The notes beneath the pieces were generated by a model, which was given only the letters and a program-made list of their open reading frames with translations, was not told where the DNA came from and ran no database searches. This document shows, piece by piece, positions 1 to 64,000 of a DNA stretch of 64,000 bases; positions within the stretch are counted from its first letter, which is position 1, and every line of letters begins with the position of its first letter. Source of the stretch: Mrakia gelida (taxonomy: Eukaryota; Basidiomycota; Tremellomycetes; Cystofilobasidiales; Mrakiaceae); assembly GCA_024345305.1 (NCBI GenBank), contig BRON01000008.1, positions 1,364,001 through 1,428,000 on the forward strand. The letters run 5' to 3'. The translations under genes were made by a program, and so were the position numbers.

Positions 1-881
1 AACTCCTGCTTCAAGAACGCCGGAGGCGAGTACTCCTCATCTCCTTCCTCCTCAACCTTCATGTCCTCCGCCTCATCCCCCTCGTTCATATTCACTCCAG
101 CCCCTCTCACCGACGCCTCCGCTCGAGCAATAGCATATTTCCTAATCAGAGCCTTCTCCTCCAGAGGCCTGAATCCGAGCGACCAGCCCTCGAGGATCAC
201 GACGTCGACGGGACCATGGACGGGGTTCCACGACGACTCTGGAGCTCGATCTCCTTCTCCGTCGAAGAGGTCCTTCCAGAACGAGGGGAGGTAGACCAAG
301 GGAGCGGGTTGGGATCCTGGAGTTGGGTCGAGTTGTTCGGGGGTGAGAGGAGCGGAGGTGGTTGAGCGACCTCCTTTGGAGAGAAGGGTGTTGAGGATGG
401 AACGACCGAGAGGGAGGTCGTGGGTTCCTGGGAGACCTCGTCCTTGGAGCATCTTGTTCTCTGGGTGGGAGGAGGCGACGGAGGCGAGTCCGGTGTGAGG
501 GAGGTAGAGGTCGTCGGTTGAGAAGACGGCGAGGGAGAGGGAGTTGGGAGGGGAGGAGAGAAGGGAGGTGAGGTGGTTGGTGAGGTACGTTTTACCTGGG
601 AGAGAAGAAGGGGGGTAAAGGAAAGAGAGGAAGAAGGGGGGAAGGGGGGGGGGGGGGGGAGAGTCAGCTGGGTATGAAGCAGAGGGACAAGGAAGACGAG
701 GGAGAGATGAATGGGGAGGAAGGAAGGAAAGAGGTGAGCTCCACGAACCACTACCCTGAGGTCCCTGCACGCCAACGAAGAGAGGAGGTATGGATCCGCT
801 AGAGGCGTGCTTCTCCCTGTGAGCCGCGAGATGGGAAAGGACGTGATCCGCCATGAGTTGAGCAGCTGGAGGAGTGGACAT
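1..881 (-). CDS. TDA10: TDA10/D-glycerate 3-kinase-like P-loop kinase (3' end cut by window)
   Basis: Predicted ATP-dependent small-molecule kinase of the yeast Tda10 / glycerate kinase P-loop family. The start is the ATG at 881. Exon 1 (881-749) joins exon 2 (from 596) across a 152-nt intron (donor GTTCGT, acceptor CAG). The splice rebuilds the Walker A loop GPQGSGKT, which is strong support for both boundaries. Downstream are FSTDDLYLPH, VYLPSFWKDLFDGEGDR and a Walker B-like VVILEGWSLGF, all characteristic of this family, followed by an acidic stretch. The frame runs open to base 1, so the C-terminus is missing. The intron holds a run of 16 C on the coding strand (644-659). The gene is divergent from the ZNF511-like gene with 113 bp between starts. 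The exact substrate cannot be told from sequence. Confidence 0.85.
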   Translation of the reverse strand, partial: MSTPPAAQLMADHVLSHLAAHREKHASSGSIPPLFVGVQGPQGSGSWSSPLSFLPPHSSLPRLPCPSASYPADSPPPPPLPPFFLSFLYPPSSLPGKTYLTNHLTSLLSSPPNSLSLAVFSTDDLYLPHTGLASVASSHPENKMLQGRGLPGTHDLPLGRSILNTLLSKGGRSTTSAPLTPEQLDPTPGSQPAPLVYLPSFWKDLFDGEGDRAPESSWNPVHGPVDVVILEGWSLGFRPLEEKALIRKYAIARAEASVRGAGVNMNEGDEAEDMKVEEEGDEEYSPPAFLKQE

Positions 882-994
882 GATGGGAAGGAGATGGTCG
901 TTACGATCCGACTTTCCGACGCTTGAAGCTCGAAGTCTTGGGTTTCGTTCCCTCTCTTTTTGAGATCCCACCAACCCTGACGACGGACTCAAAA
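882..994. promoter_or_regulatory. Short divergent intergenic promoter
   Basis: Only 113 bp separate the start codons of the kinase gene (leftward) and the zinc finger gene (rightward), so both 5' flanks must share it. I see no clear TATA box. An in-frame non-ATG extension of the rightward gene lies here, but I do not favour it as a start. Confidence 0.5.
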
Positions 995-2137
995 ATGTCG
1001 TCGTTCAAGAGGCCTCGTTCGATCTCATCAGCGACCTCCTCGTCCTCTTCTGGTAGTAGTAGCACTCCAGCTCGGTCGGTCTCTCCACCAGCGTCCAAAC
1101 TGTCCCGACTCCCTCCTTCCTCCTCCTCCTCCCCTTCCTTCACCTGCTCCCTCCCTCCAACATGCTCCTCTCACCCAGCAACCTTCTCATCGGCTCAAGA
1201 AGCGGAAGCTCACTACGGCAAGATGCACGCTCTCGTGTGCGACGCGGAGGTGGAGGCGAGACGAGGAGCAGCAGGAGGAGGAGAAGGAGAGAAGGGGAAA
1301 GGTCGAGCTCGACGCTGTGGTGCCATCTTCCCTGAACAGAGGCTGATGGATCTGGTGAGCTCTGTCTCTCTTTCAGAGTAGTATTAGAGAGGGAGTATAG
1401 GAACTGACTTGCGTCTCCTTCTCTGCATATTTAGCACCAGAACGAGCTGCACAACCCTCTTCTCGCGGAGAAGGAGGCGAGAGGTGAACGAATCGTCAGT
1501 TTCCTTTCTCTTCCTTTCTTTCTTCGCCCGGCACTCGCTGACTTCGAGCTCTTCTTCCGATCAGTACGAGTGCTACCTTCCTACTTCGGTATGCTCGAAG
1601 AAGTTCCGCAACGTCAAGAACCGTCGTCTCCATCTCATCGACGTGCACGGCTTCCCATCGTCTTACTTCTTCGCTGTCGTCAAGGAAGGAGTGAGTACGC
1701 GACGCATCTGTAGCATGGAACCCTCGAGTTCTTCGCTGACTTCCTGTTCGCCCTTTCCCTGCTTCCAGATCGGACCTCTCCTCAAATCCCAAGGACCAGC
1801 CGCGTCACTCCTTCGACCCGCCTACGACCCAACCTCCCCTCAAGCCCAACGAGCTCGTTCCCTCTCTTCTTCACCCACCATTCTCACCGCTCGACTCCCT
1901 CTCCCTCCTCGCCAACCTCTCTCGGCCTCCTCCCCTCCTCCTCTTAACCCACTCGACGCGTCGTTCCCTCCTCCACCCTCGAATCGAGATCCTCATCTTC
2001 CCCAGGACGCGACTCCGACAAAGGAAGAGGTTCACGACGACCCCATGATGGACAGCCTGACCTCATCTCTTGCGTCAGCCTCGCTGGCGTTCGTTCCGAG
2101 GTCTGTGGGTGCGAAGAAGGGGAAGGGGAAGAAGTGA
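995..2137 (+). CDS. ZNF511-like C2H2 zinc finger protein
   Basis: Predicted 304-aa nucleic-acid-binding protein. Exons are 995-1354, 1435-1494, 1565-1690 and 1769-2137, and every frame closes. Three C2H2-type fingers follow a Ser-rich N-terminus: one from Cys51 ending in HYGKMH, a second with CGAIFPEQRLMDLHQNELH that is only completed by the first splice, and a third with CYLPTSVCSKKF ending in HLIDVHGFP. The order and the H-x-x-D-V-H-x-x-P ending match the ZNF511 family. The remainder is a Pro/Ser-rich tail ending in a basic KKGKGKK, possibly a nuclear localisation signal. The introns use GTGAGC, GTCAGT and GTGAGT donors. The function of this family in fungi is not established; nuclear DNA or RNA binding is inferred. 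Confidence 0.82.
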
Positions 2138-2748
2138 GGGATCGAGAGCTGGGGAGGGAGGGAGGACGACGCGTTTATCTTAGAGGGTCTTGCGTTGATT
2201 GGCGTAATATGCATACTCGTGCGTTTAGCCTGTATGGATCAGATTTCTTGTACACGAAGCTACTTTAACTTTTCTCTCCTCTCGTTCAAGGTGATCGAAG
2301 GAAAGCCTTTGTTGTTGACGCGCCTTCCACATCGACTCGCCTTCTTTTCCTTTCTTCTCTTTCTCTCTTTGTTCTCTCGCCTTCCAAACCTACTCAGCCC
2401 CCCTGCTTCCACGTAGAGAACAATACCCTTACTCTCGAAGCTTAAGTTAGCCAGACACTCGTACCGAAAATACAGCATCGAGCGTGAAAGCAGTAGAAGG
2501 GGAAGGATTTCGGTTCAGCGAGAAAGAGGTGGGTGGGAGGGAGGGAAGATTTGTTTGTTTCGTTTTGCTCTGCCTCTGCTTCCTTCGCTCCTTCCTTGTC
2601 AGGAAGTATGGTTTGCTAGTCGCTGCTGATGTTCTCAAGGTCAGTACCTCGAAAGAAAACGAGAGAGAAAAGCTTGGAAGCAAAAAGATCGAGATCCAAA
2701 TCGAAGATCAACCCTCCTCGCTCGACGCGTCTCCCCTCTCCCCCTCCC
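2138..2748. other. Intergenic, no gene seen
   Basis: About 610 bp between the zinc finger stop and the end of the MSS51-like fragment. Pyrimidine-rich tracts and short open frames are present, but none has a recognisable domain. A GACGCGTC palindrome lies near 2724. Confidence 0.5.
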
Positions 2749-3309
2749 TCAAAGTCCCCTGAATCCCAACCGATGCCCATTCTCACTCCAAATCGGCTCT
2801 TGCTCCTGCCCACCCGAGAACAGATCAAGATGTCTCCTCCCGCTCCTCCACTTATTCTTCTCCTCCCTCCTAACCCACTCCACCCCAGCACCCGCCTTCC
2901 TAGCAATGACCTTCGCGTCTTCCTTCGCCTCGAGCTCGTTGAACGACGTGAACACCGTTGGGGTCCTATTGGCGAGGAGGACGGAAAGGGTAGGGGACCA
3001 GTTGGCGGGTTCTTCGTGGCAGCCTGAGTTGAAGGCGATGGCGAGGTCGGCGGAGGGGGAGGAGGCGGAGGAGTCAGGGCAAGAAATTCTCGCCTCGCTC
3101 CTCCCCCCGCGCGAGGGAGCGTGAAAGCACGCTCGTCGTTCGCAGTTTTTTGTGGGTTGAAGGAGATTCTTCCTTCGTTCGAAAGAGGAGGTTCTGGGAA
3201 GGGAATGAAAATTTGCATCTGACGGGCTTTCCGGAGACGACCCAGCAGACTTTGCCTTCGTGAACAGCTCGTGGAAAAACAAGGGATTTGCTCTCGCAGA
3301 TCGCGTCAA
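2749..3309 (-). pseudogene. Orphan fragment of an MSS51 C-terminal domain
   Basis: The leftward frame from about 3051 to the stop at 2749 encodes roughly 100 residues with the hallmarks of the Mss51/MYND C-terminal domain: ADLAIAFNSGCHEE, a W-S-P-T-L helix start, then PTVFTSFNELEAKEDAKV. Mss51 is a mitochondrial regulator of COX1 translation and assembly in yeast. The first half of that domain and the MYND zinc finger are missing. Upstream of residue A (3051) the frame is Ser/Arg-rich with no similarity that I recognise, and it runs straight into the WEE1 5' flank. The simplest reading is a truncated relic. A gene with unseen tiny 5' exons is the alternative. Confidence 0.55.
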
Positions 3310-3611
3310 GCCTGAGGAGGTTCGTGCACGAACTCTGCTGGTCGCCCCTCTTCCAGCTTGCTACTCCAAACGTCGACCCCTCTCCCTCCGCTCCTCCTTC
3401 ACTCAACCCTCGACGACTTCAACGCTCTACTCTCCCCTCTCCCCCTTCGCTTTCGCTCAATCAACGACCACCACCTCAAACAGGAAAAGAATCCCTCCCT
3501 TCCCTTCCGTTCCTTCCCTCTCCCTTCCCCTTTGATCCTCCTCCCCTCCCTCGAACGATCCCGGCTCGCCTCTCTCCGACTCTGGACGAACAAGGATCCT
3601 CCCTCGCTGGT
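3310..3611 (+). promoter_or_regulatory. Probable WEE1 5' flank / leader
   Basis: A strongly C/T-rich stretch lies just upstream of the chosen WEE1 start, typical of leader regions in this window. It is open in the WEE1 frame back to 3288, but only with low-complexity Ser/Pro residues. I therefore start the kinase at the ATG at 3612. Confidence 0.4.
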
Positions 3612-6600
3612 ATGACCACCATGTATGCGTCTACTCCAACCAAGGCTCACCTCCCTACCTCCCACTTCGATCCTTTCGTCTCCCCTTCCTCGTCCAACCA
3701 CCAACAACACACGCCAACGCACGCTTCCTTCTCAAGAAGAGGAGAATCAACAAGACCAGCGCCTCCCTCAGCGTCCCCTCACAGGAGAGCCTCAACCTGG
3801 TACGGAGGGTCACCATCCATCTCAACTTCGACAGCATACATGCTAGGAGGAGCAGGAGCCGGAGGAGGTGGAAGGGAGGAGGATTCCGAGATGAGGGGAG
3901 TCGTGGACGAGGACTCGACCATGACCTCAGACTCGCCTCTCGCTCCATCCCATCCCTTAGAGACTCGTTCAACATCCACTCAGGCTAGGATGGATTCCAT
4001 CATGACAGGGTCCTCTCCAGGGATGAAGGGCAGTCAGGTCGAGGAGAGTCCCACTCTTTCCGAGGGAGGATGGTCTCCGAGTCCCAAACAAATGCTCTTC
4101 GCCCTCCCTTCCTCCCTCCCTCTCAACCAAAACAACACCTCCTCAAACTCTTCCACCTCCTTCCCATCCACCTCAGCAATCCCAGCTTCCTCTTCCCTTC
4201 GTCACTCGTCCAACTCCAACCCCTCCGGAACGCTCAACTTCTCGTACGAGGAGTCGCCCATCAAACCCAAAGCTCAACTCTCCCACTCGCGAAGCTTGGG
4301 TCGAGCCCTCGGGAAGGGAAAGAGACCCGCTTCGAACGTCGCAGGAGACAGGATGAGGAACTCGAAATCCCTCGCTTTCGACGGGGATATGTTCTCGGCA
4401 GGGATGGACGAGGGAGGGAGTCGACCGAGGGAAGGGTTGGGCTTGTTTGCAGGGATGGGAGGAGGTCGAGGAGGAGGAGGAGGAGCAGATAGCGAGGACG
4501 AGTTCGCGTCTTCGTCCACGCTCAAACCCATCTCGTTCCCCACCTTTGGAGGACACCAACGAGCTCTCACAGAGCAGGATCTCAACTCCTCGTCGGCTGG
4601 ACCGTCGAGACCTCGTTCGGACAACATCTTCCTCGCTCCCTTGAGCTCCAGCTCGAACGATCAACACCGCCCGCTCAAGCCGACCACCTCCTCCGTCTTC
4701 CTCGCTCCTCCCTCGGCCGCTACTCCCTTCCCTACCAGAACCATCCGTTACGACTCTATGCACCCCAACTCCATGCCTCCGCCACCCTCCTTCCTCTCCG
4801 TCTCCTCAGGTCAACCCTCATCGTCCTCCTCCTCCTCGTCCCACCTCCTCTCGACCAAGAAGGCGGTCAGTCTCGACAACCTCAACCTCAGGGACGGTCC
4901 TTCCTCGTCGGCGTCGTTCAGACCCCCCAGTCGCTCGAGGAGGAGCTCGCTTCTCAACAACTCCGGAGCCTCGTCGAACAGCAGCGGGAAGGGACCTCTC
5001 CATCGACGAACTCCCTCGAGCGAAGAGAGTCCGTTCAACGTCGGTACCTCGTCCTCGCAACACATCTCTCGTTCGAGCGGTCACAAATCTGGACTCTCAG
5101 CAGTTCCCACTTCCTCCCAACCTCCTCTCCAACAATCCACCTCCCTCAGCCACCTCTCCGTCAATCACTCTTCCTCCCACCGTCCTCCAAACCAAGCCAA
5201 CTCGAAATCCGACCCCTCCCTCAACCGATCCGCTCCCGCCTCCTTTAAGGGTCACGAAGCCATCATGAACGCCAAACCTCTCGCAGCAGCGTTCGCCACC
5301 AAGTCGGCTCTCGGACGCAAGTTCAAGCCTAGGGACTCAGGGATCGCTCTCGAGCACGACAACTCGATGATCGACTCGCCCGTTCTCGGACACCCTCCTC
5401 TCCCTTCGTCCAAGTTCTCCCTCCCTCACCTCAACATCCCTTCCTCTCTCTTCTCGGGAGGGAGGAGGGAAGACGACGAGCTCGTCACTCCTGGATGCGA
5501 GGATCCGGATCACCAGAGCGGCTGGCCTGCTGCTGGAGGAGGAGGCATGGGAGGAGGACCTGTCGCGTCGACGAGTGCGTTCGAGTTCCTCGGAGCGGAC
5601 GTCGCAGAGGCGTTGGCGAACGCAGTGGCTAGTCAGCAGATTTCGGGAGGAGCGAAGGTGATGCCTGATACGCCTGTGAAGAGGAGCGCGTTCGCGGCTG
5701 CTGGAGGGAAGATGGTAGGAGGAGGAGGGGCTGGACGAGGAGGTCACGTCGGAATCGAACATCATCATCAACCCCATCCCCTCTCGCTCTCCATTCGACC
5801 TGGAGCGGGAAGCTCGTCGCCTTCGGGACCTTCGGCTCCTACTCCTCGTCAGAACAACGCTTCCTCCTCTTCGTCGTCGAACGTCCTCTCCATGTCCCAT
5901 CGACCTTCTTCCTCCAAACCCTCCCACCTCTCCTCGTCCTCGAGATCCCTCATCCCAACCTTCAAGCCCGCGAACTCCTTCCAAGTTCGAGTCACCCAAT
6001 CCTCACCCGAGGAGCACTCCGGATCGTCGTCGCCTCCACCGGAAGCTGAGTCGCCTACGATTCTCAGGAAGGGGAAGATGATGCAGACGTCGAGTCCTGG
6101 GTTCGGACGAGGAGGAGAGGGAGGACAGCCGAGCTTCGCTTCGTCGATGGAGAAGACGGCGCCGGGGAGGATGAACATGCTTAGAAGGACGAGCAGTGGA
6201 GTTGGGAACATGGGATGGGGTGGGGATGGGAGTGAGTCGGAGAGTGGGAGTGGAGTGGAGATGACTCCCACGCGAAGAGGGAACGATGGTCTTTCGAGGA
6301 GTGAGTTCGCTTCGCTTCTCTTTCTCTTCCTTACTCTTCGATCCTCAGTCACTAACTTCCTCTCGCTTTCTTCTCTCTCTCCTTCTCTCTCTCCAGCCCG
6401 TCAGCTCCCAACCTCCCAAACCTCTCCAACTCACGCGCCTCGTCGTCTCCCCTCCCTCTCCGCCAACTCCTCCCTCTCCTCCACCCTCTCGCACACCTAC
6501 GAGTCCAACCACACCCACAGCCACCTCCCTCAATCCACCCCTTCCTCCTCCCCCCCTCACCTCGCTCCTCGACTCTCCCTTCCGAACTTCTCGCCCATGC

Positions 6601-8038
6601 CTCCCGCACCCTCCCGTCGACTCCACCACCGAAGCTCGCATCCTCTGCCGCGAGACGACGATCCCAGGGACGACATCTACGACACGAGGTTCGCGCCGAT
6701 GGAGGCGCTTGGGAAGGGAGCGTTCAGTGAGGTTTGGAAAGTTAGGGATAGGCAGGATGGAGTGATTTACGCGGTGAAGAGGACGAAGGGGGTGTTTGAG
6801 GGGGTGAAGGATCGGTGAGTCTGCCTGCCCTACCTCTCGTTCTTTCTCGTTCGCTCGAACATTTGCTGACCCACGCGTCCCTTTTCCTTTTCTTGTTCGT
6901 CGTTCAGACTCCGCCACCTCGAAGAAGTCGACATCCTCCGAGCTCTCTCGACGCCCAAACCTCACCCGAACGTGATCGCCTTCGTCGACGCGTGGGAGCA
7001 GAGCCATCAGCTCTTCATCCAGATGGAGCTTTGCGAGTTGGGCAACTTGGCTTTCTTCCTGGAGGAGTACGGTCGAGTCGTTGAGCGACTTGATGAGGGG
7101 AGGGTTTGGAAGATTGTACGAGAACTCAGCGAGGTGGGTCCTTCTGTCTCTCCCTGTTCTCGTTTCTCGACGCTTTGTTCGTTTCTCTCGCTTCACCTCG
7201 CTGACATGTCTTCCTTCGTTCGTTCGCGTTTTGCTTAGGGAGTCGCCCACATCCACTCTCACGACATCATCCACCTCGATCTCAAACCCGCCAACATCTT
7301 CATCACCACCGCTGGAGTCCTCAAGATCGGAGACTTCGGTCTTTCGACGCGATGTCCCCGAGTGGATTCGGCGACGATCCTGAGAGGAGCTGGGTTGGGA
7401 GGGGATGCGATTCCTGGGCAGACGGAGAAGGGGTGGGAGAGGGAGGGAGATAGGGACTACATGGCTCTTGAGACGATGATGGGGAGCTTTGGGAAACCGG
7501 CGGATATCTTCAGGTTCGTTTCGACGCGTTCTGTTTCGTCTTCCCTTCTTCGTTCGCTGACTTCTTCTTCTTCCCTCCTCCCCTTTTCGTCTACAGTCTC
7601 GGTCTCCTCATCCTCGAAACAGCAACCAACATCATCGTCCCAGCGAACCACGAACCCTGGCACGCCCTCCGATCCAACAACTTCGGAGACGTCGACCTCT
7701 CCCCCCTCTCCGCCCCGCTCTCGGAACTCATCGTCCACTGCATGCGAGCAGACCCAGCCGAACGTCCCACGGCCGACGACATCTGCGGACACCTCATCGT
7801 TCAGAGGAGCAACTCGGGGAAGGAAGCCCTCGCTCCGGAACCGGTTGGGTTCCTCACCTCCATCCTCACGGGCGGATTCGAGTTCGACAAGTTCGTGGTG
7901 CAGCCGACGGAGTACGCTTTCAGCTATACGTACGATCGGTACAGGGATTGGGACTTTGGTGGGAGTGAAGAGGAGACGACGGAGGAGAGTGAGAGTGCTG
8001 GGGCGAGTAGTGAGGTGGAGGATATGGAGGTGGATTAG
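3612..8038 (+). CDS. WEE1: Wee1/Swe1-type mitotic inhibitor kinase
   Basis: Protein kinase predicted to phosphorylate the inhibitory tyrosine of Cdk1 and delay mitosis. Exons are 3612-6300, 6397-6814, 6908-7133, 7239-7513 and 7597-8038; all junctions keep frame. The first ~1000 residues are a long low-complexity Ser/Pro/Gly regulatory region. The C-terminal kinase domain shows the Gly loop GKGAFSEVWKV, the ATP-binding lysine in YAVKRTK, a catalytic IIHLDLKPANIF (the H-x-D form seen in Wee1 rather than HRD), the metal-binding GDFGLST and a Wee1-style EGDRDYMALE. The tail after the kinase is short and acidic. The first intron is 96 nt, a multiple of three, so an unspliced reading stays open. 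The initiator could also be the ATG at 3621. Confidence 0.9.
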
Positions 8039-8739
8039 GGCGGGTGGGTGGGGAGGTGGGAGGAGGGGAGGGACAGGTTTCTCTCGCTCGTCTTCGCGGC
8101 TCTTGGTTTCGTTCTCGGTTTCGGTTTCTCGTTTCTCTAGTCTAGCTCGTTTTCTCTCCATACACCTCTTTTGTACCACCACCCTCTTTCCTCTCTCTCG
8201 CTCGCTAGCTACCTCTCTTCGCTTCGCACAATCAACAACCCACAACGCATGCTCTCCCTCTCTCTCACTCCGGATCCGTTCTTTCCCCTATGCTTTCGGT
8301 TTGTTCTCCCTCTCTTCCCCGACCCTTCTTTACACTTGATCTCTTACACGCTCTAGGTTATCTCGTTTTTGGTTCTCCTTTCTCGCTCTCGTTCTCGTTC
8401 CCGCCTCGCTTTCCCGTTTTACGACTTTCTACGTTACAACTCACACACACCTCATCCCTCGCTTTTGAGCTATGCTATTCTTCAATAGGCTGGCTCGCTC
8501 GTGTTTCGGTTGCAAGAACGACTGAAAGGGGAGGAGAGGGACGCGTCGGGTTTGGTTCGAAGGAAGGAGACTTTCGTTCGTTCGTTTCGTTTCGTCTTGC
8601 AAGAGCGGCTGATTCAAACGATCACATCGTAATGCACCACAGCAAAAGCAAAATCGAGAAGAAAGATATAGTCCTTGTCTGAGCCTGAGGGAGACGACAG
8701 ACACGCTGAAACCAAAGTCCGAACCGAGTCGTTCGTCCC
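8039..8739. other. Convergent 3' intergenic region
   Basis: About 700 bp between two facing stop codons. It is rich in CT/TTTC tracts, with no coding or RNA gene that I can support. It contains a GACGCGTC palindrome near 8542. Confidence 0.5.
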
Positions 8740-10732
8740 TCACTGAGAGACCTGCTCGATCCTTCCATCGGCCCATCGGATCGTTACGGATCCATCCTGG
8801 TTCCACGATCCCACCAAAATCAAGACTCGAGTCAGCCACGTTGCTTGTCGAGACGAGACGCGCACGAAAGCAGGAAGGCGAGAACGAGGGAGAAAGACGA
8901 ACCTCGTTCCCGAAGTAAGCAGCCTTGGCCATTCCGACGAAAAGTCCAACCTCCATCACACCGGTGAGGAGCTTGATTTGGGGGAGGAGCTGAGGCGGAA
9001 ACACGAGCGAGGAGGGGGGGTGGAGGGTGAGTCGAGCGAAGGGAATGGAAAGAGGTGGGCAAGAAGGAGGAGGAACGAACCTTCTCGACGTTGACCATTT
9101 GGGAGGGAGGGAAGACAGCGTCGATGACGAAGCCTCCGTTGTCGGTTACGACAGGACCTGGGAAGGAGAAAACGAGGAGAAAAGGAGCGGGTCAGGTCAG
9201 GTTCGAGGTCGAGGTCGGGCGCAGGTTGCGAACGAGACGCGAATTCGGCTCGACATCTGCGAGGATGACAGGTGTGAAGCTGATTTGAATACGTACCAGC
9301 CTTCATCTTGCCCATTCGAAGTCCAGCCTGGGTAGCTCCGAGCTTCTTGATCGACAGGAGGAGAGGAGAGTACGCGAAGGGAGCAACCTCGATGGGGACT
9401 CCTTGCAGCCACTGAGACGAGGGCGAAGGAGGAAAGGTCAGCTCTGGGTCAGCTTTGGGTCGCGAGAGAGTAATGAAGTAGGGCGAGTGAGATCGTGAAC
9501 GAACAGTAGTTCCGAGGACCTTCGAGTTCTTTCGGAAGTCGGCGACGATGATCCAGCTGCAGAGGAAAACGAGGCGCGAACGACAGAGTCAGCGAGCAGC
9601 TTCTCGAGGTGAACGGTCGTAGACGAATTCAGACTCACGTCTCAGCAGCCTCAGCGAGGACCTTCTCCCTGAGCTGGCAGGCTCCTCCTCCCTTGATGGA
9701 GTTCAACGCGTCGTCGACCCTGGTCGAGAACGAAACCGACGCGCAAGGTCAGCCCTTTCGCTCAGATTACTGGGGTTGCGAGCGAAGTGACGTGTTCGGA
9801 TAAGGAGGTTGGACTCACTCATCAGCACCATCGATGGTCACGTCGATTCGAGGGAACTGGTCGATATCTCCAAGTTCGAGTCCGGCCGAAAGGATAAGCT
9901 CTTTGGACTGGAAACCTGCGACGGAAACGAGAGAAGCGAGGGAAAAGAAGTAGAAGAGGTCAGCAAACTGATATGCACCGAGAGGAGCCCATCCCAGAAG
10001 CGTTGAGCGTTCGAGCTTGAGGGCAGGCGTGAAAAAGGGCCGAAGCGAGGCCGACGACGGGAGGGAGGAAGAGACGAACCTGTGGGGAGGAAGACTCGTC
10101 CAGCGTTGGCTTCTTTTCCCTGAGCCTTCAGTCTCTCGACGACGTAGACGACAGTCGACCCAGATCCGATACCGATGATCTGAGAGAAGGAAGTCCCAGA
10201 AGAGGAAGAGAGTCAGCTGAGGAGTTCGAGAACGGACGAGGTGTTCGAGCTGACGCCGTTCTCGAGGGAAAGAGTCAGGCTGATGGACGAGCTTGATCTC
10301 GATATCAGAGACGACTAGCTCCTCGAATCCTTCTCCCTGCTAATCTCGAGCGTACTCCTGACCTCCCAACGAGAAAGCGAGAGCGAGCTGGGAGAGAGAA
10401 CGAACCTTGTGCTCCTTCCTGACATGGTTGTCGACGGCCGCATAGGCTGCCAGGCGTTTAGCAGCTTCGATGGGAGCGAGTTGAGGAGTGGAAGCTGGGA
10501 GAGTAGGTTCACTCGAGACGGGAGCCTGTAGAGATCAACATAAATCGAAGTCAGCTGGAGGAAAGGAGGTGTTGAAGAAAACGACGGGAAGAGAAGGAGG
10601 GCTCGGAAAGGGAGGGAAGGGGAGGACGTCGAGCTCGAAGGAACTCACCTTGGAGGTCGCTCCTGGGGGCGGCGAAACGAGGGAAGCGTGGGTAGGAGTG
10701 GTGAAGCTAGTAGAAGAAGGCATAACGGACAT
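8740..10732 (-). CDS. RKI1: Ribose-5-phosphate isomerase (RpiA type)
   Basis: Interconverts ribose 5-phosphate and ribulose 5-phosphate in the non-oxidative pentose phosphate pathway. There are ten exons: 10732-10649, 10525-10406, 10179-10080, 9915-9819, 9719-9639, 9556-9505, 9411-9297, 9157-9081, 8989-8903 and 8796-8740. They sum to 870 nt (289 aa), with every phase closing. Family motifs appear in order: IIGIGSGSTVVYVVERL (phosphate loop), LPTGFQSKELIL, IDVTIDGADE with the catalytic acid, IKGGGACQLREKV, VADFRKNSKVLG, GVPIEVAPFAY, and RMGKMKAGPVVTDNGGF. Most donors are GTTCGT. The N-terminal ~50 residues are a Ser/Pro extension beyond the usual start, possibly a targeting or regulatory tail. 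It is divergent from the MYND-finger gene across 158 bp. Confidence 0.95.
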
Positions 10733-10890
10733 GTTGAAAAGTGGGCTGATGGTTGGGAGGGAAACAGGAAAGAGAAGAAGGGAGGGTCGAGCTGTTTCGG
10801 GTCGGGCAGCGAAACGAAACGAGCGAGCTCACCTTTTTCCCTTCCTCCTTCCAGCCGTCACCTCCCTCGACTCAACGACCTTCTTCAAGC
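10733..10890. promoter_or_regulatory. Divergent promoter of RKI1 and MYND gene
   Basis: 158 bp between two divergent start codons, purine-rich near RKI1 and pyrimidine-rich near the MYND gene. No specific operator is recognised. Confidence 0.5.
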
Positions 10891-12951
10891 ATGCTCACAG
10901 TGGCAGAGATTCAGGAGAGGTCGTCGGTGCTGGCCTCGTTGCTTGGTCTCGCAAGTGCCAGAGGAGGAGGTGAAGAACCGGCGATCGCCTTCCCTCTTCT
11001 CGTCCAGCTCAAGGCTGATTCCATTCCCTGGAACAACATGTCCGCTGTCGTGAGTCTTTTCAGAGATCATGTTCGATACCGAGTCGCCTACATTGACTGA
11101 CTTCTGCTCGTTTCCTTGATCTGGCAGCTCGGAAGTCTAGAGAACGGAATGGTGCCAAAGGACGACGGAGAGCTCGTCCTCGTTCGTCCTTCCCTCCAGC
11201 TCTTCTTCCTCGCCTTCTTCTCCTCGAAGGGGAACATTGACATCTGGCGATGCTCTTTCTACAGAATCACTTGGCCGCTCACTACCTCCCTGACCTTCTG
11301 GCCGCCTTCAAACTCTGCACCGTCAACATCGGCTCTCCCTGGACTCGAGCTCTCGTCCTCGTCCTTCCCTCACCCTACCTCCTCAAACACTTCCGGAAGG
11401 ACACCTCCGAGCTCGAGGAGCTTCTCGTCTTCGTTGCGGAGAGGCTTGTCTCGATAGACGAGCGGGAGCTGAAGACCTTCAGGCGGGTTGGGGTTGATAT
11501 GGACGAAGGAAAGCCAGGATCGTTCTGTCCGATCGCTCACGAGTTTTGCGACGTGAGTCCTCTTTCGCAGCTCCAGTTTTGCAAGCTCGTACAGATCCTG
11601 ACGCTGACTGGCTTATCTCTCTTCTCTTCTTAGGCCGTGGGAGAGATCAAAGGGATCCTGAACGTACGTTCTCGCTCGATTTTACGCCCGATCGTCGCGC
11701 TTCCCCTCCCCACCTTCGCTCTTTCTGATCTCCGTCGCTCTCTCTCCCTTTGTTTAGCGGAACGATAAAGATCTCCTCTACCTCATCACCATCTTCAACC
11801 ATCTCGGTCTCCTCTTCGTTCGCTTCTCGACACCTGGATTCCTCGCACATCCAACTCGCAAGATCATCCCCGAACCGACTCTCACTCTGCTCAAGACTAG
11901 TACTAGGGTCAGTCAGACTTGTTGAGCGTGTCTAGTGCTGTCCTCACATGCTGATGGCCTTTCTTTTTCGCTTTCGCAGGCTTGGAAGCACTGGTAAGCC
12001 GTCGTGACCTCCTCCTCGCGTGTCGATGATCTTTCTTCTCTTCGACCCTCGTGCCTTCGCCGATGCAAATCTCTCACAAACCTTATTGTTGTTCTACTAA
12101 GGTGTGCTCACCACCACGGAGGTCAATTCTCGCCCTTCCCCGCGTTTAAAGCGTCGTGATCTTCTCCTCGGTTCGTCCTGACTCGTCTGCGTCTCTCACT
12201 GATCTTCCTCGCAGACTACATCACCGGAATGGGCTACTTCGACAACGGAGAAGCGAAACCTCACTCCACTGCTATCGCCGAACAATGGGGAGAACACATG
12301 GGCTCGTTGTGAGTCGCTCTCTCTTCCTCCTCCCTTCTTCCTCCGCCTTAATTTCACTCGCCTTCCAAGGAGACGCGCCCGCTCTCATTTCCCCCCCTTC
12401 CCGCCCACGACGCTCTCTCCACTCACCGACGTTCTTCTCGTCTCGTCTGCTTCTCATCAGCCACTCCACCTCCGTTTTCCTCGAATCAATCAGAGATGGG
12501 GGTCGTCTCGTCCCTCCTCCGGCGTGGTACGACAATGGAGTCCACTTCAAGAGCCCCGATGAGCGAGAACTACGAGACACTTGCCAGATCGCTCTGAGGG
12601 ATGGAGACCGAAACTGTGCGAAGTCGTCGTCGCTTCAGACCTGCGCGAAGGTGAGTCCGGACGAGAGAAGGGAGATGGGAGAACGCGACGCGTCGAGCGA
12701 GACTGACTCCCTTCCATCTCCCTTGTCTCGTCTTCGCGCTTGCAGTGCAAGTCAGTCGCTTACTGCTGGAGAGCTACGTCTAAGTTTCTATCTTCCCTTC
12801 TAGGCCTACTCGAACTCGTTGCAGGTCGAGTCAAATTCGCCGCTGATCGCATTCGTGTCGCTTTTTTCCTTCGCGCGCGACTTCAACAGAGCATCAAGCA
12901 GCGGATTGGAAACGACACAAGCTCTCTTGCTACAAGGACCTGGATTCATGA
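10891..12951 (+). CDS. MYND-type zinc finger protein of unknown function
   Basis: The MYND finger is at the extreme C-terminus: QTCAKCKSVAYC, then HQAADWKRHKLSCYKDLDS before the stop. It probably mediates protein-protein contacts. My preferred exons are 10891-11049, 11128-11181, 11265-11552, 11634-11663, 11758-11899, 11980-11993, 12122-12170, 12215-12308, 12494-12650, 12746-12824 and 12890-12951, giving 375 aa with all phases closing. The middle exons (11890-12170) are the least certain, because a GTCAGT donor at 11908 is equally good but breaks frame later. The rest of the protein is helical and Leu-rich, without a domain I recognise. About 20 residues are inserted inside the MYND finger, which is unusual. 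Confidence 0.7.
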
Positions 12952-13143
12952 AGCCTTCTCGACTACTCAATCCGCCCCCCGCACGGCCTTGTTTGCTTTT
13001 CTCTTTCTGAGCGACGGCGGAAGGAGGGGAGTTGAACGAATCGCCCTCGCTTTTTCAGTTGACCTCAACCCACCACCATCCTTTTCCTCTCATCCACTCT
13101 CCTTCAGGTCACATCTCAAGAAACCTCAACAACTCTTTTCTCT

Positions 13144-15487
13144 ATGACGAATTTTCTCGTACCCAAAGCCGAACCTCAAGACCGAAAATCGATCCCTTCA
13201 GCTCGAGCTCAACCTCGTCCTCTTCCTCCTGCCTCTTCCCTCCTCCTCCCTTCCACGGACGTCAAACCTTTTCCCCTCACTCTCGACTCCTCCCAGGCCA
13301 CTCCGAGCTCTCCTTTCTTTCTCGTCTACTTCGATCCCACCTCGGAGAAGGCTCGAAAATTCTGCAGAGAGCTCACCGTTCGTCCCTTCACCTCGTCGCT
13401 CCCTCGCATCTCGTCCGCTTAATTGCTTTACTGACCTTTTTTTTGGTCTCTTTTTCACAGAGTTGGATACCCAGTACAACCCGAATCGTCGCTGAAACTC
13501 TCTCGGAAGCTTCGCACGTCGTCGTCGAGTCTCAGTCGCCTCTCGGAGACGATCTCGTTCGAGCTCGAGCTCAACCTCCCTGCTCCTCCTCCTCCCCGAC
13601 CGCTCGACCTCCGTTCCTCCTCACGCTTCGATGGATTGAGGAGAGCATTCGCTTGAAGGGCTGGCAGCCGGAGAACAACTACCTCTACGCTTCTACCGTT
13701 GATGTCGTGGAGGAGCAACCTCAGCAGCCAAGGAGGATCGAGAGCGAAGGAAAGGACGACGTCAAGCCTCAAGTCGTCGCAAAGGTCAAGGAAGAGATCG
13801 CCCATGGACGTGGTTCTCAACTTCAGGAGCTCGAGGATGTAGTCCCGAAGGACGTGTCTGAGGCGGGGGAGGAGAGTGAGATGGAGGAAGCCGATGTCTC
13901 GTTCGAGTGAGTTTCGCGTCTTTCCTCCTTCGTTCGTCTCTTCTCGTGAGCTAAACGACTCGTATTTTGTTGACTCAGGGAAGGTCTAGAGGACGCTCGA
14001 TCGATGAACGGAGAGTCACACGAGGAGCTTCTCGATGTTGTGAACGGTCGAGATGGGAACCGGAAGGGGACGTGAGTCTTCGATCTTCGCGTCGGATCCT
14101 TTTCCCCTCCACCTCGCTGACCGCTCTCCTGTTCTTTTCTCGCGTCTCTAGGAGACCGCCTAGATGGACGGCTCAGGAGGAGATAGACCTGGCTTCCTGC
14201 CTACGAGAGAGTTCTTCGGTCAGCGAAGCTGCTCGAAAGCTAGCCGTGATGGTGAGTCGGACGCGTTCTGTCGACCCTTCTTTTCGTGAAAGCTCTGTCT
14301 AACCGTCCCCGTTCTTCCTTTACGTGCTGAAGCATCCTCGTCGATCCTATGGAGCTACGTCATCTCACTACACGCGACACAAGGCCAAGTTCGTGACCGA
14401 CTCGGTTCAGCTCCCGTCTTAGAAAAGGGCGAAACCCAAGCCCTGGACGAAGGAAGAAGACCGAGATCTCGTTCGCCTTCTTGCCTCGGCCGTGGGGAAG
14501 AAGGGCTCTCGGGCCCCGGCTGTTCGCCTTTTCGTAGAACACAAGAGCTTCGGGCAAGCAGCCGAACAGATGTCGAGAAAGGTTCGTTCGCCTTCTCTCC
14601 TTCTCTCCCCCGCTTTCTTTCTACACCTCGACCGAGCGATGCTGACTGACTTACATGTTTTCGCACTTCTCGTAGCATCCTCGTCGATCAGTACACTCAG
14701 TCAAGCTGCACCTCCAGCAGCACAAGATCGAGTTTGGCTCCGACTTCGCGACGGTGCCTTCCTTCGCGCGATGGACGACCGACGAGGACGCCGATCTCAT
14801 TAGACTCCTGACTGGAGCTATCGGAACCTTCCAGGGCGTCTATGAGGCGTTTCACCTAGAGGTGAGCGACAAGTTGATCTTGCGAGGTTTGGCTTGCTTC
14901 CGTCGACTGACCTAACTTGCTTTGCGCTCTCATTCCAACATCCCTCGAGAAAAGTGGCCAGTGTCAGAACTCACCACCACTGTTACCGGAAACGTTTCGA
15001 CAATGCAGTCTAAGCTTCGAGGATGGCCTCCTCGTCATCGTCGTCCCAACTCTCCGTCGACGGTCCCCCCTCCTTCTCGTCCTTTGGTCCTCCTTCACCC
15101 TCCGACATCACCAGCATCTCCTCCGCCGCCTCGTCATCGAAGCGAGCCCTCCAGTACCAGGTGAAGCCGATCCCTCCCTACTTCAAGCGACCGAGGCTCT
15201 CCCTCAGCGACGAGTCGAACCGACCCTCGTCAGTCGCGTCCGGATCAACCAACCCTCAACCCCGGCCCTCCTCCCCCTCTTCTTCCTCCTCTCCTACAAT
15301 CAGCATCACATCCAGATCTCCAACCAAGATTCAGACCACCCTCATCTCAGCGCACGGTCGACACCCTCCTATCGTTTCGACGACGACGAGTAAAGGGAGA
15401 GACGACGACGCCAGCGGAAGGAGGAAGTCGTGCGCGGAGGGGAGAGGTGGAAGGGTCGCTGAGTCGGTAGTAGGGATGACGGTCTAG
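13144..15487 (+). pseudogene. BRCT/Myb family member A (RAP1-like), probably broken
   Basis: An N-terminal BRCT-like domain spans exons 13144-13377 and 13461-13906, with YFDPTSEKARKFC, ETLSEASHVVVES and LLTLRWIEESIRLKGWQP. Three Myb-like repeats follow, starting RWTAQEEIDL, PWTKEEDRDLVRLL and RWTTDEDADLIRLL. Each is cut by an intron just before HPRRS, HPRRS and HPSRK. Breaks: an in-frame TAG at 14420-14422 between repeats 1 and 2; AA instead of AG at the expected acceptor (14937-14938) before HPSRK; and a TAA at 15011. A later open frame (15023-15487) keeps RPSSVASGST, shared with gene C, but lacks the cysteine finger. A 30-nt intron (14393-14422) could remove the TAG but would be unusually short. 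A decaying paralogue is most likely. Confidence 0.7.
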
Positions 15488-16080
15488 GCGGGGGAGGGCA
15501 GGGAGGGTGATGGAGGGTGGCCAAGGGGCGGAGAGGGACGCGTCGGACTTGGTTTCGAGCTTTCGCACTTTTGTTTCGTCTACGTCCCACTCCCGTTTTC
15601 GTTCTCTTTCGGTACCACTACATCTTCGATTCGCGCTCCCTTTGCTTCCAACTTCATACACCTCCAACCCTTCAAAGCCGTAACGAACCCCCTCCTCGTT
15701 TCGTTTCGTTTCAGTTCTTCTTTGATCACCTGTCGACGCGTCTTCGTGCTCTTTCTTCTTCCGATTCGCATTGACAGACGCGTTCCGTTCAGAACCCCGT
15801 GACCAGAGTGCTGTAGGCCCTACTCTCAGTACATCAGCTCCTGAGATTACTTCGTCGTCCTCGACTTCTGCCAAATCCCACTGCTCCTCCCTCTCGTTCC
15901 CACTCTTCCCTCTCTCCTCTCTCCTTGCCAATAGAAGCAACAATACAACTCACATCCATCAATCCCCTACACCCATCCCCCAAACCCTAGCCCTCCCTCT
16001 CTCGTACAACAAACCCAGAAAACCCAAAACACGACGACGCGTCCCTCTCCCCTCCTCTGCTCCCCTTCGCATCCGGCCGG
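15488..16080. other. Convergent intergenic region
   Basis: About 590 bp between gene A and the DAD1 stop. Short repeats of TTTCGTTTCG type and three GACGCGTC or ACGCGT words (15539, 15736, 16036) are present. No gene seen. Confidence 0.45.
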
Positions 16081-16800
16081 CTAAGCAGACGTGTTGGCCC
16101 CTCCAGCAGCCGAAGAAGACTGAGTCGTGTCCGCTACTGAGGATTCCGACTCGAGTTTGGCCTTTAACGCGAAAGCAAACGAACCAAAAACAGAAGAACA
16201 GAAGAGGAGGGAGGATGGAAGGTGTGAGCTTGAGCTCGCGCGTTGATGGAGAAGGAGGGAGGGTAGGGTGGGGAAAGAGAGAGAGAGAGAGAGACGTACC
16301 TCTCGCATGAGCTCTCCGAAGCGACCTGAGCGGGCGCAAGAAGAAGATAACAGAGTCAGCTGGGTTGATGAGGGAGGGAGGAGAGAGGAGCAAGGGAGGC
16401 AGAAAAGGAAGGAGGTGTTGATGAATGGTTCGTTCCACTGACCCCAAAGCTTCGCAATCGTCTCAAACCCACTCCCTACACCCGTAGCCTCCTCTACACG
16501 TCGATTCAGAGCGTTCGCGTCGCTGAGGACTTCCTCGAAGTCCTGTAGTAAACCAAAGCGAACGAGGGGAAGGAGGGTCAGCTCGCGAAGGGAGTGGGAG
16601 GGAAGGAGAGCTCGAGCTCGAGCTTCCTTCTTGTGTCTTGTCGTGGAGAGAAGGTGGATAGGATGATTTGAACGTACATTCGCGATCTCGTTGATCAGTC
16701 TATCCTGTTCTCTCTCGAACTCTGTTCGTCCGTCGAAGGCTTCTGAGGGGGAGGTGGTGGATTCGAAGATGGAAGGAGCGAGCGACTTGCGGTGATCCAT
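16081..16800 (-). CDS. DAD1: DASH/Dam1 complex subunit Dad1
   Basis: Small kinetochore protein of the fungal DASH ring that couples chromosomes to microtubules. The four exons 16800-16678, 16542-16443, 16325-16300 and 16161-16081 sum to 330 nt (109 aa). Conserved core: FEREQDRLINEIAN, then DFEEVLSDANALNRRVEE and VGSGFETIAKLWGQ, followed by a short GRFGELMRE segment from a 26-nt exon. That order and spacing match Dad1. The C-terminal ~26 residues are Ser/Ala-rich. It is divergent from LSM2, with 221 bp between starts. An AG-repeat run of about 16 nt lies in the third intron (16277-16293). Confidence 0.88.
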   Translation of the reverse strand: MDHRKSLAPSIFESTTSPSEAFDGRTEFEREQDRLINEIANVRSNHPIHLLSTTRHKKEARARALLPSHSLRELTLLPLVRFGLLQDFEEVLSDANALNRRVEEATGVGSGFETIAKLWGQWNEPFINTSFLFCLPCSSLLPPSSTQLTLLSSSCARSGRFGELMREVRLSLSLSFPTLPSLLLHQRASSSSHLPSSLLFCSSVFGSFAFALKAKLESESSVADTTQSSSAAGGANTSA

Positions 16801-17021
16801 CGTTTGGGACGCGTTTGTGGGGGGAGGAAAGCGAGGGTTGGGTTCGTGTGGGTTGGATTGAGTTGGTGGGAGGTTAAGAGAGGGTGTGGGGTGGCGTTGG
16901 AGTGGTACGGGATAGAGGTCGAGGCTGGTCGTTAGCGGAAAGGGAAGGGAGGCAGGCAGGCGAGCTTGCTCGAAAGTCGAGGAGGGTGGTGGGAGTTCGC
17001 TAACGACGACTTTCCAAGGAG
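16801..17021. promoter_or_regulatory. Divergent promoter of DAD1 and LSM2
   Basis: 221 bp between divergent starts of a kinetochore gene and an RNA-processing gene. No clear TATA box or operator is recognised. Confidence 0.45.
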
Positions 17022-17796
17022 ATGGTGAGTCCCGAGATCTACCCTTCTTCAGATTCGAGATGCATAGAAGCTCAAGCTGACCCTCCCTGCGTTCTTGTGG
17101 TTGTTGCAGCTTCTCTTCTCGTACGTCGAGCTCTCTCTCGCCTCCCTTCCCTCCTTCCTCCTTCCGTCGCTGACCTCTCCCTCCCATCCTTCGATCCTCA
17201 TCACTCCAGCGTTTTCAAGACTCTGACCGATCAGGGTACGTCCTCTCATCAATCAGCTTTGATCGAACAGTGCATGCTGACCTTGTCGTCGTCTTGCTCT
17301 TGGATCTCCAACAGAGGTGACTGTTGAGCTCAAGAACGACCTCTGCATCACTGGAACGCTCAAGTCGGTAGATCAGTTCCTCAACATCAGGCTCGACAAC
17401 ATCAAGGTCCTGGATACCGAGAGGCACCCGCATATGGTCAGTTGAATACACCCTCGAGCCCTCGAGCCCTCGCGATGGAGGGAAAGAGGGAGAGCTCAAC
17501 GGAAAGCTGACCTCTCCTTTCCCTTCCCTTCCCATCGCTGCTTCTCCATCTCATCCATGCTTGATCGCTACAGGCCACTGTCAAGAACTGCTTTATCCGA
17601 GGATCCGTGGTTCGATACGTGCAGCTTCCTTCTCAGGCGATGGATACTCAGCTGTTGGAGGATGCGACAAGGAGAGGTTCGTTTCGTCTCGCCGTCCCTT
17701 CGCTTCTTTCTCTTCGCGTGTCGAGCTGTAGCTGACGTTTCGCTCGCTGGGTTTTGAACGATGGTGCCGACAGAGGCTCAGGCTGCCAAGAAGTAA
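17022..17796 (+). CDS. LSM2: U6 snRNA-associated Sm-like protein LSm2
   Basis: Sm-fold ring subunit of the LSm2-8 (U6 snRNA) and LSm1-7 (mRNA decay) complexes. Six exons: 17022-17024, 17110-17120, 17210-17235, 17315-17436, 17574-17676 and 17774-17796, summing to 288 nt (95 aa, the normal length). The first coding exon is just the ATG and the second is 11 nt. Joined, they give MLLFSVFKTLTDQ, which matches the family start. Sm1 and Sm2 motifs are evident in EVTVELKNDLCITGTL, SVDQFLNIRLDNI, KNCFIRGSVVRYVQLP and DTQLLEDATRR. The intron immediately after the initiator ATG is the odd feature; a gene finder could easily miss the start. Confidence 0.95.
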
Positions 17797-18267
17797 AGGG
17801 AGGGATGGACGCGAAGGGAATCAAGAACGAGAGGGAGAGAGATGTTTGGACGAGGAGGGAGGGAGGGAACGACTCGACGAACGAACGCACGACTCTTCAA
17901 AGCTTCTCTCTTGCATGGCGAGGGAGATGGCATTAAAAAGAGGGGAATCCAATGAACCTTCCGCTCTATCTCCCGTCTCTGGTCTCGTTGAGCATCGAAC
18001 TCGAGGAGAAGGAGCGAAGTCGTCGAGAAGTGATGAGCTCGATCCAGCTTGTCTTCCTCTCGCCTCGCCTACTTTCGAGTTGTTTCCTTTCGCAAGTCAG
18101 ACAGGTGTTGTCACGGACCTGCTAGCTCATCGACAACTTCTTTCGGTGAAATCTTCCCTCGACCAATTTGCCGATCCAGAAACCCAAAGCAAGAACGAAA
18201 GGTCGCGTCTCTCCGAACCCAAACGTTCACCTTCTTCGTTCCCTTCCCTCTTCTCCTTCTCGCGTGG
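17797..18267. other. Intergenic, SLD2 5' flank
   Basis: About 470 bp with no recognisable gene. The last ~250 bp before the SLD2 start are CT-rich and are probably its leader. Confidence 0.45.
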
Positions 18268-20844
18268 ATGGCGGACCTCGTAGCTCTGAAAGCGGATCTT
18301 AAATCTTGGGAGAAGGACTTCAAGCTCAAGAACGGTAGAGAAGCCAGGAAGGAGGATATCAAACAGGTCCCAGAGATAGGTCAGTTCAAAGGAACAACGA
18401 AGCTCACCTTCCTTCCCTTCCCTCCCTCCTTTCCTTCGACCTTGCTCCCTCGGCTTTGCTCGAGGCTGACACGCTCCCCTTTTGCGCTTGGGTTTCTCGA
18501 TGCAGCCGAGAAGTACAAGATCTACAACAAGTCTCGGAAACCACCTCCCTCAACAGCAGGAGCTCCAAAGTCAACGGCTCCTTCCTCCTCCAAGCACCCT
18601 CAACCAACCCTCCCTCTTCCTCCCTCCAAACCCTCAACCTCAACCTCAAAACCTAAGACCAAACCAGAAGAGCCTCGCCGCTCCCCCTCTCCACCCCCAT
18701 CAGCTCGTTCAACTCGTTCAGCACCCTACTCAACCCCCTCGAAACCCTCTCCTTCCTCGCACAACGTCCTCTCAACCACCCCTTCCTCCAAACGACCCTC
18801 GGCCTCCAAAGCTCCCAACTTCAACCCCTTCCTCTCAGCACCAGCACCAGCACCAGGAACACCATCCTCCTCTTCCAAAGCATCCCATCATTCGCCTTCC
18901 AAACCCTCCACGCCCTCAGGAGCCTCGTCCTCTTCGTTCCATTTCGTCAACGGCACCTCGCCTTCGAAACTCCTCTCGCTCATCTCCTCCCACTCGTCCA
19001 AAGGAGCTCCCAATGACGCCGTCTCCCTTCGAGGACAGGGCTGGACGCCTAGGACCAAAGCGAGGAAGAGACTCAGAGGGGAGGACGTCGGTGGGGAGAC
19101 GCCCGAGAAGATGAAGAAGCCTAGGAAGAGCTGGGGAGGGAGTGTCGCTGCTGCTTCGACTTCGACGTCGACGGCTTTGGGAGGCGAGGAGGAGGACACG
19201 ATCGAGGAAGAGGAGGACGAGGAGATGCTCGGACCTAGTCCTGTGAAGGAAGAGGAGAAGGGTGTGAGGGAGTGGTTTGGGAGGAAACGAACTGCAGATG
19301 AGGAGGACGAGTCGAGCGGGGACGACGAGGAGGGAGGAGGACTTCCTCAGTTGCCTAGGAGGAAGAGCAGTCTCGCTTCGAACGGTGGGCTCGACAAGGG
19401 GAAGGGGAAGGAGGTCCCTCCGAAGAAGAACGTAGCGTTCTTCGGATCAGGGAAGATGGTCGACCTCCCTTCCTCTCATCGGAACTCCGCCGACGCGTCG
19501 AGCCAACAACGACCCAACCTCGGTCGGAACGGTTCCTCCTCCAACTCCACTTCCAACCACCATCACTCCCACGCCCACCCAGCCAGTAACCCTTTCCTGT
19601 TCAACTCCACCACTCCCTCTTGGACCAACAACCCCACCTCCAAAGACTCGACCGGCGGCGGCGACCCGTCGAAGAAGAACCCAGACGACGCGAACGACAA
19701 CGACTCGCCCGAGAGCTCTCCTCCTCCCGAAACCAAGAAGCAGAAGGCCGCCAACGCCAAGAAGGAGAAGGTTCGGAAAGCTGGACCTGTGGGACCTAGG
19801 ATGGACGCTGCGAAGCGAGCGAAGGCGGAGACGGCTCTCAAGACGCTCCAGGGTATCATCGGGGACGATTCGGACGAGGACGAGGACGACGAGGAGGGTG
19901 GAGGTGGTGGAGGTGGAGGTGGAGGAGTAGGGATGGGTCTGGGAGTGGAAGCTGGGGTGAGGATCGTGCGAGGGAGTCATCTTGTGGGTAGGAGGGGAGC
20001 GGAGGAGGAGAGGGAGAGGGAGGAGAGGAGGAGGAGGAAGAGGGAGGAGAGAGAGGCGGCTGCTGCTTCGACGCAGAAGACGAGCTCGAACGGTGGGAAG
20101 AAGAGCAGGCGAGTGGTTGGGAGTGATGACGAAGAGGAGGATGAGGAGATGGTCGAGGAAGCAGAGGAGGAGAACGAACTCGAGTCGGACGACGCGTGGA
20201 ACTCCCAAGACGATCTCGACCTCGAGAACGAAGCCTACCTAGGAGGAGGAGGAGGAGGATCACCATCGAAACAGAGGAAGAAGACCAAGAAGACTCTCTA
20301 CGGACTTCCAGACGAGAACGCGTCGGATTCGGATCCACCTCTTTCCTCGAACGACGACGACGACGAGGACGAGCCCGCTCCCGAACATGACGACAACCGT
20401 CCTTCCACACTCAAACCTCACCACCACCACCCTCACGCCTCCTCCACCTCAACATCTGACCTCCCACCCCACCTTCTCTCCCTCCTCTCCCTCCGTTCCC
20501 CCGAATCCCAAGCCCTCAAACTCCATCAACGACGCGCCCAAACTTTCCAATCCATCTTCGCTGCTCCTCCTCCGACCCTCTCCTCAGCTCGACCACCACC
20601 ACCTCCACCTCCTCCAGCAAGGAAGAAGAAGGGGAAGGAGAAGGAACCCCAGAAGGAAGTGGTGGTTCCTCTGCCGGTGATCAAGCGACGTAACCTCGAT
20701 ACGAAGGGGAGGGTGTTTGGCGAGGTTTGGGGAGTGGGAGAGGAGGTGGTGGTGGATGGGGATGAGGATGATGATTGGGCTAGTGAGGTTGAAGGGTGGA
20801 AGGAGGGGGGTGGAGGGTTGGAGAGGGAGGAGGAGGATTGGTAG
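18268..20844 (+). CDS. SLD2: DNA replication regulator Sld2/Drc1
   Basis: Replication-initiation factor which, in yeast, binds Dpb11 when phosphorylated by CDK. Two exons (18268-18379 and 18506-20844) give 816 aa. The family signature is at the N-terminus: LKADLKSWEKDFKLKNGR, EDIKQVPEI, then AEKYKIYNKSRK, completed exactly by the splice. The remaining 770 residues are low complexity: Ser/Pro-rich with many S/T-P sites (expected for CDK control), then acidic runs and basic KKxK clusters, with a short GLPDENASDSDP segment near the C-terminus. It is longer than yeast Sld2. The intron has a CTGAC branch-like site well upstream of the TGCAG acceptor. Confidence 0.85.
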   Translation: MADLVALKADLKSWEKDFKLKNGREARKEDIKQVPEIGQFKGTTKLTFLPFPPSFPSTLLPRLCSRLTRSPFALGFLDAAEKYKIYNKSRKPPPSTAGAPKSTAPSSSKHPQPTLPLPPSKPSTSTSKPKTKPEEPRRSPSPPPSARSTRSAPYSTPSKPSPSSHNVLSTTPSSKRPSASKAPNFNPFLSAPAPAPGTPSSSSKASHHSPSKPSTPSGASSSSFHFVNGTSPSKLLSLISSHSSKGAPNDAVSLRGQGWTPRTKARKRLRGEDVGGETPEKMKKPRKSWGGSVAAASTSTSTALGGEEEDTIEEEEDEEMLGPSPVKEEEKGVREWFGRKRTADEEDESSGDDEEGGGLPQLPRRKSSLASNGGLDKGKGKEVPPKKNVAFFGSGKMVDLPSSHRNSADASSQQRPNLGRNGSSSNSTSNHHHSHAHPASNPFLFNSTTPSWTNNPTSKDSTGGGDPSKKNPDDANDNDSPESSPPPETKKQKAANAKKEKVRKAGPVGPRMDAAKRAKAETALKTLQGIIGDDSDEDEDDEEGGGGGGGGGGVGMGLGVEAGVRIVRGSHLVGRRGAEEEREREERRRRKREEREAAAASTQKTSSNGGKKSRRVVGSDDEEEDEEMVEEAEEENELESDDAWNSQDDLDLENEAYLGGGGGGSPSKQRKKTKKTLYGLPDENASDSDPPLSSNDDDDEDEPAPEHDDNRPSTLKPHHHHPHASSTSTSDLPPHLLSLLSLRSPESQALKLHQRRAQTFQSIFAAPPPTLSSARPPPPPPPPARKKKGKEKEPQKEVVVPLPVIKRRNLDTKGRVFGEVWGVGEEVVVDGDEDDDWASEVEGWKEGGGGLEREEEDW

Positions 20845-21641
20845 GATCGGAGAGGAGAGGAGAGGGAGGGAGAGATCTTGAGGCGCGTCGAGTTGAGTTG
20901 AGTTGGGGCTTCGTTTCGTTCGACTGCTCGCTCGCTCGTTGGTGGTTGATCTAGAGTTCGGTATCTTGGTCTATGTCTCTTTTGATCTTGGGTGTGGTAG
21001 CGAGGGAAAGGATGAAGCGAGAGGCGGGAGGTAAGTTTGAGGACGAAGAATGTTAAGTCGAACAGAAATTGAAGGACGCGTCGTGCGCCGTCCCTCCCTC
21101 GTACCCTTTCTTCTTCTCTTCCTGACTCCCCACCCACCCTTCTCTATCAGTTTTCACGCAGTTCGCCACCCTCTCCTAGACAATCCTCGACCTCTGCATC
21201 CTCTCTCGGTCGTCTCAGCTGCTGCAGCCTTCGTTCAATCTCGACCTCGACGATTCCTGGAACCGATCTCAACCGCCTCCCCTTCCTCGGATGGTCACCT
21301 CCTGTGAGTTCAAGACACCTTTCTTCATCTCGCTGCATCTTCAAGCCTCGAGTGGAACGATCGCGTCCACGGCACGTCGAACGAAGAAGAAAACGCCTTC
21401 GGCAGCCTTCGAGACATCTCCCTCGATCGCGTTTCGTTCCATCTTTTCTCCCTCCTTCGGTCGGCGGAGTCTTGGTATACACGTTACTCGCTTCTTTCGC
21501 TTCCTCGCTTCAGCGCCACAAGACAGGTGTCTTTCATTGTTTTTTTCTCAAGCAGCTCTTCTCGTTCTCATTCGTTCCTCCTGACCCCCAACCTCCACCC
21601 CCCTCCCTCTCCCTCTCTCTCCTCCATCGCTCCCATCAAAG
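20845..21641. other. Intergenic with exon-like stretches, unresolved
   Basis: About 800 bp. Two rightward stretches look coding-like but could not be joined into a supported gene: about 21250-21300 (reads DLNRLPFLGWSPP before a GTGAGT) and about 21430-21530 (a possible membrane helix reading GGVLVYTLLASFASSLQ). They may be leader exons of the next gene or chance frames. A GACGCGTC palindrome lies at 21077. Confidence 0.3.
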
Positions 21642-22904
21642 ATGCTTCTCCCCTTCCTCGCCCCGCTTCTACTCCCTCTCCTCCTCTCTCTCGTTCAGCC
21701 CTCCATCGCGGCCGTCTACGTGGAATTCGACATGTACCACCAATCGAGGGAATGGTGGGACGCGCCCGACACGATGTACAACTACCATCCAAATATCGGA
21801 AACCTCGCGAACTGTGTGGCGGCTGCGGATAGTGACGCTGCCTATGGTTATCAGTTTGCTTTCAACGCTTGCTTCACGTATACCTAGTGAGCACAGTTTC
21901 CTCCGACTCTTGTTTCGAGTGCGTCGTCGCTGATTCTCCTCCCTCCCTCCGCTCCTCTTGACCGCGACGAACAGTGGCTATCCCAAGGTGGTGAGTACGC
22001 TCCTTCGGCTCTCCTCTCGCAGATATGGTCTGCCCCGTGCTGATTCTCCTCTCCTCTCAACTGCAACGACCAGTGCTCCGGCATTTTCACCAACGGTGGT
22101 TGGGTTTCTGGAATCGTGGACCGCTGCTCAGGAACTCCAGGCTATGTCCTCAGCGGCGAAGGAAGCTGTGTACGTCTACTAGAGGTCGAAGGAGGGGTAT
22201 TTTCGAGGTCGAAGGACGGAGGGAAGCTGCCAGTCGGGTCGCTTCGAGCTCACAACATCCCCCCCCTCCGTTTCTTTCCTCTCCCTCCCTTTGGTTCTTC
22301 GTTTCTCTCTAGATCTACACCGGAGGAGCTGCTCTGACGGATGCTGCCTACGCTTCAGCTTGTCCTACGCAAGGAGGTGCTCCTGCAGCCCTAGCCTCGC
22401 CAGCCTACAAACGAAAACGAACAGTCGTCGTCCAGTCCGCCTTCGTGGGAGGGAAGATCTGCCCCATAGGAGAACAGGCTTGTCCTCTGAAGAAGGGATT
22501 CGAGTGCGTGAATGTGAAGGATAACCTTAAGTGAGTCCCGTCGGTCTGGGTGGTTTTAAACTGGAGTGTTCGCGTCGTTGAAAGGTCGTCGACGCGAGAC
22601 TGAGGTCGGCTTTCGCTCGTTCGAGAGTCGAAGCTTCGCACTGACTCCCCTTCCTGTTCTCTTCTTCTTTTCAGCTCTTGTGGAGGGTGCATCGGAGGAA
22701 CTGGAGTGGACTGCTCGGATCTCGCGGGGACAGACGAAGTCGCGTGCGAGAGCGGATCTTGCGTCGTCCGTTCGTACCTTTCGCTTTTTCTTCTCCTTCG
22801 CGTTGAGGAGCAGATGCTGACGATCCCGTTCCCTCTGCTCTCGAACAGGGTCGTGTATTCGAGGATTCTTGCTCTCCCTGAACGGGAGCTGCCTCCCCAA
22901 GTGA
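21642..22904 (+). CDS. Secreted cysteine-rich CPL1-like/priA-like protein
   Basis: Predicted secreted protein of 241 aa. Exons are 21642-21886, 21975-21990, 22074-22169, 22313-22530, 22675-22769 and 22849-22904; all phases close. The first ~24 residues form a hydrophobic signal peptide ending near QPSIAA. The C-terminal half follows a dibasic KRKR (a possible Kex2 site) and has the CPL1-like cysteine pattern: CPIGEQACPLKKGFECV, SCGGCIGGTGVDCSDL, VACESGSCVVRSC, then a final C-L-P-K. The last junction is decisive: only the frame giving R-S-C-I-R-G-F preserves the cysteine spacing. In Cryptococcus, CPL1 is linked to capsule and cell-surface traits; here only secretion and many disulfides can be claimed. 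Confidence 0.8.
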
Positions 22905-23309
22905 TCCCTTGATTTCGTCGTTTTTCGTTTTGGGTCTTCAGTTCCTCTCTGCTTTCTTGAACCTCGTTCATCACGTCACTCCTTTGCTCACGTCTCTCCT
23001 TTATGCCACGTTCATTTGCTCCGCCAGTCGATTCTATCGCCCCACCGGCAGCGAGATAAGTTGCGAAAGGAGGAAGGAAGAACTGGATCAAAACGAAGAC
23101 GTGACGCGACGCGCGAAGAGATGAGCACTCCTGTGGCGTACGGTAGTCTGCCTGCTACGAAACGGTCGTGGAATGGAAGACGAAGGATTTCATCGTTCAT
23201 TATCGTATCAAGTCGGAATCAAAAGAAAACGAATGCAGAGAAACGTCAAAACCTAAGCTGAACCTCAAAAAAAAAAAAAAGCACCGACGCGTCGTCCCTC
23301 CTCCGTCCT
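22905..23309. other. Convergent intergenic region with A14 run
   Basis: About 400 bp between facing stops. A run of 14 A at about 23267-23280 precedes a GACGCGTC palindrome (23285). No gene seen. Confidence 0.5.
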
Positions 23310-25735
23310 TCAACCTCCCTCACCCTCCTTCCTCTTCAAACCCCCTTCACCACCTTCCCAGCGAGATACTGACTGCCACCCCTCATCTAGACTTTGCTCT
23401 CCCATCCTCATCCCATGCGAAGTCGAAGCGAAGAAGGACGATCCTGCCGTCGGAGCGAACGACGAAGGACCCATCCCCACGGAAGGGAAGCTCGAAGAAG
23501 GAGGGGAGAGGGATCGACGATGCTGCTGCTGAGGACGAAGAGGAGAGTCCATCTCGAACTGGTTCGATCTGAACCTCGTCTGGCCCGCCGCGAAGAAGGG
23601 AGGAGGCGGCGAGGGAGCTCGTCTGGAACTCGACGCGTCGTTCCAATCGACGGCCGGTCCCATCATCGTCGCGCGGAACTCATCGAGCGTAGGAATCGAG
23701 CGTGCTCTCGCCGAGGCTGAGTTCGAAGGAGGAGGAGAAGGAGGAGCGAAGGCTGGAGCCCAAGGTCGATGGTCCATGAAGGAGGAAGCGAACGAGGAGG
23801 GACCGGCGTGAGGCTGATGAGATGGGAAGAAGGAAGCTGCGTGGCCTGGAGGTGGAGCGGGAGCGTCGACGAAGGATGGTGGAGATGAGGAGGGTTGTCG
23901 TTGGAATCGTCGAGGAGGAGGAGGAGGAGGAGGAGGAGAAGGAACGTCGCTGTGATTCCTTCCCGCACTCGCGTCCGATCTGGAGGTTCCTCGAAGGCTG
24001 GGGACGTCGAGCTTCCTCCTCCTTCTCGCGAGAGCGGATTTCCCTTCGGCGATGCTCGTTCTGACTCCTGTCCCTTCAAGCGCAGCCAAAACGAGAAGGA
24101 AGAGCAGAAGCCCCACGAGGTCAGCAGAACGAAGACGAGGAAGCTCAACTCGATTCGACGCGCGAAAAGGAGTAAGAGATGAAGGACTGACTGAACGCAG
24201 ATCTACACCCCTCGCAGTACTGCCCCGTCCCATCGTCGATGTCCAAGAGTCTGTACCATCTCTTGGCTTCCTCGATGTTGCAGTTCGTGCAGGGTTCTCC
24301 TGTTCGACTCTGTCGCAAAGCGTTCTGGTTGTATCGTCCGGACGAAGACCTTCTCGCGACTTGAGTGGAGGACTGGGAGGGATCGTTGTTTTGATCGTCA
24401 TCTCCATCGTCCTGATCCGATGAGTCGTGGTTCGTTGGAGGAGGAGGAGTGAGGGTTCGGCGAGAGGAGGAAGGAGTTTGAGAAGGCGAGAGGGCGGCGG
24501 GTTGGTCGTGCTCGGCTCGTCTCTTGATTCGTTGGATGAGGCGATCGATGTGAGCCTTCTTGTCGTGGTAGTGCGAGGAGTAGGCGCCGATGGTTCTTGA
24601 AGGGTGCTGAGAACAGAACAGAAGGTGAAGGTTGAGTCTTCGCTCGGGGAGAGAAGAGAAGGGTGGAAGGAGAGACGCGACGACGGACTCACGCTGGCTT
24701 GATACTCCGACCAGGCTGCTGTATCGGGATGACGTTTGGAGATGTTGAATCGGGCGAAGGCCTGGAACGAACGAGAAGAAGTCAGAAACGCAAATCTTGT
24801 CGTTCTCGACGAGCAGCAGTGTGGAGAGAGCTCGAACTCATCATCTCCTCGTCCTCCGTCCAAGGTCTCGGTGGAGGACGTTGAACAGCAGAACCACTAG
24901 CCCCATCCACCTCCGATGGCAAGACGATCTCGTACGACCACGAAGGCTTCTTCTTCTTCGACGACCTGCCAAACCGAGACAGCCACTCGTGAGCTTCACG
25001 ATCCACAAACTCGAGACAAAGAACGAACGCCGAACGAAAGCTCACCTGTCCTCCTCCTCCTCCCTCCCTCTCTTCCTCTCCACGACCCTCCCCATCCTCA
25101 CAGGATGCTCCCTCCCTCCCTTCAGCCTCTTCATCTCCCTCTGCCTCCCCACCACAGGCTTCACGTCCTCCTTCTTGACGATCTTGTACTTCTTATCCTG
25201 CACGTCCATAGACTCCCCAGCGAAGAACGACTCCCTCGCCCCAAGCAAGATTGACGATCTCCCTCCCCTCCCCCTCGTACGACTCAGGCCAGACGGGCTT
25301 TGAGTCGTCGAGAAGGACATGGGTAGCTTCGATCAGCCAGGGGGTGATGGAGAGGGTGTTGTTGGTGTACTCCTAAAGACGAGGGAGAGGAGGGGGAGTC
25401 AGTGAGGGAAGAAGGGAGGGGAGGAGTGGAGCGCGAGAAGAACGAACTCGGAGGAGTTGACAGGTGTCTCGAGCTTGGGAGGAGGTTGGGTCGAAGAAGC
25501 AAACGAGTCCGGGATGGTTCGAAGGCCAGGTGGGTTGAGCTGAGTGCATGGATGAGGCTGGAGAAGGAGGGAGGGAAGCTGGAGCGATAGAGGCTGAGGG
25601 AGGAGGAGGAGGGACGGGGTGTTGAGCTTCGTCGTCTTCTTCTTGTTTTCCTTCTTCTGATTGTTTTGGAGCGGAAGAAGGTTCGAGAGGAGGAGCAAGA
25701 TCGTCGATAGGTATGAGCTCTGGTTCGGCGGACAT
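23310..25735 (-). CDS. BRCT/Myb family member B (RAP1-like), with frame anomalies
   Basis: Exons as read: 25735-25448, 25372-25046, 24965-24838, 24761-24693, 24606-24197 and 24060-23310. The BRCT begins VCFFDPTSSQARDTCQLL, continues ITPWLIEATHVLLDD and REIVNLAW, then ARESFFAGE only after a one-base shift at the C4 run 25239-25242 (coding strand G4). A single Myb-like unit follows: PWTEDEEMM, an intron, FNISKRHPDTAAWSEY, a second intron, then HPSRTIGAYSSHY. A cysteine-pair finger (CTNCNIEEAKRWY ... QYCEGC) lies before a long Pro/Ser/Phe-rich tail. The junction between the third and fourth exons also fails to keep frame in my reading. Probable nuclear DNA-binding protein of about 640 residues. 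Whether it is functional depends on whether the breaks are real. Confidence 0.65.
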
Positions 25736-26573
25736 GGTTGTGGGGGTTCTTATAGAGGAGAAGGGAGGTGGAGCATCCGAGGGAGGAGGAGGCAGGATGG
25801 AGTTCGAGTCGAAGGAACGTGGTCCCCTCGTCTCGTCTCGTCGTCCTTTTCGAGAGCGTGAAGATTTTTCACCCTGTCTTCTCAAAAGTACAAATTCGCT
25901 CCAGGCATCTTCTCGAACCTCAAAACTCCTCGCAAAACCCAGCCATCCACCCCTTCTCCCCTCCTCCTTCCCCTCTTCCCCTCGCGTCGTCAACGAAACA
26001 AAGATCGAATCAATCGAAAGATGAACAAAGAAAGAAATCAAAAGCGAGCATAAACGCTGGGCGTAGGGCGGATGTCGCTACGTGTATCTGCTATGTAGGT
26101 CTACTGGCTGGGCTGGGCTATCTAGTTCTCACTCACAGCTCGACGCGACGCAAACGAAAACGAAAACACAAGATGAAAGCAAGAGGGAAGGGAAAAGAAG
26201 ATCGTTCGTGTTCGTTTCGTTAAGCGGCGTAGGATGGGAGAGTGGTGTGAAGTACAACGTATGAAAGGAAAAGCGAAAGAAGAGGGGAGAAGAAAACGTT
26301 AGATTCATGGGGAGGGAGAAAGGGAGAAGAAGGCATGGGACGCGACGCTGCGACGTGGTCTGTTTTAGTGGAGAAAGGGTGGGTGGAGAGAAAGCAACAA
26401 GCAAGAGTAGCGTAGATGTAATGGAGACAGCAAGAGAGAGAAGAGGAGAAGAAGGGATAGGAGAAAGAAGAAGAGAGGGACGGGAGGGGAGAGAACGAAC
26501 GAGACGACTCAGAAAAACGAGAAACGCGACCCTCCCCCCACCCACCCGCCGACCCGCCCACTCTCGAGGCGAA
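25736..26573. other. Intergenic, no gene seen
   Basis: About 840 bp between gene B and the 963-aa gene, purine-rich on the plus strand. Short open frames only, without recognisable domains. Confidence 0.45.
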
Positions 26574-29500
26574 TCACCTCCTCGCCTTATTTCCCCTCCC
26601 TTGCCAGCCCTTGATGAATCCACCTACGAGCGCGCAGATGGCGATGACGATGGTGAGGAAGATGCTCGGGATGAGGACGCCCAAGGGAGGTCGAGGTGGG
26701 AGTCCGTTCGTCGATCCTCCTCCTCCTCCTCGTTTCTTACCGCTCGACGACGACGACGACGAGGGCTTCTCCGACGCTGGTTCCTGACCGGTGGGAGTCG
26801 AAGGCGAGCCAGGGTTGCTGCTGAAGGTGTACCGAGTCTCGGAGTGGCCGGAACCTCGACGCGTCGGGGACGGGGAGGGAGTTCGGTTGTTGTTGTTGTT
26901 CGAGGATCGACGAGGTCGAGCTGAAGGGTCGTCGCGTTCGTCGCCTGAGTTGTTGGAGGAGGGAGAGAAGGGAGTGGAGAAGCTTGGTCGTCGAGAGGAC
27001 TGGCGAGATTGAGGAGCGGTTCGAGGCCTGGTGGTTTCGTCCGTCGAGGTCTTTCGACTGTGACGTTTCGAGGAGGTCGATTGGGAGTGAGGAGACGACC
27101 TCTTTCGAGTGCGAGTCGAGGGAGAGGAGGTGTTGAAGAGGAGGCTGGTGATGGAGGAAGGGAGGAATCGGCGAACGACGGTGACGGCTGCTTCGTGAAG
27201 TTGCTTGAAGGCTTCCTCGGTCGTCCTCTTGTCGGATCTCCTTCCTCCGCTTCCGTCGTGTCGTCGTCGCTCCTCTCCCGACGCGTCTCGATCCTCTCGA
27301 CTCCCACCGAATCCGTCTCCAGCAGGCTCCTCGGAGATGCCTCCTCCGCTCATAACCTCTCCAACGACCTCCCTCGCTCGCTCGACTCCTCTCTCGATCA
27401 TCCTCCTCCCTCCCTCGACTCGCTCTCTCGCTCCGGCGATCCTCAACCTGCCCTCGTCCCAGGCGGTGAGACCGTAGGATCCAACGAGGACGCTCGAGAG
27501 AGCGAGGAGGGCGAAGAAGGAGATGCAGATGAGGGTCGCGAACTTGGCGATGGGGTAGATGGGTCGAGTGAGGATGGTGAGGGCTTGAGAGTCTCCAGGC
27601 GAGGGAGAGTTGGATCTGGAGGGAGAGACGACCGAGTGGGGAGAGAGGAGGGAGGAGGAGCTGGGCTGGTGAGATCCGGAGGCGAAGGGCGAGGTAGGAG
27701 AGAGGTTGACTCCGGAGGAGGAGTGCGACGACGCCGTCGAGGCCTGCTGATGGTGGTGATGAAGAGCTTGGATCCCATCCTTCACGAGTCCGAAGATGCC
27801 TCCTCCCTTCCCGCCACTCGCTCGTCCCCCCTCTACGTTGCTGCTAGCTCCAGCGGCCTTGAACATCGCCGCGAGGTTGACTCTCGAGCTGGGAGCTGAT
27901 TTCGTCGTCTTCCTCCTCCTCTCTCCTCCGATGGCAGGAGTTGGACTTGGAGTCGCGATGTTGTCGAACCCTTCCTGCTCTTGCGAAGGGAAGAGGGCAG
28001 GGAAGGCGAATCCGAACGCGGAGAGACCGGCGTGAGACGACGACGACGAGCGAGCGCGATGGAGGGTAGATCGGCCTGGGTGAGGAGAGGATCGGGAGGG
28101 AAGGTCGTGAGGAGTCTGGAAGCTAGTGACTCGAGCTGACTTGTTGAAGGAGTTGGAGGAGGATTGGAAAGGGAGTTCTCCTCGTGGTTGGGCTGGAGAC
28201 GAACGAAGGGACGACGCGTGTCGTCGCGGAGGTCCTGATCCTCCTCGGTTCGTCGCGTCCGATCCGACGGGAGTCTCGCTCGCTACTCGTTCCCTTCGAG
28301 GCCTCGAGTAGGACTCTTCTTCGTCCTCGTCTTCCTCCTCGTCGGAGTGCCAGGATCGGACTGACGCTGGTCGAGCTCCTCTGTTCGTCGTTCCGGTGGA
28401 GAAGCCTGATTTCGTCCTCGCTCGTTCCTGTCCGTCTCCTGTCGCTTCGGTCGCTCGCTGAGGAGGAGAGGTCGGCATCGAGAGACTGTGACCTCTGACG
28501 TGGGTTCGAGTCGTAGTGGTGGTGGTGGTGGTTCGAGAGCTCGTTGTTCGGAGGTAGGGAGACGCGTTTGGTCGAACCGGAGACGAGGGAGTGGTGAGGT
28601 TTTCGAACGACGGGAAGGGCGACATGTGAGGATGAGGGGAGATATCGCCGGTTGGGCTGATGGGAGACAGGAGTTCGGTCGGTAAGGAGTAGCCGAGAGG
28701 GATGTGCGAAGGGAGAGGACGATGAGGGGAGGAGGGTGATGGTTCGCCAGAAGACGAATCGGCCGAGACGACGTGAGCGGCGTAGGTCCGAGAATCTGGT
28801 AGCTTGAGGTCTTTGAAAATCACCCGAAGAGAGAGAAGGAAGGTGAGGAACGGGCTTTGAACGAAACGAGGAGACGGAAAGAGGGAAACGAGGCGGAGAT
28901 CCGAACTCACCTGCGTCGGAACCCATCCTCTCGTCTCTCCTCCCTCCAAAGCCAACTCCCAGTCTCCACTGATCCGCTCCTCCCTCCCACCTTCCTCCGA
29001 ACTCGTCCAGCCTAACCATGAGATCTACGTCGTTGACTGCGTCCCTCTTAGGATCATGCTCGTCGTCGACGCCTGAGGGAGGACTGGTGTCTCCCGTTCT
29101 CGTTTGAGACGACTCCTCGAGTCTGCTGAGCGTGGACATCGACGACGTAGGACTGCTCTCCCACGGGAGAGGGTTCGAGAAGGAAGAGAGTCGAGGGTGA
29201 TGCTGAGGAGCCGGGTGAAGGAGAGGTTCGGATTCGTGTTTGGACGAGAGGGAGGTCTGGGCGATGAGGAAGGGAGGGAAACAAAGGAAAGGGAAACGGA
29301 ATTAGCGACGAGCAGAAGCGGGAAGAAACGAAGAGGGTTGTAGGAGAAGGAGTAGCAGGACGGGAAAGGGAAAGATAAGAAGATGAGAATCGACCTGTTG
29401 ACTCACCCAACGTGCTGCCTCGTGAGAATCTTCCCATCTCGTCCTTGCGTCCTCCTTCGAAGACGAGGCTTCCGGGGCCTCCTGAGCTCCCAAGGTGAGC

Positions 29501-29715
29501 TCCCCTCCTTCCTTCCCTCCCTCGAACGTCTCTCCCGCGGCTCCAAAGGTGGTGAAGTGCTGAGTCTTGCTGTGAGGAAGATAGCTGGGCGATGGTGGAT
29601 CTGATCGTGGCGGAGTAGGGCTAGGGATAAGCGAGCCGGGGAGGGGAGGAGTGGAGGGAGTCGAGGAGGGGGGAGAGGCCAGGACCAGGGGGAACAGAGG
29701 TTGATGGTGAAGCAT
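26574..29715 (-). CDS. 963-aa protein with two C-terminal membrane segments, unrecognised
   Basis: Exons 29715-29407, 29256-28911 and 28810-26574 sum to 2892 nt (963 aa) with all phases closing. I do not recognise the family. The N-terminal ~220 residues include an acidic segment (VDDEHDPKRDAVNDVDL) and a Gly/Trp-rich patch (FGGRWEGGADQW). The middle is Ser/Pro/Thr-rich. One hydrophobic segment lies near residues 640-662 (ATLICISFFALLALSSVLV) and a second near 928-951 (LIPSIFLTIVIAICALVGG), with about 265 mostly Ser/Arg-rich residues between and a short basic tail. This suggests an integral membrane protein with a large cytosolic domain. A leader intron is likely: donor GTGAGT near 29910, acceptor TTGCAG just before the ATG. 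Confidence 0.7.
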
Positions 29716-30685
29716 CTCGCTGCAAGAGCAACAGGAGAGAGAGACTGATACGATGGAGAGAAGAAGAATGAGGAGAGGCTGGTGGTGAGCATGCTGATTC
29801 TTGCTTGCGAGGGGATAGCGAAAGAGGAGCAACCGAGAGAAGGATGGATGGAGCATGCTTCTCCCTCTCCCTTCTTCTCCAGGGCTTCCCCGAGCTCTCT
29901 CTCACTCACCTTCTCGTAGCTCTCGTAGGCAGATCCGCTTGTTCTTCCTTCTCTACGTCGGCAGCGAACGAGGGAAGGGAGGAGGGGGGGAAACGTGGGT
30001 TGTTCTTAGGTCGTGGTTGAAGGGTGAACGAAAGAAAGTGCAGGAGAGGAGTCGTCCCCCGCGCTCCCTTCCCCTCGCCTGTTTCGTTTTCCGAGTTCCG
30101 CCCAGATTTCTTTTCGACACTCAAAAGCACATGTTTCACTCATATCCTGACAGCAGAGAGAGCAGCTTGCGAAGGGCGGGAAGGACGAACAGCAACACTC
30201 GAATGGTTACGAGCGTCGTCACTAAGGAACGAGGGTGAAAGGCCTAGACTCGCGCCTTGGGAGCTAGAGAGGGAAAAGTTTCGTACCTGCAACCAGCGTG
30301 GCTCACTCGAAAGGAAGCAGAACTGGAAGAGGGAGCGTTTCGGGACCTGGAAGACGTGAAAGGGAGAGCATGGTCGTGCCTTGGAAGGGAGAAAGAAGTC
30401 ACGCCTCGAACTGCGACGCGTCGCGAACCTAGCGAGAGCGAGAGAAAGAGAGCGAGATCATCACAGAGAGAGATGGAGAAAGAGAAGGAGTCAGACGCGA
30501 AGGAGTGGCAGGTGGGTATGGGTTAGGGAGAAAAAGGTATGGGTAGATCGACGAGGAGGAGAGCAGAGGAGGGTGGGAGGGGCAGAGAGCGGTGAGGAGA
30601 GAGGGAGGGATCAAAACGAACGAGCGAGAAAGAATATGGGAACGACAAAACGAAGAGAAGAAAGCTGAGAAGGAAGGTATGCAGA
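29716..30685. other. Intergenic with a probable leader intron
   Basis: The left ~200 bp probably hold a 5' leader intron of the 963-aa gene (GTGAGT donor about 29910). The remainder is purine-rich with no recognisable gene and one GACGCGTC palindrome (30416). Confidence 0.4.
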
Positions 30686-31640
30686 TCAGAGACGAGTGAT
30701 AGCCTTCGAGTCCATAGGCATTCCTGTAGCGTCGATGCCGTTTCGAGCGAGCAGTCGTCGGTGTCGTCGAAGTCGAGCCTGCATTAGAAGGAGAGAGAGG
30801 GAAGGAGGTCAGCTCCAGAGCAGAACGGTGAAAGATAGCATTGGAAGCCTCGGCAGGATCGTCCAGCTGAGCTACTTCGCAGAAGGTTGGAACAGCAGAA
30901 GCCAAGGACGAGAAGAGAGGGACAGACGCACCTCGTCGAACGAAACACCCTCTTCGCTCATGATCCTGTGAACCTCAGCAGCTCCAACCTCGTCCAAACC
31001 CATCCTGGAATCCCCAGCGTGGATATTGTTCGCCTCGAGATCGAAGTTTGAAGAGCTCAGCTGAAAGAGAAGAGAGGAAAGAGAGAGGAGGTCAGCTCGA
31101 GCTCGCTCGTCGAAGCTCAACTGTTGGGCGGTGTTCTCCGTTCAAAGACGAGACTGTCCCTCCGAGACTTCCTCTGCGACCATCCTATGTTTCATGACCT
31201 CCTGCCAGAACCACGACCGCTCTCCATCTCTGGCTTTTGGGAAGGAGAGCCGGTTCGTCGCTCGCTGACTTATTCGAGGAGCTCCTCCCTCCACGACCTC
31301 GTCTCTCTCGTCGCTTCCCGAGCCGCCCAACACCTCCTAGACACACCCAAATGCCAGTCACTGATAACTCAGCTTCGCCCACCAGCATATCCTCCTCCTG
31401 GAATACCTCTGCGAGTAGGATGCACCCCGAGAACTGCGAGAAGAGGAGAGGGAGAAGATAGGATGGAGGACTCACCCCTTGGCTTGCCTGTCCTTCGAAG
31501 CTCTGCAAGGCGACGTAGGAGTTCATCCTCGGCCATTTCCTCCTGATGAAGGGGAGGAGGTGATCCGAAACGAGTTGATACTTGTGGAACGCCCAGACGA
31601 CGAGGAGAAGGATGGCGAGGAAGGAGACGTGGAGGAGCAT
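30686..31640 (-). CDS. UPF0357-family membrane-anchored protein
   Basis: Small protein (128 aa) resembling the UPF0357 family (yeast YCL012C type), whose function I cannot assign. Exons 31640-31476, 31060-30932 and 30778-30686 sum to 387 nt. Residues 4-21 are a single membrane helix (HVSFLAILLLVVWAF). The conserved C-terminal part reads SSSNFDLEANNI, GDSRMGLDEVGAAEV, HRIMSEEGVSFDEARL and RNGIDATGMPMDSKA. The first intron is 415 nt, much longer than its neighbours. A 42-nt intron followed by an extra small exon could be drawn inside it, but I find no homology support for that exon. Confidence 0.75.
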
Positions 31641-32494
31641 GGTCGACGAGCTGCGAGCTTGAAGGGAGGGAGGGGAGCCGAAGAGGAGGAGGGAGAGCGG
31701 GTGGCGACGAGAGGTTCGTCCTTGGTTTGAGAGGTGTGTTAACGACGAGGTGAGGTGGAAGGGAAGATAAGGGGTCGATAAGGATGAAGTTTCGAGTTTG
31801 CTGGGGTGGATGGTTGGGGAGAGAAGGAAGGAAGGGGAGGAGAGCTCGAAGCGGTCGAGCTCAACGAGACGGGGCGCGGTTGCGTTGACAAGGGCACGTC
31901 GGTGAGCTTAATTGACTCAGAAAACCGCGCAGGAAAAACTTCAGGCGAGAGTTTGAGAGTTGTTTCACTCTAGTTTTGCGATATGTGTGCGAATAAAAAG
32001 TTCTTGCGACGGTCAAAGTGTCAAGAGACGGAACCACCCTCCCTTCGCTGCCCACCAACCATCGCTGTCTCCTTCCTTCCATGGGAACCCCCTTCCTCGA
32101 GCTTGAGTCTCAGTAAACCCCAACACCTCCTACTCATGTCAACTTCTCTCCAACCAAAAACGGAGCCTCAAGAGCTCGAAACGATCCCTTCTCCAGCTCC
32201 TCCTCCCTCGAGTCGAGCTCAACATCCCCCTCCTTCCCTCCTCCTCCCTTTCAACCTCGTCGCTTTCATCCAACCTCCTCCTCCTCGCGATTTCCCAATC
32301 CACCGACTTCTACCCCTCTCTTCCCGACTTCACCCATCCGAGTTTTGGAGATCGGCAAGTGATATCGATAGCCGGGGTGCTTGCAAAAGAAGGGAAAGGA
32401 GGACTTCGCCTCCAGCTCAAACACCCTCCTTCTCCGCTCCCCTCTCCCTCCTTCGTTGCAGCTAACCACCTTGACCTCGGAGGATTCGACAAAG
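31641..32494 (+). other. Intergenic with truncated family-like N-terminus (C0)
   Basis: From the ATG at 32136 the frame reads MSTSLQPKTEPQELETIPS. It lines up with the start of gene A (MTNFLVPKAEPQDRKSIPS) and shares the following SLLLP block. No BRCT core follows, and splicing from here into gene C does not keep the BRCT frame. I read it as a truncated extra copy or an upstream reading frame of gene C. The rest of the interval shows nothing. Confidence 0.4.
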
Positions 32495-34565
32495 ATGGAC
32501 CCTCCTATGTTCATCATGCCTTCAGAAGCTCAACCGGCTTCACGAGCTGGAAGTCGAGCTCCCGCTCCTTCACCTTCGCCTTCCCCTCCTCCCAGTCCTC
32601 CTCCCTTCCCCCTCCCAAAAACGACAACAACTCCTTCCCTCCCTTCTTCCTCCTCGTCTGCACCCAACCAACAGCAACAAGAACCATGGAGATTCAAAGT
32701 CCTCTTTGACCCTACCTCTGAGCGGGCTCAAAGACTTTGTGCTTTCCTCATCGTTCGTCCCAGCCTTCTCCTCTCACTCCTTCTTCCTCGCACCCTCGCA
32801 CCGGACCTGATCTCCTCCTTCTTTTCCGACGTTCCAGCATCCCGGCATTGGCACCCCCTTCCTCACCACCACCCTCTCCGAAGCAACCCACGTCGTCGTC
32901 GATCCTCTCTCTTCGTTTGGACCAGTCTTGTTTCAAGCGCGAGCTCGAACCTTCCTTCCCTCCTCGACGTCTTCGCCGCCTTATCTCCTCACTCTGGAGT
33001 GGATCGAGGATACCGTGCGTTTGAAAAAGATCCAGCCGGAGGAGGGGTACGCTTATGTCCCGGTGGGAGAGCGAGGTGGAATTGGTGTGGGAGCGAGGAT
33101 GTGAGTCGGTTCGCCCAGACGCGTCGAAGAAGAAGAAGAATGAAGCTGACCTTCCTTCCTGCTTCGTCTCCACTTGTCAAGTGACGACGCTGTACCACCA
33201 GCTTCACCGGTCGACATCTACGAGGACGAGATCGAACTAGAAAATGCAGATGAGGTGAAACGAGGAGTTGAGAGAGTGAGCCGACCCTTTCCCTTTCCCT
33301 CCCCTCGCGACTCGCCTGTGCTGACGTTGGCGATGTGATTTTGCTCTCCAGCCGCTTTGGAAACGTTTTTTTGGACCCAAGAGGAAATCTCCGATTTTCG
33401 TACAATCCTTGGGGAAAGTTCGAGCGTCAAGGCTGCTGGGAGGGCAATGAACAGGAAGGTTGGTCGTCCTATCTTCCAATCCTTCTTGTCCAGAAACCTC
33501 ACTTACTTCTCGCCAACATCTTCCTGGTCTGTATCCAGCACCCTCGACGAAGCGCTCAAGCTAGTGCCAATTACTACCACAAGAACAAGTCCGAGCTCTT
33601 GTTGGATCGCTTTGCCACGAAGCGAGTGTGGGAGGAAACTGAGCTCGAACAGCTCTCGCAGCTCATCATCAAGTCGAACGGAACCACCCTCAACGATATG
33701 TATCGCGCCTTCCACGCTGCGGTTAGTCCCTTTCTCGTTGCGAAGTCGCGTGCGTCGTTGGTCGATGGAATTGTCCGCTTTCAGCGAGCGGTATTCTGAC
33801 GCGTCTTCTCGCCTCCCGAACCGTTAGAACCCTCACAGATCGGTGAAAGCGATCCGCAGGGTCTACGAGAGGTCCCAGGAGCGTTCCGACAACGTCGCCC
33901 ACCGACGCGGGATCGTCCTCCCTGCCACGAATCCGTCTCTCGAGCCCAACGACAGGTCTCGACCTCTCTCTTCCTCGTCTGGAGACACGTCGCCTCATCG
34001 GACGTCGGATCCGTCATCGTCGAAGCGACCTCGGCTGGAACTGACGGAGCAGGACTCGAACCAACCCTCCTCAGTCGCGTCCGGATCAACGACCTCGAAC
34101 CCAAATCCTCCACCCGCCGTCCCCTCCTCCTCCCTCTCTCCCTTCCCACAACATCATCATCACCACCACCACAGTCATCACCGTCACCGCCACCACCAAC
34201 GACCTCAACCCAACCCACCCATCCCTTCCAGCCAACCGTCCTCCCTCTCCTCAATCCCATCCCTCATCCTCTCCCCACCCTCCTCCGCCTTCCCCTCCTG
34301 CTGGTCCTGCACCCATTCAAACTCCTCTCTCCAGCTCTTCCGTCGTCTCGAACTCGCCGAACCAGCCTGGCACGATCCTCAAGCAACCAGGAGGTTCGCC
34401 CGTCTCGTCTGCGAGGGGTGCTGCACGCTTTTGAGGAGGGAGATCGAAGGGAGGGGAGTGGAGTTCGAGGTGGAGTTTAGGGAGATGGGAGAGTTAGAGC
34501 AGGCTTTGTGGGTTGCGGAGAGGTTGAAGGGGGGTGGGTTGTGGAAGAGGAGGGTGGATCGATGA
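32495..34565 (+). CDS. BRCT/Myb family member C (RAP1-like), one-base frame break
   Basis: Exons: 32495-32752, 32838-33100, 33182-33275, 33352-33458, 33539-33721 and 33828-34565. BRCT: LFDPTSERAQRLCAFL, HPGIGTPFLTTTLSEATHV, then YLLTLEWIEDTVRLKKIQP. Two Myb-like repeats: FFWTQEEISDFRTIL, an intron, HPRRSAQASANYY; then VWEETELEQLSQLI, an intron, NPHRSVKAIRRVY. The tail has RPSSVASGST (shared with A), a His-rich run, and a cysteine-pair finger CWSCTHSNSS ... LVCEGCCTLL. The frame needs one more T in the T7 run at 33366-33372. With it the chain is 547 aa and reads VERPLWKRFFWTQEE through the junction. A probable sequence-specific DNA-binding protein; telomere or promoter binding is inference from the Rap1-like plan. 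Confidence 0.7.
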
Positions 34566-35488
34566 GAATGAGGAGAAGAACAGGGGAGGGAAGTCACGTC
34601 GAGGGGTCGGTCGGTCGGTCGTTATTTTCGCTCTTCTTTGGGCTTGTTCTTTCTTCTCTTTTCACGATCTTTACGAGTGCTGGGAATGCCTCGAACGCGT
34701 AGTCGATACGCTGCGAAAGAACCTGAAACCAAGAACGCGAAGCTGGAACAACGACCCCTCGACTCGACTCGACGCGTCTCCCTCCCTCGAACCGACTTCT
34801 CTCCCCTCGATTCAGCAAACGATCAAAGGATCAAGATACCTCTTTCGTTTGCCATGCGTAGCGTACTCAATGCCATCTCCTCGTCACCTTCTTCCTTCCT
34901 TCGTTCTTTCCCACGTCCCCCTCCCACTCCCACTCGAGCACAACTTGAGAGGCAGAAAGACTAGTTCATATTGCGTACGTAGACGTATCAAGCGAGAGCG
35001 AGAAAGGTAGAAAGATTCCAAAAAAAGGTAAGAGAAGGGGTGAAAGTATAAGAAAGAAACCGCTCGCTTCCAAATCGAAGCTCAACGAAGGGAACGCAAA
35101 GAAACAAAAGCACAGAGAGATGGGAGGCGCGTGTAGACTATAGAAGAACTATGAACAGGGTGGTGAAGAGGGAGCAGAGAAGGGGAAAAGATAAGAACGA
35201 GAGGGGTGGGGATGTTGAGAAGAGAAGGGAGAAAAGAAGAGAAAGGAGAAGAAGCCGACGAGCCCAACAGCTACTAAGAGTGAGATAAGTACAGACGAGG
35301 GTACAAAGACAAAGGTAGGTGTGGGCTAGACGGGGTTCGGTTCGAGGGAGGGGAAAGGTCGAGGGTTGGTTTGGTTTGGGAGAGGTGGGTTTGTCGGATG
35401 TTGGACCTCGTTGAGGTCGCGAAGAGTTGAGGATTGGTTAGGAGGCGGTTTTGGAGAGGCGGGGATGGCTATGATTGTTGAGGGCAAT
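34566..35488. other. Convergent intergenic region
   Basis: About 920 bp between gene C and the CCR4 stop, including a GACGCGTC (34772) and purine-rich tracts. No supported gene. Confidence 0.45.
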
Positions 35489-38400
35489 TTAGAAGCGATC
35501 GCCGCTGTGGGTGACTGCTCGAGCGGTGGAGGGAGCGGCCTTGAGTTTGACTGGAGGAGGGAGGGAAGGGAAAGAACGAAGAGAGTCAGCGACGCGTCGA
35601 GCGAACGAGAACGAGAACGAGCGTGAAGGGCTGGGGACGAACAGTCGGCGAAGACGGGGACGTGACTGAGAAAGAGGGAAGGAGGGAGAGCACGTCAGCA
35701 AGAGTCTGAAGAGAAGCGACGAAGAGGGAAGGGAAGAGAGACTCACTCGGAAGGGAAATGAGCGTTCGGGAAACCAACGACCTTTGAGAGGTAGGCAGGA
35801 TCGACGTCTCCGAGCAAGCTCGTGACGGCCAGCGAGTTTTGGGTGTACCAGATGTAGTCGATCGCTCCCTTGACTGTAAATCGCAAAACGACGAAGACGA
35901 GATCGAGAAGTCAGAAACGAGCTCGAAGGGAAGGACGCGACCGAAGCGAGAACGGACGAGCTCGAAGACGTACAGATAGGAACGAAGTTGGTCATGTTGA
36001 GCTCTCCGATACTCGCGTAGGCGGACTTGAGGTTGAGTTTGTGCGAGAGTCCGTCGGTGGTGTAGGATCCGTAGAGATGATCCATGAAGTCCTCGTGATC
36101 CTTCGGCGCCGAACCGCTCGAGAGGAACTCGTACACTCCCGACTCAGGGATCGAGTTGAAGTCTCCACAGACGATGAGGGGGACCTTGGTAGCGTCCGAG
36201 TAGGAGGGTCCAGGTGTCCGATCCGGTCCAAGGAGAGCTGGGGGGTATTTCGCGAAGTGACCGGCGATCTTCTCGACCTCCTCCATGAGCATGGCGATCT
36301 GGACGAGCTTGACATCTCGGAACGAAGGGTTCCACTCGAGATGAAGGTTGGCGACGATGAGACGAGTTCCGGAGGTAGCGTTCTCGAAGAGGCAGACGAC
36401 GGCGATGTTGTCCCTCGACATGACTCGGTTGAACATGTCGTCCGATTTCCGCATGTCTGGACGTTGAAGAGCGACCTGGTTGAACTCGACGACTCGCTTC
36501 TCGACGAGGTTGTACCTGCGATGAACGAACGATACGATCAGCAACGAAGAAGAGCACGGTGAGCTACGTGGAACGAAAGACCAAACTCACTTCGACGCTT
36601 TCCAGAAAGTCGCACATCCATCGACGTGCTTCTTCTCCTCCGTCGCCATCGTCCGAGCTCGAGTCTTGGGGAAGAAGGCTCCCTCGTATCCTTCCTTGGA
36701 CAGGTTCGCGAGGAAGGTGTCGTTGTACTGCTCCTCGTCGACTTCCTGTGAAGGTTCGAAGGCGAAGGGGAAGGAAGGAGGAGGAAGGTCAGCTTCGACT
36801 CTCGACCTCAATTAACCCTCGACTAGCTCCTCCTCGGCCGTCCTCTTCCCCATCCTCTCTCTTCCTTCGACCCAACAGCGTAGAGAAGAGGGAAAAAGAC
36901 GTACCTGAAGACAGATGAAATCCGCACCACACCCCATCACCTCCTGCAAGATCAACTCCTTCCTGTAATCCCAAGCCAACGCCCACCCCGGCGTGTAGGG
37001 ATACGTCGCTCCTGGAGCGTACCACTCGCAGAGAATATTGTAGCACAGGATCGTGAACGACTCGGGTGCCGTCTCGGGCGAGAGTCCGTTGTCGGCCTCG
37101 ACGGTGGCCCATTCTCTATCGGGAGGAGGAAGAGGGACGGGGCACGAGTCTCGAAGGTAGGCGATGAGAGCTTGGGTTCCGTCCTTCTCGAGGATGAGCC
37201 TGAGCGACTCCGGGAGAGGGTTTCCTGCGATTCCGAGGACGTCGAGCTGGTAGAGGGTTCCGAGCTCAGGAGGGAGATCAGAGATCTGGTTGTCGAAGAG
37301 GAGGAGCTCCTTGAGGGTGGTGATCATTCCGAGCTCTGGAGGGATGGCTCGAAGTTGGTTTCCGGTAGCGTCGAGGACTGTAAGTTTCCGGAGGAGGGAG
37401 ATGGCTGCTGGGAGGGAGGTGAGGGAGTTGTGGTTGATGTAGAGGGAGGTGACGTGGGAGAAGGCGAAGAGGGAGGGAGAGAGGGTTTTGAGATGGATTC
37501 CTCCGAGGTCGAGACCGCTCCAAGGCTGCTGGTTCGAAGCATCGGAGCTGACGACGACTGGGGAGGCGAGAGCGGAGGGATGGCTGAGTGCTGAGCCTGG
37601 ACGTCCGAGGGAGACACCTGTTCCATCGTCGCTGTCGCTCGTCTGACCAGAGATGGAGTTGTCCTTCTTGTGGAAGCCGTTGGGTTTGGTGGAGGAGGGT
37701 CGGTTGGGATCTTGAATGGAGATGGCGGATTTGTTGTTGTTGCTCATTCGACCTGCTATGGCGGCCGCGCGTGCTCGGTAGTGAGGAGCAGAGGCTTGAC
37801 GACAGGCCTAGAGAAAGGTAAAGAAAGAGAAGCGTCAGCTTCAGAGGCGACGAAGGACGTGCGAGAACAAAGGCGTGTTCGAGCTGAAACGTCACCACCT
37901 CCCGCTTCCTGGAGGCGGGAAGCCTCAAGGAGCAGATTTTACTCGAGCTCTCGGTGCTGTCTTCTCTATCTCCCAAGAGCGGATCTCAGAGCATCGCCGA
38001 TGAAAGCAGCTCGAGCCAGATCTCGACGCAAGATCTCTTCACCTCGTCGCTCCCTCTCTCTCCTCCCTTCCCTTCCTTCCGTCCCCTCTCAGTCCTTCCC
38101 CTCAGCTGACCTCCTCTTCGTTCCACTTCCACTTCAACCTCTCCCTTCTCGTTCATAGGTAGAGATGTTTACTCACAGTGTACTTTACGATCTGCTGCTG
38201 CCAGTGGACTGTGTCCTCTGCTCCTGCGTGCTGTATCGGTGGACTGGAGTGGGATCCGTTTCCAGTGTTGTTCCCGAGGTTGCCGATGAGCAACCCTCCG
38301 ACCTGCTGGTGCATCGGAGAGGGACTCGGATGGTGCTGCGACGAGAACGACTGCTGAGGATGGTGGTGCTGAGGGTGGTGCGGGTGGTGGTGCTGAAAGA

Positions 38401-38716
38401 GGACGAGAAGGAGAAGGGAGGCGAAGGAAGGAGGGAAGGAAGAGAGAGAGAGAGATGGAAACGAACGAGAAGAGGGATGAAAACGAAACAAAAAAGAGGT
38501 TCAGTATACAGAACAGACCTCTCTCTACACGCTGGTATAGTTGTTACTAACCTGAGGGGGAGGGTACTGTCCGTAAGGAGCCATTCCCGATCCGGATGGA
38601 CCAGCGAAGACGCCAGGATGTCTTCCCCATCCATCGTGCTGTTGCTGCTGGAGCTTGTGATTCGGGAGGGAAGGGGATGGGGATTGTTGCCCCTGTTGAG
38701 GGTGATGGAAATACAT
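35489..38716 (-). CDS. CCR4: CCR4 deadenylase (LRR plus EEP nuclease)
   Basis: Catalytic poly(A)-shortening subunit of the CCR4-NOT complex. Eight exons (38716-38552, 38392-38177, 37807-36905, 36745-36591, 36515-35974, 35873-35747, 35665-35643, 35550-35489) sum to 2193 nt (730 aa), with every phase closing. The N-terminus is Gln/His-rich, followed by RQASAPHYRARAAAIAGR, typical of fungal CCR4. Leucine-rich repeats (about residues 223-330) that dock to the NOT scaffold include LYINHNSLTSLP and LLLFDNQISDLP. The nuclease domain shows ILCYNILC, CLQEVDEEQY with the metal-binding Glu, NLHLEWNPSFRDVK, VCGDFNSIPESG, IDYIWYT and FPSDHVPVFADF. A second-exon start at MSNNN would lose the conserved N-terminal block, so I start at 38716. 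Confidence 0.93.
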
Positions 38717-39415
38717 GGACGAGCGAAAGGTGTAGAGGAAGACGCTCGCCGAGTGGGCATCAAGCGAAGGGGGAGGAGGTCGAACGAGGAAGGGAAGGGG
38801 GAGAGGAGAGTGGACAAGTCCAACGACCGCTGAAGGAGAAGGAGAGCCGGGGCGGGAACCTTCTCGGTTCTAGTGAGGGGGTTCCAGGAAGAGGAGAAGA
38901 GGGATACGGGAGGGGAGGAAGGCGGAAGGGGGGGAAGGGAGGAGAGAGAGAAGGAGCGAGGTGAGGGGAGAAGATGAAACTCGAGGAGCCGACAGCTTCG
39001 TGGAGGGAAAGGCGGCAGACGAGGTCTTTTTTTTACTCGGCATACTTTCTTGTGGTTGCAAGTGCGTGAAGACTTATTTCTACTCGCACTTATCGCTGGA
39101 AAAAAGGCCTGTTAAAGCCGTGAGAAATTGGGAAAGTTTTTGACCCTTCGGACACCGTCGCGCGACCTCCCTCCCTCCCTCCTCACCTCCCCTTCTCGTC
39201 AGCTGGGCAGCGAAGCACTCACACGGAACCAGAGCAGTGAGCAATCAATCGTATAACGTTAAGCAAAGCAGTGAGTAGATCATAAAAGTGAGAAAGAGGG
39301 GTGAGCGGATGGCAGCGCGACGCGGGAAGACGAGAGAAGAAAAGCAAAAGGAAGCAATGGAACGAAAGCAAAAACACGACGACAGCAGGGAAAGCCAGCT
39401 AGAAGAGCGACCTAT
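38717..39415. other. CCR4 5' flank, no other gene seen
   Basis: About 700 bp upstream of CCR4, purine-rich then AT-richer around 39020-39130. No conserved reading frame. Confidence 0.45.
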
Positions 39416-41016
39416 TCACTCCTCGAACCCGAAGACACAGAACCTCTTCTCCTTCTTCCCAGCAGCGACTTCAGCCCAACTTCTTCTCCTGCCTCCCGCT
39501 CCTCCCGTCGTCAGCGCTCTGCTCTCCCCCTCGGAGACATCCTCCCCACGGCTAGTCGAAGATACGTTTCCGAGAGCCGGCTTGGCGTCTTGTGCGATTG
39601 GGAAGCCGAACGGGTTCTCCCTGTCGATGGACGACGAAGGCGACGACGCCGACGCGACGGCGAGGGCGAGGGCGAGAGCGAGTGCCTTGGAGGGAGGAGG
39701 AGGAGCGAGGGTGATGGGAGGGAGGTTGAAGGAGAGAGAGACCGTAGGTAAGAGGACGGTGTGTCGAAGGGAGAGGGGAGTATCGATCTCCGACTCGTCT
39801 TCGTACGAGGAGTTGGCGGAGGAAGAGGGAGAAGACGAGGTCTCCTCGTGGGCGTTGGCCTTCGCGAGCTCCAGACCCAATCCGACTCCGAGCTCGCTCG
39901 AGAGCAGGTCGAGAGCGTTGCAGGCACAGTCGGGAGGAGGTGGTGGGGCGGGGAGAGGGATGTTGAAAGGGGATTCGATGGCGGAGGAGGTGGTAGGAGG
40001 TTGAGCGACGCGTCGCGTTACGTCTGGGGAGAGGATGGGAGTAGAAGGTTGGGGAGTGATGGCTTCGGCGGTGAGGTCGTAGGTCGGTCTTGGAGACGAG
40101 GCGGGAGTGTTTTCGGTAGACCAGGGATCGCGAGGGAAGAAGGTGGGGAAGGAGGAACGTCGAGGGTCGAGCTAAGCGAGTCGAAGCAACATGAGTGTCA
40201 GCGGTTCGTCCTTCGTTCACCGAGCTGCTCTCCCGTGTTTGGCTATACGAAGCATGAGCTAGTACTCACTGTCGTGAGCTCCTTAATCCCCTTCAAACCC
40301 AAGCTCGAACGACCAGCAGGACCCTTCACCTCCTCCCTCCACCCAACCACCCTCCTCATCCCCTCCTCCGCCAGCTTCCCCTCCTCGTTCTTCTCCCCCA
40401 AAGGGTGTTCTGCTCCATCCTCCTTCTCATCTGCCGCTCCATCCTCATCATCCTGCGCAACAAAGAAACGAAGTAAAGAATCAGCGCGAGCTACAGCAAA
40501 GGAAGCCAAAGCGAGAACGCGGAGAAACTCACCTCGAGCTCAACAGGCTCTCCCTTCTCCCCGCCCTCTTCTTCCTCCTGGGAGGAGCCCTGACCCTCGA
40601 ACGGATCAAACGACAGCACGGGAGGAGGGAGAACGAAGTTGAAGGACGGGATTCTCGTTCGAAGGAGGTCGTTGAGGGAGGAGGAGGAGGAAGAGAGGAG
40701 GGGAGTGCAGGTGGAGGTGGGGAGGGTGGAGGAGGAGAGCTGCTTGCGTTCGAAGCGAGGCGGGGGAAGGAAGGTCAGCTCACGAGTCGACTCTATGTGA
40801 GCACGCTACCCTGCAGCTGAGCTAGATAGTAAGAAGACCAGAGACGCGCAAGAAAAGGAGGAAGCAGAAGAAAACGAGAGCTCAACTCACCTCAATGTTG
40901 TTCAACCCGTTCCCAGCACTCCCGCTTCCTCCTCCCTTCCCTCCTCTCCCTCCCGAAGGACATCGTCTCGCAACTCTCGTGTGCGACTCCAGCCTAGCAA
41001 AGATCTGAGCGGACAT
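39416..41016 (-). CDS. 423-aa protein, unrecognised
   Basis: Exons 41016-40891, 40739-40533, 40452-40270 and 40171-39416 sum to 1272 nt (423 aa), and every phase closes. No family is recognised. The start is a short basic segment (MSAQIFARLESHTRVARR). A middle acidic region (QEEEEGGEKGEPVELE then DDEDGAADEKEDGAEH) leads to GMRRVVGWREEVKGPAG and LGLKGIKELTT, which look like a small folded element. The C-terminal 250 residues are Ser/Pro/Ala-rich, with an Ala-Leu repeat (KALALALALAVASASS) and end WAEVAAGKKEKRFCVFG. No signal peptide or clear membrane segment. Splice sites and reading frame are convincing; the function is unknown. Confidence 0.6.
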
Positions 41017-42039
41017 GTGTCGTGCTGAGGAAGGGGTGGGTGGGTGGTGGGTTTGGGAAGAGAAGGGAGAGTTCGAAGTCGAGAGGGGAAGCGAGGATGG
41101 CGTTTCCTTTTCCTTTGGAAGTGGACTGGGATAGGGGAGCGGGAAGGGTGCTGATAAGAAGGGAACGATGAACGTGTCTTGGAGGGTGTGAAGGGAGAGG
41201 CAAAGAAGGGTGGTTGGGTTCGGTTGGGAGCTGTAGTTGGAGGACAGAGCAAGAGGACGAGAGGAGGAGGAGTGAGCTTCGTGCACGGTCGGAGCCGAAG
41301 GGAGGGAGAGGTTGGTTCTGGCAGGGGTCAGCAGCAAGAGACGACAAGTTTGGACGCACAGGTTATAAAGACAGGTCGTCGGTGTGTGTGGAAGGAGAAA
41401 GCGTTGGGGGTTTGCGGCCTTGAGAAATTAAAACAGGAGAAGAAGAAGAAGAAGGGGCAAGAAGGAAGAGAGTTAAGATCCAGATCGGCGCGTCGAGAAG
41501 GTTGTTTGTGCGCGAGAACGGGAATAATGGGGGGACGCGTTTGGTTTGGGTTTCGGTAAATGTAGTGGAAGGGCTGGACCGTCAGATGGGAGGAAGTCGA
41601 CGTCTGCGTTTCTGTGCGAGGAGGAGGAGAAGGAGGAGAGTCGGGCGAGGAGAGGAACGTCGGCCGACGAAGGCTTCGTGCTTTCGCCCTGCAGGACTGC
41701 TTCCAAGGAGGTGATAGACATCGAGCATGGTAGAGCTATCGACTATGCAGAAGGTGAGATATGAGAGAGAGTGGAGGGCATCTGCAAGCGAAAGAAGGAG
41801 GGAAAGAGAAGGGAAGCAGCGAATCGGTGAGCTTCGCCGAGATGACCCTTCCAAAAAACGAATCGAGCTCACCAAATCTTCCTCCTTCGCAATCGAAGGC
41901 CTTCCAGCCCGCCCAAAGCGATCCCCTACATCTCAGCTCCCTCCCCAACCAACTTTCACCCTCCTTAAAGCAATACATCAAGCCTCATCGATCAACTCAA
42001 CCCACCCCTCCTCCCTCCCCTCTCTCTCTCTCATCCCCC
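41017..42039. other. Intergenic, no gene seen
   Basis: About 1 kb between the unknown gene and SDHAF4. Short frames only, and an ACGCGT word near 41533. Nothing supportable. Confidence 0.45.
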
Positions 42040-42426
42040 TTAGAAATCCGTCGCCCGTCCACCAAAAGTCCACTCGTTCCCCAACAATGGATCCTTCTTA
42101 GGTCCACCCACCTCCCCAGTCTTAGGGTTCACCTCCCCCTCGAAATCTGGCTTGGGAGTGCGTCTCAGATCGCGATGAAGGTCCGGGTCGTTGGGCGAGA
42201 CGTCCTTGAGGTCGACGGTTTGAGCTTTCTTCTGGAGAGCTTCGAACTCGCGTTGTTCGGCGGCGGGGAGGGAGGGCGGGCCAGGTCGGAACATGGGTGC
42301 GGCGGCTGCTGGTGGTTTGGAGGAGGCGAGGAGGGAGGGGGAGAGGTGGAGGCGACGGAGGGAGGAGGGGAGGAGGGAGGAGGAGGAGAAGAGGGTGGGT
42401 TTGAGGAGGGATCGGAGGGATGCCAT
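42040..42426 (-). CDS. SDH8: Succinate dehydrogenase assembly factor 4
   Basis: Mitochondrial chaperone of the SDHAF4 (DUF1674) family. In yeast the family member (Sdh8) assists flavinylated Sdh1 during complex II assembly. Single exon, 128 aa. The N-terminus is a Ser/Leu/Arg-rich presequence (MASLRSLLKPTLFSSSS). The signature lies at the C-terminus: FEGEVNPKTGEVGGPKKDP, then L-G-N-E-W-T-F-G-G-R-A-T-D-F at the stop, with the invariant final D-F. It is divergent from mitochondrial DHODH over 237 bp, so two inner-membrane-linked genes share a promoter region. Confidence 0.92.
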   Translation of the reverse strand: MASLRSLLKPTLFSSSSLLPSSLRRLHLSPSLLASSKPPAAAAPMFRPGPPSLPAAEQREFEALQKKAQTVDLKDVSPNDPDLHRDLRRTPKPDFEGEVNPKTGEVGGPKKDPLLGNEWTFGGRATDF

Positions 42427-42663
42427 GGCTGTGAGAGTGGTTTGTTTTGAGATCGGGTAGAGATAAGAGGTGAAGGTAGAGTTCTGGCGGTTGAAAGTTG
42501 GCTTGTGAGAGGGTGAGGGTTGGTGGAGAAGGAGAGGGAAGGGGAGGAAACGATCAAGAAGGTCGAAGCTGCAGCGGCCGAATCTCGTCTTCCCTCGTGC
42601 TTCTCGACTTTTTCGTTCTCGTTCTTCTCTCTAGCCACCAGCACCCCTCAAAAGACGTCAACC
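42427..42663. promoter_or_regulatory. Divergent promoter of SDHAF4 and DHODH
   Basis: 237 bp between starts of two mitochondrial genes. The right half is CT-rich, like other leaders here. No operator recognised. Confidence 0.45.
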
Positions 42664-44761
42664 ATGTCCTGCCCCTCCCTCCTCTCCCGTCGGATCCTCA
42701 TCACCTCCTCTCGATCCCCCGCTCTCACCTCTTGCCTCCGTCGCTCCTACACCTCTCCCACCCCTCCCTCCCCTCCTCCTCCAGTGAAACCCTACCGTCC
42801 CTCAGCCGCTTCTCCTCCTCCTCGCCCACCACCCGTCGAAACAGCTCCTCCACCCCCACCACCACCCTCAGCGGAAGTCCACACCCTCCTCCTCCCGACG
42901 GTCTTACTGGCGCTGGGAGTAGGAGTAGGGTACTCGATGCTCACGGATGCGTCCAGTTCGATTCATCCCAAAGTCATCATGCCCGTCATTCGAACTTTGT
43001 TCGACGCGGAGACGAGTCACAGGTTGGCTATCAACTTCATGAAGTATGGAGGGCCCTTTGGGAGTAGTGATAAGAAGATGGATACGGAGAATTTGGAGGT
43101 GGAGGTGAGTTTGAGACGAGCTCGAATGAACGAAGGCAGGGAGGTTGAGCTCGAGCTGATCTGGTTTGATTGTTGTTGTTTTGATGATCGACGTTGGGTG
43201 TAGATGTTCGGACAGTTGATTACGAACCCTCTTGGAGTGGCTGCTGGGTTCGATAAGAACGCTGAGGCTGTAGATGGTGAGTGTTCGACGACCTTCCTCC
43301 TCCGAGAAGAGGCAGGAGCGAGAAGGAAATGTGAGCTCACACCATCCTTCGTCCCTTCCTTCCCTCGCCTCATTGCGGATCGCGTCGCGTTCAGCTCTGT
43401 TCGGACTTGGGTTCGGATACGTCGAGATCGGAAGTGTTACGCCTAAACCTCAGGTTCGTCTCTCTTTCTCTCTCGTTTCTGCGAGATCAAGCTCGAGACG
43501 AAAAAGTCGAGACGACGAGCTCAACCTCACCTCCTCCCTTCCCTCCCTCCCTCCTCCTTCCCTTCTTCCGTCTCTCACCACCACCTGGCACTCTTTCAAA
43601 CACCATCTCCAATTCCTGTCACAGGAAGGGAACCCCAAACCCCGATTCTTCCGCCTCCTCGAAGACGGCGCCTGCATCAACCGCTACGGTTTCAACTCTG
43701 ACGGACACGAAGCCGTCCTCCAAAACCTCCAAGCTCGACTTACCTCCTTTTACAAACACAACCGAGCTCTCCTCCCTGAAAACCACGACCCTACCTACCC
43801 CTTCCCACCTCAGAACCTCAACCGCTCCCTCTCGCCCAACAAGCTTCTCGCCATCAACCTGGGGAAGAACAAGCTCTCTGCAGAGGATTCGGACGAGGAT
43901 TACCTCTGTGGAGTTAGGACGTTCGGACCTTACGCGGATGTGTTGGTGATCAACGTTAGCTCTCCGAACACGCCTGGGCTGAGGCTCTTGCAGGGTGGAG
44001 GGAGACTGGGGACGCTGCTGGGGAGGGTGGTGAGGGAGAGGGATGGGTTGGTTGTTGGGAGCGATGGGGTCAGACCCAAGGTGGTGGTGAAGGTTGCGCC
44101 TGATTTGGGAGAGGAACAGATTGTGGATATTGCGAGGGCGGTGAAGGAGAGTGGGGTGGATGGGATCATCGTTAGTAATACGACGATTGGAAGACCGGCT
44201 AGTCTGAAATCTCGTGAGTCGCACGCGTCCTCTCCTCGTTCGTTGGACGCGTCGAAGCTCAACTCACCTTCCTTCTTCCGCCCTTGCGACCCTTTCTTTC
44301 TCTCCTTCCTCCTCCCTCTCCCACCCACCCAACCCGCCTCCCTCCCCTCCCACCCAGCCCTTGCATCCGAAATGGGAGGTCTCTCAGGCCCCCCACTCAA
44401 ACCCCTCGCCCTCTCAACCCTCCGTTCCCTCCGAGCTCAACTCCCTCCCCTCCTCCCCATCATCGGCTGCGGAGGAATCTCCACTGGTGCCGACGTCCTC
44501 GAATTCGTCGAAGCTGGTGCCAGCGCAGTCCAGCTCTACACGTCCTTCGGGTTCAACGGAGTTGGGACGGCGAGGAAGATCAAGGATGAGTTGGAGGACG
44601 AGTTGGAGAAGAGGGATGTTACGTTTAGGACGCTGGTGTGGGAGAGGAGGCAGAGGGAGGTGGAGAGTCAGAGGAAGAGGAGTGAGGAGAAGGGTGGGTT
44701 GGTTGGGGAGGTGGTGAAGGAGGTGAAGGAGTTGGGGGAGGAGGTTAGGGAGTTGCTTTGA
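42664..44761 (+). CDS. URA9: Dihydroorotate dehydrogenase, class 2 (mitochondrial)
   Basis: Oxidises dihydroorotate to orotate in pyrimidine synthesis, passing electrons to quinone at the inner mitochondrial membrane. Exons 42664-43104, 43204-43276, 43395-43453, 43625-44213 and 44358-44761 sum to 1566 nt (521 aa). There is an Arg/Ser presequence, a Pro-rich linker, and a membrane helix near residues 78-98 ([19 protein letters not shown]) typical of class 2 enzymes. Core motifs: [102 protein letters not shown] and [16 protein letters not shown]. The C-terminus has an extra ~50-residue charged tail rich in E/R/K. The gene symbol is by analogy with other yeasts. Confidence 0.94.
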
Positions 44762-45331
44762 GGAGGGAGCGACTTTAGACGAGGAGGGGCGCTATCTGCA
44801 TGGTATGTTTGTAAGCACTACTGGTGATGGGTGGAGAGAGCGAGATACGGACGCGATTGGGAGAAAGCGGCGCAACTAGACGAAAAGGAGAAGAACGACG
44901 ATGCGTCGATACGGTCGATTCCAAAGTTCGTCCTTTTTCGCAGCTTTTATCCCTCCCTTCCCTCTGTAGACGAGCGTGGAACTGACCCTGTCTGATTGTA
45001 CTTGTCCTCGTGTCTGTAGGTAGTTCTCCCGTTCCCGAGCTCAAGACCTCAGTCGTCGCTCAAACGAGAAGAACGAGACGCGTCCACCTTTCCGTTGCTC
45101 CAAAGCCTAATGCGTCCCCTCCTGTGAGATCTCGTTCAAAAATATGGTCCCTTTCTCTCGTGAACCACCTCGTTCTCTCTGTTCTTTGGTGGGTCGACTG
45201 CATTGCGCGTTGACGACCGTTTCGAGGTCGTCAAACAAGGTCGGCGGCGAGGAGCTGACCTCGTTTCGTTCGAGCTCGCTTCCCACCAACTCTGACTCCC
45301 TCCCTGCCTCCCTCTTTCCTTTTCAATCAAG
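44762..45331. other. Intergenic, gene D 5' flank
   Basis: About 570 bp. GACGCGTC at 45079, CT-rich just before gene D. No gene seen. Confidence 0.45.
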
Positions 45332-47139
45332 ATGTCCAACCTCAACCTCTCCTTCGGAGGTCAGAAGGTCGTAGTCCTCCAAGCTACTCCTACGCCAGAA
45401 GACCTGATGGATCTCGACGTTCAACCTCAAGCTCAACAGCGGCTTCCCACTCCTCCTCGCCACTCGACCTCTCTCTCCCCTTCCTCTACCCTCTTACCAG
45501 CAACCTACCACCCAGCCCGACCCTCGTACTCTTTGATGCATGGGGATCACGCTATGTCGGAAAGGATCGGCCATCAACTCGTTCGTCCAAAACCTTCCTT
45601 CTGTCCGTTATCGACTCCGACCTTCCCTCTCTTCCTTGCTCATCTCGTCTTCCTTCTCTCCTCTTTTTGCCTTTTCTTCTTTTCTTTTGGGGTTTCCCAG
45701 CAACCTCTGATGGTTGGACCCTATTCACCCATCGCTCACCAAGCTGGCACTGACTCCGGTGGAGAGGAAGCGGAGCGAGGGAGCGACGATGAAGGGGAGG
45801 CGTCGAGGTGAGCTCGTTCGGCTCGAAGCTTGAACGACGACGAGCTTTAAACTGACTTTTTCTCCTTCGTGCGTGTTGCATAGATACGACTCTCCGATGG
45901 AGGATTCGGCCAACTTGGTTTCTGAGGAGGATACGGTTCAGCAAGAGCAAAGTCTCAACAAGAAGTGAGTTCCGTCTGTACCGTCTTCCCTCGATCCACT
46001 TCTTCCGACTCTCGCACCTCTGACGAGTTCTTCTCCTCTTTACCTCAGAACAAGATGGACGGAACAGGAGGATCAAGATCTTGCTCTTTGCATCCGCCGC
46101 CATCCCACCCTCTCTGCAGCATCTGATGAGTTCATCAAGATGGTCAGTCCATCGTTCCCTCCTTTACCTCCTTTGCCCCCTCCTCACCATCATGAGCTCG
46201 TCCTGATCGAATAAACCTGGCAATCCACAGTATCCAGATCGATCCGCTCTCGCAGCTGCAGTCCATTACAGCAACAACAATTCTAGGTTTGCCGACGACG
46301 TGGCCGATCGACCCCAAACGCGAACCGCGTCGAAAAATCACAGAGCTTGGACGACGGTCGAGGAGCAGACCTTGATCCGACTACTCGCCTCTAGGGCAGG
46401 CGAGAGTTTTGTGACGCTGGCTCGACTCTTCGTAGAGCAGGTGCGAGTTGGATCAAGGAGCGACGCAACCGCTCCGTCACGCGCTGACTTCGCTTCGTTT
46501 CTTCTTCCTCATCCTCTCCAACGGAAGCACCCTCGCCGAACCGATTCATCGACCAAAACGTACTACTGGAGATACAGGCAGTATTTCGATCAAGCCGCCG
46601 AAGCGCTCCGTTCAACACTCTCACCTCCCCTCGTCGACGCGACCGGATCATTCAATTCGAACCCTTCTCCTCCACAGCCTGCCCACCCCACTTCCTCCTC
46701 ACCTTCCATCGTCTATCCACACCCGCTACTATACACTCCTGGACCATCATCTCCCGGCTCTTCGAACGGTCTCGTCCGGAACTCGTCGACGTCTCATCAA
46801 GGACAGCCCTCCTTCGTCCAACGACTTCCAGCAACTCAACCCTCTCCCTCTCCTCCCACCTCCCACTGTGAGTTCTGCGGCGGACTCGACTCTCCCTTCT
46901 TCCAAACCCTCGAACTCGCAGGAAGGAGTGCCTCGCACCGCAACGCCCTCGTTCTTCTCCCCGACCAGCTCGCGTGCGCGTCGTGCGTTCGATTCTGCAC
47001 GAAGACGCTGATGGACGGGGGTGCACCGGGAGAAGGAGTGGAGGGAATGGGCGAGCTCGAGTTGTTGGAGTGGGTCGCGGGGAAGTTGGGCGCGAGGGGG
47101 AAGGAGGAAAGGAGGAGGAGGCTCGGTCAGGTTGAGTGA
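45332..47139 (+). CDS. Myb-repeat family member D (intact, BRCT not recognisable)
   Basis: Six exons (45332-45580, 45701-45807, 45884-45964, 46049-46142, 46231-46440, 46528-47139) sum to 1353 nt (450 aa) with all phases closing. Two Myb-like repeats are present: RWTEQEDQDLALCIRRHP, an intron, YPDRSALAAAVHYS; then AWTTVEEQTLIRLLAS, an intron, HPRRTDSSTKTYYWRYRQYF. The introns before YPDR and HPRR fall at the same place as in genes A-C. The C-terminus has a cysteine-pair finger, HCEFCGGLDSP ... LACASCVRFC, as in B and C. The N-terminal ~85 residues lack the FDPTS and ATHV BRCT marks. This is the only copy I can read without any break, so it is the best candidate for an active family member. Confidence 0.78.
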
Positions 47140-47592
47140 GGACGCGAAGCTGGGGAAGATGGGACTTTGGGAGTGGCCGAGTAGCTGCGATAGTGTATCT
47201 TACGCTCTCTAGCGTCTCTGTATTGATCAACGGAGGTTTGATACCGACGCAAAGCGAGTGCGAGAAGATCCGGCGTTCGTGGGGACTTTGGACGACGCGT
47301 GGCGACCTTCCCTCGACGTTCCTCGTCGCTCGTCGTAACATTTAGTCATCTGCTCTTATCTGTTATCGACGTCTGACCCTCCGTTGGGTTGACTAGTCGA
47401 TTCAGGGGGCCTCTTGCCCGACTCGTCTGACGAGAGAGGAGAAAAGGGCTCGCGACGAACATCTCCCTCCCTCCACTCCTCTCTCCCTCCGACCGTCTTT
47501 CTTCTTCCGCTGAAACCCATCTATAGCAACCAGTGTCGAACAAATACAAATAATAGATACCTCTATGTGACCTCGTCCCTTCCCTCGCCCGC
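47140..47592. other. Convergent intergenic region
   Basis: About 450 bp between gene D and the GPI-protein stop. No gene seen. Confidence 0.45.
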
Positions 47593-48705
47593 TCAGACGA
47601 ACAGCGACCAGAAAGCGAGCGACCCAGCAGCGAGAGCCCCAATTCCTCCTGGCGATGGTGAACGGAACGAGGCAGAAGAGACGACTACCGACGCGTTGTT
47701 GTAGGCGATGTTTCGCAGTCTGAACGAGGGAGAGGAGAGCAGATGGACGGGATGAGTTTCAGGACGCTTTGGGCGAGAAGAAAAGAACCGAAGGGGTGGG
47801 AAGAGAGCTCACAAAAGGGTACTGCAAATAGCGAGGCGAGACCAGACGAGACGAAAGAAGTTCAGTCAACTTCTGCTTCGGGGGTAGATGAGAGAGAGAG
47901 AGAAGAGTACTCACTCGCACTTCTCATGAGACACGAGGATCTTCGAGTTCACTGCCAGACGAGCCCCCGTTCGATCTGTCAAGACGAACGAGCTGAGACG
48001 AACGAGGAACCCCGACCGCGCCACCGAACCAACCTTCAGCTTCTTTCTCGTTCCCGCGCTTCCGTTACTCCTGCCATCTCGCCAAAATGGAAACGAGGGA
48101 CTCACATATCCTGCCCTGCTGGCACATCCACCACCCAGTTCGATATGCTCGTTTGTTGCGAGTCGAGGAGAAGCGTTTCCAGCTGATGAAGACGAAGGCG
48201 TTTCGAGCGATCAGCTTTCGAGCTCGCTCTCTTTCCCTTCTTAACAACAGCAGCTCCTCGAGCGAAACGAAGAAAGACTGACCAAAGGAGCGTTCTCGGT
48301 CGTATTCAGCCCCGCTAAGACGGTGAGGTTGTAAGGTGCGGTTCCTCCCCATGGACCCTACGAGAGAGAGAAAGGCGAACGGCAACAAGCGAAGCAAACA
48401 ACCTCTTTCAGCCCTCGCTTCCCTTTGCTCTTCCTCTTCCCTCGACGAGAAGAACTCACTAGAGACGTATGCGAGCAGTAGGTGTACTCTGACAGGAAAG
48501 GATGAGCATCTGTATCGTCGCGAAGCAAAGGAGAGAAAAGGGTCAGCGAAAGCGACCCATACGGTTTTACCGACCTCGAGCTCCCTCGAGAGCTGCGTTC
48601 GTGTCCGGGGACGCGTCGAAACTCACCAGAGACGAAGATCGCGCTAGCTGTCCAGGGTGAGAAAAGGAGAGCCAGGGCCAGCACCAGGCAGCGAGGAGCG
48701 AACAT
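47593..48705 (-). CDS. Secreted GPI-anchored-type protein, unknown role
   Basis: Seven exons (48705-48627, 48509-48460, 48357-48283, 48182-48106, 47992-47915, 47821-47813, 47719-47593) sum to 495 nt (164 aa); one exon is only 9 nt. A hydrophobic signal peptide (LVLALALLFSPWTASA) starts the protein, and a second hydrophobic stretch (GGIGALAAGSLAFWSLFV) ends it after small residues, the layout of a GPI-anchored surface protein. The middle reads WGGTAPYNLTVLAG, SISNWVVDVPAGQDI, FVLTDRTGARLAVNSK and HEKC. I recall this pattern from small fungal secreted proteins of the W-x-G-G-x-x-P-Y ... W-x-V-D-x-P-A-G type, but no function is known. Two N-x-T sites are present. Confidence 0.72.
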
Positions 48706-49215
48706 GGATGAAAGGGAAGGAGGGACGGATAGGGGAAGTTGTTGGTTGAGGGAAAGAGAGCGAGACGAGGGCTGCAAACTCAAATCGAAGAGGCTAGCCG
48801 GGCCCCTTCTTTTTCTTCCCTTCTTGTAGCTTTGCCGATCAGAGCCCCTTTCCTTTGTTCTGTGACGTGAAGACCTGCCTGCCAGGAAGAGGTGGGAAAA
48901 CATTCAGTCGAAACGAAGGAAAGGAGAGAGGCAGGGAGAGATCCAGGAACCGACCTCGAAGCTCTTGAAGAGACCGACGACGCGACTGTTTGATCAGAGA
49001 CGTCTCTTCCTTCGACGGCTGCTGTTGAAGTTTCATTCGCTTGCCACGAGCGAGAAGGGAAACAAATAACGAGGCTCATCCATATACGAAGTACAAGAGA
49101 GAAAGGGAAGAGAGAATCGTAACAGACGTGGGTGGTAAAAGAAGAGAGAACGAAGACCCATGCGAAGAGAGAAAAGCACGTCGACGACGACGAGCGAACG
49201 ATGATCCGAGCTTGC
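48706..49215. other. Intergenic, no gene seen
   Basis: About 510 bp between the GPI-protein start and the fumarate reductase stop; both genes run leftward. Nothing supportable. Confidence 0.45.
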
Positions 49216-53372
<4,157 letters not shown>

Positions 53373-54389
53373 GTTGAGCTTTGAGGGATGGGGTGGGGTA
53401 GGGGTGAGTTGGGTGATGGGGGTGGTGGTTTGAAGGGAGTCTGATTCGCTGGGAGGGAAGGAAGGGAGGAGGAGGTCGAAACGGCAAGGAGGAGTCGAGT
53501 ACCCGGAGGCACATCGAGCGTGCTTTTCCGACCTGACCTTCCGCTATTTTTCAGGCAAATCTCGCCGAGGGCTGAGGCTCAGAAGAGGACGGAAGTGTGT
53601 AACCAAGGGGGACGAGCTCAGAAACAAAAGGGAGGAGGGAGGGAAGGCGGGCTGAAACGTCGCGAGCTCGACGACGAAAGCGAAAGCTCATCGAGGATCA
53701 AGGCTGGAGCGTTTTTGGCTATGTTTTGGCCGTCCAGTGGTACCATCGTCGTGAATTTGAGCCAAGCAGACTCTCGGAGTGAGACGTATCGCTTGGCTCG
53801 CTGCCAACCGAAAGGAAGAAAGGAAACGACCGACGCGTCGTCCCGCCTCTTTCGTTCCCGTTTCTCAAACAGTCATTTGATTTAAAGACGGACCAGATGT
53901 AGCCTGAAGACGCCCAAAGTATTGACTGGCCTCGAATGGAGTTCGAGGTCGCGGAAGACGGAAGGAAGAGAGCGGCGGACCGCGCGAAGCTTCAAAAAGC
54001 TGAAATCAGTTCCTCTGGTCCGTCTCGTCTATCTTATAGTTCGCAGTAGCTGAGCGATGTTCAAACCCTTTTGATAGAGCCGTATGGTAGAAAGAATGAG
54101 GCGTGGACGGAGGGAGGGGACGGATCTCTCTCTTAGAACTCGACGCGTCGACGCGTCGCGACTCGTCGAGTTCGCCAACTTATCAAGGGCAAGCCTGCCC
54201 TCTACTAATTTCTTTCAGCCCTGCTCAACAAGAAGAGAGACTCGTACGACGGGAATTCGGCCCTCACAGCTGCGACGAGCCGCGCAGATGTTGCCTTACG
54301 TACGCGAAAGTGGTTCAGCCTCGAAGTGTCCTTCCCTCTTGCCACGAACGCCCACCATCGATCTCTCAGGATGATGTTCGTATCTCTCT
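53373..54389. other. Divergent intergenic region
   Basis: About 1 kb between the divergent fumarate reductase and acyltransferase genes. It contains a tandem double GACGCGTC (54142 and 54149) and another near 53832. No gene supported. Confidence 0.45.
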
Positions 54390-56031
54390 ATGTCAGCATC
54401 TCCTCAGCTCTTCGAACTGACTTCAAACCTCTTCCTCTTCTCTATCAGACTCTCCCCCCTCCCCTTCATCGACAACTACCTCGCCAACCCTTGGCCCATC
54501 GACCCCTCCTTCACCTTCATCGTCTTCCTCCCTCTCATCCCTCAGATCTACCTCTCCTACCTCCTCTTCTCCCCCAAAGACACCGTCGTCCTCCGTCGAA
54601 CACTCGCCCTCCCAGTCCTCCTCTTCTCCCTCTGGGCAACGTTCTCGTTCGCGTACGACGAACCTCGCAGGATCTCTCAATCCCTCGGACTTCGTTCCCC
54701 AGCTTCCTTCTTCTACATGCGAGGAATTGAGGTTGGGTTTCGCCGAGAGAGACCGAGCTGGGTGGGGTACGAAGAGGAGAGTAGGAGGATTTGGGGAAGA
54801 CAGGGGAACGGCGGTTCGGCTCAGTCGAACGGGAATGGAACCTCGAAGCAGGATCTCTCAAAACCGAAGTGCACTCGCTTTAACGGAATCTCCTACTTCT
54901 TCGCCCTCCGACTCAACCTAGGATGGAGCAACTCCCTCGCCAACGCCTCCGTCGTCCCTCCCTTTCGACCTCGAGCTCGCCTCTCCCTCCTCGTCGAACA
55001 CTTCACGCGTCTTCTCGTCGCGTACACGGGCTGGGATGCGGGGGCATGGATCTTGGGATTGCATCCTACGTTTAGGACGTTCGACAAGCGATTGGAAGGT
55101 CGATTTGGGAGGAGATCCCGCTTGGAGGAGGACGCGTCGTGCTCAGTTCGTTCGCGTCCGCGATGCTGATGATCTTCGGGTGAGGTTCCACGTTTCCCTC
55201 CACTCTTGCTTTAGTTACTGACTAATTCTCTGACGTTTCGTTTGAAGCTACTTCATCTGCACCGTCTCAGTAATGGAATGCGAACATCGCCTCGTCTGTT
55301 TCATCTACGCCCTCTGTCGACCTGCTCCCGCTCCTCCCCTCTTTGGAAAGCTTTTCAAGACTACAAGCGTGAGCAAGACTTGGTCTCAGATCTGGCATCA
55401 AGCTGCGCGAAGGTGAGTCTTCAATCGAACTGCTCGTGTTGGCTCGTGAAGCTGATTGTCGATTTCGACGCGTCGTCTCTTGGTCTCAGTTCATTCCTCT
55501 TCCTCGGCGGCGACCCTGCCTCTCGCTTCGTTCGACGACTCGGAGGAGGAAATACCCTACAACGCTGGGCAGCCATCTTCGTCATCTTCGCTCTCTCAGC
55601 ACTCCAACACGGCCCTTTCTACACCTACGGACCCAAACCTGAACTTCGAGCAATGAGTGCTGCGTCAGTCCTTGTTTCTCTCTCTTTCCCTCCCTCCCTC
55701 CCCTCTCTCTCCCTCCTTCCTTCCGACCTCTCACACAATCCTCCCCACTTCTCTCCCTCTTCGTATCTTCACAGCTACATCCGCTTCTTCCTCCTCCAAC
55801 CCGTCGCCATGGCGTTCGAACGACTCTTCCTTTTCCTTCACGGGTCGCAAAGTCGGCGGGCCGTTCGGAGCGATTTGGACTTGGACGGTGCTGGTTTGGG
55901 CTGGGTGGCCTGTGACGGAAGGGTTCTTGAGGTTCTCGGGTGCGCAAGGGTTTGGAGGGGGGAGGGAGGGAGAGGAGTTGATGTTTGGGACGCCATTTAG
56001 GAGTGGGTTGAGGTGGGTGAGGGGGAAGTAG
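54390..56031 (+). CDS. Wax-synthase/MBOAT-like membrane acyltransferase, frame-broken
   Basis: Multi-spanning membrane protein resembling fungal wax-synthase-domain (MBOAT) acyltransferases. Segments: PSFTFIVFLPLIPQIYLSY, LPVLLFSLWATFSFAYD, YTGWDAGAWILGLHPTF, then a core KTWSQIWHQAARR, SSFLFLGGDPASRFV, RWAAIFVIFALSALQHG with the catalytic-type His, and a final helix IWTWTVLVWAGWPVTEG. Exons: 54390-55179, 55248-55412, 55490-55663 and 55775-56031. The frame changes twice inside exons: near 55085-55105 (before IWEEIPLGGGRVVLSSF) and near 55825-55845 (before FTGRKVGGPFG). Both can be explained by one-base indels. Either this is a pseudogene or the assembly is wrong there. The start codon is also uncertain. 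Confidence 0.6.
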
Positions 56032-56253
56032 GTGGTACGTAGATTGGGAGTTGGAGGAGAGGGGGTGTGGATGGATGGGAGTTGCGTAGGAGCGAGAAGT
56101 TGATAGAGTCAACGAAGGTTCTGCGGTCGCGAAAGAGGGAAAGAGTCGACGCGTCGATCGATCCATTTGGCTCTCACTCGTTCGTCGCTTTTCGTCTCGT
56201 CTCGTCTCGTGAAGCATTGTGAAGCACCATGCAAGAGAAAGCCCACACTGATA

Positions 56254-58354
56254 CTACGAAGAGTAGATCCTCAGCAGCCCCGGACCAGGTCGCATCACCG
56301 TCCTGCAAACACCGACCAAGGAGAACGAAACGAGAAGGGAAGTCAGCTCGCCTCGACGCGTCCCAACTCCTCTCCTCGTTCGTCCTCAAGAGACTCACCG
56401 GCACAGAGGACACTCTCGATTCCCAGCCATCACCATATCCGAGCACTCCGAGCAGAGAGCGAGATGGCCACAGTCCACCGAGGCGATGATCGCGTCCCTG
56501 GAACAAAAGTCCACCGAGACGAGGTGATCAGCGAAACGAGAGAAGGGAGAGAAGGAAAGAGGGAGAGCGGATTTACCTGTCACAGCAGATCACACAGATC
56601 CCACTCCTCTCGGCAGCAGGCGCCGAGGGCGGTGGAAGAGGAGGTCTCGAAACCTCGCTCGTCTTCGCCCCCTCCTTCGTCGTCGACGACCCACCCTGCT
56701 CCGATGCGTCCCCTCCCCCTCCCTCACCACCATTCATCCTCCTAGCCCTCTCCTCCTCAGCTGCCCTGCCCTGAGCAAGTATCCACTCAGGAACAGCCTC
56801 CCACTCCCCTTCCCCGCTCATCCTTCCCGCCGACACTCCAGCAGCAGCAACCTCCATCGCCTCCCTCCTCTCCTCCACCTCCATCCTCCTCAACCGTTCA
56901 CTCTCCTCCCTCACCAACCTCACCACTTTCTCCACCAGCTCGGACTTCTCGAGGATCCCGTCGGAGCGGACGTGGTGCGTGGAGAGGATGGATTTGAGGA
57001 TCCGGACGGAGAGGTCTGGGATGATGGACGTGGAGGGGTCGAGGGAAGAGGATTGGGATTGGAGGGTGATGAGTTCGGTTAGGGTTGGGGGACGGGTCGC
57101 GGAGACTGGTGGGACTTGGGAGTGGGTTTGAGGTGGAGGAGGGGAGGGACGAGGTGGTGCTGGTGGTGGAGGAGTGGGTCTGGTATTCGGCGACGCGCGA
57201 TTAGGAGGAGGAGGTGTTGGGCGAGGTTGATTGTTTTTGGGAGGAGGTCGTGGACGGGTTCGCTCGACATTCGATGGTTGGGATGGTGGTCTAGAAGAGC
57301 CGGGCTGTTGTTGTTGCTGTTGTGGTGCTGAAGGGCGTCGAGAAGAGGAGGAGGCGTTGGGTTGAGGTTGAGGAGATGGCGAGGGACGGGTTGAGTTCGT
57401 GTTCGAGCCTCGTCTCGAGGATTGAGAAGAGGGAGAAGGGTCCGAGAGGTCGTTGAGGAAGTTGGTGAAGACGTTGGTAGAAGGAGGAGCTTCGGAGGGT
57501 GCTGGAGGGACGGTTTTCTCGCGGAAGTAGTCCTGGGAGCGGAGAGGAGGGGAAAGGGGAGGAGAGGTGAGCTCGAGCTCAATGTCTGACTGAGAGATGA
57601 TGAGGCCGTACCTCTTTGATCTCGTTCAGACATCCGTTGAGGGTTCTAGATCGGAATATGAGGTTCACGAACTCGCTCTTCTCGTGGAGACCAAGTCTAG
57701 GAGAAAAGAGCGAAGACGTCGACGGTCAGCAGCGGTCTCGAACGAGCGAACGAGGCCGAGCTCGCGCGAAGGAGGAGAGAAGGACGGACGGCACTTGGAT
57801 GTTGTAAGCTGCGATGTAGCCTTTGAGTTCTTTGATAGAGAGAGTCTCAAGTCTCTCGTACTCGAGCGAGGTGACTAGAGCAGAAAGGGAGGAAGACGAG
57901 GGAGACGGTGAGCTCGTCCGTCGAAGGGGAGGGGGAGATTGGTGAGCTCGACTCACTTCTAACGAAAGGGATACAGAAGTCGCAACAGTGCTCTTCCTCG
58001 TAGCCTGATCCCGATCCTCCTCCTCCTCTCAAGCTGAACGAGTCTGGTTGTCGAGGAGTCAGAGCTCGATGGGTGCAGTGCTGCAGAAGAAGGAGAGGGG
58101 AGGAGAAGTCGGGTTCGTCATCAGCTCTCTCGTTCCTTCAACATCTCCTGCACCTTTTCTGCTACACGTATCCATCGCCTCGTCCGAGCCCCTCAGTATG
58201 AGCTCTTCTGTCTACTTACCTCTTGACAATAGGAGAAACCGCAGTGTCCACAGGTCCTGCTTCGATTCAGGATGAGGTTGAACTTCTTGGAGCACTTGCG
58301 GCACGTATCCGTAGATTTACGAGGAGGAGGACCAGAGAGGAGAGGAAGAAGCAT
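56254..58354 (-). CDS. FYVE-like/RING E3 ubiquitin ligase (RNF34/RFFL-like)
   Basis: Seven exons (58354-58220, 58080-57957, 57874-57790, 57696-57612, 57532-56577, 56497-56399, 56302-56254) sum to 1533 nt (510 aa), with all phases closing. An N-terminal FYVE-type zinc finger (TCRKCSKKF, RSRTCGHCGFSYC, HCCDFCIPF) is followed by a SAP-like helical pair (LSIKELKGYIAAYNI, EKSEFVNLI). A long Pro/Gln-rich linker leads to a coiled, Glu/Arg-rich helix and a C-terminal RING (GICVICC, DCGHLALCSECS, ECPLC) ending in RIYSS. This domain order is that of animal RNF34/rififylin, endosome-associated ubiquitin ligases. The start at 58354 gives MLLPLLSGPPPRK just before the first cysteine pair. A longer N-terminus is possible. 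Confidence 0.85.
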
Positions 58355-58726
58355 GCCACAAGAGACCAGCGCGAGACGACACAGAAGAGAAGCGGGAGAA
58401 AACCGGCTGAGGAAGGATGGGGTGATGAAGTTGGGGAGGAGTCGACGTCCCCTCCACGTTCTCATCCCTCCTCCCTTCGAATTCGTTCGCCCTCTAACCT
58501 TCACGACGACCTCGACTGCTCAACTCGGCTCAAGAAAGGTTAAAGAGGAGGCCTCCGTTGGGCAGGAACGAGAGTCAGTTGCAGATTTTCACTCTGTATG
58601 AGCGGGTGAAGGGCGAGATTCCGAGCAGGCCAACTCCGACTCGAGCTCACGCTCCTCCTCCTTCCTTTCTCCCTTCGTTCTCTGTCGCCGTCAGTCGGTC
58701 CCCAGCTTCTCTTGCGGGACACGACG
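58355..58726. promoter_or_regulatory. Divergent promoter region
   Basis: 372 bp between divergent RING-ligase and zinc-finger-gene starts. Open frames here look non-coding. Confidence 0.4.
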
Positions 58727-60858
58727 ATGATCAAGAGCCAGCTGAACATCATGAGTAAGTCACATACCAAATCAAGCTCAGCTCTACTGCGTCTAGGGAG
58801 CTGCAAAGCTGACCTCGCTTCGACTCCTCTTCCGCTCCTCCTCCCTCCTTCTCAGCCCGTCTCCAGAGGAGTTCTATCTCCAGTTTGAAGGGCTCTTCCT
58901 CGACAACCGCCTCGAAGGAAGTCTGGACTGGACACTCGAACAGATTCATCGCCAACTGGTACGCGTGTCTTCCAGCCTTTCTTCGTTCTCGGCGAGTCAA
59001 GCTCATCTTCGACATCCCTCCTTCTCGTCGCAGGTCCCTCCCCTCACCCGCGAACTCGTTCACTCGTACTACGACCATCATGAGCTGCCTTTGTGGCTCG
59101 CCTTCCAAGACTCGGTCCAGCAACTAACGAATCACCTTCGACGACGAAACCTCACGGCTCTGCTTGCTCCTCCTCCTCCTCCGCAAGACGCCGTTGCTCC
59201 TCCTCCACCTCCACCCCACGAGGTTTCCCCAAACCCAAACCCTCCAGCATCACCACCTCGCGCCGAATTAGCAGCTCCTTCTCCCTCGCCTCCTCCTCCC
59301 GACCGAGCAGCGCAAGAACTTCCTCGTCCACCCTCCGTCGACCGTCGACGCGTCCCTTCAGGGCCTCTCGCCGACCTGCCTCCTCTTCAGCAGCAGCAAG
59401 GAATCATCGCGCCTCCAGCACCTCCCTCTCACCCCCAACCCCAACTTCAACCTCAACCTCGCTCGGTAGCATTGGACGCCGCCGTTGCAGCCCATCCCTC
59501 CCTCCCTCCTCTCAACCCTGTCCAGCCTCGTCCCAAACCCTCCATCCCTCGAGGCTCCCCACCTCCCTCCGAGTCTCAAGACGCAGCATAAATGCCTCCA
59601 TCAGCACCCCGACGAGGCTCAGGATCAGCCTCCTCCCCTCGAACAAACGGTCGTCGTTCGTCAAGTCGCGTCGCCGCTCAACCACGCCCTCCTTCTCCCG
59701 CCAACTCCTCCTCCTCGCACTCCTCATCTCCAGAACCCTCATAATCTCCAAAGAGGAAGCGCAAAAGTGCTCCTCGACTCGGCCCCTCCCTCTCCTCCTC
59801 CTCCAAAGCATCTTCAACCCCCATCCCCGCAAGAACCCACAAACGAGCTCACCCTCCAAGACCTCTGCGACCTCCCTCCGCTGGCTTCCCTTCTCCTCGA
59901 TCAAGCGACAACAGGATGGACATGATCTTCTGCTCGAACTGTGGATGGAGGAGACCGTATCGATACAAGCGATCGTGGAGGACGCTGGCGAGTTGGCCTT
60001 GGTTCCGGACGAAGATCAAGGATTGGGAGGAGTACGAGGATAGGGACAGGGTCATCTGTGAGGGTTGCATACACCTTTGTAAGTAGTGACTCTCCATCCT
60101 TCTTTTTTGGACCACCGACTTTGCTTGCTCCGTGGAGAGCTGGCTCGCCCGTCGTTCCCGTTGATTGACGCGTCGTGTCTCTCTCTCTCTCTCTCTCGCG
60201 TTTTCTCTCTCTTCGTCCCTCCTCCCATTCCCACCCCCATCCTCCCGTCATCTCGTTTTCCTGCACCCCAGGCTACGCCGTCCTACTCCACAAGGATCCG
60301 AAGGACATCGACAAGACCCCGGGTCCGAAACCGAGAGGACACACCCTCCTCGCCGTTCCAAGACCTTACTCGGTCGCCATCGAGGCGCTCGTTGAATGGA
60401 GGAACAAGTACTACATGGGGGATATCGAGCATCAGCATCCCAACACCCGAGCTGCTCATCATAGGACGAAGGCGGACGTGGAGGAGGGTGGGATGGCGAC
60501 GGCCGAGGGGGACGAGGAGCGAGACGAGCTGGAGGAAGGGCCGGAAGGCGAGAGCGATCTTTCGGAGGAGGAGGAGCTGGAGGAAGAGGGCCCTGAGGTG
60601 GAAGCACAGGTGGGGGATTGGATGCTGGAGGATGAGGGTGGAGCTTCGCATCGGAGGTGGGAAGAGGAGGAGGAGGAGGAGGATCGAGGGGAGGGACCTT
60701 CGAGGTGAGTTCGACGCGCACCAGCCTCTCCCTTTCGTTTCTCTCCTTTTCTACGAGTCAGATCTCGGGACACTAACTCATCTTCTCATCGCTTACTTCT
60801 CGTTCGCATCAGAAACCGAGATCAACCCCATCGACCCAAGCGACGTCGCTTCGATTGA
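58727..60858 (+). CDS. Cysteine-pair zinc finger protein interrupted by two in-frame stops
   Basis: Exons 58727-58754, 58867-58958, 59034-60078, 60272-60704 and 60813-60858 share one frame. The N-terminus is helical (KEFYLQFEGLFLDNRLEG, LVHSYYDHHELPLWLAF), then Pro-rich. TAA codons interrupt at 59589-59591 (immediately followed by ATG) and 59742-59744. Beyond them the same frame carries a basic PKRKRKSAPR and a GATA-like finger, FCSNCGWRRPYRYKR ... VICEGCIHLC, then acidic runs and a basic PKRRRFD end. The first product would be 225 aa and would lack the finger. Options are a pseudogene, two genes with a second start at 59592 or 59916, or an unseen intron. Likely a nuclear regulator if functional. 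Confidence 0.55.
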
Positions 60859-61098
60859 CGCGTCTCGACTCGCGCGGCAGTCTTTCTCGCTCGTTGAGTT
60901 TGGCTTCGAGACGAGGAGACTTCTTTCGACGAAGATCGATGTTTCTGCATCAAGACTCGATATCACTACCCTCGAAACAATTTTGCCTTTCAGAAAGCGA
61001 AAGAATCAGCCTCCGAAATCAACCCCCGGCCTTGACCGACCTTTTCAAGCTCGACTCGCCATCCCTTCCCTCCCTCGACGCTCAGACACTCCTTTCCT
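60859..61098. promoter_or_regulatory. 5' flank of FAD monooxygenase
   Basis: 240 bp between tandem genes. A GACGCGTC sits at the upstream stop codon (60858). CT-rich before the ATG. Confidence 0.4.
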
Positions 61099-63055
61099 AT
61101 GTCTTCTCCTTTACGGATTGCGATCATCGGAGGTGGCATAGCTGGTTCTACGTCCTATCTCGCTCTCAGCAGGATAGAAGGGGTGGAAGTCAACGTGTTC
61201 GAGGGAGCGAGGGAGCTCAGGTTCGTTCGATCAGCCCTCCCTTCCTTCCTTTGCTCTTTCGTTCGTCGTGCGTCGCTGACTCTCCCGTTTGACGGCGACG
61301 ACCTCTCAGAGAGATTGGAGCCTCGATAGCACTTCAACCTTGTGGTCTTCGAATACTCGAGAAGCTGGGGGTTGGGAAGGAGGTCGAGGAGCTCGCTTAT
61401 CGCGGAGAGTCGAAGGCGAGCATGGTGAGCTTCGTTTCGACCTTTGCTTCTTCCCTTTTGTTCTCTTAGGCTGTTGTCTTCTCCACACCATACTGACCGC
61501 TGAATTTTGCTCCTTCTGTCTCCAGATATATCGAAACTACCATACAGCCGAGGTCCTCGCCGCTCCTCCTCCAACTCGACTCCCCCTCCCTCATCATCAG
61601 ACGGCTCGGTTCTTTCGTCCTCACCTTCATCAAGTTCTCACCTCTCTGATACCCTCGCCAAAGCTTCATCTGGATAAAAGGCTCGTCGGCATCGATGATT
61701 CAATGGAGGAAGGAGTGACTTTGACCTTTCGAGATGGATCGAGCTTCGTTTGCGATTTGGTCGTCGGATGTGAGTCGTCCTCGTTCGCTCCCGTTGCTTC
61801 GCGACCATAGACCACCTCGACCCGAAGCTGATATATCCTCGTGTCTTCTGACTCATCTTTAGGCGATGGCATTCGCTCGGTTCGTCTCCCCCCTCGTCCA
61901 TCTCTCTCCATCGCTCGAAGCGCGTCTCATCTCTCCTCCCACTTCCTCTCCCCCAGGCAGTCCGCCAGCACTACCGCCCCTCCTACAAACTCGAGCTCGG
62001 TCGAGCCATAACTCTCAGAGGAGTCTTACCAACCGCTCTTATAGCAGATATGCCCGATTTCCCCATCGATTCATGGTTCGTCGACGTCGACCCTCCTTTC
62101 TCTCTCACCCCTCTCTTTGCTGACCCTCCCCCCTTCGCTTTTTCTCTTCACCTCGCAGTCACTGGTGGGGACCCGATCGAGCCTTCTTTACTTCGCCACT
62201 TGGTAAGCCTCCATCTCGCTGCCTTCCTTCTGTCTCAAACTTGAACTCACTTGATACGCCTTGAACCTCAGCTCGAGGCATCTTCTCCTTCGTCGCTTTC
62301 CTCCCCGACGAGGTCCTGCAGTCCGAATCAACCAATAAGACCTACCAGACTGCTTCGTGGGATGATCATGGACCTCTGGAGGACCTCAGGGAGTTTTATA
62401 AGGTTCGTCGAGTGCGGTTTCGGGACGAAACGAAGAGCAACTTCGACGCGTCGAGCTGACCTTTTCGTTTCTCGTTCCAGGACTGGCATCCAACGATCCG
62501 AACCGTCTGCGCTGCAGCAACGGATGTTCGGATCTATCCAGACTATCATGGACCTCCACTCGAGAGAATGGACCTCCCTGGTGGTCGAGCAGTCTTGTTA
62601 GGAGACGCCGGTCATCCTCATGGTTCGTCGTCATTCATCCCGTCTCTCTCTCCCTTCATCCTTCACTGACCTCTCTCGTTGGATCCTCAGGCGGCGCCTT
62701 CGCCGTAGGAGGTTCTCTAGCCATCGAAGACGCCTACGCTCTCTCCCTCACCCTCTCCCACGCCCTCTCTTCCCCCCCCTCCTCCTCCTCGCTTCCCGCT
62801 CGTCAACTCCTCTCCCTCGCCCTCTCCCGATACTCCACCCTCCGCTCCTCCCACGTCCAGAGCGTCGTCCACGCAGCCAACTCCGTTCGAGCCGCTAAGG
62901 ATCGGAGGAACGACTTGGGACTCAAGATGACTGAGGAAGAAATTCGGAAGGCCGTGAGGGAAAGGACGGAGACGGAGTGGATTGCTGAGAACGATGTGGA
63001 GGTGCTGTTTCGTGAGCTGGTAGAGAGGGAAGGGGAGGAGGGTCTGCGATTATAG
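61099..63055 (+). CDS. FAD-dependent monooxygenase (salicylate hydroxylase-like)
   Basis: Group A flavoprotein hydroxylase, probably acting on a small aromatic or related substrate with NAD(P)H; the substrate cannot be told. Nine exons (61099-61220, 61310-61424, 61526-61769, 61863-61879, 61957-62075, 62159-62202, 62272-62402, 62481-62622, 62691-63055) sum to 1299 nt (432 aa). Motifs: RIAIIGGGIAGSTSYLAL (FAD Rossmann fold), NVFEGARELREIGASIAL, CDGIRSAVRQHY (the DG motif, rebuilt across a 17-nt exon), HWWGPDRAF, and LLGDAGHPHGGAFAVGG with IEDAYALS (second FAD motif). No signal peptide or membrane segment. Five of the eight donors are GTTCGT. Confidence 0.9.
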
Positions 63056-63381
63056 ATGCTGTGTGAAATGTGCTTGGATCGAAATCGTTCGTGAAAAGGG
63101 TGAGGTGTGAGAGAGAAGAAAAAAGCTAGGTAGCTGGACTGAGACAAGGGGAAACGCGAAACGTAACGAAGCGAAACAGAGAGAGGGAGAGGAAGAGTAA
63201 GAGAAAGCTATACGAAAACACAAGAAAAGCGAGGAAAAGGAGAACGTAGGGTTGCTAAGCAAGGAAGTCGAGAGTACACGAGAGAGAGGGAGAGTGAAGG
63301 GGATACACAGAAGAAGGGAGTTGGTCGAGGTGTAGGGAAGAGCGGTGGGTCCGAGGGACGACGAGTGAAGCAACGGGTCGT
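63056..63381. other. Convergent 3' intergenic region
   Basis: About 325 bp between facing stops, purine-rich on the plus strand. No gene seen. Confidence 0.5.
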
Positions 63382-64000
63382 TTAGATGAGGTCGACGGTG
63401 AAGGACCATCTGCAAAAGGAAAGAGATAAAGCGAGATCGAGAAGCAGGTCAGCGACAGATGAGACGAGACGAGACGGGTCGGAAGTGGCGAAGAGAGAAG
63501 ACTAACCGGCTCTCGAGATATCCTTGAAGCGTATCGTCGAGAAGAATATCCTGCCTCTTCTGAACGTAGACCTAATGACGAGGAGGAAACGAAGAAAATC
63601 GTTCGTCAGTCGAGGTCCTTCGAAGAAGGAGCCGAACACAAACGAGGTCGAGCAACTCACCGTCTTGTCCGTCACAGCTTGCCTCAACGCCGGGATCCCT
63701 TCCCTATCAATCGGCTTCTCGAGCATCTCGGAGAGGGACTCGACGGCCTGCTCGAGATCGGCTTGGTTGTCCTCGAACAGAGCGGTTTCGTTGTTCTTGA
63801 CGAGGCTGGAGGGCAGGAAGGTAAAGCGAGACGCGACGAGGTCAGTTTCGTCTTCGTTCCTTCGTTCACTTGCAAGACGCGACGAAGAGGGATTCGAACT
63901 CCCTAGAAAGCCATAGCGTAAGTCCACTTGAGCGTCATCCTCGCAATCACCAACGTATCGACGGCCTTCTTGGCGAACTGAACTTCGATCCAGGTGAGGT
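63382..64000 (-). CDS. Ariadne-type RBR E3 ubiquitin ligase (C-terminal end only)
   Basis: The 3' end of a gene continuing beyond the window. Exons in view: 64000-63904, 63805-63661, 63571-63507 and 63409-63382. The Ariadne domain is plain: WIEVQFAKKAVDTL, ARMTLKWTYAMAFYL, VKNNETALFEDNQADLE, then YVQKRQDILLDD and a final RWSFTVDLI. RBR ligases move ubiquitin via a catalytic cysteine; that RBR part is outside the window. The splice that yields F-Y-L-V-K-N-N requires a donor reading GGGAGT at 63903-63898 instead of GTGAGT. Read through, the frame hits TAG at once. All other junctions are canonical and in frame. Confidence 0.82.

Follow-up and report, generated by a model that had tools for sequence, protein, structure and literature searches.

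Among the described systems that most resemble the locus studied here, Rap1 is normally encoded by one gene, or by two (PMC6510891). The KRAB zinc-finger proteins are concentrated in the genome, the clusters of human chromosome 19 hosting 246 of 467 loci (PMC10547255). For the Myb-repeat proteins Tay1 and Trf2 of Ustilago maydis, the main text of PMC7744550 does not contain the word BRCT. In c-Myb, the third helix of R2 and R3 is inserted in the major groove (PMC4227766), and the third helix of the repeats described below is likened to it by alignment.

We analyzed a window of 64,000 nucleotides from the cold-loving yeast Mrakia gelida, located on a contig designated here as C8; C1, C2, C4, C5, C6, C9, and C16 denote other contigs of the same assembly. 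The four related genes of the initial annotation, A to D, are present in the window (Table 1) and are separated by unrelated genes, namely a Sld2 homologue (PF11719), an LRR protein, a DUF1674 protein, and DHODH. Judging from their sequences, they belong to one family of Rap1-like putative DNA-binding proteins that has about 45 members. The exon encoding F-D-P-T-S and, after it, an A-[TS]-H strand are found in A, B, and C, and Myb repeats occur in every one of the four genes (three in A, one in B, and two each in C and D). The two C-terminal cysteine pairs proposed for B, C, and D hold for C and D, which have one common Cys4 domain, whereas the pairs of B form a different, GATA-like finger and B is without the Cys4 domain; this domain was not found at the C terminus of A either, nor was a BRCT domain found in D. 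An Rfam scan of the window gave nothing at gathering scores.

Table 1. Genes A to D and their domains, in positions of the window.
Feature	Position	Strand	Content
Gene A	13144..15487	+	BRCT exons 13144-13377 and 13461-13906; C-like tail
Gene A Myb repeats	14162-14401, 14441-14735, 14769-15007	+	
Gene B	23310..25735	-	BRCT exon 1 25448-25510, partial exon 2 25301-25348; putative gene end
Gene B Myb	24541-24606	-	one Rap1-type third helix
Gene B finger	24193-24291	-	GATA-like CxNC/CxxC
Gene C	32136..34565	+	BRCT 32690-32752 and 32856-33020; Myb 1 33369-33598; Myb 2 33629-33893; Cys4 34272-34556
Gene D	45332..47140	+	exons 45332-45580, 45701-45807, 45884-45964, 46049-46142, 46231-46440, 46528-47140
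Gene D domains		+	Myb 46053-46299 and 46348-46596; C-terminal Cys4 46807-47121

All Myb repeats of A to D are interrupted before the HPRRS-type helix, with an AG acceptor at that place except in the third repeat of A; this common position of the interruption argues that the resemblance among the four genes is more than chance. Only D has an intact reading of its frames. Gene A carries an in-frame TAG (14420-14422), AA instead of an AG acceptor before 14939, and TAA at 15011-15013; B requires two frame changes, one in the BRCT and one in the Myb region; and the frame of C is broken at exon 4, in the T-run 33366-33372. The start of C is probably upstream, at about 32136, its first exon being predicted from the conserved N-terminus. 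The broken frames in three of the four window copies count against the KRAB-like reading proposed below.

Across the 44 loci included in the architecture table, the family plan comprises a BRCT domain (exon 2 of which is present in 35 loci), up to eight Myb repeats, an optional GATA-like finger (nine loci, B among them), and a C-terminal Cys4 domain, and some of the loci examined consist of BRCT only or of the Cys4 domain only. The gene models are rough, with shortened linker exons, and domain content alone was taken from them. Both domain assignments of the initial annotation are upheld by profile comparison: a 17-member BRCT profile matches the BRCT of DNA polymerase mu (1.7e-5) and BRCA1 (about 1e-3) in PDB, single members giving weak matches to Pfam BRCT (best 0.0053), and the Myb profile of the family matches c-Myb at 5.7e-5. 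PF00249 is over the cut-off in A and in the C1 copy and is matched at E<=1 by 10 of 32 repeats. The Cys4 domain profile found no known relative, and the structure predicted for this domain of D from its single sequence (mean pLDDT 50) was set aside. No KRAB box or C2H2 match was obtained in the profile-searched proteins, which include A and the C1 copy, apart from one chance C2H2 match (E 0.11) in one of the 32 repeats, and NCBIfam gave nothing relevant for the Myb repeats.

The proposed link to Rap1 stands in one part: the BRCT-then-Myb plan is real, and Myb_Rap1 (PF08914) is the top curated match of the first Myb of the C1 copy, but its scores of 12.9-16.4 bits fall short of the cut-off, 27.1. 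At E<=1 it is matched by 2 of the 32 repeats and by 1 of the 18 Rap1-type repeats. A six-frame genome search with PF08914 gave no match, the domain being split by introns and the controls giving no match either. Rap1_C (RCT, PF11626) had no genome match over the cut-off (highest score 17.4 bits, on C2, with the cut-off at 24.2) in an exon-by-exon search in which 0 of 14 control genomes matched. Rap1 membership is therefore not established. Against PDB, the sole match of the Rap1-type repeats was a TTAGGG-binding factor, which was not significant (0.098). The plan and the weak Myb_Rap1 match would fit multiplied Rap1 paralogues that retain the telomere and promoter work of Rap1, for which methylotrophic yeasts, with two RAP1 genes of different DNA preferences, provide a precedent (PMC6510891). 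This explanation appears unlikely: Rap1_C is not over the cut-off in the genome, the duplex telomere binders studied in U. maydis are Tay1 and Trf2 (PMC7744550, PMC7952879), and nearly 45 copies with varied DNA-facing residues are ill-suited to one fixed repeat. The suspected telomere association is not supported: the copies are in the interior of C8, 226 kb of which was examined without finding a tandem telomere repeat.

In the stretches examined, 42 of the 44 loci lie on C8, the others being one complete copy on C1 and one BRCT-only relic on C6. A genome census of the C-terminal domain placed 38 of 39 matches at E<=10 (two of them pieces of one locus, and one with E 3.5) on C8, which makes up 5% of the genome; the binomial probability of this concentration is about 4e-48 in a calculation that ignores common descent. 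With a multi-Myb copy as the query, 51 of 51 genome matches were on C8, and with the N-terminal part of the C1 copy, 34 of 42; of the other eight, four are the C1 query itself, two are on C6, and two are weak. Weak matches outside C8 are located at C9:1543916 (E 0.08), C5:411153 (0.29), C4:1451508 (0.24), C9:345432 (0.26), and C1:43886 (0.68); two weak matches on C8, at 469046 (0.0017, with no family domain there) and 1269596 (0.15), were left out of the count. When the family HMMs were run on five short control stretches of C2, C9, and C16, totalling 16.6 kb, nothing matched at E<=0.02; this is a description with a small control rather than an independent test, as these models were built from the family itself.

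Among 5.8 billion database proteins, gene D found no match at E<=1, with scoring confined to the 7993 candidates that had the most words in common with it, and neither did the C-terminal region of the C1 copy (944 candidates scored). As a control for the same search, DHODH retrieved Mrakia frigida, with identity at 256 of 276 residues in an ungapped alignment. The empty cross-species search is no proof of absence: other genomes may lack the relevant gene models, and most members are separated by high synonymous distances, which speaks for an old family. We found no description of the family in the open-access literature searched, including section 6 of PMC12749792; most subscription papers were outside this scope.

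Copies on C8 occur in both orientations at a median spacing of 21 kb. Nearest relatives are separated by a median of 117 kb versus 318 kb in permutations, and a Mantel test shows a weak correlation (r=0.113, p=0.067). As regards the mobile behaviour raised in the initial annotation, one gene-conversion-like tract was seen, in the inverted pair at C8:962k/993k. It extends over about 1.3 kb, with 94-100% identity in windows of 100 columns and 98-100% over 900 bp of this length; the bordering windows have 63-95% identity and the upstream block 77%. Similarity in this pair stops at about the coding end, with none in the 3' flanks compared (2.7 and 1.8 kb). RIP-driven decay was rejected, as the 40 strongest blocks were without a clear excess of transitions over transversions and CpG transitions were a minority.

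Near-complete confinement to C8, even though nearest relatives there can be up to about 780 kb apart, would be expected of a selfish chromosome-bound system, whose genes would influence the chromosome that carries them (for example, by transmission bias or chromosome-specific chromatin) and would hence be kept on it. We regard such a system as very improbable, given the housekeeping genes on C8, the STE3 genes on C16, and the copies on C1 and C6. A mating-type chromosome was also rejected from the markers searched, since the STE3 genes are on C16, as are 4 of 10 homeodomain matches (all four below cut-off), with 0 of 10 on C8.

Ordinary birth-and-death is a possible explanation, at distinctly less than an even chance. 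A Rap1-like gene would have been duplicated locally and its copies scattered by inversions, most of them being redundant or decaying, with the DNA-facing side relaxed; the broken frames of A, B, and C fit this, as do the BRCT-only and Cys4-only members and the finding that 16 of 34 nearest relatives share an orientation, a proportion expected of random inversion. The all-pair dN/dS points the same way, with a median of 0.66-0.84 for pairs with dS below 1.2 and 14-28% of pairs exceeding 1, values that we tentatively put down to saturation. In the 14 closest pairs, however, dN/dS is 0.12-0.46 in the C-terminal domain, which is under purifying selection, and 0.14-0.72 in the BRCT exon. On the presumed DNA-facing side of Myb helix 3, set by alignment to c-Myb and to what we take to be its contact residues, with exact positions chosen after the column entropies had been seen, dN/dS is about 0.71, versus 0.16-0.18 elsewhere in the segment. 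Among 15 independent close pairs, dN is 0.74 on this side, 0.16 in the core, and 0.19 in the rest (dS 1.05), and the DNA-facing side outpaces the core in 15 of 15 pairs and the rest in 14. In helices 1-2, the columns that vary most give 0.39/1.12 and 0.31/0.88. The low C-terminal values, together with a helix core at about 0.16 beside a DNA-facing side at about 0.71, argue that many copies are used. The value of 0.71 is not above 1, and a surface released by loss of binding would vary too. The clustered, diverging BRCT-Myb family proposed initially extends along the contig and changes rapidly where DNA should be read. In vertebrate families that silence jumping genes, the DNA-reading part likewise changes fastest.

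We propose, with a probability of roughly one half, that these genes constitute a Rap1-like DNA-binding family with diversified targets that works like the KRAB zinc-finger proteins. The Myb array would read DNA, with a target that changed repeatedly, and the BRCT and Cys4 domains would recruit constant partners, so that many repressors with common effector parts could address a diversity of targets, among which repeats or selfish DNA are the most plausible. Restriction to one contig would probably have arisen incidentally, as copies duplicated locally and were then moved by inversions within the chromosome. More tentatively, at odds well short of even, the family may be the fungal equivalent of the KRAB zinc-finger system, in which dozens of Rap1-like paralogues with common recruiting domains (BRCT and the new Cys4) have had their Myb arrays re-aimed by selection and gene conversion at changing selfish DNA, as an arsenal generated in cis on one chromosome. 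About 45 Rap1-like genes that vary in their number of Myb repeats, with a new domain at the C terminus and rapidly changing DNA-reading surfaces, would show the arms-race design of vertebrate zinc-finger repressors arising from another fold, in a yeast that would allow individual copies to be tagged, deleted, and mapped.

Like Rap1, the family has an N-terminal BRCT followed by Myb repeats; unlike Rap1, with its BRCT, Myb, and RCT, it has about 45 copies and up to eight Myb repeats, RCT was not found, many members terminate in the Cys4 domain, for which no relatives are known, and some have a GATA-like finger. RAP1A and RAP1B of methylotrophic yeasts are similarly duplicated, and their DNA preferences have diverged, but there are two of them, located on different chromosomes, and they have BRCT, double Myb, and RCT (PMC6510891). 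Tay1 and Trf2 of U. maydis are likewise basidiomycete Myb-repeat DNA-binding proteins, whereas Tay1, with its two Myb motifs, functions at telomeres (PMC7952879, PMC7744550). The KRAB zinc-finger proteins differ in having C2H2 instead of Myb repeats and KRAB instead of BRCT/Cys4. They resemble the present family as a large family concentrated on one chromosome that combines a conserved effector with a variable repeat array, and in a divergence centred on DNA-contacting residues, which are presumed here from alignment, with the scaffold kept.

The four window genes lie at the positions proposed for them in the initial annotation, and the N-terminal BRCT domain claimed for A, B and C was recovered in all three as an F-D-P-T-S exon followed by an intron and an A-[ST]-H strand; the BRCT W-E helix comes next in A and C, and its likely counterpart in B occupies a different frame. 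The Myb repeats of all four genes are interrupted directly before the third helix (HPRRS-type), with AA at the acceptor position in the third repeat of A, and this break, found in every repeat, is strong evidence for a common origin of A-D. The two terminal cysteine pairs assigned to B, C and D hold for C and D: one C-terminal domain, containing two CxxC pairs and a GELE tail, is common to both; those of B belong to a separate GATA-like finger, and B looks like a finger-bearing plan truncated after the finger. D has a clean reading frame, A is broken by an in-frame TAG and a TAA and also lacks an acceptor, and B and C contain frame changes, one-base breaks that may be real or assembly errors.

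Features of the Rap1-like family and its surroundings in Mrakia gelida
Feature	Location	Strand	Remarks
Gene A	window 13144-15487	+	
Gene B	window 23310-25735	-	
Gene C	window 32136-34565	+	
Gene D	window 45332-47140	+	
Drc1/Sld2 replication protein homologue	window 18268-20844	+	PF11719, 35.7 bits; between A and B
Eight-Myb member	C8:1509230-1513632		single predicted gene; BRCT and about eight Myb repeats, no Cys4 domain found
Double-Cys4 member	C8:784410-786406	-	predicted; BRCT and two C-terminal Cys4 domains, no Myb found
Inverted pair	C8:962490-964538 and C8:993644-995710		copies 31 kb apart
BRCT-only relic	C6:955435-955991	-	sole strong off-C8 place besides the C1 copy
BRCT cluster	C9:1060461-1062885		three closely spaced matches above Pfam cut-off; no family HMM match
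STE3-type pheromone receptor matches	C16:465013-466017 and C16:503471-504508		two, 38 kb apart

A search of the whole genome (34,857,517 bases, 25 contigs) for further copies showed that the family spreads along C8, the contig carrying the window, with additional members on C1 and C6. With C and D as tblastn queries, 42 and 36 matches to exon pieces were obtained, respectively (E<=1), of which three in total fall off C8, all weak (E 0.08-0.29). The C-terminal-domain query produced 39 matches at E<=10, one on C1 and 38 on C8, the latter including one locus counted as two pieces and one match with an E-value of 3.5; C8 makes up 5.1% of the genome, and the binomial value for 38/39 (about 4e-48) shows a non-random spread and no more, since family copies are not independent events. 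All 51 matches of a multi-Myb copy are on C8, as are 34 of the 42 obtained with the BRCT and first Myb of the C1 copy, the complete off-C8 member; of the remainder, four lie within the query gene itself and two within a single C6 gene, where the BRCT part alone was seen, the others being weak matches to C9 and C1. The diverging set of related DNA-binding-type genes suggested earlier was extended by HMMs built from the family's own exons to 44 loci in the stretches examined (42 on C8, one on C1 and one on C6), with no match in five control stretches from C2, C9 and C16 (16.6 kb). The C8 stretches cover 226,290 of 1,792,598 bases and some cut through genes, so the family counts are lower bounds; two more places matched by the C-terminal-domain query, 876840 and 980341, lie outside them.

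The common plan consists of a BRCT domain, Myb repeats and a C-terminal four-cysteine (Cys4) domain. Among the 44 loci, BRCT exon 2 was found in 35, the Cys4 domain in 35 and the GATA-like finger in nine. Rap1-type Myb repeats (consensus GWLxxEEExLARFLAS...IWxQYxHPSRTxxAYxxHHxxRR) are present in one group, where the finger often stands between these and the final Myb; the repeats of another group are shorter and number eight at most. The double-Cys4 member stands head to head with another member that starts at 786793. Profiles confirmed both domain assignments, as 17 members matched solved BRCT domains (best 1.7e-5) and 32 repeats matched c-Myb (5.7e-5). Individual members score low: PF00249 is above its cut-off in A (25.8 bits vs. 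24.4) and the C1 copy (27.7 bits) and appears in 10 of 32 repeats at E<=1, each BRCT model detects at most two of 17 members, and B and C individually match no Pfam family. The C-terminal profile (25 members) had no significant match in PDB; searched against Pfam, the members individually gave chance matches alone.

The proposed link to Rap1 holds for the plan, the BRCT-then-Myb order being common to Rap1 and the family. Among curated models, Myb_Rap1 (PF08914) fits the first Myb of the C1 copy best, at 12.9-16.4 bits, below the 27.1 cut-off; it is absent in 17 of 18 Rap1-type repeats, and PDB queried with those 18 yielded no Rap1. An exon-by-exon search of the genome yielded no Rap1_C (PF11626) match above cut-off, nor did the control genomes. 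The proteins have a Rap1-like plan, and membership in Rap1 is not established.

The presumed DNA-facing side of the Myb recognition helix (helix 3) comprises positions 6, 7, 10, 11, 14 and 15 counted from HP, set by alignment of the family with c-Myb after the column entropies had been seen, on what we take to be the DNA-contact residues of c-Myb. Over 59 helices, mean entropy is 3.43 bits at these positions, 1.94 at core-facing ones and 2.12 at the rest; of the 23 positions, the top-ranking four all belong to these six, and variability is nearly as high past the helix, at 19 and 22 (3.34 and 3.27). In 15 independent close pairs (synonymous distance 1.05), the DNA side has a nonsynonymous distance of 0.74, compared with 0.16 for the core and 0.19 elsewhere, and it outpaces the core in 15/15 pairs and the rest in 14/15 (Wilcoxon 6e-5 and 3e-4); a count on seven pairs is concordant (17/35 vs. 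29/115, Fisher p 0.012). In helices 1-2, the columns of highest entropy give 0.39 of 1.12 and 0.31 of 0.88. This pattern fits targets that changed repeatedly on a conserved scaffold. The DNA-side dN/dS stays below 1, and possibly the surface varies under relaxed constraint, DNA binding having been lost.

The 14 closest pairs have dN/dS values of 0.12-0.46 for the C-terminal domain and 0.14-0.72 for the BRCT exon (<=0.33 in nine). Across all pairs with dS <1.2, medians in four segments are 0.66-0.84, and dN/dS exceeds 1 in 68/484, 22/162, 28/119 and 75/266 pairs; we read these high values as saturation, and relaxed constraint would give the same pattern. The inverted pair shares about 1.3 kb at 94-100% identity (100-column windows), 900 bp of it at 98-100%, flanked by windows at 63-95% and an upstream block at 77%, which suggests ectopic gene conversion or, alternatively, a recent partial duplication. 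Substitution counts carry no RIP signature.

The midpoint-rooted tree of 36 C-terminal domains, with 9 of 33 inner branches well supported, nests the C1 copy among C8 copies, within a 17-member group supported at 93/89. The median distance between nearest relatives is 117 kb, vs. 318 kb when permuted (a fraction of 0.001 of 2000 as small); they share orientation in 16 of 34 cases and have up to 25 other members in between. A Mantel test shows a weak correlation (r=0.113, p=0.067). Most likely, confinement to C8 is the outcome of duplication in cis followed by inversions that would have scattered the copies; a role specific to this chromosome is a less likely possibility. Tandem telomere repeats are absent from both ends of C8 (1-1500 and 1791100-1792598), so the contig may stop short of the chromosome ends. 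C16 carries the mating-type receptor genes and also shows, on opposite strands at 286-288 kb, homeodomain-like matches below cut-off; together these perhaps mark the mating-type region.

Searches of the protein database, scoring 7993 candidates for D and 944 for the C-terminal region of the C1 copy, gave no relative from other species at E<=1, though Mrakia frigida, the closest match of the window DHODH gene, is represented there, and we found no description of the family in the open-access library searched. By analogy, its proteins may act as sequence-specific regulators or repressors whose targets have diversified, most plausibly repeats or selfish DNA. In how it may work, the family most resembles the KRAB zinc-finger proteins, 246 of whose 467 loci sit in clusters on human chromosome 19 (PMC10547255): both have many paralogs on one chromosome and combine a conserved part, presumed here to recruit partners, with a variable array, presumed here to read DNA.
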